From assembly GCA_020072785.1 (NCBI GenBank), contig JAIQGG010000002.1:62001-126000 (forward strand): a stretch of 64,000 bases of DNA. The letters run 5' to 3'. Positions within the stretch are counted from its first letter, which is position 1. Every line of letters begins with the position of its first letter. Below are positions 1-64,000 of the stretch, piece by piece. The notes beneath the pieces were generated by a model. That model saw only the letters and a program-made list of their open reading frames with translations. It did no database searches and was not told where the DNA came from. The position numbers were made by a program, and so were the translations under genes. This DNA comes from Terriglobia bacterium. Lineage in GTDB: Bacteria; Acidobacteriota; Terriglobia; Acidiferrales; UBA7541.

Positions 1-315
1 GTCGGGCAGACTCCAATGCAGGCGCTGCGGCGCGCCGGGGAAGATGGGGCACTGTTCGGCGGCGCTGTCGCAGACGGTGATGACGGTGTCGAAGCGCTGG
101 CCGTCGAATTCGGCCACGGATTTGGAGCGCTGGGCGGAAATGTCCACGGCGATCTCGCGCATAGCCTGAACCGCCAGGGGATTAAGGCCGGCGGGCCGGG
201 TTCCCGCGCTGTGGACCTCGACGGCGGAGCCACCGAGGTGACGGAGCAGGCCTTCGGCCATCTGGCTGCGCGCGGAGTTGCCGGTGCAGAGGATAAGGAC
301 GCGCTTCGGCTTCAT
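1..315 (-). CDS. arsC: Arsenate reductase, low-molecular-weight phosphatase type (partial, C-terminus beyond window)
   Basis: Cytoplasmic reductase turning arsenate into arsenite. The 105 visible codons read inward from the ATG at 313-315. The N-terminus has the P-loop [13 protein letters not shown] with the nucleophilic Cys at residue 10, followed by the HSAGTRP and CDSAAEQCP segments usual in thioredoxin-coupled ArsC of the LMW-PTP fold. The protein is cut by the left edge, so the downstream Cys residues that complete the redox relay cannot all be judged. It starts 16 bases after the arsM stop codon and is therefore the third gene of an arsR-arsM-arsC operon. An LMW tyrosine phosphatase is the alternative, but the context makes ArsC much more likely. 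Confidence 0.9.
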
Positions 316-331
316 TTTCCTCTTCTCTGTC

Positions 332-1183
332 CTATGCGCAGCAGGCTGGGCCACAACACGCGGTTTGCGCGACGGGCTTGGCGGCGCGGACGAAGGCGCT
401 CATGAATTTGCCGTCAATGAGCGGAGCGATGGCGTCGGCGTCCAAGCCGCTGTGTGCCAGATAGCCCCGGGCTTCCTCGGCGCGGTAGATGCGCGTGGGT
501 TCGACGGCGATGGAGGTGAAGCCTGCGCGCGCCAGCTTTTCGCGGTACTCGCGCTCTTCGAGGGCGCCGGCGATGCAGCCGGCCCACAGCTCGATGCTCT
601 TGCGGATGGCCGCGGGAACTTCGCCGCGCACGACGACGTCGGAGACGGCGAAGCGGCCGCCGGGCTTGAGCACGCGGAAAGCTTCGGCAAGGACGCGGTC
701 CTTGTCGCCGGAAAGATTGATCACGCAATTGGAGATGATGACATCCACGGAATTATCAGGCAGGGGAATGCTTTCGATCGTGCCTTTCAGGAATTCGGCG
801 TTCTGGACGCCGGCCTTGCGCTGGTTCTCCCGCGCCAGGGCCAGCATCTCGTCGGTCATGTCCAGGCCATAGGCTTTGCCCGCGGGGCCGACGCGGCGCG
901 CCGAGAGCAGGACGTCAATGCCGCCGCCGGAGCCGAGGTCGAGGACGATCTCCCCGGGTTTCAGCTGGGCGAGGGCGGTGGGATTGCCGCAGCCGAGGGA
1001 AGCGGTGACGGCCTCGGTGGGGAGAGCGGCTTTCTGGGTTTCGTCGTAGAGATCGGTGGTGATGGGATCGCAAGCGGAAAGTTCGGCGCCGCCGCCGCAG
1101 CAGGCGCTGCCGCCGCTGGTGACCTGGCGGGCCGCCGCCGCGTACTTCTGTTTAACCGCTTCCTGAATGTTGGTGTCGGACAT
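332..1183 (-). CDS. arsM: Arsenite S-adenosylmethionine methyltransferase ArsM
   Basis: Methylates arsenite with SAM to methylated and volatile arsenicals. The protein has 283 residues. The SAM motif [16 protein letters not shown] is followed by GLDMTDEML. The three cysteines needed for As(III) binding in this family are visible in the contexts [15 protein letters not shown] and LWAGCIAG. Extra Cys pairs lie near the N-terminus (ACCGGG) and at the C-terminus (ACCGPACCA) and may add metalloid ligands (inference). The start was set at 1183 because AAGGAG lies just upstream; reading further upstream only adds codons from a dispersed palindrome. It sits between arsR and arsC and is probably derepressed by arsenite through ArsR. 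Confidence 0.95.
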
Positions 1184-1203
1184 GTTGTTCTCCTTTGTAT
1201 GCG

Positions 1204-1220
1204 TGACCGCGAAGCGGTCA
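1204..1220. repeat. Dispersed palindromic element, copy 1 (arsR-arsM gap)
   Basis: Exact core TGACCGCGAAGCGGTCA, a 7-base-pair stem with a GAA loop, flanked by GTATGCG on the left and AC on the right. It lies between arsR and arsM, 20 bases before the arsM start, so it is transcribed with the operon. Confidence 0.9.
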
Positions 1221-1236
1221 ACTTGCAAGAAAATTC

Positions 1237-1256
1237 CCGCCCTCTGAAGAGGGCGG
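1237..1256. other. Perfect hairpin in arsR-arsM spacer
   Basis: CCGCCCTC and GAGGGCGG are separated by TGAA, giving an 8-base-pair stem with a four-base loop. There is no T-run after it on the minus strand, so it is not an obvious terminator. Together with the palindrome at 1204-1220 it makes the arsR-arsM spacer highly structured, which could set the ratio of regulator to enzyme (inference). Confidence 0.55.
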
Positions 1257-1262
1257 CTACAG

Positions 1263-1604
1263 TCAGGCCTTCAGGTGCACGATGGCCTCCGGGGCTACGG
1301 CGCGGCTGCGCGTGCAGCACTCGTCGTAGAGAAACCCGAGCAATTCGCGCAGGGCGCCGGTTTCCGCGGCATACCACAAGAACTGGCGGTCGCGCTGCAC
1401 CGTGATCAGTCCCACCTGCTTCAGTTTTTCCAGGTGATGGGAGAGGGTCGAAGCGGGGATGCCCAGCTCTTCCTGAATGTCTCCGGCACAGAGGCCCCCG
1501 GGGTGCGCGGCCAGCAGAGCGCGGACGATCTGCAAACGCGGGGCGGCGCCGAGAGCGGCAAAGCGCTGAGCAGTGCGGGAAACGAGAAGGGGATCGGGCT
1601 TCAT
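1263..1604 (-). CDS. arsR: ArsR-family metalloid-responsive repressor
   Basis: Winged-helix repressor of 113 residues when started at MKPDPLL (ATG 1602-1604); longer in-frame readings add sequence with no family likeness. The helix-turn-helix is [21 protein letters not shown], residues 43-62. The classical ELCVCDL arsenic site is absent (the equivalent stretch reads GLCAGDI). Instead there is a Cys pair at residues 96-97 (YDECCTRS), the position used by the Acidithiobacillus ferrooxidans type of ArsR, which carries its site near the C-terminus. It leads the operon arsR-arsM-arsC and probably represses it. Confidence 0.88.
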
Positions 1605-1607
1605 TGC

Positions 1608-1627
1608 ATTTCGATAGTTGCAGAAAT
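1608..1627 (-). promoter_or_regulatory. arsR: Possible ArsR operator
   Basis: ATTTC and GAAAT form a short imperfect dyad separated by ten bases, immediately upstream of the arsR start. Position fits an autoregulatory operator, but the dyad is short and could be chance. Confidence 0.25.
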
Positions 1628-1756
1628 AGGGAAATAACGCAAGGCTTTTTTTCGCAAGTCTCCGGTGGCCCTCTTGCCGCTCGGGGAACTGTTTTTCAGT
1701 TGGTTTTTGACCGTGTCCGGCCTGCATGGGATAATTCCTAGTTTGAGGCGCAAGAG

Positions 1757-3883
1757 ATGAACCTACTTCGTGGCTTTACCGGCAAGCTGATGATGGCGGC
1801 GCTGGGGGTTTCGGCGGCCGGGCTGTCGCTGTGCGGGCAGCAGGCGCCCGCGGCCGCAGCGGCGCCAGTGTTCGCGGCGGCCGGTGCCGGGCCGAGCCAG
1901 CCGCAGGGTGCGGTGAGCGGAGCGAGCCGCGCCGACGCCTACTACAATTACATGATGGGGCACATCGCGGAACTGCGGTACGAGTCCACGAGCCAGACGG
2001 AGTATGCAACGCAGGCGCTGGAATATTACAAGCGGGCCTACGCGCTCGATCCCGGGACACCGGTGATCGGGGAACGCCTGGCGGAGATGTACTGGAAGGC
2101 GCAACGGGTGCCCGACGCGGTGCGCGAAGCGACGGAGATCCTGCGGCGCAATCCGGACGATCTGGCGGCGCGGCGGCTGTTGGCGCGCATTTACTTGCTG
2201 AGCCTGGGGGACCTGAACGCGGTTTCGGGGCAGCCGGAAGCGCTGCAGCAAGCGGCGGAGCAGTATCGGGAAATTCTGCGCCTGGACCCGGCGGACCTGG
2301 AATCGGCGCTGTGGCTGGCGCGGCTCTACCGGCTGCAAAACGCCAACGAGAAGGCCGAAGAGGTGCTGCGCGGGATCCTGAAGCGGGAGCCGGAGAACGA
2401 AGCTGCGGTGGAGCAGCTGACGCAACTGTTGAGCGATGAAGGGCGGTCGGAAGAGGCGGCCAAGCTGCTGGAAGGGCTGACAGGACAGTCGCCGTCGCCG
2501 GCGATGCTGGACCTGCTGGGCGACACGTACACGCAGATGCGCGAGCTGGGCAAGGCCGAGCGGGCCTTCCGCAAGGCCGCCGAGCTGGAGCCGGCGGAAC
2601 TGGGGCATCTGCGCGGCCTGGGGCAAACGCTGCTGGCGGAGGAAAAGTACAAGGAAGCGCTGGGAGTGTACCAGCGGCTGGCGGAGGCGGAGCCGGAAAA
2701 TGCGGAGGTCTTTCTGCGGCTGGGGCAGATCTACCGCGAGCTGCACCAGTTGGAGGAGGCGGAAAACAGCCTGGTGAAGGCGCGGCAGAAGGCTCCGGGC
2801 AACATCGAGGTGCTGTACAACGAGGCGCTGTTGTATGAAGCGCAGGGGCGTTATGAAGACGCCATCCGGGTATTGTCGGATACCGCGGCGGGGATGAAGG
2901 GCCAGGCGGATACGGTGCCTTCGATCCGGCGCACGCTGGCCATCCTGTACCAGCAGCTGGGGCAGCTCTACCGCGAGGTGCAGAACTACCAGGCGGCCAT
3001 TTACAGCTTCGAAGAGATGCAGCGAATGGGCGAGAACGAGGATCGCCGCGCGCGGCTGCTGATGATCGACACGTGGCGGGCGGCGAAAAACATGCCGCGG
3101 GCGCTGGAGGAAGCGAAGAAGGCGCTGGAGAAGTATCCGAACGATCCAGGGATCCGCGCCAGCCAGGCGCTGCTGCTGGGGGAAAGCGGGCAGGTGGAGC
3201 GGGCGGTGGAGATCCTGCGCAGCCAGCTGACGCACACGGCAGCGGACCGCGACACGTATTTGAATATGGCGCAGATCTACGAGCGGGCGCGGCGCTTCCC
3301 GGAAGCGGAGAAGACGGCCCGGCTGGCGGAAGCGCTGCCGGGCGGGGCGCGCGAGAACGAGATGGCGTGGTTTCTGCTGGGGGCGATCTACGAGCGGCAG
3401 AAGCAGTTTGACCGGGCGGAGACGGAATTCAAGAAGGCGCTGGCGGTGAATCCGCGCAACGCTTCGGTGCTGAACTATTACGGGTACATGCTGGGGGACC
3501 TGGGGCTGCGGCTGGACGAGGCGCACGCGCTGGTGGAGCGGGCGCTGGCCGAAGAGCCGTACAACGGGGCGTATCTGGACAGCCTGGGCTGGATCTATTT
3601 CAAGCAAAACAAGATGGCCGAGGCGGAGACCACACTGCGCAAGGCGCTGCAGCGGGAAAGCGTGGACCCCACGATTCACAGCCATCTCGGCGACGTCTAT
3701 TTCCACACCGGGCGCAAGGAGCTGGCCGCGGCGGAATGGGAAAAGGCGCTGGCGGAGTGGCGCCGCGCGCTGCCTTCGGAACTGGAAGCGGAAAAATTCG
3801 CGGAGCTGGAAAAGAAACTGGAACAGGTGAAACACCGCATCGCGGCGCAGAAGCCCGCGGGCGAAAGCGCCAAGCCGCAATAG
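1757..3883 (+). CDS. Secreted or periplasmic tetratricopeptide-repeat protein
   Basis: A 708-residue protein with an N-terminal signal sequence (residues about 1-33, hydrophobic core AALGVSAAGLSLCG) and then tandem 34-residue TPR units from about residue 58 to 690, for example LGQIYRELHQLEEAENSL and LGWIYFKQNKMAEAETTL. The C-terminus is a charged helix rich in Glu and Lys. TPR arrays are protein-interaction scaffolds; the partner is unknown. It ends five bases before ispE. A TPR gene in this position upstream of ispE is also known in Pseudomonas, where lolB lies between them; here lolB is missing. The Cys at the end of the signal core lacks a good lipobox, so lipoprotein status is uncertain. 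Confidence 0.85.
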   Translation: MNLLRGFTGKLMMAALGVSAAGLSLCGQQAPAAAAAPVFAAAGAGPSQPQGAVSGASRADAYYNYMMGHIAELRYESTSQTEYATQALEYYKRAYALDPGTPVIGERLAEMYWKAQRVPDAVREATEILRRNPDDLAARRLLARIYLLSLGDLNAVSGQPEALQQAAEQYREILRLDPADLESALWLARLYRLQNANEKAEEVLRGILKREPENEAAVEQLTQLLSDEGRSEEAAKLLEGLTGQSPSPAMLDLLGDTYTQMRELGKAERAFRKAAELEPAELGHLRGLGQTLLAEEKYKEALGVYQRLAEAEPENAEVFLRLGQIYRELHQLEEAENSLVKARQKAPGNIEVLYNEALLYEAQGRYEDAIRVLSDTAAGMKGQADTVPSIRRTLAILYQQLGQLYREVQNYQAAIYSFEEMQRMGENEDRRARLLMIDTWRAAKNMPRALEEAKKALEKYPNDPGIRASQALLLGESGQVERAVEILRSQLTHTAADRDTYLNMAQIYERARRFPEAEKTARLAEALPGGARENEMAWFLLGAIYERQKQFDRAETEFKKALAVNPRNASVLNYYGYMLGDLGLRLDEAHALVERALAEEPYNGAYLDSLGWIYFKQNKMAEAETTLRKALQRESVDPTIHSHLGDVYFHTGRKELAAAEWEKALAEWRRALPSELEAEKFAELEKKLEQVKHRIAAQKPAGESAKPQ

Positions 3884-3888
3884 CCACC

Positions 3889-4785
3889 ATGCGCGAAGTT
3901 CGCATTCCCGCGTTCGCCAAAATCAATCTGCGCCTGGAGATCTTCGGGAAGCGTCCCGACGGCTATCACGAGTTGCGCACGATTTTTCAGAGCGTTTCGC
4001 TGCACGACGAGCTGCGGCTGCGCGCGGCGCCGCGGCCGGGGATCACGCTGAGGATCCGCGGCAACGAAGCGCTAGCGAGCGAGCCGGTGGAAGGCAACCT
4101 GGTGTACCGGGCCGTCCGGGCGCTGCAGGAAGAGTTGCGGCTGCGTGGCGGAGTGGAGATCGAGCTGCACAAGATGATCCCCGCCGGGGGCGGGCTGGGA
4201 GGCGGGTCGAGCGACGCGGCGGCGGCGCTGGCGGGCTACCTGCGCTTGACGAGGCGGACGCTGCCGCTGCCGCGGCTGATGGAGCTGGGGGCGAGCCTGG
4301 GGGCGGACGTGCCGTTCTTTCTGCTCGGGGGGCGGGCGCTGGGAGTGAACCGCGGGGATGAAATCTATCCGCTGGAAGACGGGCCGCGGCAGACAGTGCT
4401 AATCGTGGTGCCGCGGGGCATCCGAGTGCCCACGGCGGACGCCTACCGCTGGCTGGCCGCTCCCGCGTTGACAAAATCCGCGGCAACCCCTAAACTTTGG
4501 AGGTTCTGTGCTCTCTCCTGGAGCGCGCAGGGAACGGGCCTGGTAAACGATTTCGAGCGGGCCATTTTCCGGCGCATCCCCCGGCTTGGGAAGATCAAGC
4601 GGGCCTTGCTTCGCGAAGGAGCCGCAGAAGCCTTGCTGGCGGGTAGCGGTTCGGCGGTGTTTGGAGTATTCCCGAGCCCAGCCAAGGCGCGCCGAGCCGT
4701 TTGCGGGTTTCCGAACGACCAGACGTTTGTCTGCGAGACTCTCTCCCGAGAGAGGTATCTGCGGGCGCTGAAACGTCCCGTTTGA
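3889..4785 (+). CDS. ispE: 4-diphosphocytidyl-2-C-methyl-D-erythritol kinase
   Basis: GHMP-family kinase that phosphorylates CDP-methylerythritol in the MEP pathway to isoprenoids. It has 298 residues, the usual length. It opens with IPAFAKINLRLEIFGKRPDGYHEL, which holds the conserved Lys and the substrate-binding DGYHEL. The glycine-rich ATP loop PAGGGLGGGSSDAAAAL follows, and LLAGSGSAVFG near the C-terminus is the third GHMP motif. The start is the ATG at 3889, five bases after the TPR gene; a longer in-frame reading would run back into that gene. ispD and ispF lie about 10 kb downstream, so this window holds three MEP genes. Confidence 0.96.
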   Translation: MREVRIPAFAKINLRLEIFGKRPDGYHELRTIFQSVSLHDELRLRAAPRPGITLRIRGNEALASEPVEGNLVYRAVRALQEELRLRGGVEIELHKMIPAGGGLGGGSSDAAAALAGYLRLTRRTLPLPRLMELGASLGADVPFFLLGGRALGVNRGDEIYPLEDGPRQTVLIVVPRGIRVPTADAYRWLAAPALTKSAATPKLWRFCALSWSAQGTGLVNDFERAIFRRIPRLGKIKRALLREGAAEALLAGSGSAVFGVFPSPAKARRAVCGFPNDQTFVCETLSRERYLRALKRPV

Positions 4786-4827
4786 GCCGCGGCGGTCACT
4801 CTGCGTCATTCCCGACAGTGGTATGTG

Positions 4828-4898
4828 TGGCCGCGAAGCGGTCAAGAGTGTGCGTGACCGCGAAGCGGTCAAGAGTATGTGTGACCGCGAAGCGGTCA
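4828..4898. repeat. Three tandem palindromic elements, 27-base period (upstream of prs)
   Basis: Cores at 4828-4844 (first stem base pair changed, TGGCCGC), 4855-4871 and 4882-4898, each starting exactly 27 bases after the last. All three face the same way. Because 27 is a multiple of three, the array stays open in the prs reading frame. Confidence 0.92.
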
Positions 4899-4948
4899 AC
4901 CCAAGCCGTAATTCAGCCGCCACAAGCGGATACTGGAGCGAGTGCGCC

Positions 4949-5893
4949 GTGAACGACGAGCGATTCAAGATTTTTTCGGGGACCGCAAACCGGCCGCTGG
5001 CCGAGAACATCTGCCGGAATTTTGGCATGCCGCTGGGCCGGCAGGTCCTGGGGAAGTTCAGCGACGGCGAGATTTATTTCCAGATTCTGGAGAACGTGCG
5101 CGGGGCGGATGTCTTCGTGGTGCAGCCGTGCAGCAATCCGGTGGATTACCACCTGATGGAGCTGCTGCTGATGATCGACGCGTTCAAGCGCGCGTCGGCG
5201 TGGCGCATCACGGCGGTGATCCCGTACTACTGCTACGCACGGCAGGACCGCAAGGACAAGCCGCGGGTGCCGATCTCCGCGAAGCTGGTGGCCGACCTGC
5301 TGGAGACGGCGGGGGCCAGCCGGGCGCTGACGCTGGACCTGCACGCGCCGCAGATTCAGGGATATTTCACGGTGCCGGTGGACCACCTGTATGCATCGCC
5401 GGTGCTGGTGGAATACTTCCGGAACAAGAATTTGCCGAACCTGACGGTGGTTTCGCCGGATGCGGGCGGGGTGGAACGGGCGCGGTTCTTCGCGAAGAAG
5501 GTGGATGCGCCGCTGGCGATCGTGGACAAGCGCCGCGTGGACGTGGATGTCAGTGAAGTGATGCACCTGATCGGCGATGTGCGCGGGCGCAGCGCGCTGA
5601 TCGTGGACGACATCATAGATACGGCGGGAACGCTGGTGAAGACCGCCGAGGCGCTGATGAAGGAAGGCGCGACGCAGGTCTACGCCGCGTGCACGCACGC
5701 GGTGCTTTCGGGGCCGGCGGTGGAGCGCATTGCGAAGTCGCAGATCAGCGAAGTGGTGGCGACGGATTCCGTGCCGCTCACGCTGGGGGGCAGCGCGCTT
5801 TCGAAGATCAAGGTGCTGAGCATCGCGGATCTGCTGGCGCGCGGCATCCGCTCGATCCACGAAGAGACCTCGATCAGCGAGTTGTTTATCTAG
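4949..5893 (+). CDS. prs: Ribose-phosphate pyrophosphokinase
   Basis: Makes PRPP from ribose 5-phosphate and ATP for purine, pyrimidine, His and Trp synthesis. With the GTG start at 4949 it has 314 residues, the normal length, and begins at the expected FKIFSGTANRPLAENI. Visible motifs are YYCYARQDRKDKPR (ATP-binding flexible region), DLHAPQIQGYF (metal and ATP site) and IVDDIIDTAGTL (PRPP loop). The frame is open upstream to an ATG at 4823, but those 42 extra codons are the tandem palindromes and resemble no Prs; GGAG lies about ten bases before the GTG. Neighbour order ispE-prs-rplY-pth is conserved in many bacteria. Confidence 0.96.
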   Translation: MNDERFKIFSGTANRPLAENICRNFGMPLGRQVLGKFSDGEIYFQILENVRGADVFVVQPCSNPVDYHLMELLLMIDAFKRASAWRITAVIPYYCYARQDRKDKPRVPISAKLVADLLETAGASRALTLDLHAPQIQGYFTVPVDHLYASPVLVEYFRNKNLPNLTVVSPDAGGVERARFFAKKVDAPLAIVDKRRVDVDVSEVMHLIGDVRGRSALIVDDIIDTAGTLVKTAEALMKEGATQVYAACTHAVLSGPAVERIAKSQISEVVATDSVPLTLGGSALSKIKVLSIADLLARGIRSIHEETSISELFI

Positions 5894-6042
5894 GGTTTTT
5901 CCGTCATGGCGAGGGCCGGGACGACGTCACGGTCCGAAGGTTTCAACCGGACAAGCGGCCGGTGGGGCAGACGCGGAGAACCTTCGCCCCGGGGAAATGG
6001 GCCGGGCCTCCGGATGACAGATGAAGGAAGGACAGGGACGGT

Positions 6043-6741
6043 ATGGCACAGATTATCGTGGAAGGAACACCCCGCGCGAGCCGGGGAAAGAACGAAGCCA
6101 AGCGGCTGCGCCTGACGGGACAGGTCCCCGCCGTGCTGTATGGCGGCAAGGGGGGAGCGGTGCCGCTGGCGGTGAACACCAAGCAGCTGCTGGCGATTTT
6201 CCGCTCCGAGTCGGGACATAACACGCTATTTCAGGTGAGCTACGAAGGGCAGCAGCAGCCGGCGATCCTGAAGGACTGGCTGGTGGACCCGCTAAGCGGG
6301 AACCTGCTGCACGTGGACCTGCTGCGCGTGGCCATGGACGTGCGCATGCGCGTGCGCGTTCCGGTGCACACCTTCGGCGAGCCGGCGGGCGTGAAGCAGC
6401 AGGGCGGCATCTTCGAGACGGTGACGCGGGAAGTGGAAATCGAATGCTTGCCCGCGGACATTCCGACGGAGTTCCGCATGGACGTGAGCGAGCTGCTGCT
6501 GGGCAAGCAGTTGCGGGCCTCGGAGATTCCTCTGGATGCGGCGAAGATGAAGCTGCTGACGGAGCCGGAGCGCATCATCGCGCACGTGGTGGCCCTGCGC
6601 GTCGAGGAAGAGAAGCCCGCAGAGGCCGTGGCAGCGGAAGCGGCGGCGCCGGCAGAGCCCGAAGTCATCAAGAAGGGCAAGAAGGAAGTGGAAGGCGAGG
6701 AAGGCGAAGAGGCCGCCGCCAAGCCGGAGAAGAAGAAGTAA
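6043..6741 (+). CDS. rplY: 50S ribosomal protein L25, long CTC form
   Basis: 5S rRNA-binding ribosomal protein. It has 232 residues, so it is the two-domain TL5/CTC form rather than the short E. coli type. The N-terminal RNA-binding domain (residues 1-95, with LRLTGQVPAVLYGG) is followed by the beta-rich CTC domain (HTFGEPAGVKQQGGIFE, residues about 107-123). An acidic and lysine-rich tail fills the last 40 residues. It starts with an ATG preceded by GAAGGAAGGACAGGGACGGT and is followed after 21 bases by pth, a very common pairing. Confidence 0.95.
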   Translation: MAQIIVEGTPRASRGKNEAKRLRLTGQVPAVLYGGKGGAVPLAVNTKQLLAIFRSESGHNTLFQVSYEGQQQPAILKDWLVDPLSGNLLHVDLLRVAMDVRMRVRVPVHTFGEPAGVKQQGGIFETVTREVEIECLPADIPTEFRMDVSELLLGKQLRASEIPLDAAKMKLLTEPERIIAHVVALRVEEEKPAEAVAAEAAAPAEPEVIKKGKKEVEGEEGEEAAAKPEKKK

Positions 6742-6762
6742 CGCGGCGGAGAGTGGTGCGCG

Positions 6763-7356
6763 ATGCGGCTCATTGTGGGGCTTGGGAATCCCGGCCCGGA
6801 GTATCAGTGGACGCCGCATAACCTCGGCTTTCTGGCGGTGGACGAGCTGGCCAATCGCGGAGGGATCCGCGTGGAGCGGCCGGAGGGCAAGGCGCTGGCC
6901 GGGCGCGGGAAGCTGGCCGGCGAAGAGATCGTGCTGGCGAAACCGCTGACGATGATGAATCTGAGCGGCATCGCGGTGCGGGAACTACTCGGGAAGTACG
7001 AGCTACAGCCGAAGGATCTGCTGCTGCTCTACGACGATGTGGCGCTGGCCTGGGGCACGATACGCATCCGGGAGCGGGGCAGCGCCGGCGGGCACAACGG
7101 GATGAAGTCGGTGATCGGGACCCTGGGCACGGACGAATTCAGCCGCGTGCGCCTGGGGGTGCAGCCGGATCACCCGGTGGGGGACCTGGCGGTGTACGTG
7201 CTGCGGCCGATGAAGAAGGCGCAGCTGGAAGAAGCGGCGACGATGATCGAGGAAGCCGCCGACGCCGTGGAGCTGATTCTGCGAGAAGGCGTGGCCGTGG
7301 CCATGAACCGCTTCAACCGCCGCAATCCGGCGGCGGAAGACGAGGCCGAGGCGTGA
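6763..7356 (+). CDS. pth: Peptidyl-tRNA hydrolase
   Basis: Releases tRNA from prematurely dropped peptidyl-tRNA. The protein has 197 residues. The N-terminus LIVGLGNPGPEYQWTPHNLG contains the catalytic His in the PHNLG context, although the usual Arg before that His is Pro here. The Asn in MMNLSG and the Asp in LLLYDDVAL match the substrate-contacting positions, and GSAGGHNGMKS is the family signature. It lies between rplY and the rpsF-rpsR-rplI group; two inverted copies of the palindromic element fill the gap after it. Confidence 0.95.
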   Translation: MRLIVGLGNPGPEYQWTPHNLGFLAVDELANRGGIRVERPEGKALAGRGKLAGEEIVLAKPLTMMNLSGIAVRELLGKYELQPKDLLLLYDDVALAWGTIRIRERGSAGGHNGMKSVIGTLGTDEFSRVRLGVQPDHPVGDLAVYVLRPMKKAQLEEAATMIEEAADAVELILREGVAVAMNRFNRRNPAAEDEAEA

Positions 7357-7365
7357 CGCAAACGT

Positions 7366-7409
7366 TAACCGCTTAGCGGTCACACTTGCGGTTGACCGCT
7401 GGGCGGTCA
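7366..7409. repeat. Two tandem palindromic elements, 27-base period (pth-rpsF gap)
   Basis: Cores at 7366-7382 (TAACCGCTTAGCGGTCA, one stem mismatch) and 7393-7409 (TGACCGCTGGGCGGTCA), in the reverse orientation relative to the copies at 1204 and 4828. The spacing is again exactly 27 bases. The loops differ (TTA and TGG) while the stems are kept. Confidence 0.88.
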
Positions 7410-7467
7410 CACCAGCGAAGAACGAGTTTCCCGGGCCCCGCGCCCGGAGAAGGAAACAGAGGGGAAT

Positions 7468-7863
7468 ATGGAAGAGCGTCTGTATGACCTGATCTTCATC
7501 GGCCGGCCAGCAACGCCGGAAGAAGAGATGAAGAAACTCATCACCATGATCGAGCACGCCTGCGCGGAAAAGGGCGGCAAGATCGAGAAGAACGAGCTGT
7601 GGGGCACGCGGAAGCTGGCGTACCGCGTGGCCAAGCACCGCGAGGGCATCTACGTATACATGCAGATCCGCACCAACCACGGCGAGCTGATCGCCGAGCT
7701 GGAGCGGCGGCTGCGCGTGCAGGACGCGGTCATCAAGTACATGACCATCCGCCTGGACGAGGACCTGAAGCGGCAGCAGAAGCTGGTGAAGCACCGCGAG
7801 AAGCGCGCCGCACGGCGACCGCGCCGCACTCCCGCGGCCGAACAGACCGCCGCAGCCAGCTGA
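7468..7863 (+). CDS. rpsF: 30S ribosomal protein S6
   Basis: Ribosomal protein that binds 16S rRNA together with S18. The 131 residues start YDLIFIGRPATPEEEM and carry the family segment GTRKLAYRVAKHREGIYVYMQI. The C-terminus adds a basic tail rich in Arg (REKRAARRPRRTP). A purine-rich stretch (GAGGGGAAT) precedes the ATG. In many bacteria ssb or priB sits between rpsF and rpsR; here only two palindromic elements do. Confidence 0.95.
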   Translation: MEERLYDLIFIGRPATPEEEMKKLITMIEHACAEKGGKIEKNELWGTRKLAYRVAKHREGIYVYMQIRTNHGELIAELERRLRVQDAVIKYMTIRLDEDLKRQQKLVKHREKRAARRPRRTPAAEQTAAAS

Positions 7864-7873
7864 GCTTCCGCGT

Positions 7874-7917
7874 TGACCGCTTCGCGGTCACGCAAACGGT
7901 GGACCGCTTTGGGGTCA
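7874..7917. repeat. Two tandem palindromic elements, 27-base period (rpsF-rpsR gap)
   Basis: Cores at 7874-7890 (TGACCGCTTCGCGGTCA, perfect) and 7901-7917 (GGACCGCTTTGGGGTCA, decayed), reverse orientation, spaced exactly 27 bases. They occupy most of the gap between rpsF and rpsR. Confidence 0.88.
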
Positions 7918-7974
7918 TCCAGGCGACGGAAAAATTTCCTGACGAGATTCGCGAGACGAGAAAGGTAGGACGGT

Positions 7975-8475
7975 ATGGCAGAGGAACAGAAGCAAGCGCA
8001 GCCGGCAGCGCCCGCGGCTTCCGCGGGGCCCACGGGCCCGGCGGGTCCCAGCGGCGGGGGACATGCACCGCGCCGGGAAGGCGGCCCAAGCGGCCCGCGC
8101 CGGGAAGGCGGTCCGGGCGGTCCCGGTGGTCCGCGGCGCGGCAAGCGCCAGTTTTTCCGGAAAAAGAAGGTGTGCAAGTTCTGCGCCGAGAAGATCGACT
8201 TCATCGACTACAAGAAGGCGGAGGTGCTCGCGCCGTTCGTGCAGGAGCGGGGCAAGATCCTGCCGCGGCGCATGACCGGGACGTGTTCGCGGCACCAGCG
8301 GTGGCTGGGCGTGGCCATCAAGCGCGCCCGCAACATCGCGCTGCTGCCGTTTGCCGGGCACACCCCGGGAGCGGGCTCTTCGGCGCCGCACCGCTTTGGG
8401 GATCGCGGCGATCGCGGGGACCGCGGGGACCGTGGCGGAGACCGCGGTGGCGACCGCGGCGAGCGCTCGAGCTAA
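7975..8475 (+). CDS. rpsR: 30S ribosomal protein S18 with long low-complexity tails
   Basis: S18 partners S6 on the 30S platform. The core (about residues 56-126) is typical and zinc-binding: Cys67 and Cys70 in VCKFC, then Cys104 and His107 in GTCSRHQRW. At 166 residues it is about twice the usual length. The first 55 residues are a Pro/Gly/Ala-rich, collagen-like segment with two REGGP units, and the last 25 are a near-perfect run of DRG triplets. Both tails are probably disordered and charged. The start is supported by GAAAGGTAGGACGGT just before the ATG. rplI follows after 62 bases. Confidence 0.93.
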
Positions 8476-8537
8476 AACGCGCCGAGTGCGCGCATAACAG
8501 GCGACCCCGTGGGGCGCGAATAGCGGAGGAAGGGTTC

Positions 8538-8984
8538 ATGCAGATTATTCTTCAGGAAGACATCGAGAAGCTGGGCCACCGCGGCGACGTGGTGGAGGTC
8601 AAGGAAGGCTACGCCCGCAATTTCCTGCTGCCGCGCAAGCTGGCCATCGCGGCCTCCAAGGGCAACATGAGCGCCCTGGAGCGCATACGCACGTCGCTGG
8701 CGAAGAAAACGGCCACGGAGCAGGCCGCCGGGGAAAAGCAGGCGGAACTGTTGAACGGGGTCACCCTGCAGTTCACGCGCAAGACCGGCGAGAACGATCA
8801 GATGTTCGGCTCGGTCACCTCGGGGGACATCGCCGAAGCGCTGGCCACACAGAAGTTCAGCGTGGACAAGCGGCACGTGCAAATCGCCGAGCCCATCAAG
8901 GCGCTTGGCGAGTACCCGGTGACCATCAAGGTGTTCCGCGACATCACCGCGACGGTGAAGGTCATCGTCGGCAAGGAAGAGTAA
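8538..8984 (+). CDS. rplI: 50S ribosomal protein L9
   Basis: Elongated two-domain 23S rRNA-binding protein of 148 residues, the usual length. It starts MQIILQEDIEKLGHRGD, then VVEVKEGYARNFLLPRKLA, the L9 signature, followed by the connecting helix and the C-terminal domain ending in VIVGKEE. The ATG at 8538 follows GGAGGAAGGGTTC, a strong ribosome binding site. It closes the rpsF-rpsR-rplI unit; a hairpin terminator follows at 9051. Confidence 0.96.
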   Translation: MQIILQEDIEKLGHRGDVVEVKEGYARNFLLPRKLAIAASKGNMSALERIRTSLAKKTATEQAAGEKQAELLNGVTLQFTRKTGENDQMFGSVTSGDIAEALATQKFSVDKRHVQIAEPIKALGEYPVTIKVFRDITATVKVIVGKEE

Positions 8985-9031
8985 GCGGGCGGCGTTTGCC
9001 GGACAGCTCGCAGAAATAACATTTGTATGAG

Positions 9032-9048
9032 TGACCGCGAAGCGGTCA
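9032..9048. repeat. Dispersed palindromic element (rplI-dnaB gap)
   Basis: Perfect core TGACCGCGAAGCGGTCA, forward orientation, flanked on the left by TTGTATGAG as at copy 1. It lies in the 304-base gap between rplI and dnaB, directly before a terminator-like hairpin. Confidence 0.9.
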
Positions 9049-9050
9049 GC

Positions 9051-9093
9051 CCGCCGCTGCTGGTAACAATCACACGCAGCGGCGGCTTTGTTT
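9051..9093 (+). terminator. Probable terminator after rplI
   Basis: CCGCCGCTGC (9051-9060) pairs perfectly with GCAGCGGCGG (9076-9085) over a 15-base loop and is followed by CTTTGTTTC. The loop is large and the T-run broken, so efficiency is uncertain. Confidence 0.55.
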
Positions 9094-9153
9094 CTGTCCA
9101 GGGCGGTTTTCCGAGTTTTCCACCGTTTGGAAATTTTCCCACACGTGGCGCGG

Positions 9154-9182
9154 TTGACGCGCGGGACGTTCGTGCGCACAAT
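9154..9182 (+). promoter_or_regulatory. dnaB: Putative sigma70-type promoter for dnaB
   Basis: TTGACG at 9154-9159, a 17-base spacer and CACAAT at 9177-9182, about 106 bases before the dnaB ATG and after the rplI terminator. Confidence 0.45.
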
Positions 9183-9288
9183 CCGAGCACCCTTCCTGCT
9201 GTGGTGGCGAATCGTTCCGCAGTTTTAGCTGGCTCTTGCCCGGCGACGGGGGATGTGGTATTGATAGCGAAGGAAAAGCGAATACATT

Positions 9289-10656
9289 ATGGCTGCTGAC
9301 AGCGCTCTCGACCGGCCTCTTCCGCAGAACCTGGAAGCCGAACGCTCCGTGCTCGGCGCAATCCTGCTCGACAACAACGCCCTGAACTCCGCGCTGGAAA
9401 ACCTGCGCACCGAAGATTTCTTCCTGGACCAGCACCGGCGGGTCTTCCAGGGCATGGCGGATCTGGGCGAGAGCCAGCAGGCCATTGACCTGGTGACGCT
9501 GACGGAGGAATTGCACCGGCGCGGGGAATTGGAGTCGTCGGGGGGCTCGGCGTACCTGGCGTCGCTGGTGGACGGGCTGCCCAAGGTCGCCAATGTGGAG
9601 CACTACGCGCGGATTGTGAAGGAGAAGGCGCTGCTGCGCAACCTGATCCACGCCACGCACGGCATCCAGCAGCGGGCCTTCGAAGGGGAAGACGGCGCGG
9701 ACACCATACTGGACAACGCCGAGTCTTCGATCTTCGCGCTGGCCGAAGACCGCGTGCGCGCGGGCCTCGTGCCCATGAAGGAGGTCGTCCAGCAGAGCTT
9801 CGACCGGCTGGAAAAGATCTTCCGCGAAGGGAAGAGCATCACCGGGGTGCCCACGGGCTACAGCGAGCTGGACAAGCTGACCAGCGGGCTGCAGCCCTCG
9901 GAGCTGCTGGTCCTGGCGGCGCGGCCGTCGCAGGGGAAAACGGCGCTGGCGCTGAACCTGGCGGAAAACATCGCGGTGCGCGGCGCGCATCCGGTGGCCA
10001 TCTTCAGCTTGGAAATGTCCAAGGAGTCGCTGCTGCAGCGCCTGCTGGCCAGCGTGGCGCAGGTGGACGCGCACAAGTTCCGCACCGGGCATCTGGGCAA
10101 AGAGGACTGGAAGCGCATGACGGAAGCGCTGGGAGAGATCTCCGCGGCGCCGCTGTGGATCGACGATGCGGGTTCGGTGAGCGTAGTGGAGATCGGAGCC
10201 AAGGCGCGGCGGCTGAAGCGCGACAAGGGGCTCTCGCTGCTGATCGTGGACTACCTGCAGCTGATCACCGCGCGCGGGCGCTTCGGCAACCGCAACGAGG
10301 AAGTGTCCAGCATGACCCGCGGGCTGAAGGCCCTGGCCAAGGAACTGCAGATCCCGGTGCTGGTGCTGAGCCAGCTCACGCGCGCTCCGGAGCGCGACGA
10401 CCGCCGGCCGCAGCTCGCCGACCTGCGCGAATCGGGGGCCATCGAACAGGACGCCGACGTGGTCATGTTCATCTACCGGCCCAACTTTTTTAAGCTGGAT
10501 GCGCCGCCGGAAGAGCGCGACCAAGCCGAACTGCTCATCGCCAAGCAGCGCAACGGCCCCACCGACAAGGTGCGGTTTATCTTCCGCAGCCGGCTCACGC
10601 GCTTCGAAGAGGCCGCGCCCGACGCTTTTGCGCAATTCACGCCCGACGAAGGCTGA
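9289..10656 (+). CDS. dnaB: Replicative DNA helicase DnaB
   Basis: Hexameric helicase that unwinds DNA at the replication fork. The protein has 455 residues. The N-terminal domain begins PLPQNLEAERSVLGAILLDN (residues about 9-28). The RecA-like C-terminal domain has Walker A (AARPSQGKTALALN), FSLEMSKESLLQRLLA, Walker B (LLIVDYLQLI) and the arginine-finger region (RGLKALAKELQIPVLVLSQL). The segment LRESGAIEQDADVVMFIYR is fully conserved. No intein is present. It follows rplI, a frequent pairing. No dnaA or DnaA-box cluster is seen nearby, so this is not an origin region. Confidence 0.97.
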   Translation: MAADSALDRPLPQNLEAERSVLGAILLDNNALNSALENLRTEDFFLDQHRRVFQGMADLGESQQAIDLVTLTEELHRRGELESSGGSAYLASLVDGLPKVANVEHYARIVKEKALLRNLIHATHGIQQRAFEGEDGADTILDNAESSIFALAEDRVRAGLVPMKEVVQQSFDRLEKIFREGKSITGVPTGYSELDKLTSGLQPSELLVLAARPSQGKTALALNLAENIAVRGAHPVAIFSLEMSKESLLQRLLASVAQVDAHKFRTGHLGKEDWKRMTEALGEISAAPLWIDDAGSVSVVEIGAKARRLKRDKGLSLLIVDYLQLITARGRFGNRNEEVSSMTRGLKALAKELQIPVLVLSQLTRAPERDDRRPQLADLRESGAIEQDADVVMFIYRPNFFKLDAPPEERDQAELLIAKQRNGPTDKVRFIFRSRLTRFEEAAPDAFAQFTPDEG

Positions 10657-10918
10657 GGCCGGCGTTCCGCATGGCCCACAGTGTGGACTGGCGGCCACAC
10701 GGCTGCGGTCTTCTGGAAGCGTTCCCCTTTCCTAACTCCAGTGTTTAGCGTGCGCGGGGTTGCGGCGCCGCTTGGTCCGCGGCGTGCTGCTCTTTCTGCG
10801 TGAAGGGTGTGTTGTCAGACACGCGGTAGCGCGCGGGGGAATTCGTCCGCGGCGCGGCGAATGTCGTACACTATTTTTCTTCCAGGGTGAATCGCTGGGC
10901 GGGTTTTACGGGGAGCGC

Positions 10919-12136
10919 ATGGCAACCAAGAGAAAGTCCGCGGGGAAAACAGACGGGCGGCCGGTGTGGGCGGAGGTTTCGCTGCCGGCGCTGGTCTCCA
11001 ATTTTCAGGCGATCCGCGCGTATGTGAATCCGCGCGGAGAAAAGCGCCAAGCGCCGCGGGAGGTGCTGGCCATCGTGAAGGGCAACGGCTACGGACACGG
11101 CGGCGCGGCGGTGGCCCGGGCCCTGGAAAAGGGCGGCGCCCGCTGGTTCGGGGTGACCTGCGCGGAAGAAGGCGCGGAACTGCGGCGCGCGGGGGTGCGC
11201 GGCAAGATTCTGGCGCTCACGAGTTTCTGGCCCGGGGAAGAGAGCCGGCTGGTGGAGCACAAGCTGACGCCGGTGGTGATCCGCAGCGAACAACTGGTGG
11301 CGCTAGAGCGCGCCGCCACGCGGCAAGCGAAGGGTGCGCGCCGCGCCGCGTTTCCGTTTCATCTGAAGATCGATTCCGGCATGAACCGGCTGGGCATCGC
11401 CACCAGCGAAGTGGAAGGCTTTGTGCAGAAGCTCGCGCAATGCCCGCACCTGCGGCTGGACGGGGTCTTCACGCACTTCGCTTCCTCGGGCGTGTTCGAC
11501 GATTCGCCGGCGGGGCGACAGACGCGGCAGCAGGAAGAAGAATTTCACGCCGCGGTCGCGCGGCTGCGCGGGCTGGGCGTAGAGCCGGGGGTCGTGCATC
11601 TGGCCAACAGCGGGGCCATTACCGCGCGGCCGGAAACGTGGGCGGACATGGTGCGGCCCGGGGCGCTGCTTTACGGCTACCATCCCGGCTACGATCCGGC
11701 GGAGCGGCGCGCCGAGTTGGAGGCCAGGCTGCCGCTGCGCACGGTAATGAGCCTGCGCGCGCGGATCATCAGCCTGCGCGAAGTTTCCGCGGGAGAAGGC
11801 GTGGGCTACGACGCGGTGTTTACGACCACGCGGGCGTCGCGCATCGCGGTGATTTCCGCGGGCTACGGCGACGGCTTGCACCGCTCGCTGGGCAATCGCG
11901 GGCGGGTGCTGGTGCGCGGGCAGTTTGCGCCGATCGTGGGCATCGTCTCGATGGACGTGACCATGGTGGACGTCACGGAGGTGCGCGGGGCCGCGCTCGG
12001 GGACGTGGCCACGATCTACGGCACGGATGGAGAGCACAAGCATCCCGCCAATCTCGTCGCGCGAAGCATCGGCACGGTGACTTCGGACCTGCTGTGCGCG
12101 GTGAGCGCGCGCGTTCCGCGCGTCTATCATTCCTGA
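10919..12136 (+). CDS. alr: Alanine racemase
   Basis: PLP enzyme that makes D-alanine for peptidoglycan. With the ATG at 10919 it has 405 residues, including a basic 17-residue N-terminal lead; reading further upstream adds sequence without family resemblance. The PLP lysine is in AIVKGNGYGHG. Further family motifs are LKIDSGMNRLG, VHLANSGA and ISAGYGDG. The catalytic Tyr is in EGVGYDAVF, and GIVSMDVTMVDVT closes the C-terminal barrel. The ATG follows GGGGAGCGC, a weak but acceptable ribosome binding site. Confidence 0.95.
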   Translation: MATKRKSAGKTDGRPVWAEVSLPALVSNFQAIRAYVNPRGEKRQAPREVLAIVKGNGYGHGGAAVARALEKGGARWFGVTCAEEGAELRRAGVRGKILALTSFWPGEESRLVEHKLTPVVIRSEQLVALERAATRQAKGARRAAFPFHLKIDSGMNRLGIATSEVEGFVQKLAQCPHLRLDGVFTHFASSGVFDDSPAGRQTRQQEEEFHAAVARLRGLGVEPGVVHLANSGAITARPETWADMVRPGALLYGYHPGYDPAERRAELEARLPLRTVMSLRARIISLREVSAGEGVGYDAVFTTTRASRIAVISAGYGDGLHRSLGNRGRVLVRGQFAPIVGIVSMDVTMVDVTEVRGAALGDVATIYGTDGEHKHPANLVARSIGTVTSDLLCAVSARVPRVYHS

Positions 12137-12246
12137 AACGGGCATTCCCGAAAAGGACCTTGCGGTGGCGGGCGAGGAAGACATTTTGCACGCCTGCATC
12201 GCAAATCCGCGTCGCAATCCGCAAAAAGTACTGCTTCCGAAGTGCC

Positions 12247-12275
12247 TTGACGTTGGGTGTCGAGCGGCGTATACA
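12247..12275 (+). promoter_or_regulatory. Strong sigma70-type promoter before the yacL-ispD-ispF unit
   Basis: TTGACG (12247-12252), exactly 17 bases, then TATACA (12270-12275). It lies in the 325-base gap between alr (ends 12136) and the PIN/TRAM gene (starts 12462). The surrounding DNA is clearly richer in A and T. I saw no riboswitch in the rest of this gap. Confidence 0.65.
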
Positions 12276-12461
12276 AACATAGTTAATGTAACTCTTTGTG
12301 GAATATCGGAGGGGATTTTCCGGTATTCTGTGCTGGAAATTGCTCGCGGCAGGAGCAGGTGCCGATCCGGGGGTCCGAGTCCGCCGTAGAGTCACAAGAG
12401 ATGAAGCGCGTTTGAGATCTTGCGAATCCCGCGACCGAATCGCAATTCGGGAAGAAGATTC

Positions 12462-13646
12462 ATGGATGACGGATTGCAAAGGATGAGGCCGGGCCAGATC
12501 ATTTCCCACACAGGCTGGCAGTTCTGGCTGGGGCGGCTGCTGTTCGCGGGGAGCGCCGCGGCGATCCTCAGCCACGTTCCCCCACTGGGGCTGCGCCCGG
12601 GGATGGCGGCGGGAGTGGGATTCGCCGGCGCACTGGCGCTGGTGCTGGCGGAATTGCGGCTGCGGCGCGCGGAAGTCAACGGGCTGGCGGGCGCGGTGCT
12701 GGGAGCGGTAGCGGGGCTTTGCGGCGCATTCCTGCTCACGCTGATTGTTTCGCGCACTGCGGAGCCCGAGCCCACCAAGACCTTCGTGGTGTATGCGGCG
12801 CTGTGCGCTTTCGTCTATCTGGGCACGGCCATCGGCGCGCGGAAGGGCGCACAACTTGCGCGGCAGGCATCGGGGAGCGCGGCGGCGGCCGCGAAGCCGG
12901 CGGCGGCAGCCGAAGCGGGCGGAAAAATTCTGGATACCAGCGTGCTGATTGACGGGCGCATCGCCGATATCTGCGAGGCGCAGTTTCTCGACGGCGTGCT
13001 GCTGGTGCCGCAGTTTGTGCTGCGGGAGCTGCAGATGGTGGCGGATTCCAGCGACCCCTTGAAACGGCAGCGCGGGCGCCGCGGCCTGGAAGTTCTGCAA
13101 CGCATGCAGAAATTGCCGGGCCTGGAAGTGCGGGTGGTGGAGGATGACGTTTCCCGGGAGAAGGAGGTGGACCAGAAACTCCTGGAGCTGGCCAAGCGCA
13201 TGGGAGCGAAGCTGGTCACCAACGATTTCAACCTGAACAAGGTGGCCGGCGTGCGCGGGATTCCCGTGCTGAACGTGAACCAGCTGGCCAATGCGCTGAA
13301 GCCGGCGGTGTTGCCGGGCGAACCCATGCGCGTGTTCATCCTGCGCGAAGGCAAGGAGGCCAATCAGGGAGTGGCCTACCTCGACGACGGCACGATGGTG
13401 GTGGTGGACGGGGCGCGGCGCTTCCTTACCAAGACCGTGGACATGACCGTCACATCCGTGCACCAGACTCCCGCGGGCAAGATGATCTTCGGACGGATCG
13501 AGGAGCGCCCGGTGCAGGCGGCTTCCGCAGTCCGCGCTGCGGCGGCCACCGGTCCTGGCGCGGGCGCGAACCGCGTCTCCGAAGGACCTGCCGGGGGCGG
13601 CGCCGGAGCCGGAGTCCAGCCCCTCCCCGATTCGGATGTAGACTGA
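12462..13646 (+). CDS. Membrane-anchored PIN/TRAM-domain protein, YacL family
   Basis: Four hydrophobic segments fill residues about 17-120. After an Ala-rich linker the PIN-type nuclease domain begins with [15 protein letters not shown] and holds the acidic residues of the fold, including [17 protein letters not shown] domain follows from about residue 285 ([20 protein letters not shown]), a nucleic-acid-binding beta barrel. The last 45 residues are low complexity. The ATG at 12462 is preceded by GGGAAGAAG. YacL sits just upstream of ispD-ispF in Bacillus as well, so order is conserved. The target RNA or DNA is not known. Confidence 0.88.
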
Positions 13647-13749
13647 GCCCTGCTGCCCGGAGCGGGGGGCCGCCCCCAGCACACAAAAACGCAGAAGCGC
13701 TTCGCGTCCAGCCCGCGCTTGAGGTAAACTCCTGTAATTCAGGGGACTT

Positions 13750-14466
13750 ATGAGCCGCATTGCCGCCATTCTACCCGCCGCCGGGCTGGGCACCCGCATG
13801 GGCGCGGACAAGCCCAAGCAGTTTCTCGAGCTGGAGGGCGCGCCGATCGTTCTGCACACCTTGCGCCGCATCTCCTCGTGCCCGCTGATTACGGAGATTT
13901 ACGTGGCCACGCGGGCCGATGAAGTGGCCTGGCTGGAAGAACGCGTGCGCGGGGAAAAATTTCCGCAACCGGTGCGCGTGGTGAAGGGCGGGGACACGCG
14001 GCAGGCCTCGGTGGGCAATGCGCTGCGGGAAGTGCCGAAGGATGTGGAACTGGTGCTGGTGCACGACGCGGTGCGGCCGTTCGTGACCCGCGAGCAGATC
14101 GAGCGGGTGATCGCCGAGGCGCGGCGCTGCCGCGCGGCGATCCTGGGGATTCCGGCGATGGACACGGTGAAGGAAGTGAAGCGCGCCAGCCTGCCCGAGG
14201 ACGTGGCGCTGATCACGGGAACGATTCCGCGCGAGCGCGTAGTACTGGCGCAGACACCGCAGGTCTTCGATGCGGCGCTCTTCCGGGAGGCCTTTGCGAG
14301 CGCGGAGCAGGACGGCATCACGGCCTCGGACGAAGCGGGGCTCGTCGAGCGGCTGCGACACGACGTGCACGTGGTGCTGGGCTCGGAGCGCAACATCAAG
14401 ATCACGCGGCCCGCGGACATGGATCTGGCGCGGTTCTATCTGGAGCTCGAGCGGCGCGGGGCATGA
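13750..14466 (+). CDS. ispD: 2-C-methyl-D-erythritol 4-phosphate cytidylyltransferase
   Basis: Third enzyme of the MEP pathway; couples CTP with methylerythritol phosphate. The 238-residue protein has the CTP-binding start AAILPAAGLGTRMGADKPKQFLEL (Gly-rich loop plus the conserved Arg and Lys). Then come VKGGDTRQASVGNAL, the LVHDAVRPFV motif with its catalytic Asp, and TPQVFDAALFREAF. The last bases overlap the ispF start (ATGA), so the two are translationally coupled. Confidence 0.96.
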   Translation: MSRIAAILPAAGLGTRMGADKPKQFLELEGAPIVLHTLRRISSCPLITEIYVATRADEVAWLEERVRGEKFPQPVRVVKGGDTRQASVGNALREVPKDVELVLVHDAVRPFVTREQIERVIAEARRCRAAILGIPAMDTVKEVKRASLPEDVALITGTIPRERVVLAQTPQVFDAALFREAFASAEQDGITASDEAGLVERLRHDVHVVLGSERNIKITRPADMDLARFYLELERRGA

Positions 14467-14942
14467 GCACGCGCTGCGGCATCGGCTACGATCTGCACCG
14501 CCTGGGCGCGGGGCGCAAGCTCATGATCGGGGGGCTGGAAGTTCCCTTCGACAAGGGGCCGGTGGGGCATTCCGACGGGGACGTGCTGGCGCATGCGCTG
14601 TGCGACGCGCTGCTGGGCGCGGCAGGCGCCGGGGACATCGGCACGCTTTTCCCGGACACGGATCCGAAGTGGAAGGGCGCGGCGAGCCTGGTGTTTCTGG
14701 AGCACGCCAAGAAGCTGCTCGACGAGCGGCATTTGGCCATCGAGCACGTGGACGCCGTGGTGATCCTGGAGCAGCCGAAGCTGGGGCCGCACTTCCCGAA
14801 GATGCGCGAGCTGCTGGCGCGCGCGCTGGGCGTGCCGGCGGAGAAGATCAGCCTCAAGGCCAAGACCAACGAGGGCGTGGACGCCGTGGGCCGCGGCGAA
14901 GCCATCGCCGCGCATGTAGTGGCCACGCTCTCCTCGCGCTGA
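14463..14942 (+). CDS. ispF: 2-C-methyl-D-erythritol 2,4-cyclodiphosphate synthase
   Basis: Trimeric zinc enzyme that closes the cyclodiphosphate ring in the MEP pathway. The protein has 159 residues, the standard length. The start CGIGYDLHRLGAGRKLMIGG supplies the first metal ligands (Asp and His). HSDGDVLAHALCDALLGAAG gives the third, and DIGTLFPDTDPKWKGA the substrate loop. KAKTNEGVDAVGRGEAIAAHVV is the C-terminal signature. It overlaps ispD by four bases. Confidence 0.97.
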   Translation: MSTRCGIGYDLHRLGAGRKLMIGGLEVPFDKGPVGHSDGDVLAHALCDALLGAAGAGDIGTLFPDTDPKWKGAASLVFLEHAKKLLDERHLAIEHVDAVVILEQPKLGPHFPKMRELLARALGVPAEKISLKAKTNEGVDAVGRGEAIAAHVVATLSSR

Positions 14943-14987
14943 ACGCGTAAACCCCGGTTGCCGTGCGAGTGCGCTAGAATTCCTGCG

Positions 14988-15539
14988 ATGCCTCCCGAAG
15001 AAGACTCCGCTTCGCACCCTGCCGCTGCCGCGAACCCCTTTGCCGCCGCGGATGTGGCCGCCATCCTGCGCGAGCGCGGATGGCTTGCGGGAGAACCCAC
15101 GGCCGGGCAGCAGGCCTGGTGCGAGCGGGCCGCGGCGCTGCTGGGCGGGCATGCGGCGGATCGCGCGGAGCTTGCCGAGCTGCTGGGGCTGGTCTTTCAC
15201 TACGAAGCGCGGGAGATTCTGCGCGAGGTGCAAACGCACGCGGTACTGGCGCGCTACGGCGCGCGGGACGTCCTGCGGGAGCTGGCGCCGCATCTGCTGG
15301 ACCCGCGGGTGCTCGATTCCGACCGCCTCAAGGAGGTCATTACGGCGATGAAGGAGAGGCTGGAGGTGAGCGGGCGCGAGCTGTTCCACCCCATTCGCCT
15401 GGCGCTGGCCGGGCGCGCGGGAGCAGGCGTGCTCGACCGGGTCATCCTGCTGCTCGATCCTGCCGCCGCGCTGGGCTTTGCCATGCCGGTGAAGACGGCG
15501 CACGAACGCATGCTGGAATTCTGCTCCGCGCTGGATTGA
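14988..15539 (+). CDS. Stand-alone protein resembling the glutamyl-tRNA synthetase C-terminal anticodon-binding domain
   Basis: A 183-residue protein with no catalytic synthetase core: no HIGH or KMSKS motif is present. The end (residues 112-152) reads DRLKEVITAMKERL, then ELFHPIRLALAGR and a helix. This is the pattern of the GltX anticodon-binding helical domain (kklf-plRvalTGr type). Residues 42-75 resemble the helix before it. The N-terminal 20 residues are Ala-rich. In Bacillus gltX follows ispF and rlmB lies further on; here this gene occupies exactly that place. It may be a relic of a split gltX or a free tRNA-binding domain. The family likeness is read by eye and not confirmed by search. 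Confidence 0.6.
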   Translation: MPPEEDSASHPAAAANPFAAADVAAILRERGWLAGEPTAGQQAWCERAAALLGGHAADRAELAELLGLVFHYEAREILREVQTHAVLARYGARDVLRELAPHLLDPRVLDSDRLKEVITAMKERLEVSGRELFHPIRLALAGRAGAGVLDRVILLLDPAAALGFAMPVKTAHERMLEFCSALD

Positions 15540-15613
15540 AGCGGCGCGCCCCACGGGTGCCGGACCTCGGCTCCGTCCTGCTTTCAACTCGCGACTATCG
15601 ACTGTAAACTGGT

Positions 15614-16366
15614 ATGTCCATGGACAAGATCACCGGAATCAACGCGGTCCGCGAAGCCCTCGAAGCGGGGCGCGCGCTGGACCGCATCGTCATCGCGCGC
15701 GGGCGGCAGGACACGCGCATCGAAAAGATCGTGCAGCTGGCGCGGGAGCGCGACGTGCCGGTGCGCTTTGAAGACCGCGGGCAGCTCGACCGGCTGGCGT
15801 CCACGCAGGACCACCAAGGCGTGGTGGCGCTGGGCGCGGCGCGGGCGGCGTGCACGTTCGAGGACGTGATGGAGCGGGCGGCCGCGGACACGGAGCGCAA
15901 GGGCCTGATTGTGCTCCTCGACGGCGTGGAAGACCCACACAACCTGGGAGCGATTATCCGCACGGCGCTGGCGGCCGGGGCGCATGGGGTGGTGGTGCCG
16001 GAGCGGCGCGCGGCGGGTCTGACGGACACGGTGGCGCGGGCTTCGGCGGGGGCGCTGGCGCATCTGCCGGTGGCGCGGGTGACCAACCTGGCGCGCACCA
16101 TGGAAGAGATGAAAAAGGCAGGCTACTGGCTGATCGGGCTGGACGAAAGCGCGGAAAAGAGCTACACGGAAGCGGATTACAGTTCACCGGTGGGCATCGT
16201 TCTGGGCGGAGAGGGAAAGGGCTTGCACGAACTGACGCGCAAGCGCTGCGATTTCGTGGTGTCGCTGCCGACGACCGGGCCGATCCGCTCGCTCAACGTT
16301 TCCGTGGCCGCCGGGGTGGTGCTCTTCGAAGCCGTCCGCCAGCGGCGGAGCCACGCAAAGCCATAG
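15614..16366 (+). CDS. rlmB: 23S rRNA (guanosine-2'-O)-methyltransferase, RlmB type (SpoU/TrmH family)
   Basis: Probably 2'-O-methylates a guanosine in 23S rRNA using SAM. The N-terminal substrate-binding domain starts KITGINAVREALEAG, typical for RlmB. The SPOUT-fold motifs are LIVLLDGVEDPHNLGAIIRTA (motif 1), IVLGGEGKGL (motif 2) and LPTTGPIRSLNVSVAAGVVLFEA (motif 3), which together form the trefoil-knot SAM site. Length is 250 residues; MDKITG two codons later is an equally good start. It ends the plus-strand group and is followed by a terminator shared with apt. Confidence 0.92.
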   Translation: MSMDKITGINAVREALEAGRALDRIVIARGRQDTRIEKIVQLARERDVPVRFEDRGQLDRLASTQDHQGVVALGAARAACTFEDVMERAAADTERKGLIVLLDGVEDPHNLGAIIRTALAAGAHGVVVPERRAAGLTDTVARASAGALAHLPVARVTNLARTMEEMKKAGYWLIGLDESAEKSYTEADYSSPVGIVLGGEGKGLHELTRKRCDFVVSLPTTGPIRSLNVSVAAGVVLFEAVRQRRSHAKP

Positions 16367-16392
16367 CCATACCAAGGATTTCAGCAAAAAAA

Positions 16393-16422
16393 CTCAAGCG
16401 CCTACTGGCGTTTGAGCTTTTT
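16393..16422. terminator. Bidirectional terminator between rlmB and apt
   Basis: CTCAAGCGCC (16393-16402) and GGCGTTTGAG (16407-16416) form a ten-pair stem with one G-U and a TACT loop. A run of T follows on the plus strand (16418-16422), and a run of A precedes it, giving a T-run on the minus strand. It fits the convergent genes rlmB and apt. Confidence 0.8.
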
Positions 16423-16470
16423 GCTTTCAACTTTTGACTATCAATTCTCGACTATCCATCGAGTCCCTTT

Positions 16471-16992
16471 CTACTTGTCGTACTTAATCATGGAGAAGAT
16501 ATCCAGGCCGGCGAGCTTGGCGCGGCCGTTGAGGAAGGTGAGTTCGACGGCGAAGGCTGCGCCGTCCACCACGCCGCCGAGCTGGCGGACGAGCTTGACG
16601 GTGGCGGCGGCGGTGCCGCCGGTGGCCAGGAGATCGTCGCAGACCAGAACCTTCTGGCCCTTCTGCACGGCGTCTTCGTGGATCTCCAGAGTGTCCGTGC
16701 CGTATTCGAGGGCGTAGGAAACGCTGGCGGTCTTGGCCGGCAGCTTTTTGGGCTTGCGCACGGGGACGAAGCCCGCGCCGAGGCGGTAGGCCAGCGCGGG
16801 AGCGAAGATGAAGCCGCGGGCCTCGATGCCGGCGACGAGATCGATGTGGTGGCTGGAGTAATGCTCACAGAGGCGGTCGATGAGCGCGTGAAAACCCTTC
16901 TTGTCCTTGAGGAGCGTGGTCACGTCGTAAAAGAGGATGCCCGGCTTGGGATAGTCAGGGATTTCGCGGATCAGCTTCTTCAGATCGTTCAT
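16471..16992 (-). CDS. apt: Adenine phosphoribosyltransferase
   Basis: Purine salvage: adenine plus PRPP gives AMP. The 173 residues begin [26 protein letters not shown], the family start. [26 protein letters not shown] follows, and the PRPP loop is [20 protein letters not shown]. It is preceded by GGAG at a good distance (GAGGAGACGATTCG before the ATG). acyP lies 12 bases upstream and is co-transcribed. Confidence 0.96.
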
Positions 16993-17004
16993 CGAATCGT
17001 CTCC

Positions 17005-17298
17005 TCAGACGTCAGGGATGATGGAAAACTCTTTGGCGTACCGGGCCTCGACTGGCGCCGCTTCTTCCAGGACATTCCGGACGACGGCGCCGTGCGGGCC
17101 CTTCTTCAGGGCCGCCTGGAAGGCGGCCAGCTGCTCGCTGGTGCCCACGGCATAGGCTTCCACGCGGCCGTCCAGGCGATTGCGGACGTAGCCGGCGAGG
17201 ACCAGCCGCTGCGCGGCATGCTGCGCATAGTAGCGGAAACCGACGCCCTGGACCATTCCGGAAACAAAAAATCTGCGGGCCTGCCTGGCTTCGGACAT
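17005..17298 (-). CDS. acyP: Acylphosphatase
   Basis: Small enzyme hydrolysing carboxyl-phosphate bonds. The protein has 97 residues. The anion-binding loop is VSGMVQGVGFRYYAQHAA with the catalytic Arg in GFRYY. The catalytic Asn is in GYVRNRLDGRVEAYAVG. It is upstream of apt with a 12-base gap, so probably one transcript. A purine-rich stretch lies before the ATG. Confidence 0.94.
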   Translation of the reverse strand: MSEARQARRFFVSGMVQGVGFRYYAQHAAQRLVLAGYVRNRLDGRVEAYAVGTSEQLAAFQAALKKGPHGAVVRNVLEEAAPVEARYAKEFSIIPDV

Positions 17299-17432
17299 TT
17301 CCTGTAAATTTTAGCAGAGAGGGCGGGCGGCCAAGGAGAGTTTGTCGGGGCGCATGCCGGCTTCGCCGATGCGCGCTGCTGGGGATAGACTCGAGCGGAA
17401 CGCCGCGCCCTGTGTCTGCATCTAACGGGGTT

Positions 17433-18323
17433 ATGACCAACCGACACGGACAACCCTCATTCTTCCGCCGCACCCCCGGGGTGCTGCTCTGTTGCGCGCT
17501 GGCGGGATTTCTCGGGCTGGCGGCTTCCGCCCGGGCGCAGGACGCGCGCCCCGGACCGCTTCCGCCTCCGCCGGAGGAGCGCAGTGTGCGCCGCATGGGC
17601 ACGACGCCAGCGGCCGAGGCGCCGCCTGCGCTGCCAGCGGAAGAGATCATCAAGCGGCTGGCGCAGAAGGAAGAGCAGTTTCTCGAGGCCCGCACGCATT
17701 TCTGGAATCGCAAAACCATCCGCGTGCAGGAGTTCGGCGAGGACGGCAAGCCCTCCGGGCAGCTGGAGATTACCACGGAACCCGCGGTCACCTCGGACGG
17801 AAAGCTCTACGACCGGGTCGTGGGCCAGCCGGAATCCACGCTGCGCAGCCTGCGCCTGGCGCCGGAAGACATCGAGGCGCTGGCGTACATCCCGGCGTAT
17901 CCGCTGACCACCGCGCAACTGGCGAAGTACGACGTGAAGTACATCGGCAAGGAGCAGGTGGACGAGATCAGCTGCTACGTCTTCCAGGCCAAGCCGAAGA
18001 GCGTGGAGCGCGCGCACGCCTATTTTGACGGCGTGGTATGGGTGGACGACAAGTATCTCGAGGTGGTGAAGACTTACGGCAAGTGGGTCACCGATCTCGG
18101 CGACGTGCATTCGCCGACGCTGCCGTTCACACTGTTCGAAACCTACCGCGAAAACGTGGAAGGAAAATACTGGTTTCCGAGCTACTCCCGCTCGGATGAT
18201 ACCCTGCACTTCTCCTCCGGCGACGTGCCCATCCGGCTGATCGTGAAGTGGACGGACTACAAGCCGCTTCCAGGGGCGCCGCCCGCGGCTGCGGCTCCGC
18301 CGCCTCCCATGAAAAAACCGTAA
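17433..18323 (+). CDS. Secreted protein of unknown function, possible LolA-type beta fold
   Basis: A signal peptide covers residues 1-36 (PGVLLCCALAGFLGLAASARAQ), so export is likely. After a Pro-rich linker (to about residue 68) the body has alternating beta-strand patterns, for example FWNRKTIRVQEF, YIGKEQVDEISCYVFQAKPK and YFDGVVWVDDKYLEVVKTYG. This resembles the outer-membrane lipoprotein-sorting (LolA/LolB) superfamily, but I cannot assign it. The ATG at 17433 is preferred over a GTG seven codons upstream because the signal peptide then starts close to the N-terminus. The C-terminus is a short Ala/Pro tail. Length 296 residues. Confidence 0.7.
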   Translation: MTNRHGQPSFFRRTPGVLLCCALAGFLGLAASARAQDARPGPLPPPPEERSVRRMGTTPAAEAPPALPAEEIIKRLAQKEEQFLEARTHFWNRKTIRVQEFGEDGKPSGQLEITTEPAVTSDGKLYDRVVGQPESTLRSLRLAPEDIEALAYIPAYPLTTAQLAKYDVKYIGKEQVDEISCYVFQAKPKSVERAHAYFDGVVWVDDKYLEVVKTYGKWVTDLGDVHSPTLPFTLFETYRENVEGKYWFPSYSRSDDTLHFSSGDVPIRLIVKWTDYKPLPGAPPAAAAPPPPMKKP

Positions 18324-18345
18324 ATGGCTATTGTCCTCCGCGGCG

Positions 18346-19002
18346 TCAACGGAGGAGTTCGTGCAGCGCCCGGGGCAGCTCGGCGAGGGAGCCGAGAAGC
18401 AGATCCGGGCGGGCGGCGCGCAGGCGCCTTTCCGTGGGAAACGGCCCGAGCACGCCGATGGCGCGCACGCCGGCGCGCTGGGCCATCTGCAAATCCTCCG
18501 GCGAATCCCCTACATAAACGCAGGTACTCGGCTCCAGGCGCATTTTCCGCAAGGCCAGCAGCAGCGGGGCGGGATGCGGCTTGCGCTGGCGGGTATCGCC
18601 GCCGCAGACGCGCGCGGCAAACAGCGGCGCCAGGCGGAATTCGCGGAGCTGCTGGAGCACGCGGTGGCGGTCGCCGCTGGTGACCAGGCCGAGCGGGTGG
18701 CGGCGCAGCAGGGTGGCCAGAACGCGGCGCGCGCCGGGCATGAGCCGCGGCTTGTGGTCCGCGTAGGATTTGCGCCAGGCGCGGTCGGCGGCGTCCCAGC
18801 GGCGGCGGGGCAGCCCGGCGGCGCGGTAGACCTGATACCAGTCGGGGGAATAGTGGCGGGCCAGTTCGTCGAGGCCCCAGGCGATGCCCATCTCCCGGAA
18901 CATGGCCAGATAGGCCTGGGAATCGGCGTGGTAGGAATTGAGCAGCGTGCCGTCCCAGTCGAAGAGCACGCCGTGGATCTCGCCTTTTCCGCTCTTCCTC
19001 AT
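18346..19002 (-). CDS. HAD-superfamily hydrolase, phosphoglycolate-phosphatase-like
   Basis: Predicted cytoplasmic phosphatase of 218 residues. HAD motif I is VLFDWDGTLLNS with both catalytic Asp residues. Motif II is LGLVTSGD, motif III the Lys in RQRKPHPAP, and motif IV VYVGDSPEDLQMAQRAG. A helical cap lies between motifs I and II (subfamily IA). The substrate cannot be told from sequence; phosphoglycolate or a sugar phosphate are reasonable. It is convergent with the upstream secreted protein gene and stands alone. Confidence 0.85.
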   Translation of the reverse strand: MRKSGKGEIHGVLFDWDGTLLNSYHADSQAYLAMFREMGIAWGLDELARHYSPDWYQVYRAAGLPRRRWDAADRAWRKSYADHKPRLMPGARRVLATLLRRHPLGLVTSGDRHRVLQQLREFRLAPLFAARVCGGDTRQRKPHPAPLLLALRKMRLEPSTCVYVGDSPEDLQMAQRAGVRAIGVLGPFPTERRLRAARPDLLLGSLAELPRALHELLR

Positions 19003-19064
19003 CGCAATTTAGAATAACAGAGATTTCGGTGCGGCCAGCGTGCGCGGAGGCCAGCGAAAATGCG

Positions 19065-19090
19065 AAGAGGGGCGCCGGAGCGCCCCTCTT
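19065..19090 (-). terminator. Terminator after the TonB-dependent receptor gene
   Basis: AAGAGGGGCG and CGCCCCTCTT form a perfect ten-pair stem over a six-base loop, 27 bases after the receptor stop codon on the minus strand. The T-run is weak on both strands. Confidence 0.6.
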
Positions 19091-19117
19091 TCGGAAAGCT
19101 TCCCCTGCGGGGAAGGA

Positions 19118-22100
19118 TTAGAACGTGAAACGCACGGCAAGCTGCGCCTGGCGCGGATCGCCCACGCCCAGACGCAGGAACCCGTTGAAGTCAAACAGGG
19201 CCGGCGTGGTCAGCGGGTTCACGTTGTTCTTGTTGTTGAAAGTGTTGAACATCTCGAGGACCGGAATGATCTGCATGCGCTCGCCGATGTGGAAGGGACG
19301 TTCGAGCCGCCAGTCGAAGGAGAAGAAGGCATTGTCCTTGCGCAGGCTGTTGCGGCCCAGATCCACGCCGTTCTGGATGCGCGTCTCCGGGGTGATGGGC
19401 TGCGCCGAATGCGCCTGCATGCGGATGTTGCCCGTAAAGCCCCAGGGCAGCTCGCCATAGGTGTAGAAGTTGAAGCGGTGGCGCTGATCGCGGTCCGAAT
19501 AGGAGTAATCCTTCGAGAGATCAAAGCGGTTGAAGGTGCGATCGGTGAAGGGGTCGCGCTCGTTGGAGTCGTCGTCCATATCTTTCGAGAAGGTGTAGTT
19601 GGCCTCCATCTGCCATTTCTGGCTGAAGCGCTTGCGGACGCCGAAGGTAACGCCGCGGTAGAGCGACTTGCCGGGGCTGGCGGTGACGAAGACGTCGCCG
19701 AGGTTCGGTCCGAAGAGGCTGGGGCCGAGATAGGTCACGGTGTCGCCGTTCGCCGGCATCGCCGTGGGTCCGGAGCCGTTGTTGGCATTGTAGAAGCGGG
19801 TCATGTGGACGCCTTTCGACAGGGTGAAGTCCACATAGGCCGTCAGGCTGGGGGCGAGCTCCTGTTCAAACGCCACGTTCGTCGTGTAGATGCGCGGGTT
19901 CTGATAGTCCTTGCTGAAGACGCGCACGCCCGTGAAGCAGGGGAAAGGATTGGGCTGCGTGGGATCCAGCGTGCAGGATGGATTTCCGGCAACCACGGGG
20001 AATGCATCGGGCCAGACCGGGCCGCCGCCAAAGGAGGTTTGCGTGTAGATGGTGCGCTGCTGCACGCCGTTGGTGGTGATCGAACCGACCTGGCTGAGCA
20101 TGTTCTGGCGGCCATTGTAGATGCCCCAGCTCGCGCGCAGAACCGACTTGTGGTTGTTGGCGACATCCCATGCGAGGCCCAGGCGCGGCTGGAACTCCTT
20201 CTTCTGGCTGTGTTCGGTGCCGTCGGAAGGGAATGCCGGGTTGTTCAAGTAGATGGCATAGGCCGTCTGGGACGGAGGAACGACAGGGCCCGGGAAGATC
20301 TGCGCTTCCCAGCGCAGGCCGTAATTCAGCGTCAGGTTCGGCAGGATCTGCCATTTGTCCTGGGCGAAGAGGGCGTAATCCTGATTGGTGATGTTCGATG
20401 CGCCGGGCGGGATGGTGCTCAAGCCGGTGGGCACGCCGTCCTGGAGGTAGAAGATCAACGGCCCCCCGGTGAAAGCGGAGTCATTCGGACACAAGCCGTC
20501 GACGACCAAGGAGATGTCGGTGAAGGTCCCGTCCGCGCATTCCGCCGCGGTCGGTCCGAAGCCCGTGCCCAGCGCGGCCGGGGAAGCATAGTGCAGGAAG
20601 CCGGCCACATCGTCGAAGAGGTAACGGCCGGTGAAGAACCCGCGGAAGGTCTGGTTGTTGAGGGTGTGCAGCCACTCGCCGCCCATTTTGAAGGTGTGCT
20701 TGCCGGAGACGATGGAGAAGTTGTCGCGAATCTGGGTGCGCCAGATCAGCTCGTCCACAGTGGGCTGCAGGAAGAACGGCTGGCCGAAACGGAACGTCGG
20801 GCCGAAGCCCATGGCCGTATCCGCCGGGATATTGGAGGGGACGGCCGCGCGCGGGCGCAGCTCGCGCTGGTAGGTGAAATGGGCTTCGTTGAGTTTCGTC
20901 GAGGAGACCGTGGTGAAGAAGTTGAGGTTCAAGGCGTGGATCTTCGAGGGGCCCTCGATGCCGTTGGCGGAATTGCCGTAGGTGGGCACGTCAAAGGTCT
21001 GATTGGTGTTCTTGGAATAGTCGAAGTTGTAGGACGCGGAGAACTGGTTGCGCGGCGTGACGTTCCAGTCAAAGCGGCCGAGCGCAGCGGAGTTGCGGAT
21101 GGGGTGCTTCACCGGCAAACCCTCGTTTTGACTGAGGGTGCTCTGGAAGAAGTCGAGCAGCACCTGGCGCTGGCAATCCGGGCTGGCGCCAATCTGCGTG
21201 TCGGTGATGTTGCTGTTGAACACGGGGTTGGTCACGGCGCAGGGAGTGCCGAGGGGGGCGCTCAAGTTGTCGCGGGTGAGATTTTCCAGGATCTGCTCGA
21301 AAGCGCCGAAGAGGAACAGCTTGTCTTTCTTGAGCGGGCCGCCGAGCGTGCCGCCGAGCTGCTCGCGATGGAAATCCTGCAGCGGCTTGCCGTCGGAAGT
21401 ATTTGCCGCCAGCGCTTCCAGGCGCTGGAAGTAGAAAGCGCTGCCGTGTACGTCGTTGGTGCCGGACTTGGTGATGACGTTGACCACGCCGCCGGCGGTG
21501 CGGCCGAATTCGGCGCTGGCGCCCGCAGCCACCACTTGGAACTCCTTGACCGCGTCCAGGGTGATGTCAATGGCCGCGCGCTGTCCGCCGAGCTGTTCGC
21601 CGAAGAAGCCGTTGTTGTAGTCGCCGCCGTCCAGGCTGATGTTATTGAAGACGCCGCGCTGTCCGTTGAAGTTGATTTCGTCTCCGTCGGGGCCCTGTAC
21701 GATGCTCACGCCCGGTGTGAGGGTCAGCAGGTCTTCAAACTTGCGTCCGAGCACGGGGGTTTTGGCCACGGCGAGTTCGCTCAGCGTCGAGGAGGACTCC
21801 GTCTTGGTGGTCTCCACCACTGGCACATCGGCCACGACGATCCTTTCCGAGACGGCGGAAACCTTCAGCGCAAACGACAGGCTGATGGCCTGGCCCACGG
21901 TCAGGTTGATGTTCTGCTGTTCGACGACGGCGAAGCCCGGCTTGGTCACCGTCAGCGTGTAGCGGCCGGGCGCTAAATTCAGAAACGCAAAGTGGCCGTC
22001 GGCGCCGGTCTTTTCCGTGCGCGTGAAATTGGTGTCGAGATTCTTGATCTCGATGACCGCGTCGGGCACGCTGCCGCCCTTCTCGTCGCTGACGTCTCCC

Positions 22101-22198
22101 TGCACGGTTCCCATAGTGATCTGCGCCTGACCCCGGCTCCGCGTGGCGCAGACGAGCAGGAGCGCAAGCCCAAACAAGGCACACAGCAGTCTCTTCAT
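19118..22198 (-). CDS. Oar-type TonB-dependent receptor with carboxypeptidase-regulatory-like domain
   Basis: Outer-membrane beta-barrel protein of 1026 residues. A signal peptide (residues 1-25, LLCALFGLALLLVCATRSRGQ) is followed by a CarboxypepD_reg-like beta sandwich (about 28-110, GTVQGDVSDEKGGSVPDAV and GRYTLTVTKPGF). Then comes a plug region (LGRKFEDLLTLTPGVSIVQG, GRTAGGVVNVITKSGTN) and a long barrel ending in the terminal aromatic pattern AVRFTF. The start at 22198 has GGAGG just upstream. Substrate unknown; relatives are thought to import oligosaccharides or other large compounds. No SusD-like partner is beside it, and the classical TonB box is not clear. Confidence 0.9.
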   Translation of the reverse strand: MKRLLCALFGLALLLVCATRSRGQAQITMGTVQGDVSDEKGGSVPDAVIEIKNLDTNFTRTEKTGADGHFAFLNLAPGRYTLTVTKPGFAVVEQQNINLTVGQAISLSFALKVSAVSERIVVADVPVVETTKTESSSTLSELAVAKTPVLGRKFEDLLTLTPGVSIVQGPDGDEINFNGQRGVFNNISLDGGDYNNGFFGEQLGGQRAAIDITLDAVKEFQVVAAGASAEFGRTAGGVVNVITKSGTNDVHGSAFYFQRLEALAANTSDGKPLQDFHREQLGGTLGGPLKKDKLFLFGAFEQILENLTRDNLSAPLGTPCAVTNPVFNSNITDTQIGASPDCQRQVLLDFFQSTLSQNEGLPVKHPIRNSAALGRFDWNVTPRNQFSASYNFDYSKNTNQTFDVPTYGNSANGIEGPSKIHALNLNFFTTVSSTKLNEAHFTYQRELRPRAAVPSNIPADTAMGFGPTFRFGQPFFLQPTVDELIWRTQIRDNFSIVSGKHTFKMGGEWLHTLNNQTFRGFFTGRYLFDDVAGFLHYASPAALGTGFGPTAAECADGTFTDISLVVDGLCPNDSAFTGGPLIFYLQDGVPTGLSTIPPGASNITNQDYALFAQDKWQILPNLTLNYGLRWEAQIFPGPVVPPSQTAYAIYLNNPAFPSDGTEHSQKKEFQPRLGLAWDVANNHKSVLRASWGIYNGRQNMLSQVGSITTNGVQQRTIYTQTSFGGGPVWPDAFPVVAGNPSCTLDPTQPNPFPCFTGVRVFSKDYQNPRIYTTNVAFEQELAPSLTAYVDFTLSKGVHMTRFYNANNGSGPTAMPANGDTVTYLGPSLFGPNLGDVFVTASPGKSLYRGVTFGVRKRFSQKWQMEANYTFSKDMDDDSNERDPFTDRTFNRFDLSKDYSYSDRDQRHRFNFYTYGELPWGFTGNIRMQAHSAQPITPETRIQNGVDLGRNSLRKDNAFFSFDWRLERPFHIGERMQIIPVLEMFNTFNNKNNVNPLTTPALFDFNGFLRLGVGDPRQAQLAVRFTF

Positions 22199-22396
22199 TT
22201 TTTTCCTCCGAACTACCCCTGGTCCGCTGGAAAGCTCGGGAGCCCGAGTGGAAGGGATGGCCTCCGCGGACAAAACTGCGCGAGTGTAGGGTAATTCCGG
22301 AGGTAAGTGCAAGGTACAGCCTGTGGAAAGTCTGCGGAAATCCTAACGGGCCAGGAGGTTCTGCCGGGCGGGCGCCGTGCGGTTTTCCGGGTGCGG

Positions 22397-22942
22397 TCAG
22401 CGGTTCAGGAAGCGGGAGGGCAACCCATCGTCGCGGTCAAATTCGAGCTGGGCGAACGAGGCGGCGACCCCGAACCAGCCGGGCATGGCCGCGGGTTCAG
22501 CGCGGCAGACGCGGGCCAGCGACACCATGACTACGTTGCCGCGGCCCATGGGCTTGCTGACCAGGACGATCTCCAGTTCGACGGTGGTTCCCAGAGCAAG
22601 GCTCCGCGGACAAAGGAAAAAAACGCCAGTGGAACTAATGTCGCGCGTCACCAGGGTGACGGGAAAGGGTTCCGCGATGCCGTCGACGCTGCGCAGGCGC
22701 AGCGGGAGCTTGAGCGAGGCGCGCGGGTGTTCGCGCTGCTCGCGGTCGCGATGTACACTCACGGCGTGGGTGGGCACACGGGCGAAGCGGTGCGGCTGCG
22801 GACCGGTGTGAATCGGCATCACCCGCAGTTGCGGGACCCGCCCGTTCGCCGTTTGCGGTGCGGCACTCGAGAAATTAGCTTCCGCGGCGGAATCTGCCGC
22901 CGGGACAACAGGAAATTGCACTGCGCGATTCGTTGCGCTCAT
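22397..22942 (-). CDS. PilZ-domain protein, putative cyclic-di-GMP receptor
   Basis: A 181-residue protein. The first 70 residues are low complexity. The PilZ domain starts about residue 70 (REHPRASLKLPLRLRS, an Arg-rich opening), contains the RDISSTGVFFL turn corresponding to D/NxSxxG, and ends with FGVAASFAQLEF. A second, larger PilZ protein lies at 54811. It is probably a cytoplasmic signalling protein; the output is unknown. The gene lies about 200 bases upstream of the TonB receptor gene on the same strand. In the 309-base gap before it (22943-23251) I see only two palindromic elements. Confidence 0.78.
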   Translation of the reverse strand: MSATNRAVQFPVVPAADSAAEANFSSAAPQTANGRVPQLRVMPIHTGPQPHRFARVPTHAVSVHRDREQREHPRASLKLPLRLRSVDGIAEPFPVTLVTRDISSTGVFFLCPRSLALGTTVELEIVLVSKPMGRGNVVMVSLARVCRAEPAAMPGWFGVAASFAQLEFDRDDGLPSRFLNR

Positions 22943-22973
22943 TCTTGCACCCGCACGCCCTCAGGCTCATGCA

Positions 22974-23025
22974 CGACCGCGAAGCGGTCGATGTTTGGAT
23001 CCCCAGTGTGGCCGCCGCGCGGTCA
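22974..23025. repeat. Two palindromic elements, irregular spacing
   Basis: Cores at 22974-22990 (CGACCGCGAAGCGGTCG, compensatory change of the outer pair from T-A to C-G) and 23009-23025 (TGGCCGCCGCGCGGTCA). They are 35 rather than 27 bases apart. The compensated outer base pair at the first copy suggests that stem pairing matters. Confidence 0.8.
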
Positions 23026-23251
23026 CTTGTACTTCCCCCATGACCGCAGCTATGGAGCGGAGCGCTAACATGGCATTCCCAGGGAAAAGCGTCAATCTGG
23101 TAAAAATGTGCGAAGTGTCTTAAAATCAACTGCTTGGTTCCAGTACCAGCCTGCCTATGTAGAACTCTTTCCGGGCTCCGCTTTGGCCTCCAATATGGTT
23201 CTCGACAGGTTGGCCCTCTGCCCCTACTTTAACTGCAGGGCGGGCCCGACC

Positions 23252-24235
23252 ATGACCACGGCAGCATTCAACTCCACCCCGGCCACGAAGAATCCTGCTG
23301 ATCAGGCGTCCCTGATGCTCTTTGCCGCTTTCGCCGCGATCTATCTGATCTGGGGCTCGACCTACTTCGCCATCCGCATCGGTTTGGAGTCCTTCCCGCC
23401 GCTGCTTCTCGCCGGGTCGCGCCACCTCCTCGCCGGTCTGGTCCTCTATCCCATCCTGCGTTGGAAGACGAGCATCCGGCCGACCTGGGCCCAGTGGCGC
23501 TCGGCGGCGGTCACTGGTTGCCTGCTGCTCTTCATAAGCAACGGCGGGGTGTGCTGGGCGGAGCAGACGGTGCCGAGCGGAATAACGGCACTGCTGGTGG
23601 CCACGGTGTCGCTGTGGCTGGTCCTGATGGAATGGCTGCGGCCCGGAGGCAGGCGGCCGGGGCCGGGCGTGGTCGTGGGGCTGCTGATGGGTTTCGCGGG
23701 TCTGGCGCTGCTGGTAGGGCCAGCGCACCTTGGAGGCTCGGAGCGTGTCCCGCTTGGCGGGGCAGGCATCCTGGTAGTGGCCTCGCTCAGTTGGGCCTAT
23801 GGGTCGCTCTATTCCAAGCACAGCGCGCATCCCGCGTCGCCTTTCCTGGGCGTGGCCATGCAGAGCCTGGCCGGGGGCGCCGCGCTGTGGACCGCCGGCC
23901 TGCTTCTGGGGGAGGGCCGCACGCTGGCTCACGCGGGCGTTTCGCTGCGCTCGGGCGTGGCGCTCGGTTATCTGACGGTGTTCGGCTCGGGGATCGGGTT
24001 TACGGCATATCTCTACCTGCTCAAGAGAACCACGGCGTCGCGCGTGGGCACCTACGCCTTCGTCAATCCCGTGGTGGCGCTGCTGCTGGGCTGGGCCTTT
24101 GCCGGGGAGGGGGTGACGCTGCGCACGTGGCTGGCGGCGGCGGTGATTCTCACCGCGGTGATCCTGGTGATCAGCGCGCCGCACGCGGCGCCGGGGCACG
24201 AGGCCGACGCCATCCCCACGCCTGGCGAAGCCTGA
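23252..24235 (+). CDS. EamA/DMT-family membrane transporter
   Basis: Ten-helix drug/metabolite transporter of 327 residues with two EamA repeats. The first starts FAAIYLIWGSTYFAIRIGLESFPP, the second GILVVASLSWAYGSLYSKHSA, and it ends with AVILTAVILVISAP. It is closest in character to the RhtA/YedA branch, so it may export an amino acid or related compound, but the substrate is not evident. The ATG at 23252 was chosen because residues before it do not fit the family. It stands alone between the PilZ gene and ada. Confidence 0.87.
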   Translation: MTTAAFNSTPATKNPADQASLMLFAAFAAIYLIWGSTYFAIRIGLESFPPLLLAGSRHLLAGLVLYPILRWKTSIRPTWAQWRSAAVTGCLLLFISNGGVCWAEQTVPSGITALLVATVSLWLVLMEWLRPGGRRPGPGVVVGLLMGFAGLALLVGPAHLGGSERVPLGGAGILVVASLSWAYGSLYSKHSAHPASPFLGVAMQSLAGGAALWTAGLLLGEGRTLAHAGVSLRSGVALGYLTVFGSGIGFTAYLYLLKRTTASRVGTYAFVNPVVALLLGWAFAGEGVTLRTWLAAAVILTAVILVISAPHAAPGHEADAIPTPGEA

Positions 24236-24323
24236 ATTTTTCCAGTTTGACGCGCCATTCCGGATAGATTTGTTTGCCCGCCTGCGCTAAGTTGGCCGTG
24301 TCGGGAAGCGCCCGACGACGCCC

Positions 24324-25406
24324 ATGAAAGACTCCACGCCCAATGCACCGACCGGAAACGCCAGCGCCGCCGGGAAGTACTGGCGCGCCGTGCTGGCCCG
24401 CGATGCCCGCTGGGACGGCAAATTCGTGCTGGCGGTGCTCTCCACGCGGATCTACTGCCGGCCTTCGTGCCCGGCGCGGCGGCCGCTGCGCCGCAACGCC
24501 GTGTTTTACGCGCGGCCCGAGGAGGCGGAGCGCAATGGCTTCCGCGCCTGCCGCCGCTGCCGGCCGAAGGAAGTGTCCGGCGCGGCGACGCTGGTGGAAC
24601 GCGCGGCGCGGCATCTCGCGGAGCGCGGCGGGGAGGGGCTGAAGCTGGGTGCGCTGGCCGCCGCACTGCAGAGTTCGCCCGGGGTGCTGCGCCGGGCCTT
24701 TCGGGCGATGACCGGGTTGACGCCACGGGCCTTTGCCGATGCCGTGCGCACCGCGCGCTTCAAGAAGGAGTTGCGCGGGGGGGGCAACGTGGCCGCGGCA
24801 CTCTACGAAACGGGTTTCGGCTCGGCCAGCCGCGCCTACGAGCGCAGCAATGCCAAGCTGGGAATGACGCCGGCGGTCTATCGCCGGGGAGGAGCAGGGA
24901 TGCAAATACATTATGCGATCGCGGATTGCGCGCTGGGCAAGGTGCTGGTGGGGGCGACGGAGCGCGGCGTCTCCGCCGTCTATCTGGGGGACGCCGAAAA
25001 GGCGCTGTCCGCCGAGCTGCGCCGGGAGTATCCGCGGGCGGAGCTGGGTCCGGCGGACGCCTCGTTTTCACGCTGGGTGCGCGAGATCGTGCAACGCATC
25101 GAGGGCCAGCGGCCGCGTCTCGATCTTCCGCTGGACGTGCAGGCCACGGCCTTCCAGCGCCGCGTCTGGCAGGAACTGCAGCGCATTCCCTTCGGAGCCA
25201 CGCGCACCTACAGCCAGATCGCGCGCGCTCTGGGGAAAGGCAAGGCCGTGCGCGCCGTGGCGCGGGCCTGCGCCACCAATCCGGTTTCCATCGTGGTGCC
25301 GTGCCACCGGGTGATCCGCGAGGACGGCAGCCTGGCGGGCTACCGCTGGGGGCTTTCGCGGAAGGAGCGGCTGCTGGAGCGGGAGCGCGACGCGGCGGGG
25401 CGCTAG
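24324..25406 (+). CDS. ada: Ada: methylphosphotriester and O6-methylguanine-DNA methyltransferase with AraC-type domain
   Basis: Adaptive-response protein that repairs alkylated DNA and, once methylated, activates transcription. It has 360 residues and all three parts. The N-terminal Ada zinc domain has Cys45, Cys49, Cys76 and Cys79 (IYCRPSCPARR and ACRRC), with Cys45 as methyl acceptor. The AraC-type HTH lies at about residues 90-190. The C-terminal methyltransferase has IPFGATRTYSQIA and the active-site NPVSIVVPCHRVI. The overall length matches E. coli Ada. Its stop codon overlaps the convergent LolA-like gene by four bases. No alkA or alkB lies beside it. Confidence 0.95.
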   Translation: MKDSTPNAPTGNASAAGKYWRAVLARDARWDGKFVLAVLSTRIYCRPSCPARRPLRRNAVFYARPEEAERNGFRACRRCRPKEVSGAATLVERAARHLAERGGEGLKLGALAAALQSSPGVLRRAFRAMTGLTPRAFADAVRTARFKKELRGGGNVAAALYETGFGSASRAYERSNAKLGMTPAVYRRGGAGMQIHYAIADCALGKVLVGATERGVSAVYLGDAEKALSAELRREYPRAELGPADASFSRWVREIVQRIEGQRPRLDLPLDVQATAFQRRVWQELQRIPFGATRTYSQIARALGKGKAVRAVARACATNPVSIVVPCHRVIREDGSLAGYRWGLSRKERLLERERDAAGR

Positions 25407-26104
25407 CCGCGGGGTTTGACCCGGGTTACGTCTTTGGGCCAGTCCGGCTTGAAGCGGCTGTTGCTGATCTTGGAGTTCAGAGCCACGTTGGTGTAGTGGA
25501 AGATGAAGTAATCGCCGGAGCCGGTTTCGAAGAATTTCTGCTGCACCGGGATCCACGAGGCCTGGTCCACCCACATCTGGATCTTGGAAATCTGGCTGCG
25601 GACCTTTTCCGACTTGGGAGTCAGCTCGAGAAGGACCGTCTTGCGATCGTCGAAAGCAGCTTCGCCGAGAACCGTCAGCAGGTAGCTCTTCTTCAAGTCC
25701 TCGCCCCGGGTACCGAATCCCAGCAGAACATACTGGTCGACCATGGCGCGGCTTTTGCCGAGGTCGTACTCCTCGACGCGCTTGATCTTGGGAGTAAAGA
25801 CGAAAAGGGTGTCGCCGCTGCGCAGAATGGTGCGCGGATCCGGCTTCAGGATTTCGATGCGCATTTTTTCGTCACGGCGCACAAAAATCCGCCCGGTTTC
25901 GAGCGAGGTATCCTTTACCACGTCGGTGTACTTGCTGTGCTCGAGGTCTGCGGTGAGCGTGCGGAAGCCCGCGGCCGCGTGGTCCATCTGCTCCACGACG
26001 GCGTCCACGGTCCAGTGCGGGGGAGTCTGCGCCGCGGCAGCCGCGAGCGCGCCGGCCAGCAGGGCCAGGGCCATCAGACAATAGTTTCCAAGTCTCATTT
26101 TCAA
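25403..26104 (-). CDS. LolA-like periplasmic lipoprotein-carrier protein
   Basis: A 233-residue protein with a signal peptide (residues 1-26, CLMALALLAGALAAAAAQ). The mature part has the LolA-type pattern: VVEQMDHAAAGFRTLTADLEHSKY, then KMRIEILKPDPRTILRSGDTLFVFTPKIKRVEEYDL, then late strands containing IQMWVDQASWIPVQQKFFE. LolA carries lipoproteins across the periplasm from the inner-membrane ABC transporter to the outer membrane. It is the last gene of a cluster with an ABC ATPase, an FtsX permease and a lipoprotein, which supports a carrier role. An alternative start is MRLGN two codons in. Confidence 0.75.
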   Translation of the reverse strand: MKMRLGNYCLMALALLAGALAAAAAQTPPHWTVDAVVEQMDHAAAGFRTLTADLEHSKYTDVVKDTSLETGRIFVRRDEKMRIEILKPDPRTILRSGDTLFVFTPKIKRVEEYDLGKSRAMVDQYVLLGFGTRGEDLKKSYLLTVLGEAAFDDRKTVLLELTPKSEKVRSQISKIQMWVDQASWIPVQQKFFETGSGDYFIFHYTNVALNSKISNSRFKPDWPKDVTRVKPRG

Positions 26105-26222
26105 AGGATGCCCCTGTCGCCTGGCCGTCTGCGAGGAACGGCCATCCTGGTCCGGGATGCTAACACACTAAAGAAAGATGCGCGAAAGGAGACGAACGTT
26201 ACATGCGCCCGGGAGGCGCGGG

Positions 26223-26612
26223 CTACGGGCGAATCTGTACTTCGTAGCTGATGACCGTGCCGGCGGCGTCGCGCGCCGCTTCGATGCGCAGAATCTCGAA
26301 GCCGCGGTCGTGCAGCTCGGGAACGGCGCGCTGCAAGGTCTTGTGCAGGTCGTTGGAAAGCTCGGGAGTGCGCACGGGCGGGGCCAGGACGCGGGCGTCG
26401 ACGCGGTAAGTGCGCGTGGCGGCGTCGCTGGAGACGAGCGCCACCTGGCCGGCCGTGGCGGGGAGGCCCACCTGCGGCTGGTCGTGGAACCACTGGCGCG
26501 GGGTGAGCAACACGAAGACGAGGATGGCGCCCACGGCCACGTCGTACTGCCAGGTGCCGCGTTCGTAGGACCAGAAGAAAATCCGCGTCAGGATGTGCCA
26601 GAGCTTGCGCAT
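26223..26612 (-). CDS. Small single-pass membrane protein of unknown function
   Basis: A 129-residue protein. The N-terminus has one hydrophobic helix (VAVGAILVFVLLTP, residues about 26-40) after a basic and aromatic lead. The remainder is soluble, with a VALVSSDAATRTYRVDARVL segment and a C-terminal EILRIEAARDAAGTVISYEVQIRP. I do not recognise the family. The start codon is directly next to the stop of the ABC ATPase gene, so the two are coupled and the protein probably works with the transporter. Confidence 0.7.
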   Translation of the reverse strand: MRKLWHILTRIFFWSYERGTWQYDVAVGAILVFVLLTPRQWFHDQPQVGLPATAGQVALVSSDAATRTYRVDARVLAPPVRTPELSNDLHKTLQRAVPELHDRGFEILRIEAARDAAGTVISYEVQIRP

Positions 26613-26613
26613 T

Positions 26614-27303
26614 TCAATCCGCCGGAATGCCATCCACGATGACGCCGTCGCGCATGTGCACGATGCGATCAAAAAAAGTGGTGGCTTCAGGGTTGTGGGT
26701 GATCATGACGATGGTCTGGCCCAGTTCTTTGTTGAGCTGGCGGAGCATCGCCAGGACCACTTCGGAATTCTTGGTGTCCAGGTTGCCGGTGGGCTCGTCG
26801 GCCAGCAGGATTTTGGGCTCGTTGATGATGGCCCGGGCGATGGCCACGCGCTGCTGCTCGCCGCCGGAAAGCTCGGAGGGTTTGTGCGCCAGGCGGCCCT
26901 CGAGGCCGAGCATCTTGGTGACGACGTCGAAGCGGTGGGGGTCGAAGCCGTCGCCGTGAATGTACTGGGCGATGGCGATATTGCCCTTGGCGGTGAGCGT
27001 GGGCAGGAGATTGAAGCGCTGGAAGACGAAGCCGATCTTGTGGCGGCGCAGCTTGGTGCGCTCGGCGTCGCTCATCGCGGTGAGGTCGTTGCCGTCCACC
27101 AGGACGCGCCCGCGGCTGGCCTGCGCCAGCCCGCCGATGACGTAGAGCAGCGAAGACTTTCCGCAGCCGGACGGGCCCATCACCGCCACGGATTCCCCGG
27201 GCTGCACGGCGAAGTTCACGCCGCGCAACGCCGGGACTTCCACTTTGCCCGCGCGGTAGAGCTTCCAGAGGTTTTCCGTCTTCAGGATCGGTTCCGTGCT
27301 CAT
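26614..27303 (-). CDS. ABC transporter ATP-binding protein, LolD/MacB type
   Basis: ATPase of 229 residues. Walker A is GPSGCGKSS, the Q-loop [14 protein letters not shown], the signature [15 protein letters not shown], Walker [13 protein letters not shown] and the H-loop VMITHN. The short length and the [11 protein letters not shown] stretch put it in the LolD/MacB/FtsE group that works with FtsX-like permeases. The start is the ATG at 27301-27303 ([14 protein letters not shown]); a longer frame upstream is unlikely. It lies 132 bases after the permease gene, and the next gene begins at its stop codon. Confidence 0.92.
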
Positions 27304-27435
27304 AAGTCCTGGGAGAGTCTCGCTTTCGGGAAGTGCCTGTATTGTAGCCGCGAAATGCATCTCTGCCTAGCCTTCCCTCGCCGCGCGTCCGCCGGGGCGG
27401 GGCTGCTGCGAATACCGCGGGCCTCGCGATCTGTT

Positions 27436-28536
27436 TCAGTCGTAGGAGAGCGCCTCGACGGCGTCCTTGCGGCTGGCCAGCCAGGCCGGATAACTGGCGC
27501 CAAAGATCGCCCCGGCCAGGGCGATGCCCGCCGCGCGCAGAATCCATTCCAGAGTGATCAAAATGGACAGCGTGGGAAAGAGCCGAAGAAAGCCCGCGCG
27601 CAAGGCGTAGCTCAGGACGACGCCGGCGACGATGCCGAACAGGCAGATCATGGCCGATTCCGAAAGCAGGGCGCGAATGATGAAGTGCTTGCCGGCGCCC
27701 AGCGATTTGAGCACGCCGATGTCCCGGGTGCGCTCGATGACCGTGGTGTACATGGAGAGGAAGATCACCAGGAGGCCGATGGCCACGGCCAGGGCGATCA
27801 TGGCGTGGATGAAGGTCTCGAGGCCGGGGACGTTGGTGGCGGTCATCAGCGAGAGAAAATCCTTCAGCGGGCGGATCTCGTAGCGCGGGAAGATCTGCCG
27901 CATCTCTTCCATGACGTCCGGGGTGTGCTCCGGGCGGGTGCACTTGAGGAAGAAGATGGAGGCCTTGTCGTGCGCGCCGACCAGGTCCTGCAGCGTGGCC
28001 AGGGGGACGAAGAGCCGCGCGCCCTTGCCGTGCTCGACGATTCCGGCGACGTGCCATTCGTGGTCCAGGATGCGGAAGGTGTCGCCCAGCTTGATGTTCT
28101 TGGCCTTGGCCGCCCAATCATCCACCAGGAGATCGTCGGGGCCCTCCATGTCGCGGCCTTCGAGGAATACGAAACCCCCGGAAACCGCCCGGAAGCTCTC
28201 CTTGTCGATCCCGTAGAGCACGTCCACGCCGCCCGAGGAGCTGAACTGCAGCAGCACGGGGGCCACCGCCTGCACGTACTTCAGCTCTTCCAGCTTCGCG
28301 CCGATCTTGATGGGCATGGGCGAGCCGCTGAAGGCCAGAAAGACGGAGGCCGAGGGCGGCTGCAGCATGACGTCCGCGCCGATGCCTTCGATGCGCTTGG
28401 CGGTTTCCGAGAGCAGACCGCTGGTCAGCCCGACGATGAGCACCACCAGGGCGACCTCGACGGCCACGGCCAGCACGGCAATCAGCGTACGCAGCGGACG
28501 ATGCACGAGATTGCGCAGGATGAGCTCGCCCATCAT
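27436..28536 (-). CDS. ABC transporter permease, FtsX/MacB/LolC type
   Basis: A 366-residue permease. The layout is one helix (residues about 12-38), a large extracytoplasmic domain (about 45-235), and three helices (about 242-262, 293-315, 325-350). This is the four-helix pattern of MacB, LolC and LolE. The FtsX-domain signature TTVIERTRDIGVLKSLGAGKHFI is clear. Only one permease gene is present, so it would act as a homodimer. It overlaps the upstream lipoprotein gene by four bases and is followed by the ATPase gene, so the three are one operon. Confidence 0.9.
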   Translation of the reverse strand: MMGELILRNLVHRPLRTLIAVLAVAVEVALVVLIVGLTSGLLSETAKRIEGIGADVMLQPPSASVFLAFSGSPMPIKIGAKLEELKYVQAVAPVLLQFSSSGGVDVLYGIDKESFRAVSGGFVFLEGRDMEGPDDLLVDDWAAKAKNIKLGDTFRILDHEWHVAGIVEHGKGARLFVPLATLQDLVGAHDKASIFFLKCTRPEHTPDVMEEMRQIFPRYEIRPLKDFLSLMTATNVPGLETFIHAMIALAVAIGLLVIFLSMYTTVIERTRDIGVLKSLGAGKHFIIRALLSESAMICLFGIVAGVVLSYALRAGFLRLFPTLSILITLEWILRAAGIALAGAIFGASYPAWLASRKDAVEALSYD

Positions 28537-29438
28537 GGCTTTTTCTCTTCCGGTGTTTCGCCCACGCGCACCAGCTCGGTTCCCTCCGGCTGCGCCAGGT
28601 GGAAGCGATCCGCGGGGAGGATCTCGTTGAGCGTCAATTTGGTGATCTGCAGATCCAGCCGGTAATCGTCGTGCGGGCGCACGATGCGGATCGCGCGGGG
28701 GAATGCCGCCGGAGATCCCGGGCCGGGAGGGGGTGCGCCGGGCGCGGCCAGCGGCTGCCAGTCCGAGACGTACACCTCGGAGAGCAGCATTCCGCCCGGG
28801 CCGTAGGTGACCAGGCGCGCAACCTGCAGGTCGGCACGGTTGAACCAGATCTTTCGCGCAATTTCCGGCGTTTCCGGTCCGCGCAGCACCGTCAGGATGT
28901 AATACCGCCCGGTTTCGTCATTGAACTCTTCCAGAAGCACGGAGTCCTGCGCGGTGATCTCCGGCCAGAGCAGGGCATCGAGCAGGTGCTGCGGGCGCAG
29001 ATTCTCGATGGGCTTCTTGCTGGCGCGCTCGAGGGCCACGGAGCCGGTCAAGAACTTCTGCTTGGAGGGGATGAAAACGCGGAAGGTGTCGCCGTCGCTG
29101 GCCATGTCGAAGACCGTGGAGCCGATCACAGGAGCCTGGCCCACCACGCGGATGGCTGCGGGGCGCTGCGCCAGGAGAAAAGCCTTCACCTCGTGATACT
29201 CCTCGATGATGCCGCTGTAGGCCGAACCCGCGGTGGGCTTCAGCTCCAGGGTGGCGTTCACGGAGCGCACGGCGCTGGCGGTCGCGTCGTAGATGCCCAG
29301 GAGTTGCCCGCGCGTGGCGGAGAGCATTACCGGCTTGGTCCCCGGGGCCATCACTTTGGTGGTCTTGACCGCGCCGCCGCAGCCGCCAGAAAGGGCCGTC
29401 AGTGTCGCCAGAACCGTGCACGCCAGGATGCGTTTCAT
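28533..29438 (-). CDS. Outer-membrane lipoprotein, possible LolB-like factor
   Basis: A 301-residue protein with a lipoprotein signal: hydrophobic start then LSGGC, so Cys20 is the predicted lipidated residue and the +2 residue is Gly. The body shows the LolA/LolB pattern: residues 55-70 NVNATLELKP-like strand, SDGDTFRVFIPSKQKFLTGS, and a late DLQITKLTLNEILPADRFHLAQP. It starts an operon whose other members are an ABC permease and ATPase and a LolA-like carrier. This suggests a receptor for lipoproteins at the outer membrane, but LolB assignment is inference from fold-like patterns, not from clear homology. Confidence 0.65.
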   Translation of the reverse strand: MKRILACTVLATLTALSGGCGGAVKTTKVMAPGTKPVMLSATRGQLLGIYDATASAVRSVNATLELKPTAGSAYSGIIEEYHEVKAFLLAQRPAAIRVVGQAPVIGSTVFDMASDGDTFRVFIPSKQKFLTGSVALERASKKPIENLRPQHLLDALLWPEITAQDSVLLEEFNDETGRYYILTVLRGPETPEIARKIWFNRADLQVARLVTYGPGGMLLSEVYVSDWQPLAAPGAPPPGPGSPAAFPRAIRIVRPHDDYRLDLQITKLTLNEILPADRFHLAQPEGTELVRVGETPEEKKP

Positions 29439-29546
29439 CCGCTATTTCCGCTCCAACACAGGTGGATCAAGCAATCTAACAACCACTGGCAGGCCCGTCA
29501 ACGCGCAACGCGTCCGCGCTTTCCAGCACGCAGAGAAAGCGCGCTG

Positions 29547-30110
29547 CTAGTTCGGGCGGGCCAGTTCGACCTCGAAGGAGGCCAGCGCCGGGCGCACCCG
29601 GCGGAGAATCTCGCTGGGCCACAGCGTCTCGCTGAGCACGGTCATCCAGCCATCCGCGAGCTCACAGACCGCGCAGAAGGTGTAGCGCGGATAGGCCGCC
29701 TGGTAGGCGTCCAGACCGCGCCGTGAGAGATCGTCCTCAAGCGCGCGGTCGCCCGCGCGCGCCGCCACCCCCGCGCGCATCCCGAAGGTCTCCCCCGCAA
29801 AACGTGCGAGAAGCGCCGGGAGCTGCTCCGGCAGGGGCTGCGGGATCACCAGGCAGCGCGCCGCCTCTTCGCGGAAAGTGAGGCCCCGGGCCTGGCAGAA
29901 TTCGCGCACGCGGTCCAGATGGCTGAAAAAATCGAGCGCAAAAAATTCTCCGCCGGCCAGGGCCGGGAAAAGCGCCGCCCAGATCTGCGTGGCGGTCTCG
30001 CCGGTCAGCGGCTCGCGGCTTTCCTTGTCGAGCAGCTCGAGCCCCGCGGCCTTGATGCCCGCTCCGAGGTCCATGGCCTCCACTTCCAGCGCGTAGGGCT
30101 TGCGTTCCAT
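29547..30110 (-). CDS. Conserved-looking protein of unknown function, 187 residues
   Basis: I do not recognise a family. It has no signal peptide and no membrane helix, so it is probably cytoplasmic. It has a mixed composition with a start MERKPYALEVEAMDLG, one Cys pair region (YTFCAVCELADGW) and a C-terminal strand ASFEVELARPN. It starts four bases after the upstream 185-residue gene, which overlaps mltG, so all belong to the ruvX-mltG operon. Coding potential is supported by the tight packing and the absence of a competing frame. Confidence 0.65.
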   Translation of the reverse strand: MERKPYALEVEAMDLGAGIKAAGLELLDKESREPLTGETATQIWAALFPALAGGEFFALDFFSHLDRVREFCQARGLTFREEAARCLVIPQPLPEQLPALLARFAGETFGMRAGVAARAGDRALEDDLSRRGLDAYQAAYPRYTFCAVCELADGWMTVLSETLWPSEILRRVRPALASFEVELARPN

Positions 30111-30114
30111 CCCG

Positions 30115-30672
30115 CTATTCCTCGAGCCTCGCGGCGCCGAAGCGCCTCTGGTAGTCCGGCGATTGCTTGCGCACTTCCAGCCAGTCGAAAAAGGCGTCCG
30201 GCGCTTCCAGCCAGATGCGGAACCAGCTGGCGATTTCCTGTTTTTCGGCGCGCTTCGCCGCTTCCACTTTGGGATTCCGCGCGATCATCTCCGCGCGCCG
30301 CTTGCCTAGCCGCGCGACTTCCAGCACGCGCTCGACGGCGGCAAGCTCCTTGTGCGCCTGGAAGCGGTGCCACAGCTCGTCCAGCCGCGTCAGGGACACT
30401 TCCGCGTCCTCCAGCGTACGGAAATGCAGCAGATCCTCGAACTCCTCCTCGTACTGCTCCTCGGCCTCTTCCTGCAGCGTCAGCAGGACCCGGAAGCCCG
30501 CGTCTTTCAGCACTGCGGCGATGTAGTCGCCCCCGGTCTTGCCTTCCTCGCCGTGCTCGGCCAGGAGTTTGCGGCGAAGCTGTTCGATCTCCGCGGGAGT
30601 GAAGCGTTCTGCGCCAAGGGCCCGGGCTGCGGCGAGGATCAGGGCTTTCTTGGTTTTCAGGGCTTCGGTCAT
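30115..30672 (-). CDS. Charged helical protein of unknown function, 185 residues
   Basis: Glu/Arg/Lys-rich, mainly helical protein without signal or membrane segments. A strongly acidic stretch lies in the middle (LQEEAEEQYEEEFEDLLHF, residues about 66-84). The ends are basic and helical. I do not recognise a domain. Its ATG overlaps the mltG stop (ATGA), and the next gene begins four bases after its stop, so it is translated together with both. It may be a cytoplasmic partner of the neighbours, but nothing in the sequence says so directly. Confidence 0.68.
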   Translation of the reverse strand: MTEALKTKKALILAAARALGAERFTPAEIEQLRRKLLAEHGEEGKTGGDYIAAVLKDAGFRVLLTLQEEAEEQYEEEFEDLLHFRTLEDAEVSLTRLDELWHRFQAHKELAAVERVLEVARLGKRRAEMIARNPKVEAAKRAEKQEIASWFRIWLEAPDAFFDWLEVRKQSPDYQRRFGAARLEE

Positions 30673-31805
30673 CGTCCTTTGCTCCTCGACGAGTTGCCGG
30701 CTCTGTGCTTGTGCCGCGGCGGTGCGTGCCTTTTTGGCGCCGCGGGTTCGGGGACATCCGGGAGCCCGGCCAACAGGCGGTGGTAGCGGCGCACGTTGCG
30801 ATTATGCTCCGCCAGGGTTTTGCCAAAGAAATGGCCGCCCTGGGTGTTGGCCACGAAATAGAGAAAGTCGCTGTGCGCGGGAGCGAGAGCGGCGCGCAGC
30901 GCGGCCTCGCCGGGATTGCCGATGGGGCCCGGAGGCAGGCCGCGGTTGCGATAGGTGTTGTAGGGCGAATCGACGCGCAGGTCGCCAAGCGTGAGCTTGC
31001 CGGAGTAGCTGCCGTCGCGCTCCAGCGCATAGATCACCGTGGGGTCACATTGCAGGAGCATGCGCTTGCGCAGGCGGTTTTCGTAGACGCTGGCGACGAG
31101 CGGGCGCTCGTCCGGCTGCGGCGTTTCGCGTTCGACGAGCGAGGCCAGCGTGACGATGGATTCGACGGAAACCGCTGGGCCCTCTCCGGCCGGGTCGCTG
31201 CCGCCGGTGTTCCCGGAGGCCGCGCCGCCCCGCACGATGTGCGTCCACTGCTCCTTGAATTTCCCGACCATCGCGGAGGTCACGGCCGCCGCCGCGGGAT
31301 GCCGCGGAAACTGGTAGGTGGCAGGGAAGAGGAAACCCTCCAGGGTTTGCGCCCCGGGGGCGAGATCGCGGATCAAGGCGGGGTCCTGCGCGGCTTGCAG
31401 AAAAGCGCCGGCGTTGACGAATCCCGCGGATTCGAGCTCGCGCGCGATCTCGAACATGGTCAGGCCCTCGCGCACGACGAAGGGCTTCTCGAAAACCTTG
31501 CCGCTGGCCAGGGTCCAGAAGACGTCGCGGCCGCTGACGGCGTGGTCGAAGAAGTATTCTCCGGCCTGCAGGCGGCGCCGCGGATGGCGCCGGCAATAGA
31601 GTTGGAAGGCCAGGGCGCTGCGCACCACGCCTTCCTGCGCCAGCAGGCGCGAGACGGTCCGGCAGGAGGCGCCGTGCGGGACTTCCACGAAGACGCCTTC
31701 GGCGGGGAAGTTCTGGTAGGGCTGCGTCACCGACACCCACAGCCAGACGCCCGCAGCGGCGGCCGCCAGCAGCACCAGCAAGAGAAGTGTAAGCAGGGCT
31801 TTCAT
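30669..31805 (-). CDS. mltG: Endolytic murein transglycosylase MltG
   Basis: Membrane-anchored lytic transglycosylase that cuts nascent glycan strands. It has 378 residues: one N-terminal helix (residues 3-27), a LysM-like segment (VEVPHGASCRTVSRLLAQEG), then the YceG domain. The catalytic Glu is in TLASLVERET, and LQCDPTVIYAL and DSPYNTYRNRGLPPGPIGNPG are the other family motifs. The last 30 residues are a basic low-complexity tail. It begins one base after the ruvX stop and overlaps the next gene by four bases. The pairing with ruvX is common in bacteria. Confidence 0.95.
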   Translation of the reverse strand: MKALLTLLLLVLLAAAAAGVWLWVSVTQPYQNFPAEGVFVEVPHGASCRTVSRLLAQEGVVRSALAFQLYCRRHPRRRLQAGEYFFDHAVSGRDVFWTLASGKVFEKPFVVREGLTMFEIARELESAGFVNAGAFLQAAQDPALIRDLAPGAQTLEGFLFPATYQFPRHPAAAAVTSAMVGKFKEQWTHIVRGGAASGNTGGSDPAGEGPAVSVESIVTLASLVERETPQPDERPLVASVYENRLRKRMLLQCDPTVIYALERDGSYSGKLTLGDLRVDSPYNTYRNRGLPPGPIGNPGEAALRAALAPAHSDFLYFVANTQGGHFFGKTLAEHNRNVRRYHRLLAGLPDVPEPAAPKRHAPPRHKHRAGNSSRSKGR

Positions 31806-31806
31806 C

Positions 31807-32325
31807 TCAATGTTTTTCCCGCGCCGCTCCGGCGCGTTCCAGATATTCGCGCAGAATCACCGCCGCCGCCAGCGCATCCACCGAATCTTTTCCTTCCTGC
31901 CGCTTCTTTTTTTTCTCCGCGCTCTCCGTGCCGCGCTGGCCAATCTTTTTCCCGAGCTGCTGCTCCGCTTCCCAACTCGTCAGCCGCTCGTCCACCATTT
32001 CCACCGGCAGGCCGATCTGCTTGCGGATGCGCTCGGCAAAGCGCGCCGCCTCTTGAGCCATCGCGCCGGGCGTGCCGTCCAGGCGCAGGGGCAGCCCCAC
32101 AATCACCTGGCATACGCCGTGCTCGCGGATGACTTCGCGCAGCCGGCGCATGTCCTCGTTGCGGTTCTTGCGCAGCAGCGTCCCGAGGGGCCGCGCGATC
32201 CTTGCTTCCATGTCCGCCAGCGCCAGGCCGATCCGCGCGCGCCCGTAATCCACCGCGAGAATCCGCTTCACGGACGCATCCGCCACTGTTGCCTGTTTCA
32301 CCACCGCTCCCTGAGTGTGCGGCAT
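31807..32325 (-). CDS. ruvX: Holliday-junction resolvase-like RuvX/YqgF nuclease
   Basis: RNase H-fold protein of 172 residues linked to rRNA 16S 3' processing and recombination. Motifs are RILAVDYGRARIGLALAD (first Asp), VIVGLPLRLDGTPG, and MVDERLTSWEAEQQL with the second acidic pair. The final motif DSVDALAAAVILREYLE holds the last Asp. Between the last two there is an extra Lys-rich piece (EKKKKRQEGK) making this loop longer than usual. The start at 32325 gives an 18-residue lead; a GTG at KRILAVDYG is possible. mltG follows directly. Confidence 0.9.
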   Translation of the reverse strand: MPHTQGAVVKQATVADASVKRILAVDYGRARIGLALADMEARIARPLGTLLRKNRNEDMRRLREVIREHGVCQVIVGLPLRLDGTPGAMAQEAARFAERIRKQIGLPVEMVDERLTSWEAEQQLGKKIGQRGTESAEKKKKRQEGKDSVDALAAAVILREYLERAGAAREKH

Positions 32326-32485
32326 CTTTCCCAGTATAGCGTGAAGCGTAATCCAAAACCTCGGGGGGCCGCTCCGGTTGTGCAGGAAGTGAATCGCTGG
32401 ATATTGCCGTGCTGTTGGGCCGGGTTCTGTCCCGGCTTGCGCTGGTTGCCAAATTCCTTGCCGCTGTGGTATTTGCTGAGTAGCT

Positions 32486-33487
32486 ATGTTGCACATGCGT
32501 GGCGTCCTGGCATTTCTGATTCTGGGAGCCGGCTTCCTGCCGGCTTCTTCCGCACAAGACGCCCCCTGCTTGCGCCGCACTTTTTCCGTGACGGTCGTCG
32601 ATGCCAACAGGAAGCCAATACAAGGCTTGACGCCGGTGGACTTCGAGGCCAAATTCCGCGGCCAGCCGGTCCATATTCTCTCCGTCGCTCCGGACAATCG
32701 TCCGCGCCGCATCGTCATCCTTCTCGATGTAAGCGGAAGCATGCATGGCGGCCGCTCGGGCCGCGAATGGGAACTCGCCCGCGCGATGGCTGCGCACATT
32801 GCTTTGTCCCGCCTGCCAAATAGCGAGATGGCTCTCATCCTCTTTTCCGACAAGATCATCGAACAGGTCGATTTCTCCCAGGGAACAAAGTTGGTCACAG
32901 AGAGGTTGAACCAGATCGGCGCGCAGCGGGACTATACGAAGAAAAACGTGCGTGGCACTACCGCACTGTTGGACTCCATCCTCGCGGGGTTCCGGATGCT
33001 GGACGCTCCCACCTCCGCTGACGTGTTGTACGCCATCACCGACGGCGGCGACAACAAGAGTCACAGCAAAGTCAGGAATGTCGAGCGTACCTTGGTTTCC
33101 GCGGGGGTTCGCTTCTATGCGTCGCTGTTCAGTTCTGAATTTGGGCCGGGTGTCCAGGCGCTGGGGACAACCAGCCCGGAAGACATTGCGGATATTGCCA
33201 AGGCGACGGGCGGGGAAGTGCTTGGCATGGTCGGAGTCACTCCCGCTGGGGACGTGGATTACCAGTTGACCGACGAGCGAAAGCGCGCGTTCTCCGATGC
33301 GCTGCAGCGGATGTATCTGGCGATGCTTCTGAACTACCGCGTGGAAGTGGAATTTCCGCAGCCAGTGAAGAAATGGTCGGACTGGACGCTCCGTCTCTCC
33401 AGCGAGAAGCGCCGCCAATTCAAGGACGCGCAAGTCGGCTTCCCCTCCAGACTCGCGCCGTGCGTGGCGCCCGCTTCAAACAATTGA
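32486..33487 (+). CDS. Secreted von Willebrand factor A protein, acidobacterial VWFA type
   Basis: A 333-residue protein with a signal peptide (residues 1-23, GVLAFLILGAGFLPASSA). A short N-terminal beta domain (FSVTVVDANRKPIQGLTPVDFEA) precedes the VWA domain, the arrangement typical of acidobacterial VWFA-related proteins. The metal-ion site is IVILLDVSGSMHG (DxSxS) with the later RGTTALLDSILAGF and YAITDGGDN elements. The C-terminus has FPQPVKKWSDWTLRL. Such proteins are exported and may bind other surface proteins; the partner is not known. Base composition is slightly less GC-rich than its neighbours. Confidence 0.85.
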   Translation: MLHMRGVLAFLILGAGFLPASSAQDAPCLRRTFSVTVVDANRKPIQGLTPVDFEAKFRGQPVHILSVAPDNRPRRIVILLDVSGSMHGGRSGREWELARAMAAHIALSRLPNSEMALILFSDKIIEQVDFSQGTKLVTERLNQIGAQRDYTKKNVRGTTALLDSILAGFRMLDAPTSADVLYAITDGGDNKSHSKVRNVERTLVSAGVRFYASLFSSEFGPGVQALGTTSPEDIADIAKATGGEVLGMVGVTPAGDVDYQLTDERKRAFSDALQRMYLAMLLNYRVEVEFPQPVKKWSDWTLRLSSEKRRQFKDAQVGFPSRLAPCVAPASNN

Positions 33488-33493
33488 CGGGGG

Positions 33494-35083
33494 TCACGGC
33501 TTCCGTCCGCGGGTGCCGTTCTGCCAGGACTCCCAGTAGCCGAGCAGCTTCATCTGCTGATCGAGGCCGGTCTCCTTGACGAGGACCTCGAGCTCGGCGC
33601 GCGTTTGGCGCTTGCCGAGGGGCTCGGCGCGGTCGGCCACGCCCCAGGCGGTGACCGCGGCCAGGGCGGTGTTGATTTTCAGCTCGCGGATGTCCACTTT
33701 GTCGAACGTGTCCGAGGCGGCGTGGTAGTTGGCGAGATAGTTGGCGACCTCGTTGTTGGCCACCAGCGTGGGCACGCCCTCCAGCAGGAAATCGAAATTG
33801 TCGGTGCCGAACGAAGCGTCGTAGGTGTGCTGCGTGGCGCCCCAGGCGTCCAGCGGCTTCATGGCCTCGCGCACGCCGGCTTCGATGTCGCGGCGCCCGC
33901 CGAGGGAATAGCCGGTGACGCGTCCGTTGCCGGAATCGTAGATGATGACGGCGCGGATCTTGTCCAGTTCGGCGCGGTGCGCTTTCACGTATTCATAGGA
34001 ACCCAACGTGCCCTGCTCCTCGCCGGAGAAAAGAACGAAGCGGATGGTGCGCCGCGGCAGGAGGCCGGTGGCCTTGATGGCGCGCGCCGCTTCGATGACC
34101 AGCGCGGCGTTGCAGCCGTCGTCCAGCGCGCCGGTGCCCAGTTCCCAGGAATCGAGGTGCGCCCCTAGAATCACCACCTCGCCGGGCTTTTCGCGGCCAC
34201 GGATTTCGCCGACCACGTTTTCCTGCTCGAGGGGTCCGCCGATCTTGTTGGGCAGAGAAAAGCGCACGCGCAGGTTGCCGCCGGCCACGGCCGCGCGCGC
34301 CAGGCGCAGGGCGTCCTCGCGCGCCACGACCGCCTGCGGAATCTTGTCAATCTCACCGTTGAGCGTGTTGGTGTGGCGGTAGAGCAGCATGCGCTCGCGC
34401 GCGCCGGTCCAAAGAATGGCCGCGGCCCCGCCCGCGACGGCGCGCGCGATGATCTCCGGCGGGCGCATGTACTCGTTGAAGAGGTCCGCCCAAGTCGAGC
34501 CGATGTCGCTGTGCACGAGCAGGATCGCGCCCTTGATGGCGCCCGCGCGGGCAAACTCCTCGGCTGTACCGTCGCCGATGTAGATTAGTTTCGCTTCGGC
34601 GCTGCCCGGAGACCCGTCTTTCGGAAAGGGCGGCGACCAGCCTTCGGAGACCAGATGCACCGGAAAGGCCACCGGGCCGAGCACGTCGAGGCGCGTCTCG
34701 CCCTCGCTCCACGTCACCGGCAGGGTGTATTTCTCTGTGTGCACGTCCACGCCCGCCGCGCGAAAGGCGGCTTTCGCCCACTCGACCGCCTTGGCCATCT
34801 GCGGAGTGCCGGTGACGCGCCCGCCGACCTCGTCGGTGAGGCGGCGCAGATTGTCCTCCAGCGGCGAGGGGCCCAGCACCACGGGGAGAATCTTCGCCGC
34901 GGCCTGCTCGCAGGAGGAGGCTTCGGTGATCGAGCATCCGGCGGCGCCCGGCGGCATCTTCGGCACTAAAGGGGGCGCCAGGGAATCGGGCTTTGCGGGT
35001 GCGAGTTGCGCCGCAGCGGGGAGCGGGGAGGCAAGGAAGCAGAGAAGCAAGGAAGCCAGGAAAATGGCGCTGCGTCGCATCAA
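33494..35083 (-). CDS. Secreted M28-family zinc metallopeptidase with PA-domain insertion
   Basis: A 529-residue exported protease. The signal peptide is residues 1-25 (FLASLLLCFLASPLPAAAQ). A PA-like insertion lies at about residues 130-270 (IKGAILLVHSDIGSTWADL, GGAAAILWTGARERML). The M28 catalytic region has AHLDSWELGTGALDDGCNAA (His and bridging Asp), FVLFSGEEQGTLGS (catalytic and ligand Glu), IIYDSGNGR (Asp) and YLANYHAASDTFDKV (His), so all metal ligands are present. It is probably an aminopeptidase of the carboxypeptidase Q type. It is convergent with the VWA gene, six bases away. Confidence 0.93.
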   Translation of the reverse strand: MMRRSAIFLASLLLCFLASPLPAAAQLAPAKPDSLAPPLVPKMPPGAAGCSITEASSCEQAAAKILPVVLGPSPLEDNLRRLTDEVGGRVTGTPQMAKAVEWAKAAFRAAGVDVHTEKYTLPVTWSEGETRLDVLGPVAFPVHLVSEGWSPPFPKDGSPGSAEAKLIYIGDGTAEEFARAGAIKGAILLVHSDIGSTWADLFNEYMRPPEIIARAVAGGAAAILWTGARERMLLYRHTNTLNGEIDKIPQAVVAREDALRLARAAVAGGNLRVRFSLPNKIGGPLEQENVVGEIRGREKPGEVVILGAHLDSWELGTGALDDGCNAALVIEAARAIKATGLLPRRTIRFVLFSGEEQGTLGSYEYVKAHRAELDKIRAVIIYDSGNGRVTGYSLGGRRDIEAGVREAMKPLDAWGATQHTYDASFGTDNFDFLLEGVPTLVANNEVANYLANYHAASDTFDKVDIRELKINTALAAVTAWGVADRAEPLGKRQTRAELEVLVKETGLDQQMKLLGYWESWQNGTRGRKP

Positions 35084-35317
35084 GCGGCACCTCTATGGAG
35101 GAATGGGCCAGCCGCAAAACGTGGATGGCTCTTGAGCGGGCGAATTATAGCGCACGGGGAAGGCTGCGCGCTGAGAAGAGCGATATGGGAAAGTGTGTGA
35201 GGAGAGTTGCCCTTGCAGTCTGAAATGTCAAAACTCGCACGCTTTGACTTCGTCAAACCTGCGGCACGCAAACCTTGCTGAATCACAAAAGGTAACCCAC
35301 CCGCCGAGAGATCACCG

Positions 35318-36193
35318 CTACGGAGTTCTTGGGAGGCCGGTCTTGGTCAAGTATTTCAGCATCGTGGTGACCGCAGACTGAGACATGCCGCCCCCAGCGT
35401 GGCAATAGTAGTAGTCGGGCACCTCTTGACGTCTCCCACCCTCTCCCAGAGCCTTGCCGTTGGTGCGATAGAGGTAGACGCAAGTGTTGCCGGAAAGACC
35501 GTCCGACATTTCAGAGCCCGAGAATTCATCATGAGGGGTTCGGAAGGGAGCAACCGTCCCGGCATTCGGCCCCAAACTGTTGGGCTGGGGCTTACTTGCA
35601 TAGCCCGTATAATCGCCCACACGATTCGGATCATTCGAGGAGACGCCGGCGCCGCCCGCGATGACCCCCACAGCAAGGACGTACGTAGCCTTGACGGGAT
35701 CCACGCACAGCCCGGAAAGTTTCTTGGGAGCAGTTTTACCAAACCATTTTTCCAGGTCTTGCCACTGTTTCGCTGACAAAGAGAGCGCAGCGTATGGCGC
35801 AGCATGCCCTTGGGGCACATCCTTCTTGGATTTGTCCTTGTTCTGTGCCCCGGCACTCCACTTCTTGTTCAGTTCTTCCCACCGGCGCGCGAGCTCTTCC
35901 GGACTCGGGCGTTCACGCCATGCGGTCACCTTCGGAGGTAAATCCCAATCCTGGAGCTGTTTGATGCTGGAGTCCGTAAAGACGCTTCGATTCGCGGGCA
36001 CGATGGGGGTAGCAAGCAAATTCAGCGCAGCAGGATCGAGCGGCTGAAGTGCGAGATAGATCTCGCAGCCTTCCTGGCCAGCCACTACTTCTGACGGAGA
36101 AGGTTGCTTGACGGCTGCCTGTGCGTGACCCAGAAGCGCACAGTACAAACTCACCGTCGCAAGTGCACCGCAAAATGCAACAAAGCCGCGCAT
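35318..36193 (-). CDS. Secreted protein of unknown function, 291 residues
   Basis: I do not recognise a family. A signal peptide covers about residues 1-26 (FCGALATVSLYCALLGHAQA). The mature part is soluble with a Lys-rich stretch (GAQNKDKSKKD) and several Cys (GCEIYLAL, LCVDPVKA, TCVYLYRTNGKAL, YYYCHAG), which could form disulfides. The ending is GGGMSQSAVTTMLKYLTKT. The start at 36193 has a good AAGGAGG eight bases upstream, so the ORF is very likely real. The region is less GC-rich than neighbouring genes, which may mean recent acquisition (inference). Confidence 0.65.
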   Translation of the reverse strand: MRGFVAFCGALATVSLYCALLGHAQAAVKQPSPSEVVAGQEGCEIYLALQPLDPAALNLLATPIVPANRSVFTDSSIKQLQDWDLPPKVTAWRERPSPEELARRWEELNKKWSAGAQNKDKSKKDVPQGHAAPYAALSLSAKQWQDLEKWFGKTAPKKLSGLCVDPVKATYVLAVGVIAGGAGVSSNDPNRVGDYTGYASKPQPNSLGPNAGTVAPFRTPHDEFSGSEMSDGLSGNTCVYLYRTNGKALGEGGRRQEVPDYYYCHAGGGMSQSAVTTMLKYLTKTGLPRTP

Positions 36194-36354
36194 ACAAAGC
36201 CTCCTTGCACGCGACTGCGACGGCAAAGAGCATTGCCCGAACGACTCGCCGCCGGCCTGATCCGCGGACGGCCATTATACCTCGCCTTGCCCAGTCAGGC
36301 TCGCAAAGCCGGGATGCAATTCGATGCTAATGCCTCTGGGGCGCGCCGAGCGGG

Positions 36355-37263
36355 TTAACGGTTGAGGGGGCTTTTGCGGGGATCGAGAAGGCAATCGGCG
36401 ACGCGGGCGACTTGGGCCATTTCGGCGACGTCGTGAACGCGGACGATGTGTGCACCGCCGAGGACGCTGGCGGTGACGGCAGCGGCGGTGCCCCAGATGC
36501 GCTCGCTGGCGGGGAGCGGCTGGGCGTGGCGCGCGAGCCCCGCAAAAAGCGGGGCGAGGGTCGCGCCGAGGAACTGCTTTCGCGAAGCGCCGACGAGGAG
36601 CGGGAAGCCCAGGCGGGCGAGCTCGGGAAGGCGGGCGAGGAGCTCGTAGTTCTGGCGGAAGCTTTTTCCGAAGCCGATGCCGGGGTCGAGGACGATCTGA
36701 TTTTTCGGCACGCCGGCGCGGCGAGCGCGCTGGGCGGCGGCGCGCAGGCCGGCGGCGACGTCCTTCAGCACGTCGCGCGCGAAGGGTTTTTTCTGCATGG
36801 TGCGCGGTTCGCCGCGCATATGCATGAGGATGAGCGGGACGCGGTGGCGCACGGCCACTTCTGCGATGCGCGGGTCATTCTTCAAGCCGGAAATGTCGTT
36901 GATCATCTCCGCGCCGGCGGCGAGCGCCGCTTCGGCGACGCTGGACTTCTGCGTGTCAATGGAAATGGGAATCCTCAGGCGGCCGCGCAGGGCTTCGAGA
37001 ACCGGGAGGACGCGCTGCAGCTCTTCCTCGGCGGGGGTACCGCCGGAGCCGGGGCGGGTGGATTCGCCGCCGATGTCCAGGAGGTCCGCGCCGGCTTGCT
37101 CCACTGCCAGGGCATGGTCGATAGCGCGCTGCGGGTCGAAGAATTTGCCGCCGTCGGAGAAGCTGTCCGGGGTGATGTTGAGGATGCCCATGACGAGGGT
37201 GCGCGCGCCCAGTGCCAGGGTGCGAGCGGGAAGTTTCAGGCGGTATGGTTTGCGGCGGAGCAT
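36355..37263 (-). CDS. folP: Dihydropteroate synthase
   Basis: Joins para-aminobenzoate to the pterin pyrophosphate in folate synthesis. The protein has 302 residues. Family motifs are VMGILNITPDSFSDGGKFF and GADLLDIGGESTRPGSG near the N-terminus, PISIDTQKSSVAEAAL, MINDISGLKNDP, PLILMHMRGEPRTM, and IVLDPGIGFGKSFRQNYELL. All conserved pterin and PABA positions are visible. It stands alone: ftsH and a small zinc-finger-like gene lie upstream on the same strand, separated by a terminator. No folB, folK or glmM is adjacent in this window. Confidence 0.96.
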   Translation of the reverse strand: MLRRKPYRLKLPARTLALGARTLVMGILNITPDSFSDGGKFFDPQRAIDHALAVEQAGADLLDIGGESTRPGSGGTPAEEELQRVLPVLEALRGRLRIPISIDTQKSSVAEAALAAGAEMINDISGLKNDPRIAEVAVRHRVPLILMHMRGEPRTMQKKPFARDVLKDVAAGLRAAAQRARRAGVPKNQIVLDPGIGFGKSFRQNYELLARLPELARLGFPLLVGASRKQFLGATLAPLFAGLARHAQPLPASERIWGTAAAVTASVLGGAHIVRVHDVAEMAQVARVADCLLDPRKSPLNR

Positions 37264-37329
37264 GGTCCCACAGCAGTGTATCGCAGAGTGAGAAGCCGCG
37301 GGGTTCGGCGCCCCGCGCTACAGCAGAGC

Positions 37330-37638
37330 TTAATCCAGGTCGAAATCGCGGATGGGCTTTACCGCGGGCTGATCCTTGGCCTTCTTCATGGCCTCGTCGA
37401 ATTTCTTGGCGAGGATGTCTTCCTTGTTGGATTCGGTGAACCAGGAGTCGCGGAACTTGTCTTCGCGCTGGCGGTTCTGCTCGGCGAGGATCTTGGCGGC
37501 GTCGGAGAGGTCCACGTCGGGGCCCTTGCGGGGCGGCGCTTCGTGAGAGAGCACTACGCCGAGGGCGGGGTCCACGGTCAGCTTGGCCTGGCAGCAGGGG
37601 CAGGCGACGAGGATGGGCTTGTCGTGAGTCTTAGCCAT
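37330..37638 (-). CDS. Small CxxC protein, zinc-ribbon-like
   Basis: A 102-residue protein. Near the N-terminus LVACPCCQAKLTVDPALGVVL has a CPCC pair, the first half of a zinc-ribbon knuckle; the second Cys pair is absent. The rest is charged and helical (AEQNRQREDKFRDSWF), ending in PIRDFDLD. There is no signal or membrane segment. The function is unknown. It lies between folP and the ftsH terminator, 66 bases upstream of folP, and may be co-transcribed with it. Coding is supported by its clean start (AAGCGT region, ATG at 37638) and clear composition. Confidence 0.7.
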   Translation of the reverse strand: MAKTHDKPILVACPCCQAKLTVDPALGVVLSHEAPPRKGPDVDLSDAAKILAEQNRQREDKFRDSWFTESNKEDILAKKFDEAMKKAKDQPAVKPIRDFDLD

Positions 37639-37701
37639 AAGCGTATTCTACGCCATTTTCTGGGGAAGCGGCACGGGGTGGCGTGGCGCCACGTAAAGCG
37701 A

Positions 37702-37740
37702 GAAAAAAGCAGGGGGCGCGGCGTGCCGCGCCCCCTGCTT
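37702..37740 (-). terminator. Strong terminator after ftsH
   Basis: A perfect stem of about 15 pairs (37707-37722 with 37725-37740) with a tiny loop. On the minus strand it is followed by six T residues (complement of the A-run at 37703-37708). It lies directly after the ftsH stop. Confidence 0.9.
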
Positions 37741-37758
37741 TGAGCTAAATTAACTGAC

Positions 37759-39708
37759 TTAAGCCTTTGCGGGGTTCTCGCCGCGCGTAAAACCGGGCGC
37801 GGGACGCAGCTCCGGGCGGCCGGCAGCGGGCTTGGGCTCCGCGGCCGGGGCCGGCGGCGCAGTGGGCGGGGTGCGCGGCTTTTCCGGCAAGGGCTTGTTC
37901 TCCATGATCAGCTTCACTTCGACGGCGTCGATGACTTCGCGCTCCAGCAGGGCCTGAGCGATGCGCTCGAGCGTGTCGCGGTTGGTGTTCAGGATGTTGC
38001 GGGCCTTTTCGTAGCCGCTGTTGACGATGCGCTTCACTTCCTTGTCGATCTGGATGGCGGTGTCTTCGGAGTAGTCGCGGTGCTGGGCGATTTCGCGGCC
38101 CAGGAAGATGGCCTCTTCCTTTTTGCCGTAGGCCAGGGGCCCGAGCTCGCTCATGCCCCACTCGCAGACCATGTTGCGGGCGATATCGGTGGCGCGCTCG
38201 ATGTCGTTGCCTGCGCCGGTGGTGATGTGCCCGAGGAAGAGCTCTTCGGCGGAGCGACCGCCCATGAGCACGGCGAGCATGCCCTCGAGATAGTCCTTGG
38301 TGTAGGTGTGCTTGTCATCGATGGGCAGCTGCATGGTCAGGCCCAGGGCCATGCCGCGGGGGATGATGGTGACTTTGTGCACGGGATCGGCGCCCGGGGT
38401 CAGCTCCGCGACAAGGGCGTGGCCGGCCTCGTGATAGGCGGTGTTCCGCTTCTCCTCGTCGGAGAGAATCATGGACTTGCGCTCGACGCCCATGAGCACC
38501 TTGTCCTTGGCCATTTCGAAATCGACCATGAGGACGGACTTGCGGTTCTGGCGTGCGGCCCACAGCGCCGCTTCATTCACCAGGTTGGCAAGGTCCGCGC
38601 CGGAAAAGCCGGGTGTGCCGCGGGCGATGACGGAGAGATCCACGTCGTCGGAGATGGGCACCTTGCGGGTGTGCACGCGGAGAATCTCTTCGCGGCCCTT
38701 GACGTCGGGGCGGGCCACAACCACGCGGCGGTCGAAGCGGCCGGGGCGCAGCAACGCGGGGTCCAGCACGTCGGGGCGGTTGGTGGCGGCGATGAGGATC
38801 ACGCCTTCGTTGGATTCGAAGCCGTCCATCTCGACGAGCAGGGCGTTGAGAGTTTGTTCGCGCTCGTCGTGGCCTCCGCCGAGTCCCGCGCCGCGGTGGC
38901 GGCCGACGGCGTCAATTTCGTCGATGAAGATGATGCAGGGGGCGTTCTTCTTGCCCTGCTCGAAGAGGTCGCGGACGCGGCTGGCGCCTACGCCGACGAA
39001 CATCTCGACGAAGTCCGATCCGGAGATGGAGAAGAAGGGCACGTTGGCTTCGCCGGCGATGGCCCGTGCGAGCAGGGTCTTGCCCGTGCCCGGGGGGCCA
39101 ACGAGCAGCACACCCTTGGGGATGCGCCCGCCGAGCTTCTGGAATTTCTGGGGGTCCTTCAGGAACTCGATGATTTCCTGCAGCTCTTCCTTGGCCTCAT
39201 CGGTGCCGGCCACGTCCTTGAAGGTGACCTTTTTCTGCTGCGCGGAAAGCAGGCGCGCGCGCGATTTGCCGAAGCTCAGGGCCTTGTTGCCGCCGGCCTG
39301 CATCTGGCGCATCAGGAAGAAGCAGAAGCCGACCAGGAGGAGGAGCGGAGCGGCCTGCACCAGGAACATGATCCAGTCGTTGCTGCGGACTTCCTGGACC
39401 TTGACCTGCACGGCTTTCTCGCGCAAGGCCTTGGAGAGATCCGGCGCGCCTTCCTTGAAAACGGTCATGTGGAACTTGCGGTTGGCGGGGCGGATGTATT
39501 CGCCCTTGAGCTCGTAGCTGTTCGGGGAGAGGTAGATGGTGACCTCTTTGACGTCGCCGGCGTCGACCTTGCTCATGAACTCGCTGTAGCTGGGCTCGTC
39601 CTCGCGCGGCGCTTGCCCGTTGGCGGAGACCAGCTTCCAGAGCATGACGCCCAGGAAGATGATCGAGATCCAGAAGAGAATTGTCTTAACCGCAGAACTC
39701 GAATTCAC
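37759..39708 (-). CDS. ftsH: ATP-dependent zinc metalloprotease FtsH
   Basis: Membrane AAA protease that degrades membrane and regulatory proteins. The 649 residues have a first helix (about 8-26), a periplasmic domain, a second helix (about 113-133), then the AAA domain. Walker A is GPPGTGKT at 204-211, Walker [12 protein letters not shown] near 260-270, and the second region of homology is [16 protein letters not shown]. The protease motif HEAGH is at 426-430. A Pro/Ala-rich tail ends the protein. It follows tilS and hpt on the same strand, the conserved tilS-hpt-ftsH order. A strong terminator follows. Confidence 0.97.
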
Positions 39709-39839
39709 AATGTCCTCACGTTTACCCCGTGCGCAGCGAGGCGTTCTTTCCCGGTGCGGCGGGGAATGCGCTGCAACGCTTGCCGTCCCCGGCCGGCCCT
39801 TCCGGTCCCTGGCTCCATCTTACTATTTTACCCGGCAAC

Positions 39840-40436
39840 TCACTTGCGGCCGCGATTTTTTCCACGGCGCGTGCTCTTCTGTTGTATGCGTGACCGCGAA
39901 GCGGTCAACGCGCCGCCGGCCGCCAAAGCCGGCAGGTTGCGCCCCAAGCCATTGGGCGCGGGCAGACCGTACCCCACCCATACTTGATTAGATGCAGTTC
40001 GGAAGCCAAAGTAATCCGGCTCCAGGCTGACGTGGCGCCGCGCCGGCTTGTCCAGAAGCACGGCCAGGCGCAACGAGCGGGGCCGGCTTTCGCCCAGGCG
40101 GCGCAGGAGAAATTCCTGGGTCACGCCGCTTTCGATCACCACATCCACCAGCAGGACGTCCCGGCCGCGGAGGTCGGGCCGCTTGCCGAAGAAAACTTCG
40201 CGCAGGGGGCGGTTATTGTGCCTGACGTCGCGCACGTCCGCGGAAACAAAGTGACAGGTCACCGGCCCGGGCAGGTGGCGGACGAGATCGGCGGCAAAAA
40301 TGAAGCCGCGGTCCATGGTGATGACCACGTCCAAGCGGCGGCCGCGGTAGTCCCTGTGAATGGCTTTGCCCAGGGCGGCCACCTGTTTGGCGATGCGTGG
40401 CGCGGAATAGCCCGCGCGCGAACGGCTGCTCAGCAT
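39840..40436 (-). CDS. hpt: Hypoxanthine phosphoribosyltransferase with a repeat-derived C-terminal tail
   Basis: Purine salvage enzyme converting hypoxanthine or guanine with PRPP to IMP or GMP. It has 198 residues with the start at 40436 (MLSSRSRAGYSAPRIAKQVAALG). The substrate region is VVITMDRGFIFAADLVRHL, the PRPP loop VLLVDVVIESGVTQEFLL, and the end of the normal fold is WVGYGLPAPNGLGRNLPALA near residue 170. About 25 further residues follow, starting [11 protein letters not shown]; these codons come from a palindromic element at 39891-39907. The gene overlaps the end of tilS by seven bases and precedes ftsH. An upstream start would be inside tilS and is not supported. Confidence 0.9.
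   Translation of the reverse strand: MLSSRSRAGYSAPRIAKQVAALGKAIHRDYRGRRLDVVITMDRGFIFAADLVRHLPGPVTCHFVSADVRDVRHNNRPLREVFFGKRPDLRGRDVLLVDVVIESGVTQEFLLRRLGESRPRSLRLAVLLDKPARRHVSLEPDYFGFRTASNQVWVGYGLPAPNGLGRNLPALAAGGALTASRSRIQQKSTRRGKNRGRK
39891..39907. repeat. Palindromic element inside the 3' end of hpt
   Basis: Perfect core TGACCGCGAAGCGGTCA with the common GTATGCG left flank. It supplies codons for the extra C-terminal residues of the hpt product (read on the minus strand as [11 protein letters not shown]). Confidence 0.9.
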
Positions 40437-41986
40437 GATTCCTCGGCGATTACGATCCCAACCTGGGTACGTGCATCCGGTGCGAATTCTGCGGCGACCG
40501 GAAAGCCGCGGACCCACGCGATCGCTCCGCCGCTCGTCAGGACCGGCCAGCCCTCGCGTGCCCACCGGCTGATGCGCTTTTCCAGGAACAGGCGCTTCAG
40601 TTTGTGCGGCTGCTGGTGGCCCGCGGGGCGAAAGGCATCCCCGGGCCGCCAGTTCCGCAAAAGGAGTGGTTCACGGAGCCGGTTGCGGTCCAACACCGCC
40701 GCTACCTCCCTAGTTTCTCCCCTCTGCGCAGGCCAGTCAATCACCGTGAGATGGAAGACGCGGTGCAGTTGCGGCACGGTCACGGTGGCGCCGCCCGCTC
40801 CGAGATGCACCGGATAGGCAAATTCCAGCGCCGCCGGGCCAGCAGCGGACGCCACGGAGGGCCCGCGGAGCACGATGGCGTCCAGATCGCGCCGCGCTTC
40901 CACGCCGCCCGGCAGCTGCAGTACGTTGCCGCTGGGGCCGTGTTCGGCCAGACGCAAGAGCGCTTCGAGGTGCTGCGCAGTGAGCTGGCCGGGGCGCTGC
41001 TTCACGCTCTCGACGATGCGCCGCAGCAGGCGCTTGCTCAGCGCCCGCGCCGTCGCTGCTCTTTCTTTCTCCGTGATCCCGGCGCCTTCTGCATGCGTGA
41101 CCGCGAGGCGGTCAACGGTGTCGAGTCCTTTTTCTTTCTTCCACGGCAGCAGCAGATCCGCGGTGCGGATGCGCACCGCATTCTCTTCGCGCTGGGCTAG
41201 CGCCGCCATGCGCTCCGCCGCCAGGGCTTCGAGGAAGGCCTCGTCCTCGCGGGCGCGCTCCGCCAGGGCGGTCAGGTGCGCGACGACGGCGGGCTGGAAT
41301 TTCCGCTCCAGCAGCGGCAGCAGCTTGCGGCGAATGCGCGCGCGCAGGCGCGTCAGGTCCAGATTGGTGACGTCCTCGCGCCAGCGCTGTTTGCGCGCCC
41401 GCAGATAGGCGCGCAGCTCCGCGCGGCGCAGCTCGAGCAGCGGGCGCACCACGTGGCCCACCACCGGATGGATGCCGCCGAGGCCGGCCAGTCCCGTGCC
41501 GCGCAGGATGTGCGCCAGGACGGTCTCCGCCTGGTCGTCGGCGGTGTGGGCCACGGCGACGCGCTCGGCGTGGCCCTCCTGCACCAGGCGCACGAAGAAT
41601 TCGTAGCGCAGGCGCCGCGCCGCGTCTTCGAGATTGCCGCGCCGCCGCCGGGCCTCCGCGGCCACGTCCGCGCGGTGCACGTGAAAGGGAAGCGCGCGGG
41701 CCGCGGCGAGGCGGGCCACGAACTTTTCGTCCGCGTCGGAAGCCTTGCCGCGCAGCTGGTGATTGAAGTGCGCGACGCTGAGCACGATGCCCAGCCGCTC
41801 GCGCAGCTCTTCGAGCAGGAGCAGGAGGGCCACGGAATCGGCGCCGCCGGAAACGGCCACGGCGACGCGGTCGCCGGGGCGCAGCATCTCCCGGCGCTGG
41901 AGCGCGTGCAGCACGCGGCGCACCAGGTCGTTGCGCCCGGGGCTTTCGGTGCGCGCGCGTTTCGGCGATGGCTTTTTCGGGGGCAT
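40430..41986 (-). CDS. tilS: tRNA(Ile)-lysidine synthase with an in-frame palindrome insertion
   Basis: Modifies the CAU anticodon of tRNA-Ile. The PP-loop ATP-binding motif is VAVAVSGGADSVALLL (SGGADS, residues 46-51). Other N-terminal-domain motifs are SVAHFNHQLRG and VAVAHTADDQAETVL. A TilS C-terminal domain follows, ending near GDAFRPAGHQQPHKLKRLFLE. The length is 518, longer than most. Part of the excess is a linker at residues about 285-305 where LDTVDRLAVTHAEG is read from a palindromic element at 41098-41114. hpt and ftsH follow in the conserved order, hpt overlapping the end of tilS. Confidence 0.93.
   Translation of the reverse strand: MPPKKPSPKRARTESPGRNDLVRRVLHALQRREMLRPGDRVAVAVSGGADSVALLLLLEELRERLGIVLSVAHFNHQLRGKASDADEKFVARLAAARALPFHVHRADVAAEARRRRGNLEDAARRLRYEFFVRLVQEGHAERVAVAHTADDQAETVLAHILRGTGLAGLGGIHPVVGHVVRPLLELRRAELRAYLRARKQRWREDVTNLDLTRLRARIRRKLLPLLERKFQPAVVAHLTALAERAREDEAFLEALAAERMAALAQREENAVRIRTADLLLPWKKEKGLDTVDRLAVTHAEGAGITEKERAATARALSKRLLRRIVESVKQRPGQLTAQHLEALLRLAEHGPSGNVLQLPGGVEARRDLDAIVLRGPSVASAAGPAALEFAYPVHLGAGGATVTVPQLHRVFHLTVIDWPAQRGETREVAAVLDRNRLREPLLLRNWRPGDAFRPAGHQQPHKLKRLFLEKRISRWAREGWPVLTSGGAIAWVRGFPVAAEFAPDARTQVGIVIAEESC
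41098..41114. repeat. Palindromic element inside tilS
   Basis: Core TGACCGCGAGGCGGTCA (loop GAG) with a GCATGCG flank. It lies inside the coding region of tilS, read in frame as VDRLAVTHA, with no stop or frameshift. Confidence 0.9.
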
Positions 41987-42064
41987 GGCGCTCCGCAGCT
42001 ATCGTAGCAACGCCGGCCGGGTAGGTCGAGTATTCCTCCTCCGCAGCAAGCGGCGGAGCGGGAA

Positions 42065-44014
42065 CTAGCGCGTGCGGGTCATGTGGAAGAAGAAGATCAC
42101 GAGGAGCTGGGCGTCGCGCAGCAGGTTGAAGGGAAGCTGGAGCACGGGGATGCGCACCCAGCGCCGCTCGCTCCAGCGCTCCCGCACCGTGCTCCAGAAG
42201 GCCGCGAGATCCCGGCGCGTGTACACCTTGCCGGGCACCAGCAGCGGGCTCCACTTGGCCCAGAAGAGATGCAGCTTGGAGGGCACGTGCAGCGAAGGGA
42301 AGTGCGCCTTGGCGCGCCGGTAGGCGGCCTGCAGATCCGCTGGCTTCAGCCGGCCGTAGGCGGCGCGAATCCTGGTGAGCTCTTCCACGACGCGCTGCTC
42401 GGCTTCGGAGGGGTGGCGCGTCTGCAGCCACAGCTCTTCCATCTCGGTCAGGATGCGCAGCATGCCCCGGAGGTCCGCGCGAATCTCCCTGGCGCGGGTC
42501 TTGAAGTATTCCCAGCGCGAAAGGATAGGAAAGCCCGGGCGGCGGTTCTTGCGCCCTTTCAGGCGGAAGAAGCCGCACATCATGGGATGGCGGCCCTCGG
42601 TGAGGATGGAGTTGCGGTACCACAGGAAGCGCAGGAAATTGTTCCAGTAGTTGGCGCGGGGACCGCGCTGCAGCAGCTCCTTCATGTTTTCGAAGCTGTA
42701 GAAATTGTTCCAGGCTTCGAAATAGCTGGCGCGCCACGCGCCGTCTTTCATGTGCGGATGCGCGGTGACCTCGTGGTGCGAGTCGTAGAGATTGAAATCG
42801 GGGTGCATCCATTCGCCGCGGCGGGCCGTGTGCAGATGGTCCATGGAGCCGGGCAGGGGCATGAGCATGAAGAAAGAGGCGTGATCGGGGCGCACCGTGT
42901 GCTTGAGGAATTCCACGTCGCGGCGCACCGATTCCGCCGTGTCGTGGGGGAAGCCGACGATGTAGCCGACGTGCGTGGAGATGTCGGAGGTGCGGTAGGC
43001 CTCGATGAGCTGCGCGTACTCGTGTACGTGGTTCTGGTTCTTGCCCGCGGCGGCGAGGTTGGCGGGGTTGACGCTCTCCATGCCGATGAAGACGTTGATG
43101 CAGCCGGCGCGCCGCGCCTTGCCGACGAAGTTCTTGATCTTCCAGGAGAGCACGTCCACCTGCATCATGAACTCGACGGGAATTTTTTCTTCCTCGCGCA
43201 GGCGGATCAGCGCGTCGAAGATGGCTTCCCAGTTCTTGTTGCGGGCGAAGTTGTCGTCGGTGAAGAAATAGAAGGTGATGCCGTGATCGCGGAAGTTGCG
43301 GCGCAGGGCCGCGGCGATGTGCTCGGCGGAGCGGAAGCGCATCTTGCGCCCCTGCACGTTAATGATGGTGCAGAAGGTGCATTCGAAGGGGCAGCCGCGC
43401 CCGCAATCCAGCGTGCCAAAATTCGGGGCCACGAACTTGCGCAGATACTTCTTGCGCACCACGGGGATGGGTTTTTCGTAAAGGTCGGGCTTGTCGTTGA
43501 GGAAGTCGTAGAGCGGCCGCAGGCGGCCGTGCACCGCGTCCGCGAGCAGGTCGCCCCAGGTCTCCTCGACCTCGCCCTTCACGATGGTTACGCCTTCGTC
43601 CAGGAGTTGCTGGATGTCCGGCGGGATCGCCGGGAGCAGGGCCAGATAGCCGCTGACGTGGAAGCCGCCGATCAGCACGGTGAGGCCGGCGCGGCGGAAG
43701 ACACGCGCCAGGTCCACGGCGCGGGGAAACTGGTTGGTCTGCACGCCGGCGAGGCAGACGATGGTCCTGGTGTGCGCGTTGCGCTGCGAGCGGCAGATGC
43801 GCTTCACCGGAACCTTGTCCACGGTTTCGTCGAAGAGGTGCACCTGGACGCGTACGTCCTCACCGAGGCGCTTCTGGGCCACGACCTCTTCGGTCAGACC
43901 GGCCAGGCAGGCCAGGGTGTTGCTGGGCAATACGCCGCGCCAGTGGCGGACGACGTAGCCGTCGTCGTCGTATTGCGTGGGCTTGATGAGGTAAAGCTGA
44001 ACGTTGCGTACCAT
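42065..44014 (-). CDS. B12-binding-domain radical SAM protein of unknown substrate
   Basis: A 649-residue protein. The N-terminal 190 residues form a cobalamin-binding-like Rossmann domain (TIVCLAGVQTNQFPRAVDLARVFRRAG, LTVLIGGFHVSG). The radical SAM cluster motif is CPFECTFC at residues 208-215, so all three Cys are present. FYFFTDDNFARNKNWEAIF and CINVFIGMESVNP belong to the radical SAM barrel. The C-terminal 250 residues are poorly matched and rich in aromatic and basic residues. The start at 44014 was chosen because upstream residues do not fit. No obvious biosynthetic partner is adjacent, so the substrate is unknown. Confidence 0.88.
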   Translation of the reverse strand: MVRNVQLYLIKPTQYDDDGYVVRHWRGVLPSNTLACLAGLTEEVVAQKRLGEDVRVQVHLFDETVDKVPVKRICRSQRNAHTRTIVCLAGVQTNQFPRAVDLARVFRRAGLTVLIGGFHVSGYLALLPAIPPDIQQLLDEGVTIVKGEVEETWGDLLADAVHGRLRPLYDFLNDKPDLYEKPIPVVRKKYLRKFVAPNFGTLDCGRGCPFECTFCTIINVQGRKMRFRSAEHIAAALRRNFRDHGITFYFFTDDNFARNKNWEAIFDALIRLREEEKIPVEFMMQVDVLSWKIKNFVGKARRAGCINVFIGMESVNPANLAAAGKNQNHVHEYAQLIEAYRTSDISTHVGYIVGFPHDTAESVRRDVEFLKHTVRPDHASFFMLMPLPGSMDHLHTARRGEWMHPDFNLYDSHHEVTAHPHMKDGAWRASYFEAWNNFYSFENMKELLQRGPRANYWNNFLRFLWYRNSILTEGRHPMMCGFFRLKGRKNRRPGFPILSRWEYFKTRAREIRADLRGMLRILTEMEELWLQTRHPSEAEQRVVEELTRIRAAYGRLKPADLQAAYRRAKAHFPSLHVPSKLHLFWAKWSPLLVPGKVYTRRDLAAFWSTVRERWSERRWVRIPVLQLPFNLLRDAQLLVIFFFHMTRTR

Positions 44015-44203
44015 AGATGCGATTGCTGCGAAGGCGGCTTTCTTTGACGAAGGGGAATCTTGAATCCGACCTAAGTTTACGCGCCCAGGCGGGAGGCGGC
44101 AAGACGAATCGCGCACCGGAGAAGAGTTCTTTCTAATGTCGAAACCGTCTTGCAGAGGGGAGGCCCGCCAGCGTGTTCTTCGCCAGTCACGAGTCGCTGC
44201 CGC

Positions 44204-45673
44204 TCACACGTTTGGCCGGCGCTGATGCCAGTCGGTGGCCAACTGGTAGGCGTGGGCGCACTCGATGCAAGTATCCTCGCGGAAAGCATCGCCCACGAAC
44301 TGGATGCCCATGGGCAGGTTCTTTTCCCTGGTGAAGCCGCAGGGCACGGAAATGGCCGGCAAGCCCGCGACGTTGGACATGCCAATGACGTTCCACTTCT
44401 GGATGCTGGGCGGCGGCGCTTCCGTTTTCTTCTCCGCCGCCTGGTCTTTTTTCCCGGGAGCCGGAGCATCGAAGTTGCGATCCAGCGGCGGCGCGGGCGC
44501 GATGCGGCTGGGGGCCACCAGCGCGTCGTACTTCTCAAACAGCCGGGCCACTTCCGTCTGAATCTGCGTGCGGATGCGGAAGGCATCGAGATAATCCGCG
44601 GCGGTCAATCCCAGCGTGGAACGCAAGCCTGCGCGCTGCGTGTCGTCGATCAGCTCGTCCACGCGCCCGCTCTCGATGAAGGGGCGGAAGATGGAGCCGG
44701 CCTCCGCCATGTACAGGGCTTCCGCCACCGCCCCGTAGGGGAGCTCCGGCAACTCCAACGGCTCGAGTTTGGCGCCCAGCGAACGCAGCACGGCGCAGGC
44801 TGCATCGAACGCCGCGCCCACTTCCGGATCGCCGTGGGCGGTGAAGTCCGGGCGCACCACGCCCAGGGTTTTGCGGGAGAGCGAGCGGGCGCGCTTTTCG
44901 TCGTTCGGCGGCCACCAGAAAAAAGGCACCTGGCTGGAGGTGGCGTCGCTGGGGTCCTCGCCGGCGATGGCGTTGAGCACCAGCCCGCAGTCCAGCGCGC
45001 TGCGGCACATGGGGCCGAGCTTATCCATGGTCCAGGAGAGGGCCATGGCGCCGTGGCGGCTCACGCGGCCGTAGGTGGGTCGCAGGCCGCTCACGCCGGA
45101 AAATGCGCTGGGAGTGATGATCGAGCCGAGCGTCTCCGAGCCGATGGCGAAGGCCACCAGCCCCGGGGGCACGGCCGCGCCCGGCCCGCTGGAGCTGCCA
45201 CCGGCCCAGTGCGCGAGGTTGTAGGGGCAGCGCGCGGCGCCCTGCAGCGAGGCGTAGCCGCTGTTGTAGCCGCCGCCGCCCGCCAGTTCGATCATGGCCA
45301 GTTTGGCGACGAGGATGGCGCCGGCTTCGCGCAGCTTGCGCACCACGGTGGCGTCGTGGTCGAAGACCTGGTTCCGGAAGGGCGGCGCACCCCAGGTGGT
45401 GGGAATGCCGCGGGTGGCCAGGAGGTCCTTCGCGCCGTAGGGAATGCCATGCAGCGGCCCGCGGGAGTTCCCGGCGGCGATTTCACGCTCGGCAATGCGC
45501 GCTTCGTCCAGGGCGCGCTCGCGGGTGATGGTGGCCACGGCGCCGAGCTTCGGCCCCAGTTGCTCGAGGCGCGCGAGAGTGGCTTCGGCCAGCTCCACCG
45601 GCGAAATCTTACGCTCCTGGATCAGCTTGCCCAGTTCTTGCACGCTCAGATAGAGGATGTCCTCGCCGACCAT
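44204..45673 (-). CDS. Amidase-signature family enzyme
   Basis: Hydrolyses amide bonds by a Ser-cisSer-Lys triad. The protein has 489 residues. The catalytic Lys is in GIPYGAKDLLATRGIPTT, the Gly/Ser-rich region is WAGGSSSGPGAAVPPG, and the nucleophile region is GSETLGSIITPSAFSGVSGLRPTYGRVS. The beginning, ELGKLIQERKISPVELAEATL, is typical. It resembles GatA, but no gatB or gatC is present, so it is probably a free amidase. Nearby are a SIMPL protein and a small Tat-signal protein on the same strand, which may be one locus. No signal peptide is seen. Confidence 0.88.
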   Translation of the reverse strand: MVGEDILYLSVQELGKLIQERKISPVELAEATLARLEQLGPKLGAVATITRERALDEARIAEREIAAGNSRGPLHGIPYGAKDLLATRGIPTTWGAPPFRNQVFDHDATVVRKLREAGAILVAKLAMIELAGGGGYNSGYASLQGAARCPYNLAHWAGGSSSGPGAAVPPGLVAFAIGSETLGSIITPSAFSGVSGLRPTYGRVSRHGAMALSWTMDKLGPMCRSALDCGLVLNAIAGEDPSDATSSQVPFFWWPPNDEKRARSLSRKTLGVVRPDFTAHGDPEVGAAFDAACAVLRSLGAKLEPLELPELPYGAVAEALYMAEAGSIFRPFIESGRVDELIDDTQRAGLRSTLGLTAADYLDAFRIRTQIQTEVARLFEKYDALVAPSRIAPAPPLDRNFDAPAPGKKDQAAEKKTEAPPPSIQKWNVIGMSNVAGLPAISVPCGFTREKNLPMGIQFVGDAFREDTCIECAHAYQLATDWHQRRPNV

Positions 45674-45831
45674 GCCGCTTCTCCTTGTACCGTCAGATGA
45701 GTCCGTGGTGCGTCACAGTTGAGATCCTTCGGGCTGTAAAGGGCGCAGCCCTCAGGATGACAACGGGATTGAAATCGCCTGCCCGGGACGGAGGATGATT
45801 CCCCGGTCAAACGGGCTGGCGGCGCCCTTTG

Positions 45832-46614
45832 CTACTGAATCTGAAATGCGCACTGAACCGTCGCGCTCACCGTGATTTTCTCCGGCTGCGGCACTGGCGG
45901 AGGAGGAGCAGCAGCTCTCTTATTCTTGCTAAACATTCCGCCGCTATCGGCGACTTCGATGGCTTGCAGGGTGTTGTATTCCGCCATCGTATAGGCATCC
46001 ATGCGGGAGACGCCGACGATCTGTTTCACGTCTAGATTGGCAAAGCGCAGAGCTCCGACCTTCTGGCCCTTCTGCTCGAGCGCCGCGCTGGCGCGCCCGA
46101 TGGCGCGTTTCATAGCTTCGGCGACGGCTTTTTGCTTGGCGGCTTCTTCGTCAGCCAGCGAGTAAGTCAGCGAGCGGAAATCGGCGATTCCATCCTGGAT
46201 GGATTCGTCCAGGAGGGTTCCGAGCTTGGAAAAGTCTCTCACCCTGAGCACGAGACGGCCGCTGACGCGGTAGGAGCGCGCGCGTTTTTTGCGGTCGCCT
46301 TCGTAGAAGGGCTGCACGGTGAGCACGCCCATGGAGATGTCATCTTTCTTGAGACCATTGCGTTCAGCCAGGTCCACGATCTTGCGCATAGACTGGGTGG
46401 CCTTGTCGTAGGCCAGCTTCAGCTCTTTTTCCTGTGCGCTGATGTCGAAGGTCAGAATGGCGAGGTCCGGATCGGCTTCGTAAGTGCCGTCGGCCTGTAC
46501 CACTAGCGTATCGGCGATAAATTTCACTTCCGGGTTTTGCGCCCCCGCTGTGTGCGGCAGGAAAAAGAGGGAGAATAAAACCAGGAAACCCAGAGATGAG
46601 ATAGGTCGCTTCAT
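45832..46614 (-). CDS. SIMPL-domain (DUF541) periplasmic protein
   Basis: A 260-residue exported protein. A signal peptide covers about residues 1-25 (LGFLVLFSLFFLPHTAGAQ). The SIMPL region follows with TYEADPDLAILTFDISAQEKELKLAYDKA-like and SMRKIVDLAERNGLKKDDI segments, LTVQPFYEGDRKKRARSYRVSGRLVLRVRD and the end VSATVQCAFQIQ. Relatives form ring-shaped oligomers with roles in stress and membrane integrity. The start is supported by GGAGG seven bases upstream. It lies between the amidase and the small Tat-signal gene. Confidence 0.83.
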   Translation of the reverse strand: MKRPISSLGFLVLFSLFFLPHTAGAQNPEVKFIADTLVVQADGTYEADPDLAILTFDISAQEKELKLAYDKATQSMRKIVDLAERNGLKKDDISMGVLTVQPFYEGDRKKRARSYRVSGRLVLRVRDFSKLGTLLDESIQDGIADFRSLTYSLADEEAAKQKAVAEAMKRAIGRASAALEQKGQKVGALRFANLDVKQIVGVSRMDAYTMAEYNTLQAIEVADSGGMFSKNKRAAAPPPPVPQPEKITVSATVQCAFQIQ

Positions 46615-46667
46615 GAAAGCCTCCAGTACTCGAGGATTGCTGCCGCTTCAGTCCTTACTTCACTCCT

Positions 46668-46964
46668 CTACCTCTGAAGTTCCTTGCTTCCCTGCCTTTT
46701 CTTCTCGCGTGGTTTGGCGGCGAAGACGAAGGCGGGCTCGAGATCGTAAGGCAGGGGCTTGGCGTGCAGCGCCGCGGCCACCTCCTGGCGCTCCGCCTCC
46801 GCTTTTGTCTGCAGTTCTGCGGCGCGGCCTGCGCTGGGCGCTGGCGCGCTTTGCGGTTTCGGGGCTTCCTGCGGGAAGGCCAGCCATGTTGTGGCCAGGG
46901 GCACCGCTGCGGCGACGGCTGCGCGGCGGGAAAACTCGCGGCGCGTGATTTTGGTCATGGTCAT
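46668..46964 (-). CDS. Small Tat-signal protein of unknown function
   Basis: A 98-residue protein opening with a twin-arginine signal: KITRREFSRRAAVAAAVPLATTWLAF, with RR at 9-10. So it is exported folded through Tat or is membrane-tethered. The remainder is charged and helical, ending LPYDLEPAFVFAAKPREKK. I do not recognise a domain, and nothing indicates a cofactor. It is upstream of SIMPL and the amidase on the same strand, separated by about 50 bases, so one transcript is possible. Two ATG codons (46964, 46958) are both usable starts. Confidence 0.65.
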   Translation of the reverse strand: MTMTKITRREFSRRAAVAAAVPLATTWLAFPQEAPKPQSAPAPSAGRAAELQTKAEAERQEVAAALHAKPLPYDLEPAFVFAAKPREKKRQGSKELQR

Positions 46965-46974
46965 TGATTATATG

Positions 46975-46991
46975 TGACCGCGAAGCGGTCT
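46975..46991. repeat. Palindromic element upstream of the 16S region
   Basis: Core TGACCGCGAAGCGGTCT (last base changed) ten bases upstream of the small Tat-signal gene (minus strand). Confidence 0.8.
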
Positions 46992-46992
46992 A

Positions 46993-47071
46993 CCTCCGGG
47001 CTGGCTTTTTCCGGAGGGACATGCTAACATGTCCAAGTTGGCTATGCGTCTTGCGGAAAGCTGTAAGACGC
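46993..47071. other. Cluster of three hairpins upstream of the 16S promoter
   Basis: Three separate perfect stems of seven pairs: CCTCCGG with CCGGAGG (46993-46999 and 47011-47017), GGACATG with CATGTCC (47017-47034, loop CTAA), and GCGTCTT with AAGACGC (47046-47052 and 47065-47071). No gene is seen here. It belongs to the 392-base gap between the Tat-signal gene and the 16S gene. Confidence 0.5.
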
Positions 47072-47127
47072 TTCTTTGACGAGTTCCCACAACATCTGTG
47101 GAAAACGGAAAAGAGCCGAGAGAGATG

Positions 47128-47156
47128 TTGACAACGTCGCATCTCTTCCGTATAGT
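47128..47156 (+). promoter_or_regulatory. rrs: Consensus promoter for the 16S rRNA gene
   Basis: TTGACA (perfect -35 at 47128-47133), exactly 17 bases, then TATAGT (-10 at 47151-47156). It is about 200 bases before the mature 16S 5' end and is the strongest promoter-like sequence in the window. Confidence 0.85.
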
Positions 47157-47198
47157 CACTGTTTGTCAGTACGCCTTTCTGCAGGACAGGGGGGCCTT

Positions 47199-47233
47199 GC
47201 TCTTTGACAACCGATACGATGTGCCAGAATCCG
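47199..47233 (+). promoter_or_regulatory. rrs: boxA and upstream arm of the 16S processing stem
   Basis: GCTCTTTGACAACCG at 47199 matches the rrn antitermination boxA (TGCTCTTTAACA type). The same 35 bases pair almost fully with the segment 49057-49088 beyond the 16S 3' end, forming the long stem cut by RNase III. Confidence 0.85.
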
Positions 47234-47298
47234 TTCGAAACCATTCGGCTTTTCGAGCCCGAATGGTCTGAGTAGTAAATCGAGCGATCAACAATTTG

Positions 47299-47347
47299 CT
47301 TGGACAGGCTGGCTCCGGTGCAAACCGGAGTTTTTTATTTGTCCAGG
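47299..47347 (+). other. rrs: Terminator-like hairpin in the 16S leader
   Basis: CTCCGGT (47313-47319) and ACCGGAG (47324-47330) with loop GCAA, followed by TTTTTTATTT. An outer helix TGGACA (47301-47306) with TGTCCA (47340-47345) encloses the hairpin and its T-run. This looks like an intrinsic terminator placed only about 20 bases before the mature 16S 5' end. Confidence 0.6.
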
Positions 47348-47356
47348 CGACAGGTT

Positions 47357-48895
<1,539 letters not shown>

Positions 48896-49056
48896 TAAAG
48901 AAAACGGCATGTACTTCCCGTGCAGGTGTGCGGGATTTGTACGGCCCACTTCCCAGACAAGCTTGCTTGTTTGGGAGGGCTGCTCCAGGCTCTCACGGGT
49001 CTGCGGCAGGCTCGTTTTACTCTCTACTCGCGGCGCGCAAGCGCTGCGGGTTCGGG

Positions 49057-49088
49057 CGGATTCTGGCAGATCGTATCGGTCAAAGAGC
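49057..49088 (+). other. rrs: Downstream arm of the 16S processing stem
   Basis: CGGATTCTGGCAGATCGTATCGGTCAAAGAGC (reported by position) is the reverse complement of 47199-47233 apart from a two-base gap and one mismatch. With it the 16S RNA would be looped out of a stem of about 30 pairs. The rest of the 591-base gap 48896-49486 holds no gene I can support. Confidence 0.85.
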
Positions 49089-49108
49089 ACTCAACGTATC
49101 GAGTTTCC

Positions 49109-49138
49109 AGGGCGGACTTCCAGTCCGCCCTTTTTTTT
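49109..49138 (+). terminator. rrs: Intrinsic terminator 1 after 16S
   Basis: AGGGCGGACT and AGTCCGCCCT form a perfect ten-pair stem with loop TCC, followed by eight T (49131-49138). It lies 21 bases after the processing stem and ends the 16S-only transcript. Confidence 0.95.
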
Positions 49139-49164
49139 GCGCAGACAATTCGGGAGAATGGAAA

Positions 49165-49194
49165 AGGGCCGCTGAGAACTCAGCGGCCCTTTTT
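49165..49194 (+). terminator. rrs: Intrinsic terminator 2 after 16S
   Basis: AGGGCCGCTGAG and CTCAGCGGCCCT form a twelve-pair stem followed by TTTTT. A second, backup terminator in tandem with the one at 49109. Confidence 0.92.
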
Positions 49195-49486
49195 GCGCGC
49201 GGCGGTGCCCGCCCCGATTTCCTTTACATCTTCAGCGTATTGGGCGTGAACTGACCATATGCGCCTGTCTGCCTGCGCATGGCGCCCGTCAGAAAGCTCC
49301 GGGATTCGGCCGCTGCGTTCCGCGAGATGCAGAGTGCGACCGGATGAGCGGGTCGCACCCGCAAACTTGCACGAAAAGTGTTGAACGGAGCCGGAAAAGT
49401 GCGAGAATGGCCCGGAAGCGCCCGCCAGGGGTGCTTGCCACGCTAGACGCCCTGCAGAGAATACCCGTACAACGCGAGGAGGCATC

Positions 49487-50818
49487 ATGGACCAAGCCCT
49501 CGACGTGCACCGCCTGCACTTCGCATTCACGGTCACGTTCCACTACATCTTCCCGCAACTGACCATGGGGCTGGCGCTGTTGCTGGTCTATCTGAAGACC
49601 AAGGCGCTGCGCACCAACGATGAGCACTATAACCGCGCGGCGCGTTTCTGGGCGCGAATATTCGGCATCAATTTTGCGCTGGGCGTGGTGACGGGCATCC
49701 CCATGGAATTTCAGTTTGGCACCAACTGGGCGGAATTTTCGAAAAGCGCCGGCGGGGTCATCGGGCAGACGCTGGCGATGGAAGGCGTCTTTTCCTTTTT
49801 CCTGGAGTCCAGTTTTCTCGGACTGTTTTTATTCGGGGAGAAGAAACTCGGCCGGGTGGGGCATTGGTGGGCGGCCTTTCTGGTGTGGCTGGGATCATGG
49901 CTCTCCGGGTATCTGATCGTGGCCACCGATGCATGGATGCAGCATCCGACGGGGTACACACTGGGGCCGGAGGGCCAGTTTCAGCTCGCCAGCTTTTGGG
50001 AATTGGTGGTGAACAAGTGGGCGCTGTGGCAGTACGCGCACAACATGGTGGGCGCGGTGCAGACCGGGTGCTTCGTGATGGCCGCGGTCGGTGCGTTCTA
50101 TCTGCTGACCAGCCGGCATGAGCAGTATGCGCGGACGTTCGTGAAAACGGGCGTACTGGTCGGCGCGGTCGCCGCCGTGCTGCAGATCTTCCCGACGGGG
50201 GACATGCAGGGCCGGATGATTGCCAAGCACCAGCCGCCGACGCTGGCGGCCATGGAAGGGCTGTTCGTCTCCGAGCAGGGCGCGCCGCTGGTGATTCTGG
50301 GCCAGCCGGACGTGCAGAAGCGCCGCCTGGACAACCCGTTGGTCGTGCCCAGGGCGCTAAGCTTTCTCACCTATCAAAACTGGAGCGCGAACGTGAAGGG
50401 GCTGGACAGCTTTCCGGAGGAGCAGTGGCCGGACAAGATTCCCCTGCTCTATTACAGCTATCACGTCATGGCCGGGCTCGGAACGATCTTCCTTGCGGTG
50501 ATGGCGATTGCCGCGTGGCTGCTATGGCGCGGCACCCTGTACACCTCCCGCGCCATGCTCTGGACGCTGCTGCTTTGCGCACCGCTGCCGTACATCGCCA
50601 ATACCGCCGGGTGGATGACGGCGGAGCTGGGCCGCCAGCCCTGGCTGATCTACGGCTTGATGCACACGGCGAAGGGCATCTCGCCGCGGGTGGCCGCGGG
50701 GAATGCGTGGTTCACGCTGCTGGGGTTCATGGGAATGTACGCGGTGCTGACGATCCTGTGGCTGTTTCTCGTCCACCACGAGATCGAGCGCGGGCCGGAA
50801 CTGACCGTAGCGGAGTGA
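49487..50818 (+). CDS. cydA: Cytochrome bd ubiquinol oxidase subunit I
   Basis: Quinol oxidase subunit that holds the haems. The protein has 443 residues and many membrane helices. The N-terminal HFAFTVTFHYIFPQLTMG contains His19, the haem ligand position known in E. coli. The GRQPW motif is present near residue 386 (AELGRQPWLIYG), as is FPTGDMQGRMIAKHQPPTLAAMEG. At 443 residues it lacks the long Q-loop insertion of the E. coli enzyme, so it belongs to the short-loop group that includes cyanide-insensitive oxidases. Start codon ATG with GAGGAGG upstream. cydB follows after 12 bases. Confidence 0.94.
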   Translation: MDQALDVHRLHFAFTVTFHYIFPQLTMGLALLLVYLKTKALRTNDEHYNRAARFWARIFGINFALGVVTGIPMEFQFGTNWAEFSKSAGGVIGQTLAMEGVFSFFLESSFLGLFLFGEKKLGRVGHWWAAFLVWLGSWLSGYLIVATDAWMQHPTGYTLGPEGQFQLASFWELVVNKWALWQYAHNMVGAVQTGCFVMAAVGAFYLLTSRHEQYARTFVKTGVLVGAVAAVLQIFPTGDMQGRMIAKHQPPTLAAMEGLFVSEQGAPLVILGQPDVQKRRLDNPLVVPRALSFLTYQNWSANVKGLDSFPEEQWPDKIPLLYYSYHVMAGLGTIFLAVMAIAAWLLWRGTLYTSRAMLWTLLLCAPLPYIANTAGWMTAELGRQPWLIYGLMHTAKGISPRVAAGNAWFTLLGFMGMYAVLTILWLFLVHHEIERGPELTVAE

Positions 50819-50830
50819 GGAGGAGCCGAA

Positions 50831-51883
50831 ATGGAAACGATCTGGTTCTGCCTCGTCGCGATCATGATCGCGATGTACGTGCTGCTCGACGGATTCGACC
50901 TGGGAGCGGGCGCGATTCACCTGCTGGTGGCCAAGACGGACGCCGAACGGCGGCAGGTGCTCGCGAGCATTGCCCCGGTGTGGGACGGCAACGAAGTGTG
51001 GCTATTGGCCGCGGGTGGGGTTCTGTACTTCGCCTTTCCCGCGTTGTATGCCTCGGGTTTCAGCGGATTCTACCTGCCGTTGATGATCGTGCTGTGGCTG
51101 CTGATTCTGCGCGGGAGCGCCATCGAATTCCGCAACCACATTGAGAGCGCCGTGTGGGCCCCGCTGTGGGATTTCCTGTTCTGCGCCGCGAGCCTGCTGC
51201 TGGCCGTGTTCTACGGGGCGGCCCTCGGCAACGTCGTGCGCGGCGTGCCCCTGGATGGGAGCGGGTACTTTTTCGAGCCGCTGTGGACGAATTTCCGGCT
51301 GGGCGAGGAGACCGGGATCCTGGACTGGTACACGATCCTGGTCGGCGTGCTGGCGCTGGCCGCGCTGGTGATGCACGGCGGGCTGTGGGTGCAGTGGAAA
51401 ACGGCGGGCGTGGTGAACCGGCGCGCGGGCCGCGCCGCGGGACAGGCGTGGTGGGCGGTGATTGCCCTGACGGCACTCGTGACGGCGTTGACCTTGCGCG
51501 TGCAGCCACAAGTGGCCCTGAATTTCCGGACCTGGCCATGGGGCTATCTCCTGCCGCTGCTGGCGGTGGCGGGTCTGGCCGGCGTGGGCTGGAACCTGGT
51601 GAGGAAGAAGGAGCGCATGGCGTTCTTTTCCTCGTGCCTGTACCTCGTGGGGATGCTGACGAGCGTAGTCTTCGGGGTGTACCCGATGGTGCTGCCGGCG
51701 CGGAATCCGGTGTATGCCCTGACGATTGCGAGCGCCAAAGCAGGCGCCTACGGCCTGAAGATCGGGCTGGTTTGGTGGATCATCGGGATGATCCTGACGG
51801 CCGGATATTTCACATTCGTGTACCGGTCGTTTGCCGGAAAGATCGAGGCCGAAGAGAAGTTACAGGATTCTTGGGGCGAATGA
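50831..51883 (+). CDS. cydB: Cytochrome bd ubiquinol oxidase subunit II
   Basis: Partner of CydA in the terminal oxidase; it has 350 residues and about eight membrane helices. The start IWFCLVAIMIAMYVLLDGFDLGAGA is the family signature. APVWDGNEVWLLAAGGVLYFAFPALYA follows, then FRNHIESAVWAPLWDFLF. It starts 12 bases after cydA with GAGGAGGAGCCG upstream, one operon. No cydX or cydDC is next to it. A tRNA-like T-arm in the gap after it was examined and rejected. Confidence 0.94.
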   Translation: METIWFCLVAIMIAMYVLLDGFDLGAGAIHLLVAKTDAERRQVLASIAPVWDGNEVWLLAAGGVLYFAFPALYASGFSGFYLPLMIVLWLLILRGSAIEFRNHIESAVWAPLWDFLFCAASLLLAVFYGAALGNVVRGVPLDGSGYFFEPLWTNFRLGEETGILDWYTILVGVLALAALVMHGGLWVQWKTAGVVNRRAGRAAGQAWWAVIALTALVTALTLRVQPQVALNFRTWPWGYLLPLLAVAGLAGVGWNLVRKKERMAFFSSCLYLVGMLTSVVFGVYPMVLPARNPVYALTIASAKAGAYGLKIGLVWWIIGMILTAGYFTFVYRSFAGKIEAEEKLQDSWGE

Positions 51884-52171
51884 GCCGGGCCAGCGCGGGT
51901 GGGGCGCGAAGCGCAAGCAGCGAGGCTTCCCCGCGGCAACGGTTTTGAGGCAGGGGTTCGACTCCGCCACGTGCCAAGTGCGAAACACAGGTACGGCGGC
52001 GGCATTGACCAACCGAAAAGCAGGTGCGTAAGGTGCAAGAAGGGAGCTCGGGTGTGCGCCGAGCCCGAGTGGGGCGATGTGTCGCTGGTACACCGCGCAA
52101 GACGCCTGAGGGATTGAGACAGAAAAAAGAGGAAGAGCCAGCGGGGATTTCTCCTTCCTGCTGAATTGCTG

Positions 52172-54445
52172 ATGGGGACGCCGAACAAAGCCGGGCGGTA
52201 TGAAATCATGGGCGAACTGGGCCGCGGCGCCATGGGTGTCGTCTATAAGGCCCTGGACCCGGTGATCGGGCGCACCGTGGCGGTCAAGACTATCCGCCTC
52301 TCGGCGGAAGGTTCAGGGCTGTCGCGGCCCGAGATGTTGCAGCGCTTCCAGACGGAAGCGCGCGCCGCAGGCCTGCTCACGCACCCCAACATCGTGGTGG
52401 TCTATGATGCGGGCGAAGAAGACGGCCTGTACTACATCACCATGGAACTGGTGGAGGGCAAGAGCCTGCAGGCCCTGCTGGAATCCGGGCAGCGGTTCCC
52501 GCTGGCGCGGGTGCTGCGCATCCTGGAGCAGACCTGCTCGGCGCTGCAGTTCGCGCACGAGCGCAACGTCGTGCACCGCGACATCAAGCCCGCCAACCTG
52601 ATGATGACCGCGGACGACACCGTGAAGGTGACGGACTTCGGCACCGCCAAGATCCTTCAGTTCGGCAGCACCCAGCAGACCGCGCACGTCATGGGCACGC
52701 CCAGCTACATGTCCCCGGAACAGGTGAAGGGCAAGGCTGTGGACGGGCGCTCGGACATCTTTTCGCTGGGCGTAATGTTCTACGAGATGATGACCGGGGA
52801 AAAGCCCTTTCCGGGGCAGAACATCACCACGGTCATTTACAAAATCGTGAATGAGGAGCCCCAGCCGCCGCGGCAGATTGATCCTTCCATTCATCCCGGG
52901 ATCGACGCGGTGATCCTGAAGGCTCTGACCAAAGATCCCAACGCCCGCTACCAGAGTTGCTACGAGATGCTCGAGGATTTGCGCAACTACCGCTCGGTCG
53001 GCGGCAGTGCGGAATCCACCATGGTCCTGAGCGCTGCTCCGGCAGCCGGTGGCCATCGAGCCCCGCGTGCCGCCGCCCCGCCGCCCCGAGCGCCTGCGCC
53101 CCCGGCGGCCGTCCAGCCGCTGCGCCTGCGCCCGGATCCCAGCCCGGCGAGCGCCGCGAGTCCGGCGCCAACGCCTGCCGTGCACCGCGCGGCGCCGGCC
53201 GAGCCTCCGCAAAAGTCCAAGAGCATGCTGGGAACGATGCTCGCCGCGCTGTTTCTTCTCGGCGTGATCATCTTCGGCAGCTACCGTGTGCGCCCGTTCT
53301 TCGAGGACCTGATGCAACGGCGTGAAGCGCAGCGCGCGGAAGGGAAGAATCCGGCCGTGGCTGTCACGCCGCCAGTACCCGTGGAGGACCCATCCACGGA
53401 GAAGGAAGCGAGTTTGCCAGCGCCTCTTCCTGCAAGCCCAGGCACCGGCGCTGTCGAGACGAAGCCCGTGGAGAGTCCGGCAGCGAGCGCGCCGCTGAAG
53501 AGACCCGGGAGTCCCCTGAGCCCCGGGGCCGCAGAATTCAAGGGGCGTATGGAAGAAGTCATCGCGCAAAGGGGTTTAACCGGCCGCGTGAAACTGGGCG
53601 GCACCGGGAACACCCTGACACTGACCGGGCGGTTGCGCCCGAGCGAGCATCGCGATCTCCTGGAGAGCCTGCGCTCTGCGCCGAAAAGCGTGCAGATCGT
53701 GGACGATGTCAACTACGACGACATAGCGGAGAGCGCGCCGGGATCGGAAGCCGCCGGCGAGCATCCCGTTCCGCTCACCGGGCGCGGCGCGATTCACGTG
53801 GTGACGGATGTAATCGGGGCCACGGCGACCTTGCGCGGGGCCGCGGGGATCCTGGTCAGCAATTGCCAGACGCCGTGCAGCTTCAACAATCTGCCCCCGG
53901 CGCCCTACCTCCTGGAGGTCAACAAGGACGGCTACCAGGCGGTCCGCGCGAATCTGCAGGTGCGTCCCAGGGCCGTGATTGACAAGAAGTTCGCGCTCGA
54001 ATCGCTGGTGCAGGGAATCTATGTGCGCAGCCAGCCCCCGGGCGCGGATGTGTTCGTCAATGGCCAGAAACAACCCGGGAAAACACCCCTGAAACTGCCC
54101 ATCGCTCCGGGCCAGTACGATCTCGTCGTGAGCCTGGAAGGCTATGAGCGCCATTCCGAACAGGTGCAGCTCAAGGACAACATTCAGACACAATTGGATG
54201 TCACGCTCACGCAGCGCTCCTACCATCCAGCCTGGGTCAACGTGGAAACCCGCCCGCCCGGCGCGGAGATCCTGATCGACGGTAAGCCCACCGGCAAATT
54301 TGCCCCCGCGCGCGTCGAGATGACCGCAGGAGCCCATTGGGTATCTTTCGCTCTGAACGGCTATCGCCCCAGCAAGAAGTTCGTGGGCGTGCAAGAAGGG
54401 CAGACCGTGGAGGTCAGCGCCGAGCTCGAGCGAAAGTTCCGGTAA
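52172..54445 (+). CDS. Transmembrane Ser/Thr protein kinase with BON-like and PEGA sensor region
   Basis: A 757-residue membrane kinase. The kinase domain spans about residues 10-275: Gly-loop GELGRGAMG, Lys39, HRDIKPANL (135-143), TDFGTAK (DFG 155-157) and MGTPSYMSPEQ. A Pro/Ala-rich linker (about 285-350) leads to one membrane helix (352-370). The outside part has a BON-like segment (RVKLGGTGNTLTLTGRL, about residues 465-510) and PEGA-type repeats in the last 220 residues (PPGADVFVNGQ, RPPGAEILIDGKPTGK). PEGA domains bind cell-wall or surface structures. ATG at 52172; a TTG two codons earlier is possible. Confidence 0.93.
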   Translation: MGTPNKAGRYEIMGELGRGAMGVVYKALDPVIGRTVAVKTIRLSAEGSGLSRPEMLQRFQTEARAAGLLTHPNIVVVYDAGEEDGLYYITMELVEGKSLQALLESGQRFPLARVLRILEQTCSALQFAHERNVVHRDIKPANLMMTADDTVKVTDFGTAKILQFGSTQQTAHVMGTPSYMSPEQVKGKAVDGRSDIFSLGVMFYEMMTGEKPFPGQNITTVIYKIVNEEPQPPRQIDPSIHPGIDAVILKALTKDPNARYQSCYEMLEDLRNYRSVGGSAESTMVLSAAPAAGGHRAPRAAAPPPRAPAPPAAVQPLRLRPDPSPASAASPAPTPAVHRAAPAEPPQKSKSMLGTMLAALFLLGVIIFGSYRVRPFFEDLMQRREAQRAEGKNPAVAVTPPVPVEDPSTEKEASLPAPLPASPGTGAVETKPVESPAASAPLKRPGSPLSPGAAEFKGRMEEVIAQRGLTGRVKLGGTGNTLTLTGRLRPSEHRDLLESLRSAPKSVQIVDDVNYDDIAESAPGSEAAGEHPVPLTGRGAIHVVTDVIGATATLRGAAGILVSNCQTPCSFNNLPPAPYLLEVNKDGYQAVRANLQVRPRAVIDKKFALESLVQGIYVRSQPPGADVFVNGQKQPGKTPLKLPIAPGQYDLVVSLEGYERHSEQVQLKDNIQTQLDVTLTQRSYHPAWVNVETRPPGAEILIDGKPTGKFAPARVEMTAGAHWVSFALNGYRPSKKFVGVQEGQTVEVSAELERKFR

Positions 54446-54535
54446 GTATCCCTCCCCCACCCCCAGAACCTGCCCAAGTAGCACCCGACAGGTATCACTT
54501 AGGAACAGGCATCCCAGCATAGTTCTAGTACTTGC

Positions 54536-54541
54536 TATACT
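54536..54541 (+). promoter_or_regulatory. Possible extended -10 promoter
   Basis: TGCTATACT (TG, one base, then TATACT) in the 365-base gap 54446-54810, about 270 bases before the next gene. No convincing -35. Apart from this and the repeat at 54702 the gap looks empty. Confidence 0.35.
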
Positions 54542-54701
54542 GCTTGGTGTAGGCAAAGGATTTATCCGTATTTCTCTACGGATGGTCAATTGCTCTATTT
54601 GCTTAGCGCGAGTCCTCTGTTTGTTCCGCAGCAGATTTGCTGACGGAGGGGTCCTCGCAGGCTTTCCAGGCCGGGGCCTGAGAAGCAGCAAGAAGGGAAG
54701 T

Positions 54702-54718
54702 TGACCGCGTGGCGGTCA
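54702..54718. repeat. Palindromic element upstream of the large PilZ protein gene
   Basis: Core TGACCGCGTGGCGGTCA (loop GTG), reverse orientation by its flanks. The stem is kept; the loop differs from the usual GAA. Confidence 0.88.
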
Positions 54719-54810
54719 CACAGGGAAGGGTCCGGGATGCAGGTAAGGCAGCCCAGATATTGCGCCAGGAAGCAGAAATCACACAGGCGCAGGGATTCAC
54801 GGTGTCCCCG

Positions 54811-57399
54811 ATGAAAGAACTGCCGGCAATGATGGAGGATGTGCCGACGCTGGTCGCAGAGCCGCTGCGCATGGGCGAGACGCGCCGGCGCGAGGTGCAC
54901 GTCGCGAAGGTGCAGCGTGCGCTACGCTCTCTGCAGATCCTGCTGCGTTCCACGCGGCTCTATCAGAAAGACCACCCGCAGACGATGGAAAGCCTGGATG
55001 CCGCCTACGAAGCATTGCGCGACGTGGCCGGCAGCCTGAACGGGCTGGAACTGCGCCTGGAGCGCGGCGGGGTCCTGGTGCCCAAGCTGGGCCCGGCGCC
55101 GCTGCCGGATGGACGCGGCGAATTGGCGTCGCTGGCGGACGATCTGCAGCGCGCGGGCATTAACGCTCTGTTCTTCGCAGAAAAATTCCACGTCGGCGAA
55201 TTGGACACCTTCGCGCGCCTGATGCACGCGCCGCCGCAACGCGCGGAAGAGAAAGCGATGAACCAGAGCGGTGCGGGCCCCTGGGCGGCGCGCCTGGCGG
55301 AGAATTGTGTGGAAGGAATCCTGGTCAACGCCCAGAGTGAGCGGACCGTGGATTCGGTGCTGGCGAGCCTGGTGGCCGCGCTGGTGGCCTACGGCGGAAG
55401 CGCGCCGCAGGACGGCGGGGATCACACGCCCTTCAGCGCGCCGCACGTGGAAGATCTCGTACCCGCGCTGCGCCTGCTGGCCCGCCTGACGCCGCCGCTG
55501 GAAGCGGCGCGCGGGCTTTCCGCGGAGGACGCGGCGCGGGCCATCCATGCGGTGCTGGAACAGACCAGCAAGGCCACCGTGCGCCTGCTTTTCAGCACGA
55601 TCTCTCAGTATGCGCCGCGCGATGCCGAGCGCGCGCAGCCCTACCTGCTGCGGCTTTCCGAGAGCCTGGTGCTGGAATTCCTGGGCGCGGAATTTGCCGC
55701 CGGAACGCTGGCCGCGGCCGGCGTGCGGCCGCTGTTCCAGCATTTGGGCGACGTACTGGTGTCTGCGGGCGCCTACGGCGGTCCGCATGCCTCGCAGCAT
55801 CTTTCCGCGCTGGCCATGGAATGGGCCAAGGAAGCGCACCGCGAGCAGCTCATCGAGCGCTTCTGGTCGGAGCTGCCGGCACGGGAACGCTCCGCGACGC
55901 TGCGCGGGCCGGAGATCTGGTGCGTGCCGGTCTCGGCGTTGCGCCGCACGCTGCGCCATCTTTCGGACGCCGGAGCCGATGCGCCGCGGCGCGAAGCGCG
56001 CAGCATTCTGCTGAACTATGCACGAGGTCTCGCACTGACGGATCCCCTGGCGCGGCGTACGGTGGCCGCGGGCCTGGTGGAACTGACGCCCCTTCTGGAA
56101 TCTCTGTGGCCCAATCAGCTTCCCGAGGACTTGAGCCGCGGGGCGCTGACGGCCCTGGAGAAAGAAACGATCCCCGAGAACGGGGCGCTGCTGGCGGCTT
56201 TCCTGGAGACGCTGGGCGGCATCGCCGTCACCCGCGCGGACTTTGCGGGTTTCGAAGCGATCCTGGCGGGGCTGGAGAAGGCGCCGCGCGATAGCGAACA
56301 CGGGCACATGGCGGCGCTGGCGGAACGTCTGGTAGCGCAGGACCGCTGGCTGCTGCTGGTGGATGCCGCGCTGGCCAACCGCGCTCTCGATCCCATCGTG
56401 CCGCGCCTGCTACAGCGCGATCCGGAGCGCCTGCTGGACCGCCTGGCGCTGCTGCTGACCGAGCCCCGCGGCCAGGAGCAAGTGCCGGCCATGGCGCGGC
56501 TGCTGCGCGCGATCGGCGTGCCGGTGCTGGGCTTGCTCGAGGCCCGGCTGTATGAAGCGCGCCGGCAACGCGTGCTGGCGGCGATCAAGCTGCTCTCCGC
56601 CACCGACGCCGACCGGCTGCTGCGCGCGCTGCCTCGTGCGCTGGCGAGCTGGGAATGGAATCTGCAGGACTTGGCGGTATCCGAGCTGGCGCGGCCGGCC
56701 AACGCGGCTTCCGCGGTCAGCACCGCGTTCGTTTTTTCGGCGCTGCTCGCGGAAGCCCATCCGCTGGTCGTGCCGATGATGATCGACCACATCGGCGTGA
56801 CCCAGGAGATGACGGCATTGGCCACCCTGATGGAGATTGCCGCCGGCGAGCACACCGTCCTGCGCGATCTTTTTGTGCGCATCAAGGCCATCGAGGCCCT
56901 CGGCCGCATGCGCGCGGGGGAAGCCGTGGGACTGCTGCACGAACTGGCCGAGGGCCGCGACGGCTTGAGCTATGCCGAGCCCGGCGGGCTGCGCGCCGCG
57001 GCCGATGAAGCCCTGGCGCTGATCGAGAACCGCCCGTCTTCCGCGCGCGTGCGCGCGGCCTATGAAACCCTAGGACAGATGAACCAGCCGTTCCCGGTGC
57101 CACGGCGCTACACTCGCGTGGCCCTGGAATCCCCGCTGACGGCGCAGATCGCAGGGCCGCAGTCCAGCTCCGCGCGCGTGCGCACCATCAGCCTGGGCGG
57201 CGCCTATCTGGAATCTCCCCGCAAGCTGGCGGTGGGCGACTCCATCCAGCTGGAGATGCGCGCGGGTATGCGCAAGATCCACTGCACCGCCGTGGTGCGC
57301 ACCGCCGGTCCGGACGGCAGCGGCATCGAGATCGTGCACATGAAGGAAGACGACCGCGAGAAACTGCGTCGCCTGGTACATCGCCACCTGGATACCTGA
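54811..57399 (+). CDS. Large helical-repeat protein with C-terminal PilZ domain
   Basis: An 862-residue cytoplasmic-looking protein. The N-terminal 160 residues are helical (KVQRALRSLQILLRSTRLYQKDHPQT). A long middle section of helical repeats (Ala- and Leu-rich, HEAT-like in appearance) covers about residues 180-740. The C-terminal 100 residues form a PilZ domain with VRTISLGGAYLESPRKLAVGD and CTAVVRTAGPDGSGIEIVHM, the likely c-di-GMP site, preceded by RYTRVALESPL. The repeat type needs a profile search. ATG at 54811; a nearby MMEDV is possible. It follows the PEGA kinase on the same strand, and both may act in surface signalling. Confidence 0.78.
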   Translation: MKELPAMMEDVPTLVAEPLRMGETRRREVHVAKVQRALRSLQILLRSTRLYQKDHPQTMESLDAAYEALRDVAGSLNGLELRLERGGVLVPKLGPAPLPDGRGELASLADDLQRAGINALFFAEKFHVGELDTFARLMHAPPQRAEEKAMNQSGAGPWAARLAENCVEGILVNAQSERTVDSVLASLVAALVAYGGSAPQDGGDHTPFSAPHVEDLVPALRLLARLTPPLEAARGLSAEDAARAIHAVLEQTSKATVRLLFSTISQYAPRDAERAQPYLLRLSESLVLEFLGAEFAAGTLAAAGVRPLFQHLGDVLVSAGAYGGPHASQHLSALAMEWAKEAHREQLIERFWSELPARERSATLRGPEIWCVPVSALRRTLRHLSDAGADAPRREARSILLNYARGLALTDPLARRTVAAGLVELTPLLESLWPNQLPEDLSRGALTALEKETIPENGALLAAFLETLGGIAVTRADFAGFEAILAGLEKAPRDSEHGHMAALAERLVAQDRWLLLVDAALANRALDPIVPRLLQRDPERLLDRLALLLTEPRGQEQVPAMARLLRAIGVPVLGLLEARLYEARRQRVLAAIKLLSATDADRLLRALPRALASWEWNLQDLAVSELARPANAASAVSTAFVFSALLAEAHPLVVPMMIDHIGVTQEMTALATLMEIAAGEHTVLRDLFVRIKAIEALGRMRAGEAVGLLHELAEGRDGLSYAEPGGLRAAADEALALIENRPSSARVRAAYETLGQMNQPFPVPRRYTRVALESPLTAQIAGPQSSSARVRTISLGGAYLESPRKLAVGDSIQLEMRAGMRKIHCTAVVRTAGPDGSGIEIVHMKEDDREKLRRLVHRHLDT

Positions 57400-57581
57400 G
57401 CGCGCGGCTCGAATTCTCCCGCGTTTCCCCGGAAAAATAGACCGGGCTACTCCACAAGCGGACGCCGGCCCCTGCGTCTGCGGCCCTTGGCCGTCCTGCG
57501 CACGGGGGCCGAGCGTATGCACCGACGTTTCATTCGACAGCCAGGTGAAAATCCGGCAAGCTTCTGGCAGGAGAGCGAAGA

Positions 57582-57890
57582 ATGACCGTGCAAACCTGGA
57601 TTGCCATCGTCGGGAATTGCGCCGCGGTGTGCACCACCGGCGCCTTTGTGCCCCAGGTCTGGAAGATCTGGAAGCAGGGCGGGCGCGACCTGTCCTACTC
57701 CATGCTGTACATCTACTTGCTCGGCGTGCTGCTGTGGCTGATCTATGGCCTGCTTCTGCGCGCGGAGGCCGTGATCCTGGCCAATGCGGCCACGCTGCTG
57801 CTGGTGCTGGCCGCATTGGTTCTCAAGCTGCGCGCCGAGCGCCGCGCCGCGCACCCGCCGGCCGCCAGGGCTGGGGTGTCTGCTTCGTAG
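57582..57890 (+). CDS. SemiSWEET-like small membrane transporter
   Basis: A 102-residue, three-helix protein. The first helix contains the PQ motif (TTGAFVPQVWKIWKQGGRDLS), the second YSMLYIYLLGVLLWLIYGLLLR, the third ANAATLLLVLAALVLKL. This is the SemiSWEET/PQ-loop half-transporter layout, which works as a dimer in sugar transport. The last 15 residues are a short tail. The start is supported by GGCAGGAGAGCG. The substrate is unknown. It lies between the large PilZ protein and the Oar-type receptor. Confidence 0.82.
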   Translation: MTVQTWIAIVGNCAAVCTTGAFVPQVWKIWKQGGRDLSYSMLYIYLLGVLLWLIYGLLLRAEAVILANAATLLLVLAALVLKLRAERRAAHPPAARAGVSAS

Positions 57891-57920
57891 TCCATTCGCC
57901 GCGCCCCCAAAAGATTCCTA

Positions 57921-57949
57921 TTGAAAAGCGCCCGTGGTTGCAGTAAAAG
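57921..57949 (+). promoter_or_regulatory. Weak possible promoter before the second Oar-type receptor
   Basis: TTGAAA at 57921-57926, 17 bases, TAAAAG at 57944-57949, about 95 bases before the receptor start. Only a moderate match. Confidence 0.3.
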
Positions 57950-58044
57950 CCGAGTATTCATTCGCTTACGCCTTAGGGAGCGAACAGGTCTGCAAACCGT
58001 AGCGGGGTAGCGGAAAACGGACGAGATCGTTGGAGGAGGGTGGC

Positions 58045-61000
58045 ATGCATTGCTCAAAGCGTATGCTGGCCGTTCTGTTGGTGTGTGTGGTGGCGCTGTT
58101 CTTTGCCGGAACTGCGGCGGCGCAGAGAAACACGGCGGATCTTTCGGGAACGATTTCCGACCCGCAGGGGCTGGCGGTAAAAGGCGCGAAGGTGACGGTG
58201 ACCAGCCTGAGCACCGGCGCCGAGCGCACCACCGTCGCCGATGAAAGCGGCCGCTACAGCCTGGTGGGCTTGCCCCCGGGCAAATTCAAACTGACCGTGG
58301 AAGGCGGGGCCAGCTTCGCGGCCTTTGAGAATCCCGAGCTGGTGCTGACGGTCGGCGAAGCGGCCACCTTCGACCTGCAACTCCAACTCCGCGGGGTGCA
58401 GCAGACGGTGACGGTGACCACGGAAACCGCGCCCATCGAGACCACTAAGACGGAAAGCTCCCAGACCGTGGAGCAGCGGCGCATCGATAACCTGCCCATC
58501 AACGGCCGCAACTATATCAACTTTACCCTGACCAGTTCACAGACCAGCCGCGACGTGGCGCCCTCCATCGGCCCCGCGCCGACCAGCGGCCTGAACGTCG
58601 GCGGGCAGCGCGGCCGCTCCAATCAGGTCAACGTGGACGGCGCGGACGCCGTGGATAACTCGATCAACGGCATCCGGGCCACCGTCTCGCAGGAGGCGGT
58701 GCAGGAGTTCCAGCTCATTCTGAGCAACTACAACGCCGAGTACGGCCGTGCCACCGGCGGCGTGGTGAACATCGTCACCAAGAGCGGCGGCAACGACGTG
58801 CACGGTAACCTCTTCGGCTATTTGCGCAACAAGTCGTTCCAGGCGCGCAACGCCTTCTCGGGGCAGGTGGATACCGCCACCGGCAATCTGATACCAGTCA
58901 AGCAGGCCTACACCCGCGTACAGGCAGGAGCCACGCTGGGCGGGCCCATCAAGAAGGACAAGTCCTTCTACTTCTTCTCCTACGAATACACGCAGCGCGA
59001 GGAGACCGGCTTCTCCAGCATCGGCCAGAACAATTTCGACCTTGCGCCGTTTCAGTGTGGAGGGTGCGGGCTGCAAGGTCTTCTCCTGACCGGGCCGCAG
59101 ACGACAGCGGTAAACAGTCTTTTGGGGGCGGGCCAGGTGGCGCTTGCCGGGGAGTATGCCACCATCCTGGGATCGGCCTCGAGCGTGGCCCTGAACAAGA
59201 CCGACTACGGCGCCCTGGCGTCGACATTGTCCGGCGGCTCCCTAAACCCATACATCGTGCCGGGAGAATTTTCGTTTCCAGTGCCTTGCCCCCTGGGTCA
59301 GACCATCAATGCAGTGTTCTGTGGCGGATTTGCGGCAGTCGGGCCGGGTGGCTCCGTCGTTCCGGCTGGAATCGCGCCGCTGCCGGCGTCATACGTCGGC
59401 CTGATGTCCCTGCGTGGCAACTTCCCGGTGATGGAAAAGACCAGTCTGTGGTCGGGCCGCCTGGACCAGCGTTGGAACAACCACAATACCTCCTTCCTGC
59501 GCGTGGGCGTTTCCCCCTCGCTGGTGACCGGGATTCAGACCACTTCCCAGAACCAGGTCTTCGGACAGAACTCCGGATCGCGCACCGGCATGAACCAGAG
59601 CCGCGACGTTTCCGGCACCTTCCAGCACGACACCATCATCGGCGACCGGACCTTCAACCAGTTCCGCTTTCAGTTCGCGCGCCGCGGCCTGCATTACGGC
59701 TATTCGAAACTTCCCGGCGGCGACCAGCTCGGCGTGAACATACCGGGCTATGCCTACTTCGGGCGGGAGCCGTACTCCACGGTGGATCGCATCGAGCGGC
59801 GCTGGGAGTGGACCGACAACATCACCTTGGTGCGCGGCAATCACACCTTCAAGATGGGCGGGGACGTGAACTATATACAGTTGCGCACCTCCAAACCCAC
59901 CATTTTCCAGCTCGACTTCGGCGGGGTGGCCAACTTCGGCGCGAACCCCATCTCCACGGTTACTGGCGGATTAATACCGGATTCGGTGGGGGGAATCAAT
60001 CTGCCCGGCACCACCGCCGTGCAGTCCTACGGCCTGGGCCTTCCCACCACCTACATCCAGGGAATCGGAGCCGCCAACCGCCCCCTCAATAACATCCCCC
60101 TGGGCTTTTTCGCGCAGGATAGCTGGCGGATAACCCGTAAGCTGACCCTGAACTATGGCGTGCGCTACGATGTCGAGCTCACGCCGATCTTCCCGGCGGC
60201 GACTGCGGTGAACCAGGCGGCGGAACAGGCCCTGGGCATCGTGGAAGGAATCCCGCGCGACAAGAATAACGTGGCTCCGCGCATCGGCCTGGCCTGGGAT
60301 CCCAAGGGCGACGGCAAGACCGTGATCCGCGCCGGCTACGGTATCTTCTACGATCATCCCCTGCTGGCAGTGGCCTTCGACGCGATCACCGTGGATGGCG
60401 GCCAGTCCGTGCAACTGATCTCCGGCGGGGGCGCCCCCTCCGCCTGCGGCCTGGTGACACTTGCGTGCGGCGGCGGCCTGGACAGCCCCGCAAATCTCAA
60501 TGGTTCTTCGATCTTCCAGGGCGTGCTGAACTCTCTGCCCAGCATGTACTATCAGCCGAACCAGCAGCGCTTCGATCCCTTTGGCACGAATTCCTTGTTT
60601 GCCAACCAGAACTTCCTGACGGCGGGCTTCCCGCTTTCGGCTCTGCCGTTCAACTTGCCGGTGTCTAAGGATTTCAAATTTGCCTATGCCCAGCAATCGA
60701 ACTTGACGGTCGAGCGGGAGATAGCCGGGTCGTGGAAGATCAGCGTGGGCTATCAGTATACGCACGCGATCCACCTGAACCGCCCGGTGGACATTAACCC
60801 CACGGACCCGCAGTTGCTGACGCAGAACTTCGTCAATGCGGAGGTGGCAGGTCTCAATTTCAGCAGCCCGGCCACGGTAGTCGCTCCGGCCGCCTCTTTT
60901 GGGTCGACACCGACCACCTGCGGCGTGAACGTCATCGCTCCGCAGGTTCTGGGTGTGCTCTTTGGCTGCCCGGTGGCTGCGCTCGACGGACAGTTTCTCG

Positions 61001-61926
61001 GCACGGCGGCGGCATTCAATTTCTTCCGCCCGTCCGGACCCAATCCGTCCTTCGGAGGGTTACCAGCCTATCCTGGGCTTGTTACCTTGGCGGGACTCGC
61101 CGGCTATCCCACAGGTAAAGGCGCGCCCGTGCCCTTCAACAGCGTGGATGCCCAGATGTCCAACGGCAATTCGGTCTATCACGGGCTGACGGTCAACGTG
61201 ACCAAGCGCTTCTCCAAGGGCTTCGAACTGCTCTCCAGTTACACCTGGTCGCACACCATCGACGACTCGATTGACTTGCAGTCTCCTCTCGAGCCGCAGG
61301 ACAGCCGCTTCCCCAACCTGGAACGCGGCAATTCCAATCTCGACCAGCGCCACCGCTGGGTCACCAGCGCCGTCTATCAGAGCCCCAGCGCCAAGAGCGG
61401 CGACAGCTTCTGGAAGCATTTCCTGGGAGACTTCTCGGTGGCCCCCATCGTCGAGGTTTCCTCCGGGCGGCCCTACACGATTATCACCGGTGTGGATTAC
61501 CGGCTGGGCCTGGGGGCCTCGAACGGCCGGCCTTCCGTGGGCTCCGGCGCCGTCACGGCCACCTCGCCGTACATTCCCGGCGTGACCTTTACGCTCCCGA
61601 ACTCCTGCCTTACAAGCAGCGGCGCTTCGTTCAGCGTGCCCGGAGTGACAACCTTGGGCTACGGCTGCAACGGCAATCTCAGCCGCAATGCCTTCGTCGC
61701 CCCCAATTTCTTCCAGTGGGACCTGCGCGTCTCCAAGCGGGTGCCCTTCGGCGAGCGCTTTAAGCTGGACCTGATCGCCGACGCCTTCAATCTGTTCAAC
61801 CGCACCAACGTTGCGGCAGTGAACCAGCTCTGCAGCCCGGCGGCCGGCTCAACGTGCACGGCGGGCGCGCCCGCGGCCGCCAGCGACGCGCGGCAATTCC
61901 AGTTCGCGCTGAAACTGAACTGGTAG
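58045..61926 (+). CDS. Oar-type TonB-dependent receptor with carboxypeptidase-regulatory-like domain (second)
   Basis: A 1293-residue outer-membrane receptor. Signal peptide residues 1-27 (CSKRMLAVLLVCVVALFFAGTAAAQ). The beta sandwich (about 28-115) has GTISDPQGLAVKGAKVTVTSLSTG and GKFKLTVEGGASFA. The plug region has NLPINGRNYINFTLTSSQ and ATGGVVNIVTKSGGN. The barrel carries large loops with several Cys (QCGGCGLQG, PCPLGQTINAVFCGG) and ends in FALKLNW. The ATG at 58045 has GGAGGAGGG immediately upstream. It is paralogous in type to the receptor at 19118. Substrate unknown; no neighbouring binding protein. A terminator follows. Confidence 0.9.
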   Translation: MHCSKRMLAVLLVCVVALFFAGTAAAQRNTADLSGTISDPQGLAVKGAKVTVTSLSTGAERTTVADESGRYSLVGLPPGKFKLTVEGGASFAAFENPELVLTVGEAATFDLQLQLRGVQQTVTVTTETAPIETTKTESSQTVEQRRIDNLPINGRNYINFTLTSSQTSRDVAPSIGPAPTSGLNVGGQRGRSNQVNVDGADAVDNSINGIRATVSQEAVQEFQLILSNYNAEYGRATGGVVNIVTKSGGNDVHGNLFGYLRNKSFQARNAFSGQVDTATGNLIPVKQAYTRVQAGATLGGPIKKDKSFYFFSYEYTQREETGFSSIGQNNFDLAPFQCGGCGLQGLLLTGPQTTAVNSLLGAGQVALAGEYATILGSASSVALNKTDYGALASTLSGGSLNPYIVPGEFSFPVPCPLGQTINAVFCGGFAAVGPGGSVVPAGIAPLPASYVGLMSLRGNFPVMEKTSLWSGRLDQRWNNHNTSFLRVGVSPSLVTGIQTTSQNQVFGQNSGSRTGMNQSRDVSGTFQHDTIIGDRTFNQFRFQFARRGLHYGYSKLPGGDQLGVNIPGYAYFGREPYSTVDRIERRWEWTDNITLVRGNHTFKMGGDVNYIQLRTSKPTIFQLDFGGVANFGANPISTVTGGLIPDSVGGINLPGTTAVQSYGLGLPTTYIQGIGAANRPLNNIPLGFFAQDSWRITRKLTLNYGVRYDVELTPIFPAATAVNQAAEQALGIVEGIPRDKNNVAPRIGLAWDPKGDGKTVIRAGYGIFYDHPLLAVAFDAITVDGGQSVQLISGGGAPSACGLVTLACGGGLDSPANLNGSSIFQGVLNSLPSMYYQPNQQRFDPFGTNSLFANQNFLTAGFPLSALPFNLPVSKDFKFAYAQQSNLTVEREIAGSWKISVGYQYTHAIHLNRPVDINPTDPQLLTQNFVNAEVAGLNFSSPATVVAPAASFGSTPTTCGVNVIAPQVLGVLFGCPVAALDGQFLGTAAAFNFFRPSGPNPSFGGLPAYPGLVTLAGLAGYPTGKGAPVPFNSVDAQMSNGNSVYHGLTVNVTKRFSKGFELLSSYTWSHTIDDSIDLQSPLEPQDSRFPNLERGNSNLDQRHRWVTSAVYQSPSAKSGDSFWKHFLGDFSVAPIVEVSSGRPYTIITGVDYRLGLGASNGRPSVGSGAVTATSPYIPGVTFTLPNSCLTSSGASFSVPGVTTLGYGCNGNLSRNAFVAPNFFQWDLRVSKRVPFGERFKLDLIADAFNLFNRTNVAAVNQLCSPAAGSTCTAGAPAAASDARQFQFALKLNW

Positions 61927-61966
61927 AAGAAAAGGAAGTTGAAAGTCGAAAGTTAAAAGTCAAAAG

Positions 61967-61999
61967 AGGGCTTCCTGGTCCAACTGGGAAGCCCTTTTT
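61967..61999 (+). terminator. Terminator after the second Oar-type receptor
   Basis: AGGGCTTCC (61967-61975) and GGAAGCCCT (61987-61995) form a nine-pair stem, followed by TTTTT. The A/T-rich lead is typical of intrinsic terminators. Confidence 0.85.
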
Positions 62000-62076
62000 A
62001 CTTTCCGGGGTTTTCAGAATTGCGCTCCTGCGAGTAGAGTAGGGAAGCCGTTTCCCGCGAGGGAGTTGGAGAAACG

Positions 62077-63210
62077 ATGAACGCAGTATGGATCGTGCTG
62101 GCGGTTGTGGTGGCGCTGCTCGTGCTCTGGCAGGTGCTGCAGAGCAGGCAAAGCCGGAGGCGCGAGGAAGAGGCGCGCGCGCGCAGCGAACAGCTGCAGC
62201 GCGACCTGCAGACGCTCGCCGGGCAGACGCAGAATTTCAGCCAGCAGATCGGGCAGATGCAGCAGAGCGTGGCGCAGCGGCTGGAGTCGGTGACCCAGGC
62301 GCTGCACAAGGGCGTGACCGATTCCGCGAATATCTCCGCGGCGGCTCAGGCGGCGATGAGCGGCGAGCTGAAAAACTCCCGCGAGATGATCGGGCAGATC
62401 CAGAAGCAACTGGGCGAGGTGCAGGAGGCCGGGCGCGAGATGTCCCAGGCCACGCAGACCCTGCAGCACATTCTGGGCGGGGCCAAGTCCCGCGGGTCGC
62501 TGGGCGAAGTGACCCTGGAGCGGCTGCTCGAGGATTCGCTGCCCTCCGCGCAGTACGCCATGCAGTACCGCTTCGCCAGCGGGGAGGCCGCCGACGCGGT
62601 CATCTTCCTGCGCGACAAGAAGCTCATGGCCATCGATTCCAAGTTTCCCCTGGATGCCTACCGCCGCCTGAGCGCCGAGGGTGACGAGGCGCGCCGCGCC
62701 TTTGCCACCGCGGTGAAGGGCCACGCCGACTCCATCGGCAAAAAATATATCGTGCCGAACGAGGGCACGCTGGATGTGGCGCTGATGTTCGTGCCCTCGG
62801 AAGCCGTCTACTACGAGATGCTGATGACCGAGGACAGCAAGGGACTGCAACTGGACGCCTACTGCCGGGAGAGAAAAGTCATCGCCGTATCTCCGAACAC
62901 TCTCTACGCGCACCTGTGCGTGATTTCCATGGGGCTGCGCGGCCTGCAGATCGAGGAAAACGCCAAGCGCCTGGTCGCCGGCCTCTCCGGGATGCAGAAG
63001 CAAATGGACACCTTCACGGAAGTGTTCGAGAAGCTGGGCACGCACCTGAAGAACGCGCAGCAGAGCTACAGCGACGCGGACAAGCGCTTCGAGAAGGTGC
63101 ACAACACGCTAGGCGGAATGCTGGGCACGGAAACCGCGGGTGCGCTGGGCGAAGCGGGGCCCGGCGAGCTGTCCTTGCCGCCGGCGAAAAACGCCAAGCA
63201 GATCGCCTAG
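62077..63210 (+). CDS. rmuC: DNA recombination protein RmuC
   Basis: Predicted nuclease-like protein linked to limiting recombination between inverted repeats. The protein has 377 residues: one N-terminal helix (VWIVLAVVVALLVLWQVL, residues 4-21), a coiled coil (about 22-140), then the RmuC core with RGSLGEVTLERLLEDSLP, ADAVIFLRDKKLMAIDSKFPLDAY and VMLMFVPSEAVYYEML. The core matches a restriction-endonuclease-like fold. GAGGGAGTTGGAG lies before the ATG. It stands alone after the receptor. An RmuC in a genome carrying many palindromes is noteworthy but of unproven meaning. Confidence 0.93.
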   Translation: MNAVWIVLAVVVALLVLWQVLQSRQSRRREEEARARSEQLQRDLQTLAGQTQNFSQQIGQMQQSVAQRLESVTQALHKGVTDSANISAAAQAAMSGELKNSREMIGQIQKQLGEVQEAGREMSQATQTLQHILGGAKSRGSLGEVTLERLLEDSLPSAQYAMQYRFASGEAADAVIFLRDKKLMAIDSKFPLDAYRRLSAEGDEARRAFATAVKGHADSIGKKYIVPNEGTLDVALMFVPSEAVYYEMLMTEDSKGLQLDAYCRERKVIAVSPNTLYAHLCVISMGLRGLQIEENAKRLVAGLSGMQKQMDTFTEVFEKLGTHLKNAQQSYSDADKRFEKVHNTLGGMLGTETAGALGEAGPGELSLPPAKNAKQIA

Positions 63211-63314
63211 TCCTCCTGGAAAAATCAAATACCGCAAAGAGTTGTCTGGCCGGAGTGCGTGCGGAAGTCCGCCGGCTGCCGCAGTCTTGCGGTGCGACCG
63301 GGGCGGAGGAGAGG

Positions 63315-64000
63315 TCAGCGGTGCGGCGGGACGTAGGAGGGCACCAGGCGGATGCTAATGAGGAAGGAGCCGTGGCTGCGCCCGAAGAGCTGCAGGCCCG
63401 CGGAATTTTCCGGGCCGCCGGTGGAGGGCAGGCGCACGGGATTGCCGCCGGCGAGCTCGGCGATTTGCGGGGCGAGGTTGCGCGCTTCGAGTGGGACGCG
63501 CTCCGCGGTGCCATGGACGAGGATGACGAGCTCGCGCTTTTCTCCGGGGGCCAGGGGGGCGGAAGAAGCTACCAGCTCGAGCGACACGAAGTGCAGGGAG
63601 AAGGGAGGCGCGGCGCGTTCGCCGCAGGCGAGCGTGGCTTCGGCGGGGCCGGGGGGGAGGCCGTCGGGCGGGAGGATGGTCAGCGCCAGCGAAGAGGCGG
63701 CAAGGACCAGCGCGGGCTGGCCGGCGATGAGCACGCGGTTGGCATCGGCCGCGCCGCAGAAACCCGTGCCGAAGAGGTCGAAGCGGTCGGCGAGCAGGGC
63801 AAAACGCGGGATGGCGAGCACGGCGAGGCGTGGCAGGGAGGTTTCGCCCGCGCGTGGGGTTCCGCCGGCGCCGGTGAGGGCCTGCGAGGCGACGATCGTC
63901 AGAGGCACGCGGCCGGGGCGTCCGGAGATGGAGGCGAAGAACGTGCCCGCAGCGGAGGGTGCGGCCAGGGTGGCGCGGCCGGTGGCGTCGGTGGTGACGC
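63315..64000 (-). CDS. Secreted or surface protein with Ig-like (Big-type) repeat, C-terminal part (cut by window edge)
   Basis: The frame is open from the right edge to the stop at 63315, at least 228 codons; the N-terminus lies outside. The visible start of the fragment reads VTTDATGRATLAAPSAAGTFFASISGRPG, a bacterial Ig-like (Big_1 type) pattern with the DATGRA turn. The rest has further beta-strand stretches and few charged residues: DLFGTGFCGAADANRVLIAG, LVILVHGTAERVPLEARNLAPQIAELAGG. No catalytic motif is visible. It is probably an exported protein with Ig-like or IPT-like modules. Not a complete gene. Confidence 0.6.
   Translation of the reverse strand, partial: VTTDATGRATLAAPSAAGTFFASISGRPGRVPLTIVASQALTGAGGTPRAGETSLPRLAVLAIPRFALLADRFDLFGTGFCGAADANRVLIAGQPALVLAASSLALTILPPDGLPPGPAEATLACGERAAPPFSLHFVSLELVASSAPLAPGEKRELVILVHGTAERVPLEARNLAPQIAELAGGNPVRLPSTGGPENSAGLQLFGRSHGSFLISIRLVPSYVPPHR

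Follow-up and report, generated by a model that had tools for sequence, protein, structure and literature searches.

The genome of this soil Terriglobia bacterium (G000; Acidobacteriota, 3.73 Mb) contains a dispersed, asymmetric palindromic repeat of exactly 27 bp. Comparison of filled and empty alleles in related species indicates that its copies come and go as whole units, directly 3′ of a pre-existing motif resembling 5′-[A/T]C-N-T-[T/C] (WCNTY). We consider it probable that the repeat is a non-autonomous mobile element of the REP/IS200 type, exactly 27 nt long and with a single hairpin, that is mobilized in trans by a candidate Y1/HUH-type enzyme.

The palindrome TGACCGCNNNGCGGTCA has 210 exact matches in the whole genome, which sets the number of hairpin copies at 210 or more (at least 210), while a control with the reversed pattern has none. 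The repeat is in clear excess and its flanks are not random, contrary to the outcome that would have refuted a preliminary description of this DNA. The commonest 12-mers in the DNA sampled for detailed comparison (704 kb from G000 and 624 kb from G007, a species about 90% identical) are those of the same element. High copy numbers elsewhere are confined to close congeners (187 and 85 copies); some other congeners are nearly free of the element (0 to 3 copies; 3 in G012 and 0 in G008), and none was found in any of 25 relatives outside the genus. Its expansion is sharp and limited to a few congeners. Twelve strand-specific core matches in a distant family (G276) were considered as relatives and rejected: the core lies there within a different, longer repeat that has no 27-bp unit, and the resemblance is convergent.

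The unit begins with a foot of 8 nt (consensus TNTATGYG), continues with a stem of 7 bp closed by a GAA triloop, and ends in AC, giving TNTATGYG-TGACCGC-GAA-GCGGTCA-AC. TGYG directly precedes the stem on its 5′ side, and conservation of the foot as a whole is loose. Copies oriented by their flanks are polarized, with 8 bp on one side of the core and 2 bp on the other, confirming that the real unit is longer than the core. The loop had been described as varying; once the copies are oriented, GAA and AAA predominate on one strand, TTC and TTT loops being the opposite strand of these, and the loop is not free to vary. A boundary scan over six presence/absence sites has its minimum exactly at −8, with an uncertainty of 1–2 bp in the unit start. 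An alternative span of −11 to +15, with TC| at both ends, was discarded because the empty alleles favor −8 to +18. The 27-mer is predicted to fold as single-stranded DNA. Among 16 copies that carry two changes in the stem, about 6 have pair-preserving double changes, where about 0.4 would be expected (a hand count, to which shared descent may contribute). The earlier view of a dispersed, REP-like palindrome whose hairpin is under some constraint is right.

The window, i.e. the whole 64,000-bp stretch of DNA analyzed, contains all 15 cores that had been reported in it, each at its reported position. Eight are exact copies of TGACCGCNNNGCGGTCA and the rest have one or two changes. Both orientations occur and there is no transposase gene in the window, again as described. 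On the + strand, an intergenic unit spans 1196–1222 (core at 1204), where G007 holds two tandem copies. A three-unit array follows at 4820–4846, 4847–4873 and 4874–4900, positioned after the target ACAGT (4815–4819); the whole 81-bp array is missing in G007. At the intergenic unit at 9024–9050, G007 is without 17 bp, a partial difference that leaves no clean empty site. Further + strand units lie within a phosphoribosyltransferase gene at its C-terminal end (39840–40436, − strand; unit at 39883–39909, core at 39891), inside tilS (40430–41986, − strand; unit at 41090–41116, core at 41098) and upstream of the 16S rRNA gene (46967–46993; common to G007). The − strand units are all common to G007. 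They form two-unit arrays at 7364–7390 and 7391–7417, where the second unit has a foot and loop unlike its neighbor's, and at 7872–7898 and 7899–7925, where the second is degenerate with two stem changes; a single intergenic unit spans 54700–54726.

The two other cores, the unoriented palindromes CGACCGCGAAGCGGTCG (22974–22990) and TGGCCGCCGCGCGGTCA (23009–23025), are probably outside the family. Both are without the family flanks, their spacing is 35 bp rather than 27 bp, and about 70 bp around them are almost invariant between G000 and G007. A compensatory change at 22974 had been offered as evidence of selection on the hairpin; we reject that argument because the core is probably not a family member.

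Presence/absence differences between G000 and G007 measure 27, 54 and 81 bp and are found in both directions. No target-site duplication is seen on comparing the filled and empty sites of these two genomes, and an extra ~80 kb of G007 contig C64 gave no further comparable sites. A motif close to WCNTY is located directly 5′ of the units in one fixed polarity, and the empty alleles already carry it. The looser motif WCNNY precedes 27 of 41 lead copies in G000, against about 6% expected, and this is replicated in two congeners, G007 (20/24) and G005 (13/21), where the expectation is about 5–6%. Counts are low at most shifted positions.

Neighboring cores up to 150 bp apart are spaced by exactly 27 bp in 66 of 72 cases, the tandem period noted previously. 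Among orientable pairs, no neighbors of opposite orientation occur at this spacing, and one such pair occurs at another. The right end of the unit, TCAAC, itself fits the target motif, which would explain why the arrays are direct and have a fixed 27-bp period while their neighbors are often dissimilar (16 of 54 adjacent pairs are as unlike as unrelated units). Some arrays are clear in-place duplications, as in a 7-unit array (G007 contig C106) and a 4-unit array (C64).

Since 27 bp correspond to nine codons, insertions within genes keep the reading frame. Stop codons are absent from four of the six frame/strand combinations of the unit, and with both properties insertions into genes are often tolerated as nine-residue peptides, usually VDRFAVTxx. 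Comparison with G007 orthologues reveals in-frame insertions at the protein level in TilS, the phosphoribosyltransferase and a TonB-domain protein. For TilS, exactly 27 bp are missing in G007, and the nine inserted residues begin VDRLAVTH. The phosphoribosyltransferase insertion is in frame near the C-terminus, with the G007 gene shorter by 30 bp (27 + 3), and the TonB-domain protein carries the unit several times. The target motif, insertion with zero duplication, self-targeting and these protein insertions had all been overlooked in the preliminary description.

In the mechanism that we favor, the hairpin would fold in single-stranded DNA and be cut and joined by a Y1/HUH-type enzyme (IS200/IS605- or RAYT-like) acting in trans. 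The enzyme would use the foot to place its cuts, on the left after WCNTY and on the right after TCAAC. A new copy would land exactly behind an old one, since TCAAC fits the target, and some arrays would then grow by ordinary tandem duplication. Several features count against this scheme. No cognate enzyme was found among the Y1 genes of G000 and G007 (see below). TCAAC overlaps the 3′ stem arm and cannot serve as a cleavage site while it is base-paired in the hairpin, and the loose foot and the latitude in the unit start also weigh against it. Lagging-strand transposition might give an orientation bias, yet no clear one is seen along contig C1, where a count by eye (about 14 versus 19 clusters, with a parS-like origin marker) is uninformative.

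A link to REP-associated tyrosine transposases (RAYTs) had been suggested. The element could be a true REP, acted on at a distance by a resident RAYT-like (TIR-flanked) Y1 transposase; it would then be a degenerated end of the corresponding transposons. Its foot, hairpin and short tail are REP-like, Y1_Tnp genes are present in G000 (three), G007 (one detected) and G005 (nine), and RAYT-like genes flanked by long TIRs in place of REPs are known from Acidobacteria (PMC3733652). We nevertheless regard this reading as unlikely, given that none of the Y1_Tnp genes in G000 or G007 has the element beside it. Unrelated ~36-bp inverted repeats of the CCCCACGTG type instead flank two of the G000 genes (C2:747410 and C1:581378) and the G007 gene; around the third G000 gene (C1:420614), no element lies within about 1.3 kb. 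The closest homologues are those of two congeners, G012 (84% identity; 3 elements) and G008 (79% identity; 0 elements), and co-occurrence across congeners gives no support. The RAYT association was set aside as unsupported on these grounds, and a cognate mobilizing enzyme was not found among the Y1 genes of G000 and G007.

The palindrome might also spread without a dedicated transposase, copied by hairpin-driven template switching or repair errors, with replication slippage building the arrays. The 7-unit and 4-unit duplications fit such a process, and hairpin-templated correction could yield pair-preserving double changes. However, neither slippage nor template switching is expected to give units of constant length (27 bp) and polarity, a sequence-specific target at a set distance or dissimilar units in perfect register, and we judge this route less probable still. 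A useful operator or nucleoid-protein site that multiplied would suit the perfect 17-bp dyad and the intergenic position of 46 of the 63 G000 copies whose gene context was determined. It is very improbable in view of the turnover between close species, the in-frame insertions, the direct arrays and an intergenic spread close to the available space (27, 16 and 3 copies between tandem, divergent and convergent genes, where 63, 29 and 8% are expected). Intrinsic terminators or RNA-stabilizing hairpins would be consistent with the stable RNA hairpin folded from either strand, but the unit has no T-run (it ends in AC or TATG-like bases), convergent intergenes are not enriched and intragenic copies occur in either orientation, making this the most implausible reading. 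A terminator or operator role was rejected on the gene-context statistics.

GTAG REPs and REPINs with their RAYTs resemble the 27-mer: both have a short hairpin (20–40 bp) whose 5′ foot is unpaired, reach high copy numbers, have expanded patchily, form arrays and are mostly intergenic, with some intragenic copies. The 27-mer differs in having TGYG in place of the GT[AG]G foot, no flanking RAYT, direct arrays rather than the inverted dimers of REPINs and BIMEs, a fixed unit length, a defined target motif and insertions that respect the codon frame. CGTC REPs and the Rickettsia palindromic elements RPE-4 and RPE-6 share with the 27-mer the lack of a dedicated transposase nearby and in-frame insertion into functional proteins (PMC3733652). 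They have a CGTC foot, an 8–9 bp stem, a 4–5 nt loop, a CCA tail and head-to-head dimers, whereas the 27-mer combines its TGYG foot with a 7-bp stem, a 3-nt loop and direct arrays. Judged by these features, the element is outside both the GTAG-REP and CGTC-REP classes. IS608 offers a precedent for the proposed mechanism, since it inserts exactly 3′ of TTAC and has the right cleavage site TCAA (PMC5934647). The IS200/IS605 family (IS608, ISDra2) and the 27-mer are alike in inserting 3′ of a fixed short target that is kept in the left flank, without target duplication, in a right end (TCAA) related to the target and in a hairpin with a 5′ foot; the 27-mer differs in its total of 27 nt, its one hairpin rather than two, its degenerate target and the absence of a transposase gene.

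Small dispersed repeats of cyanobacteria are, by a report attributed to Elhai and colleagues in 2008, said to be 21–27 nt long. Such repeats have been described as ~20-bp units, tandem in places and thought to be mobile (PMC2884548). By description the 27-mer is similar, as a small unit that is tandem in places and turns over from species to species, but its host belongs to a different phylum. In the acidobacterium Solibacter usitatus, class 3 TnpA-Y1 is associated with high-copy atypical hairpins (about 600; PMC6006769); their foot is CnGA and a class 3 gene flanks them, and neither feature was found for the 27-mer.

REP-like repeats are common, but few have had their exact units and sites of insertion worked out. 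In this case two ~90% identical species provide clean filled and empty alleles, which establish the 27-nt unit together with its polarity and target, and supply a reason for direct arrays in that the right end is itself a target. The spread of transposase-less palindromes thereby becomes a testable question with few candidates. If mobile as proposed, the 27-mer would rank among the smallest known mobile units of DNA. More tentatively, it may be a self-targeting, one-hairpin unit, moved by an enzyme that is neither a neighbor nor a classical RAYT, which seeds VDRFAVTxx peptides into essential proteins across the genus. The insertions in TilS and other proteins show how a repeat of this kind can lengthen the product of a conserved gene by a peptide segment while leaving the gene undisrupted; if the larger proposal is true, the 27-mer would be a natural in-frame peptide inserter, owing to its nine-codon length and stop-poor palindrome.

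The fifteen palindromic cores of the preliminary description were all found in place in the window, eight as exact TGACCGCNNNGCGGTCA and the rest with one or two changes. The suspicion that the real unit is longer than this 17-base core was borne out: copies oriented by their flanks, or by the loop alone, reveal a polarised 27-bp element. Counted from the core start, the unit is composed of a foot, TNTATGYG (−8 to −1), a stem (TGACCGC), a GAA or AAA loop, the complementary stem (GCGGTCA) and a final AC. Across the 11 contigs (3.73 Mb) of the assembly, in which the window is C2:62001-126000, the exact TGACCGCNNNGCGGTCA pattern occurs 210 times and its reversed control not once, and the most abundant 12-mers in the sampled DNA are those of the core pattern. 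The host is a soil acidobacterium of gp2/Terriglobia type, which is how the MAGs of the congeners with tandem copies are described. Near position 113847 of contig C1, one element is adjoined by a TGTTCCACGTGGAACA-type, parS-like palindrome, which suggests that a replication origin region lies nearby.

Copy number is very uneven across the genus, with 210 copies in the genome under study (G000), 187 in a congener (G007), 85 in a second (G005) and at most 14 in the remainder; no copy occurs in any of 25 relatives sampled from beyond the genus. In a 396-genome sample of the phylum, GTGACCGCRAAGCGGTCA was matched in only two other genomes. In one of these, the distant acidobacterial G276, the core sits within a longer, unrelated repeat; this dispersed repeat (..GTGACCGCGAAGCGGTCACAGACGATAGCCGGGGG..; loci L112-L119) contains an identical core and is often close to contig ends.

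G007 is syntenic with and ~90% identical to G000 over parts of the window and C1, and filled and empty alleles differ cleanly by whole units. Insertions present only in G000 measure 27 bp at window 41098 and C1:576166, 54 bp at C1:576750, 27 bp plus a 3-bp indel at window 39891, and 81 bp for the array at window 4828; 27-bp insertions at C13:7664 and C64:17247 are confined to G007. Arrays differ in size at C1:101719 (3 versus 2 units in G000 and G007, respectively), C1:583317 (3 versus 1), C1:575035 (1 versus 4) and window 1204 (1 versus 2), and the elements at window 7366, 7874, 46975 and 54702 are common to both. The 4828 array is also missing from more distant congeners, suggesting that it was gained in G000 and not lost from G007, although alignment of this intergenic region is poor. 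When every possible cut was scored against the empty allele at six clean sites, total mismatch was lowest when the unit began exactly 8 bp ahead of the core (−8 to +18), with a precision of 1–2 bp either way, neighbouring cuts being only slightly worse. No target duplication was seen in these comparisons. The window also contains a full-length 16S rRNA gene (47357-48894), apparently unlinked, as no 23S or 5S rRNA (Rfam) or tRNA gene was found there; just downstream of the 16S gene, G007 has ~8.5 kb extra (C40:20103-28659, versus window ~49195-49302) holding one element (C40:25925).

Lead copies are strongly biased outside the unit, at −13 to −9, toward W, C (85%), N, T and Y. WCNNY occupies these positions in 27 of 41 lead copies in G000 and 20 of 24 in G007, against 5–6% expected (binomial p at most ~1e-22). 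Counts at most shifted positions are 0–4; the higher counts at +3 (9 in G000, 5 in G007) arise because this shift places the pentamer over bases conserved within the unit. G005, independent of the two genomes from which the motif was derived, has WCNNY before 13 of 21 lead copies (p ~2e-11), and element-poorer genomes lend weak independent support (8/22). At the six clean sites the empty allele already carries a similar pentamer (TCCTT, TCCTC, TCTTC, ACAGT, CCCTC, TCCGC), indicating that the pentamer belongs to the target and not to the element.

The right end of the unit, TCAAC, itself fits WCNNY. A new copy would thus be able to insert behind the TCAAC of an older one, giving an exact 27-bp register and the same orientation. 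Both predictions agree with observation: neighbour spacing is 27 bp in 66 of 72 cases, and all orientable 27-bp neighbours point in the same direction. Duplication alone did not make such arrays, since 16 of 54 adjacent pairs are at most 50% identical over ten variable positions of the foot and loop, where unrelated units average 48%. Identity in nine of the 54 pairs shows that some arrays have expanded in place, the seven-unit array of G007 C106 among them.

The predicted fold of the single-stranded unit DNA is the expected hairpin, and its central GCGAAGC is a classic DNA mini-hairpin of extraordinary stability. Mini-hairpins of this type have been described (PMC10527192). In copies that carry the family flanks, 52 stem changes break a pair, 25 leave a G-T pair and 7 are pair-preserving double changes. 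Compensation is seen in 6 of 16 copies with exactly two stem changes, against ~0.4 expected by chance on our estimate; this is moderate evidence for constraint on the hairpin, as compensated copies may share ancestry. At window 22950-23045, ~70 bp containing two imperfect palindromes are almost invariant between G000 and G007 within a divergent intergenic region, possibly a regulatory region.

By our own gene calls, genes contain 16 of 63 copies in G000, although coding sequence makes up 79% of the DNA. Genic copies use few reading options: 20 of 28 in G000 and G007 (arrays counted per copy) have a VDRFAVT-like reading, and none of the 28 uses the phase with TGA as stop. Protein alignments place VDRLAVTH.. 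between the PP-loop and C-terminal domains of TilS, whose G007 orthologue is missing exactly nine residues, an element-encoded insertion close to the C-terminus of a phosphoribosyltransferase, and several insertion sites in a TonB-domain protein, some differing in unit number between species. The variable linker of this TonB-C domain protein (L041 2395-4521; C1:574394-576520) is a hot spot, with elements at four sites across G000 and G007 and unit numbers unlike between the species. In-frame REP insertions were already known (PMC3733652).

A REP-associated tyrosine transposase (RAYT), the partner raised in the preliminary description, did not emerge as the mobilising enzyme. A search with Pfam Y1_Tnp returned three G000 genes and a single G007 gene, none with an element beside it; two of the three and the G007 gene carry ~36-bp inverted repeats of different sequence (in G007, judged from how far its sequence matches the G000 locus), of a kind described for acidobacterial ‘TIRYT’ genes (PMC3733652). 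Congeners that have 3 and 0 elements hold the nearest relatives of these Y1 genes. These results leave a partnership with a RAYT unproved and make its classical form unlikely. The inverted repeat around the RAYT-like gene at C2:747410 (L121 1461-1496 and 2063-2097) includes a CACGTG palindrome, and relatives of this gene in G000, G007 and the congener G012 are flanked by similar repeats. A Y1/HUH mechanism is nevertheless our best inference, because the element follows the rules of IS608, which uses TTAC as target and TCAA at its right end (PMC5934647): both insert 3′ of a short target that is retained and not duplicated, keep a fixed polarity and have a right end resembling the target.

In behaviour the element resembles a REP, or an IS200-type element reduced to a minimum. 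It lacks the foot of both GTAG and CGTC REPs, and the dimer test separates it from REPINs, as the flanking-RAYT test does from REP/RAYT systems. What is new here is that the unit is exact and codon-compatible, that its target is resolved and that its arrays are self-targeting.

Follow-up and report, generated by a model that had tools for sequence, protein, structure and literature searches.

Very small, apparently mobile palindromes have been known for decades, and for several of their families we know of no enzyme that moves them. The small dispersed repeats of cyanobacteria are about 20-27 nt long, apparently mobile and sometimes tandem. REP sequences of the GTAG and CGTC super-families are short hairpins in hundreds of copies, mostly intergenic, sometimes genic, and without a transposase of their own (PMC3733652). 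CGTC REPs also have no known enzyme, intragenic REPs have been described, and the Rickettsia palindromic elements RPE-4 and RPE-6 are of CGTC nature (PMC3733652). RPEs insert in frame in unrelated genes and have a preferred frame (Ogata 2000/2002 as described in PMC10969869). The ends of IS200/IS605 elements and the substrates of TnpA_REP place a hairpin by a short motif, join without target duplication and have an end motif that resembles the target (PMC6006769). The 27-nt palindromic unit described here, from a soil acidobacterium, shares some features with each of these systems. We class it as a variant of the small mobile palindrome kind; it fits none of the named families tested.

The unit consists of eight semi-variable bases (consensus TGTATGTG), a TGACCGC stem strand, a GAA loop, a GCGGTCA stem strand and a final AC, as compiled from 134 units at 98 sites. 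These sites were sampled from the first listed places around exact cores and thus lean to young copies; genome counts rest on pattern searches. The stem of 7 bp closes a triloop of 3 nt, and the DNA hairpin of the unit folds at -7.5 kcal/mol (z -4.0). Loop and stem strand together contain GCGAAGC, a DNA mini-hairpin with exceptional stability (PMC4686876). Directly 5' of the first unit lies the motif TC[CA]T[TC], with C at -12 in 89-90% and T at -13 in 56-66% across the alignments of 134 units and 98 first units. AC follows the stem in 95% of last units, and the resulting 3' end, TCAAC, resembles the target motif. Single units make up 67 of the 98 sites; the arrays run head-to-tail with 2-4 units, neighbours are spaced by 27 nt in 33 of 36 cases, and some units are near-identical to those beside them. 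The same anatomy was found in the sister genome G007 (34 of 43 spacings at 27 nt; motif C 77%, T 57%). This genome also holds the longest array observed, with about seven head-to-tail units (G007:C106:1198-1384).

The window, the whole analysed stretch of 64,000 nucleotides, holds 25 matches to the core TGACCGCGAAGCGGTCA at up to three mismatches, compared with 0.31 expected in shuffles (both strands were counted, and the palindrome scores on each). Its genome (G000) has 120 exact cores, versus none for the reversed control. A search with TGACCGCNAAGCGGTCA at up to two mismatches returned 538 strand-wise matches (control 3), which we read as roughly 300 units because most units score on both strands. 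Exact cores occur in 11 of 89 genomes of the family, all from one genus, with 120 in the window's genome, 73 in G007, 38 in G005, five in each of two others and one or two in the rest. Among 84,980 species, two assemblies of gp2 Acidobacteriota, JAIQEV01 (isolate SRVP_26) and QHYP01 (AA85), account for nearly all matches to the 20-mer GTGACCGCGAAGCGGTCAAC; other Acidobacteria MAGs contribute a few, and three isolated ones lie beyond. G007 corresponds to SRVP_26 and shares about 93% DNA identity with the window over part of its length; G005 corresponds to AA85. The genomes are metagenome assemblies. The element has expanded in three related members of the gp2 Acidobacteriota and is all but missing elsewhere. 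No exact match to the 20-mer was found in IMG/VR as a sign of viral carriage.

Two copies in the window lie inside adjacent genes on the minus strand. The gene tilS (40430..41986) encodes a tRNA lysidine(34) synthetase of 518 aa (TIGR02432, 174.6 bits against a cut-off of 93.6; PF01171, PF11734). Its stop is overlapped by the start codon of hpt (39840..40436), which encodes a hypoxanthine phosphoribosyltransferase-like protein of 198 aa (PF00156 over cut-off; TIGR01203 at 91 bits, below the cut-off of 150). The core is exact at 39891-39907 in hpt and has one mismatch at 41098-41114 in tilS. Both units carry the GAA strand on the plus strand, antisense to the genes. The tilS unit (41090..41116, +) adjoins CCTTC at 41085..41089 (+), which corresponds to the motif compiled from 98 sites; the sister has CCCTC, read here as CCTC. 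The hpt unit (39883..39909, +) adjoins TCTGT at 39878..39882 (+; sister TCCGT). In alignments with G007, tilS shows a clean gap of exactly 27 nt, whereas in hpt the sister lacks the 27 nt and differs separately by 3 nt in a run of GCC. The preliminary description of two in-frame palindromic elements that break neither gene thus holds: both are clean insertions with empty sites in the sister, the reading frame is kept, and the sites tolerate the insert.

The tilS unit encodes VDRLAVTHA, which had been placed in a linker near residue 290 and occupies residues 291-299, after the PP-loop domain (41-220) and before the C-terminal domain (443-508). Residues 285-302 have pLDDT below 50 in an AlphaFold2 model, so the insert forms part of a low-confidence linker. 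In the basic tail at the C-terminus of Hpt, the unit encodes (A)LTASRSRI(Q). These residues had been described as following the normal end of the fold, but the insert splits an existing tail, and the native end RGKNRGRK comes after it, as in the sister. The insert is missing from each of the 27 other Hpt orthologues whose tail could be read; these tails are all basic, short and variable, and the unit thus lies within a pre-existing one. The nine TilS residues are likewise absent from 21 of 21 other TilS orthologues, where a variable linker occupies this region. Relatives of equal length with identical residues, which would have spoken against insertion, were sought and not found. Because the outgroups are without them, both inserts are gains in the window's lineage, and the added residues are probably neutral.

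That two neighbouring genes carry inserts had been considered striking. Given 12-40 in-gene copies genome-wide, 0.04-0.5 in-gene pairs within 1.2 kb are expected, and several if all sites are counted. The pair is mildly unlikely, does not call for an explanation and is not strong evidence for anything special in the operon.

The other units in the window vary in number and in their presence in the sister. A unit at 1196..1222 (+) lies just upstream of a gene's ribosome-binding site and is matched by two units in G007; a canonical GTAG REP (GTAGCCGCCCTCTTCAGAGGGC) at 1239-1260 (-) adjoins a 27-nt unit. Three head-to-tail units (81 nt) at 4820..4900 (+) have no counterpart in G007, and the hairpin of the single unit at 9024..9050 (+) is also absent there. 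Common to both genomes are two diverged head-to-tail units at 7364..7417 (-) and two units, one of them diverged, at 7872..7925 (-). A diverged unit with two mismatches in its core lies at 22966..22992 (+), and a unit at 46967..46993 (+), which stands alone upstream of the 16S rRNA gene, has a diverged copy in the sister.

Across both genomes, 26 sites could be aligned, using the stretches fetched from G007. At about 10 of them the units occur only in the window's genome, including the array at 4820-4900, tilS, hpt, L063:3325, L090:1000, L101 and L116:1723. Four differ in unit number, with one unit versus two at 1196, L102 and L115 and two versus one in L116, and the remaining sites are shared or unclear. 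Units are thus gained or lost between the sister genomes in 27-nt steps. Where the flanks rejoin at the cleanest empty sites, no target duplication was seen. These empty sites point to movement of the element, as judged from sequence comparison.

Genic sites were called with a hexamer coding score built for this analysis, not a standard gene caller, followed by manual reading. The score placed 10 of the 98 sites in reading frames, and 10-12 were kept after manual reading, hpt and tilS among them. Manual reading removed three automatic calls: L083, which resembles a shadow frame; L091:687, a chance match in a triosephosphate-isomerase-like gene; and L085, probably upstream of the true start. 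Because 66-71% of target motifs are genic compared with these 10-12 of 98 sites, in-gene copies are strongly depleted (p about 3e-28), and we conclude that the element is mainly intergenic, with surviving in-frame copies. A coding start lies within 40 nt of 29 of the 98 sites on the target side and of 13 on the other. Targeting to Shine-Dalgarno sequences was considered and discarded: about 11 of 98 sites fall at 9-17 nt, a share similar to that of intergenic control motifs (52 of 590). RAGGA/RATGA is itself complementary to the target motif, and with the controls behaving alike at this distance we make no claim of special targeting.

Most of the in-gene copies that were kept lie antisense to their gene and read VDRFAVT. 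This frame accounts for 8 of 10 copies in the window's genome, versus 37% of open-frame motifs (p 0.008), and for 14 of 18 when G007 is added and one site common to both species is removed (37% expected, p 6e-4). The hpt copy and a two-unit asparaginase copy use the LTASRS frame. The excess of one frame, in a small sample with gene calls made by hand, suggests selection on the encoded peptide. An S15 peptidase (L080:1068-1094, L237) keeps its unit in frame at the same residue in both species. The expectation that arrays can grow without a frameshift, 27 being a multiple of three, is borne out by the 27-nt steps between sisters and by the asparaginase-2 family gene (L071:982-1035), which carries two units in frame. 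These two units lie just before residues resembling an autocleavage site.

Several other explanations were weighed. The likeness to Rickettsia elements raised in the preliminary description stands as far as in-frame inserts in genes are concerned, and these occur in unrelated genes and mostly in one frame, as in RPEs (PMC10969869). It does not extend to gene insertion as the typical outcome, and that the element is an RPE or a direct relative specialised for in-frame gene insertion is highly improbable. RPE-1 is a long palindrome that lies largely within genes and encodes a conserved in-frame peptide, and RPEs measure about 150 bp (PMC10969869), whereas this unit has 27 nt, 88-90% of its sites are intergenic, its sequence and host are different, the CGTC tag of RPE-4 and RPE-6 is absent, and exact cores are confined to Acidobacteriota apart from isolated matches. 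A protein- or RNA-level signal such as an operator, a terminator or a DNA uptake sequence, which would be immobile and owe its spread to mutation and selection, could account for the mostly intergenic location and for copies directly upstream of ribosome-binding sites. We regard this as quite unlikely, since the presence or absence of whole 27-nt units between intact flanks indicates insertion and not point mutation, and proximity to ribosome-binding sites equals that from the target motif alone. The exact 27-nt arrays with some near-identical neighbours are also what an ordinary minisatellite spread by slippage would produce. Slippage explains array length, not dispersal; most sites are single and dispersed, several such single units are absent from the sister, and a minisatellite alone is scarcely credible.

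A further alternative is a GTAG REP family moved by resident RAYT transposases. The element has the size class and hairpin form of GTAG REPs, RAYT-like Y1 genes are present in G000, G007 and G005, and real GTAG REPs occur in the same genomes. This identity is nevertheless unlikely. Neither GTAG nor GGAG stands at the 5' stem foot (-4 to -1) in any of the 134 units, and GTAG occurs anywhere in the eight bases in only three. Copies of a GTAG REP would be expected to flank a RAYT gene, but in G000 and G007 no copy of the element is closer than about 1.2 kb to a Y1 gene; the fetched flanks of most Y1 genes lack the element, and in the two loci that contain it the distance exceeds 1.2 kb. The three Y1 genes in G000 (L123, L132, L139) and the one in G007 instead carry unrelated terminal inverted repeats, so no Y1 transposase could be tied to the element in these genomes. 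The number of Y1 genes does not track copy number: genomes with 7-10 of them have no element, and G025 (85% completeness) has five exact cores yet no match to PF01797. GTAG REPs (GTAGCCGCCCTCTTCAGAGGGC at up to one mismatch) number 11 in G000, five in G007 and eight in G005. Because they adjoin Y1 genes in G005, the resident Y1 enzymes probably serve this family. A third hairpin, GCCGGGCTTTAGCCCGGC, flanks the Y1 transposase gene L132 (G000:C1:420614-420928), and L103 holds a near copy of it with a GTAG-like tag beside a 27-nt unit. A perfect inverted repeat of 32 nt, GGGTGCCCCATTCTTGCGCAGCAAGAGTGGGG, brackets the RAYT-like gene L139 (G000:C1:581615-581863).

Other named families differ from the element as well. 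The CGTC tag occurs in one of 134 units, and CGTC REPs have a stem of 8-9 bp and a loop of 4-5 nt compared with 7 bp and 3 nt here. REP dimers are mostly inverted, whereas this element is single or head-to-tail with a fixed 27-nt period, and it has a GAA triloop and a defined TC[CA]T[TC] target. MITEs have the terminal inverted repeats of a DDE element and duplicate their target, whereas the cleanest empty sites here show no target duplication. Like IS200/IS605 elements, the unit joins on the 3' side of a short motif and leaves no such duplication, but no tnpA or tnpB is linked to the element and no guide motif was demonstrated: mutual information between target and unit, as a measure of guide-sequence covariation, is weak and scattered, and PF07282 (TnpB) is absent from G000, G007 and G005. 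Orientation, compared with GC skew as a sign of lagging-strand bias, shows no consistent pattern, the skew being noisy in the sampled stretches. The small dispersed repeats of cyanobacteria (mentioned in PMC2884548, PMC3116915) are, by description, alike in size, apparent mobility and tandems.

We favour, with moderate confidence, a REP-like palindrome that is very small (exactly 27 nt), mobile but non-autonomous, and inserted by an enzyme acting in trans. Such an enzyme would recognise the hairpin in single-stranded DNA, cut the target after TC[CA]T[TC] and the unit after its terminal TCAAC, and join in the 27 nt, a reaction like that proposed for IS200/IS605 and REP enzymes. The likeness of unit end and target would let further units insert next to existing ones, after which slippage or recombination may alter array length. 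Most insertions into genes would be removed by selection, while in-frame insertions in tolerant loops could survive, chiefly in the orientation and frame that read VDRFAVT. More tentatively, and rather doubtfully, the element may represent a separate class of minimal transposable unit: a single 27-nt hairpin with a non-RAYT enzyme, copied near and far from existing units and brought into genes as a cassette of nine codons, with selection determining the frame that is retained.

The fixed length, the sharp ends, the target motif and the whole-unit differences between sisters allow the insertion reaction to be stated precisely and put to the test with oligonucleotides. Ordinary enzymes outside Rickettsia that carry nine-residue inserts in frame also form a set in which the tolerance of such inserts can be examined.
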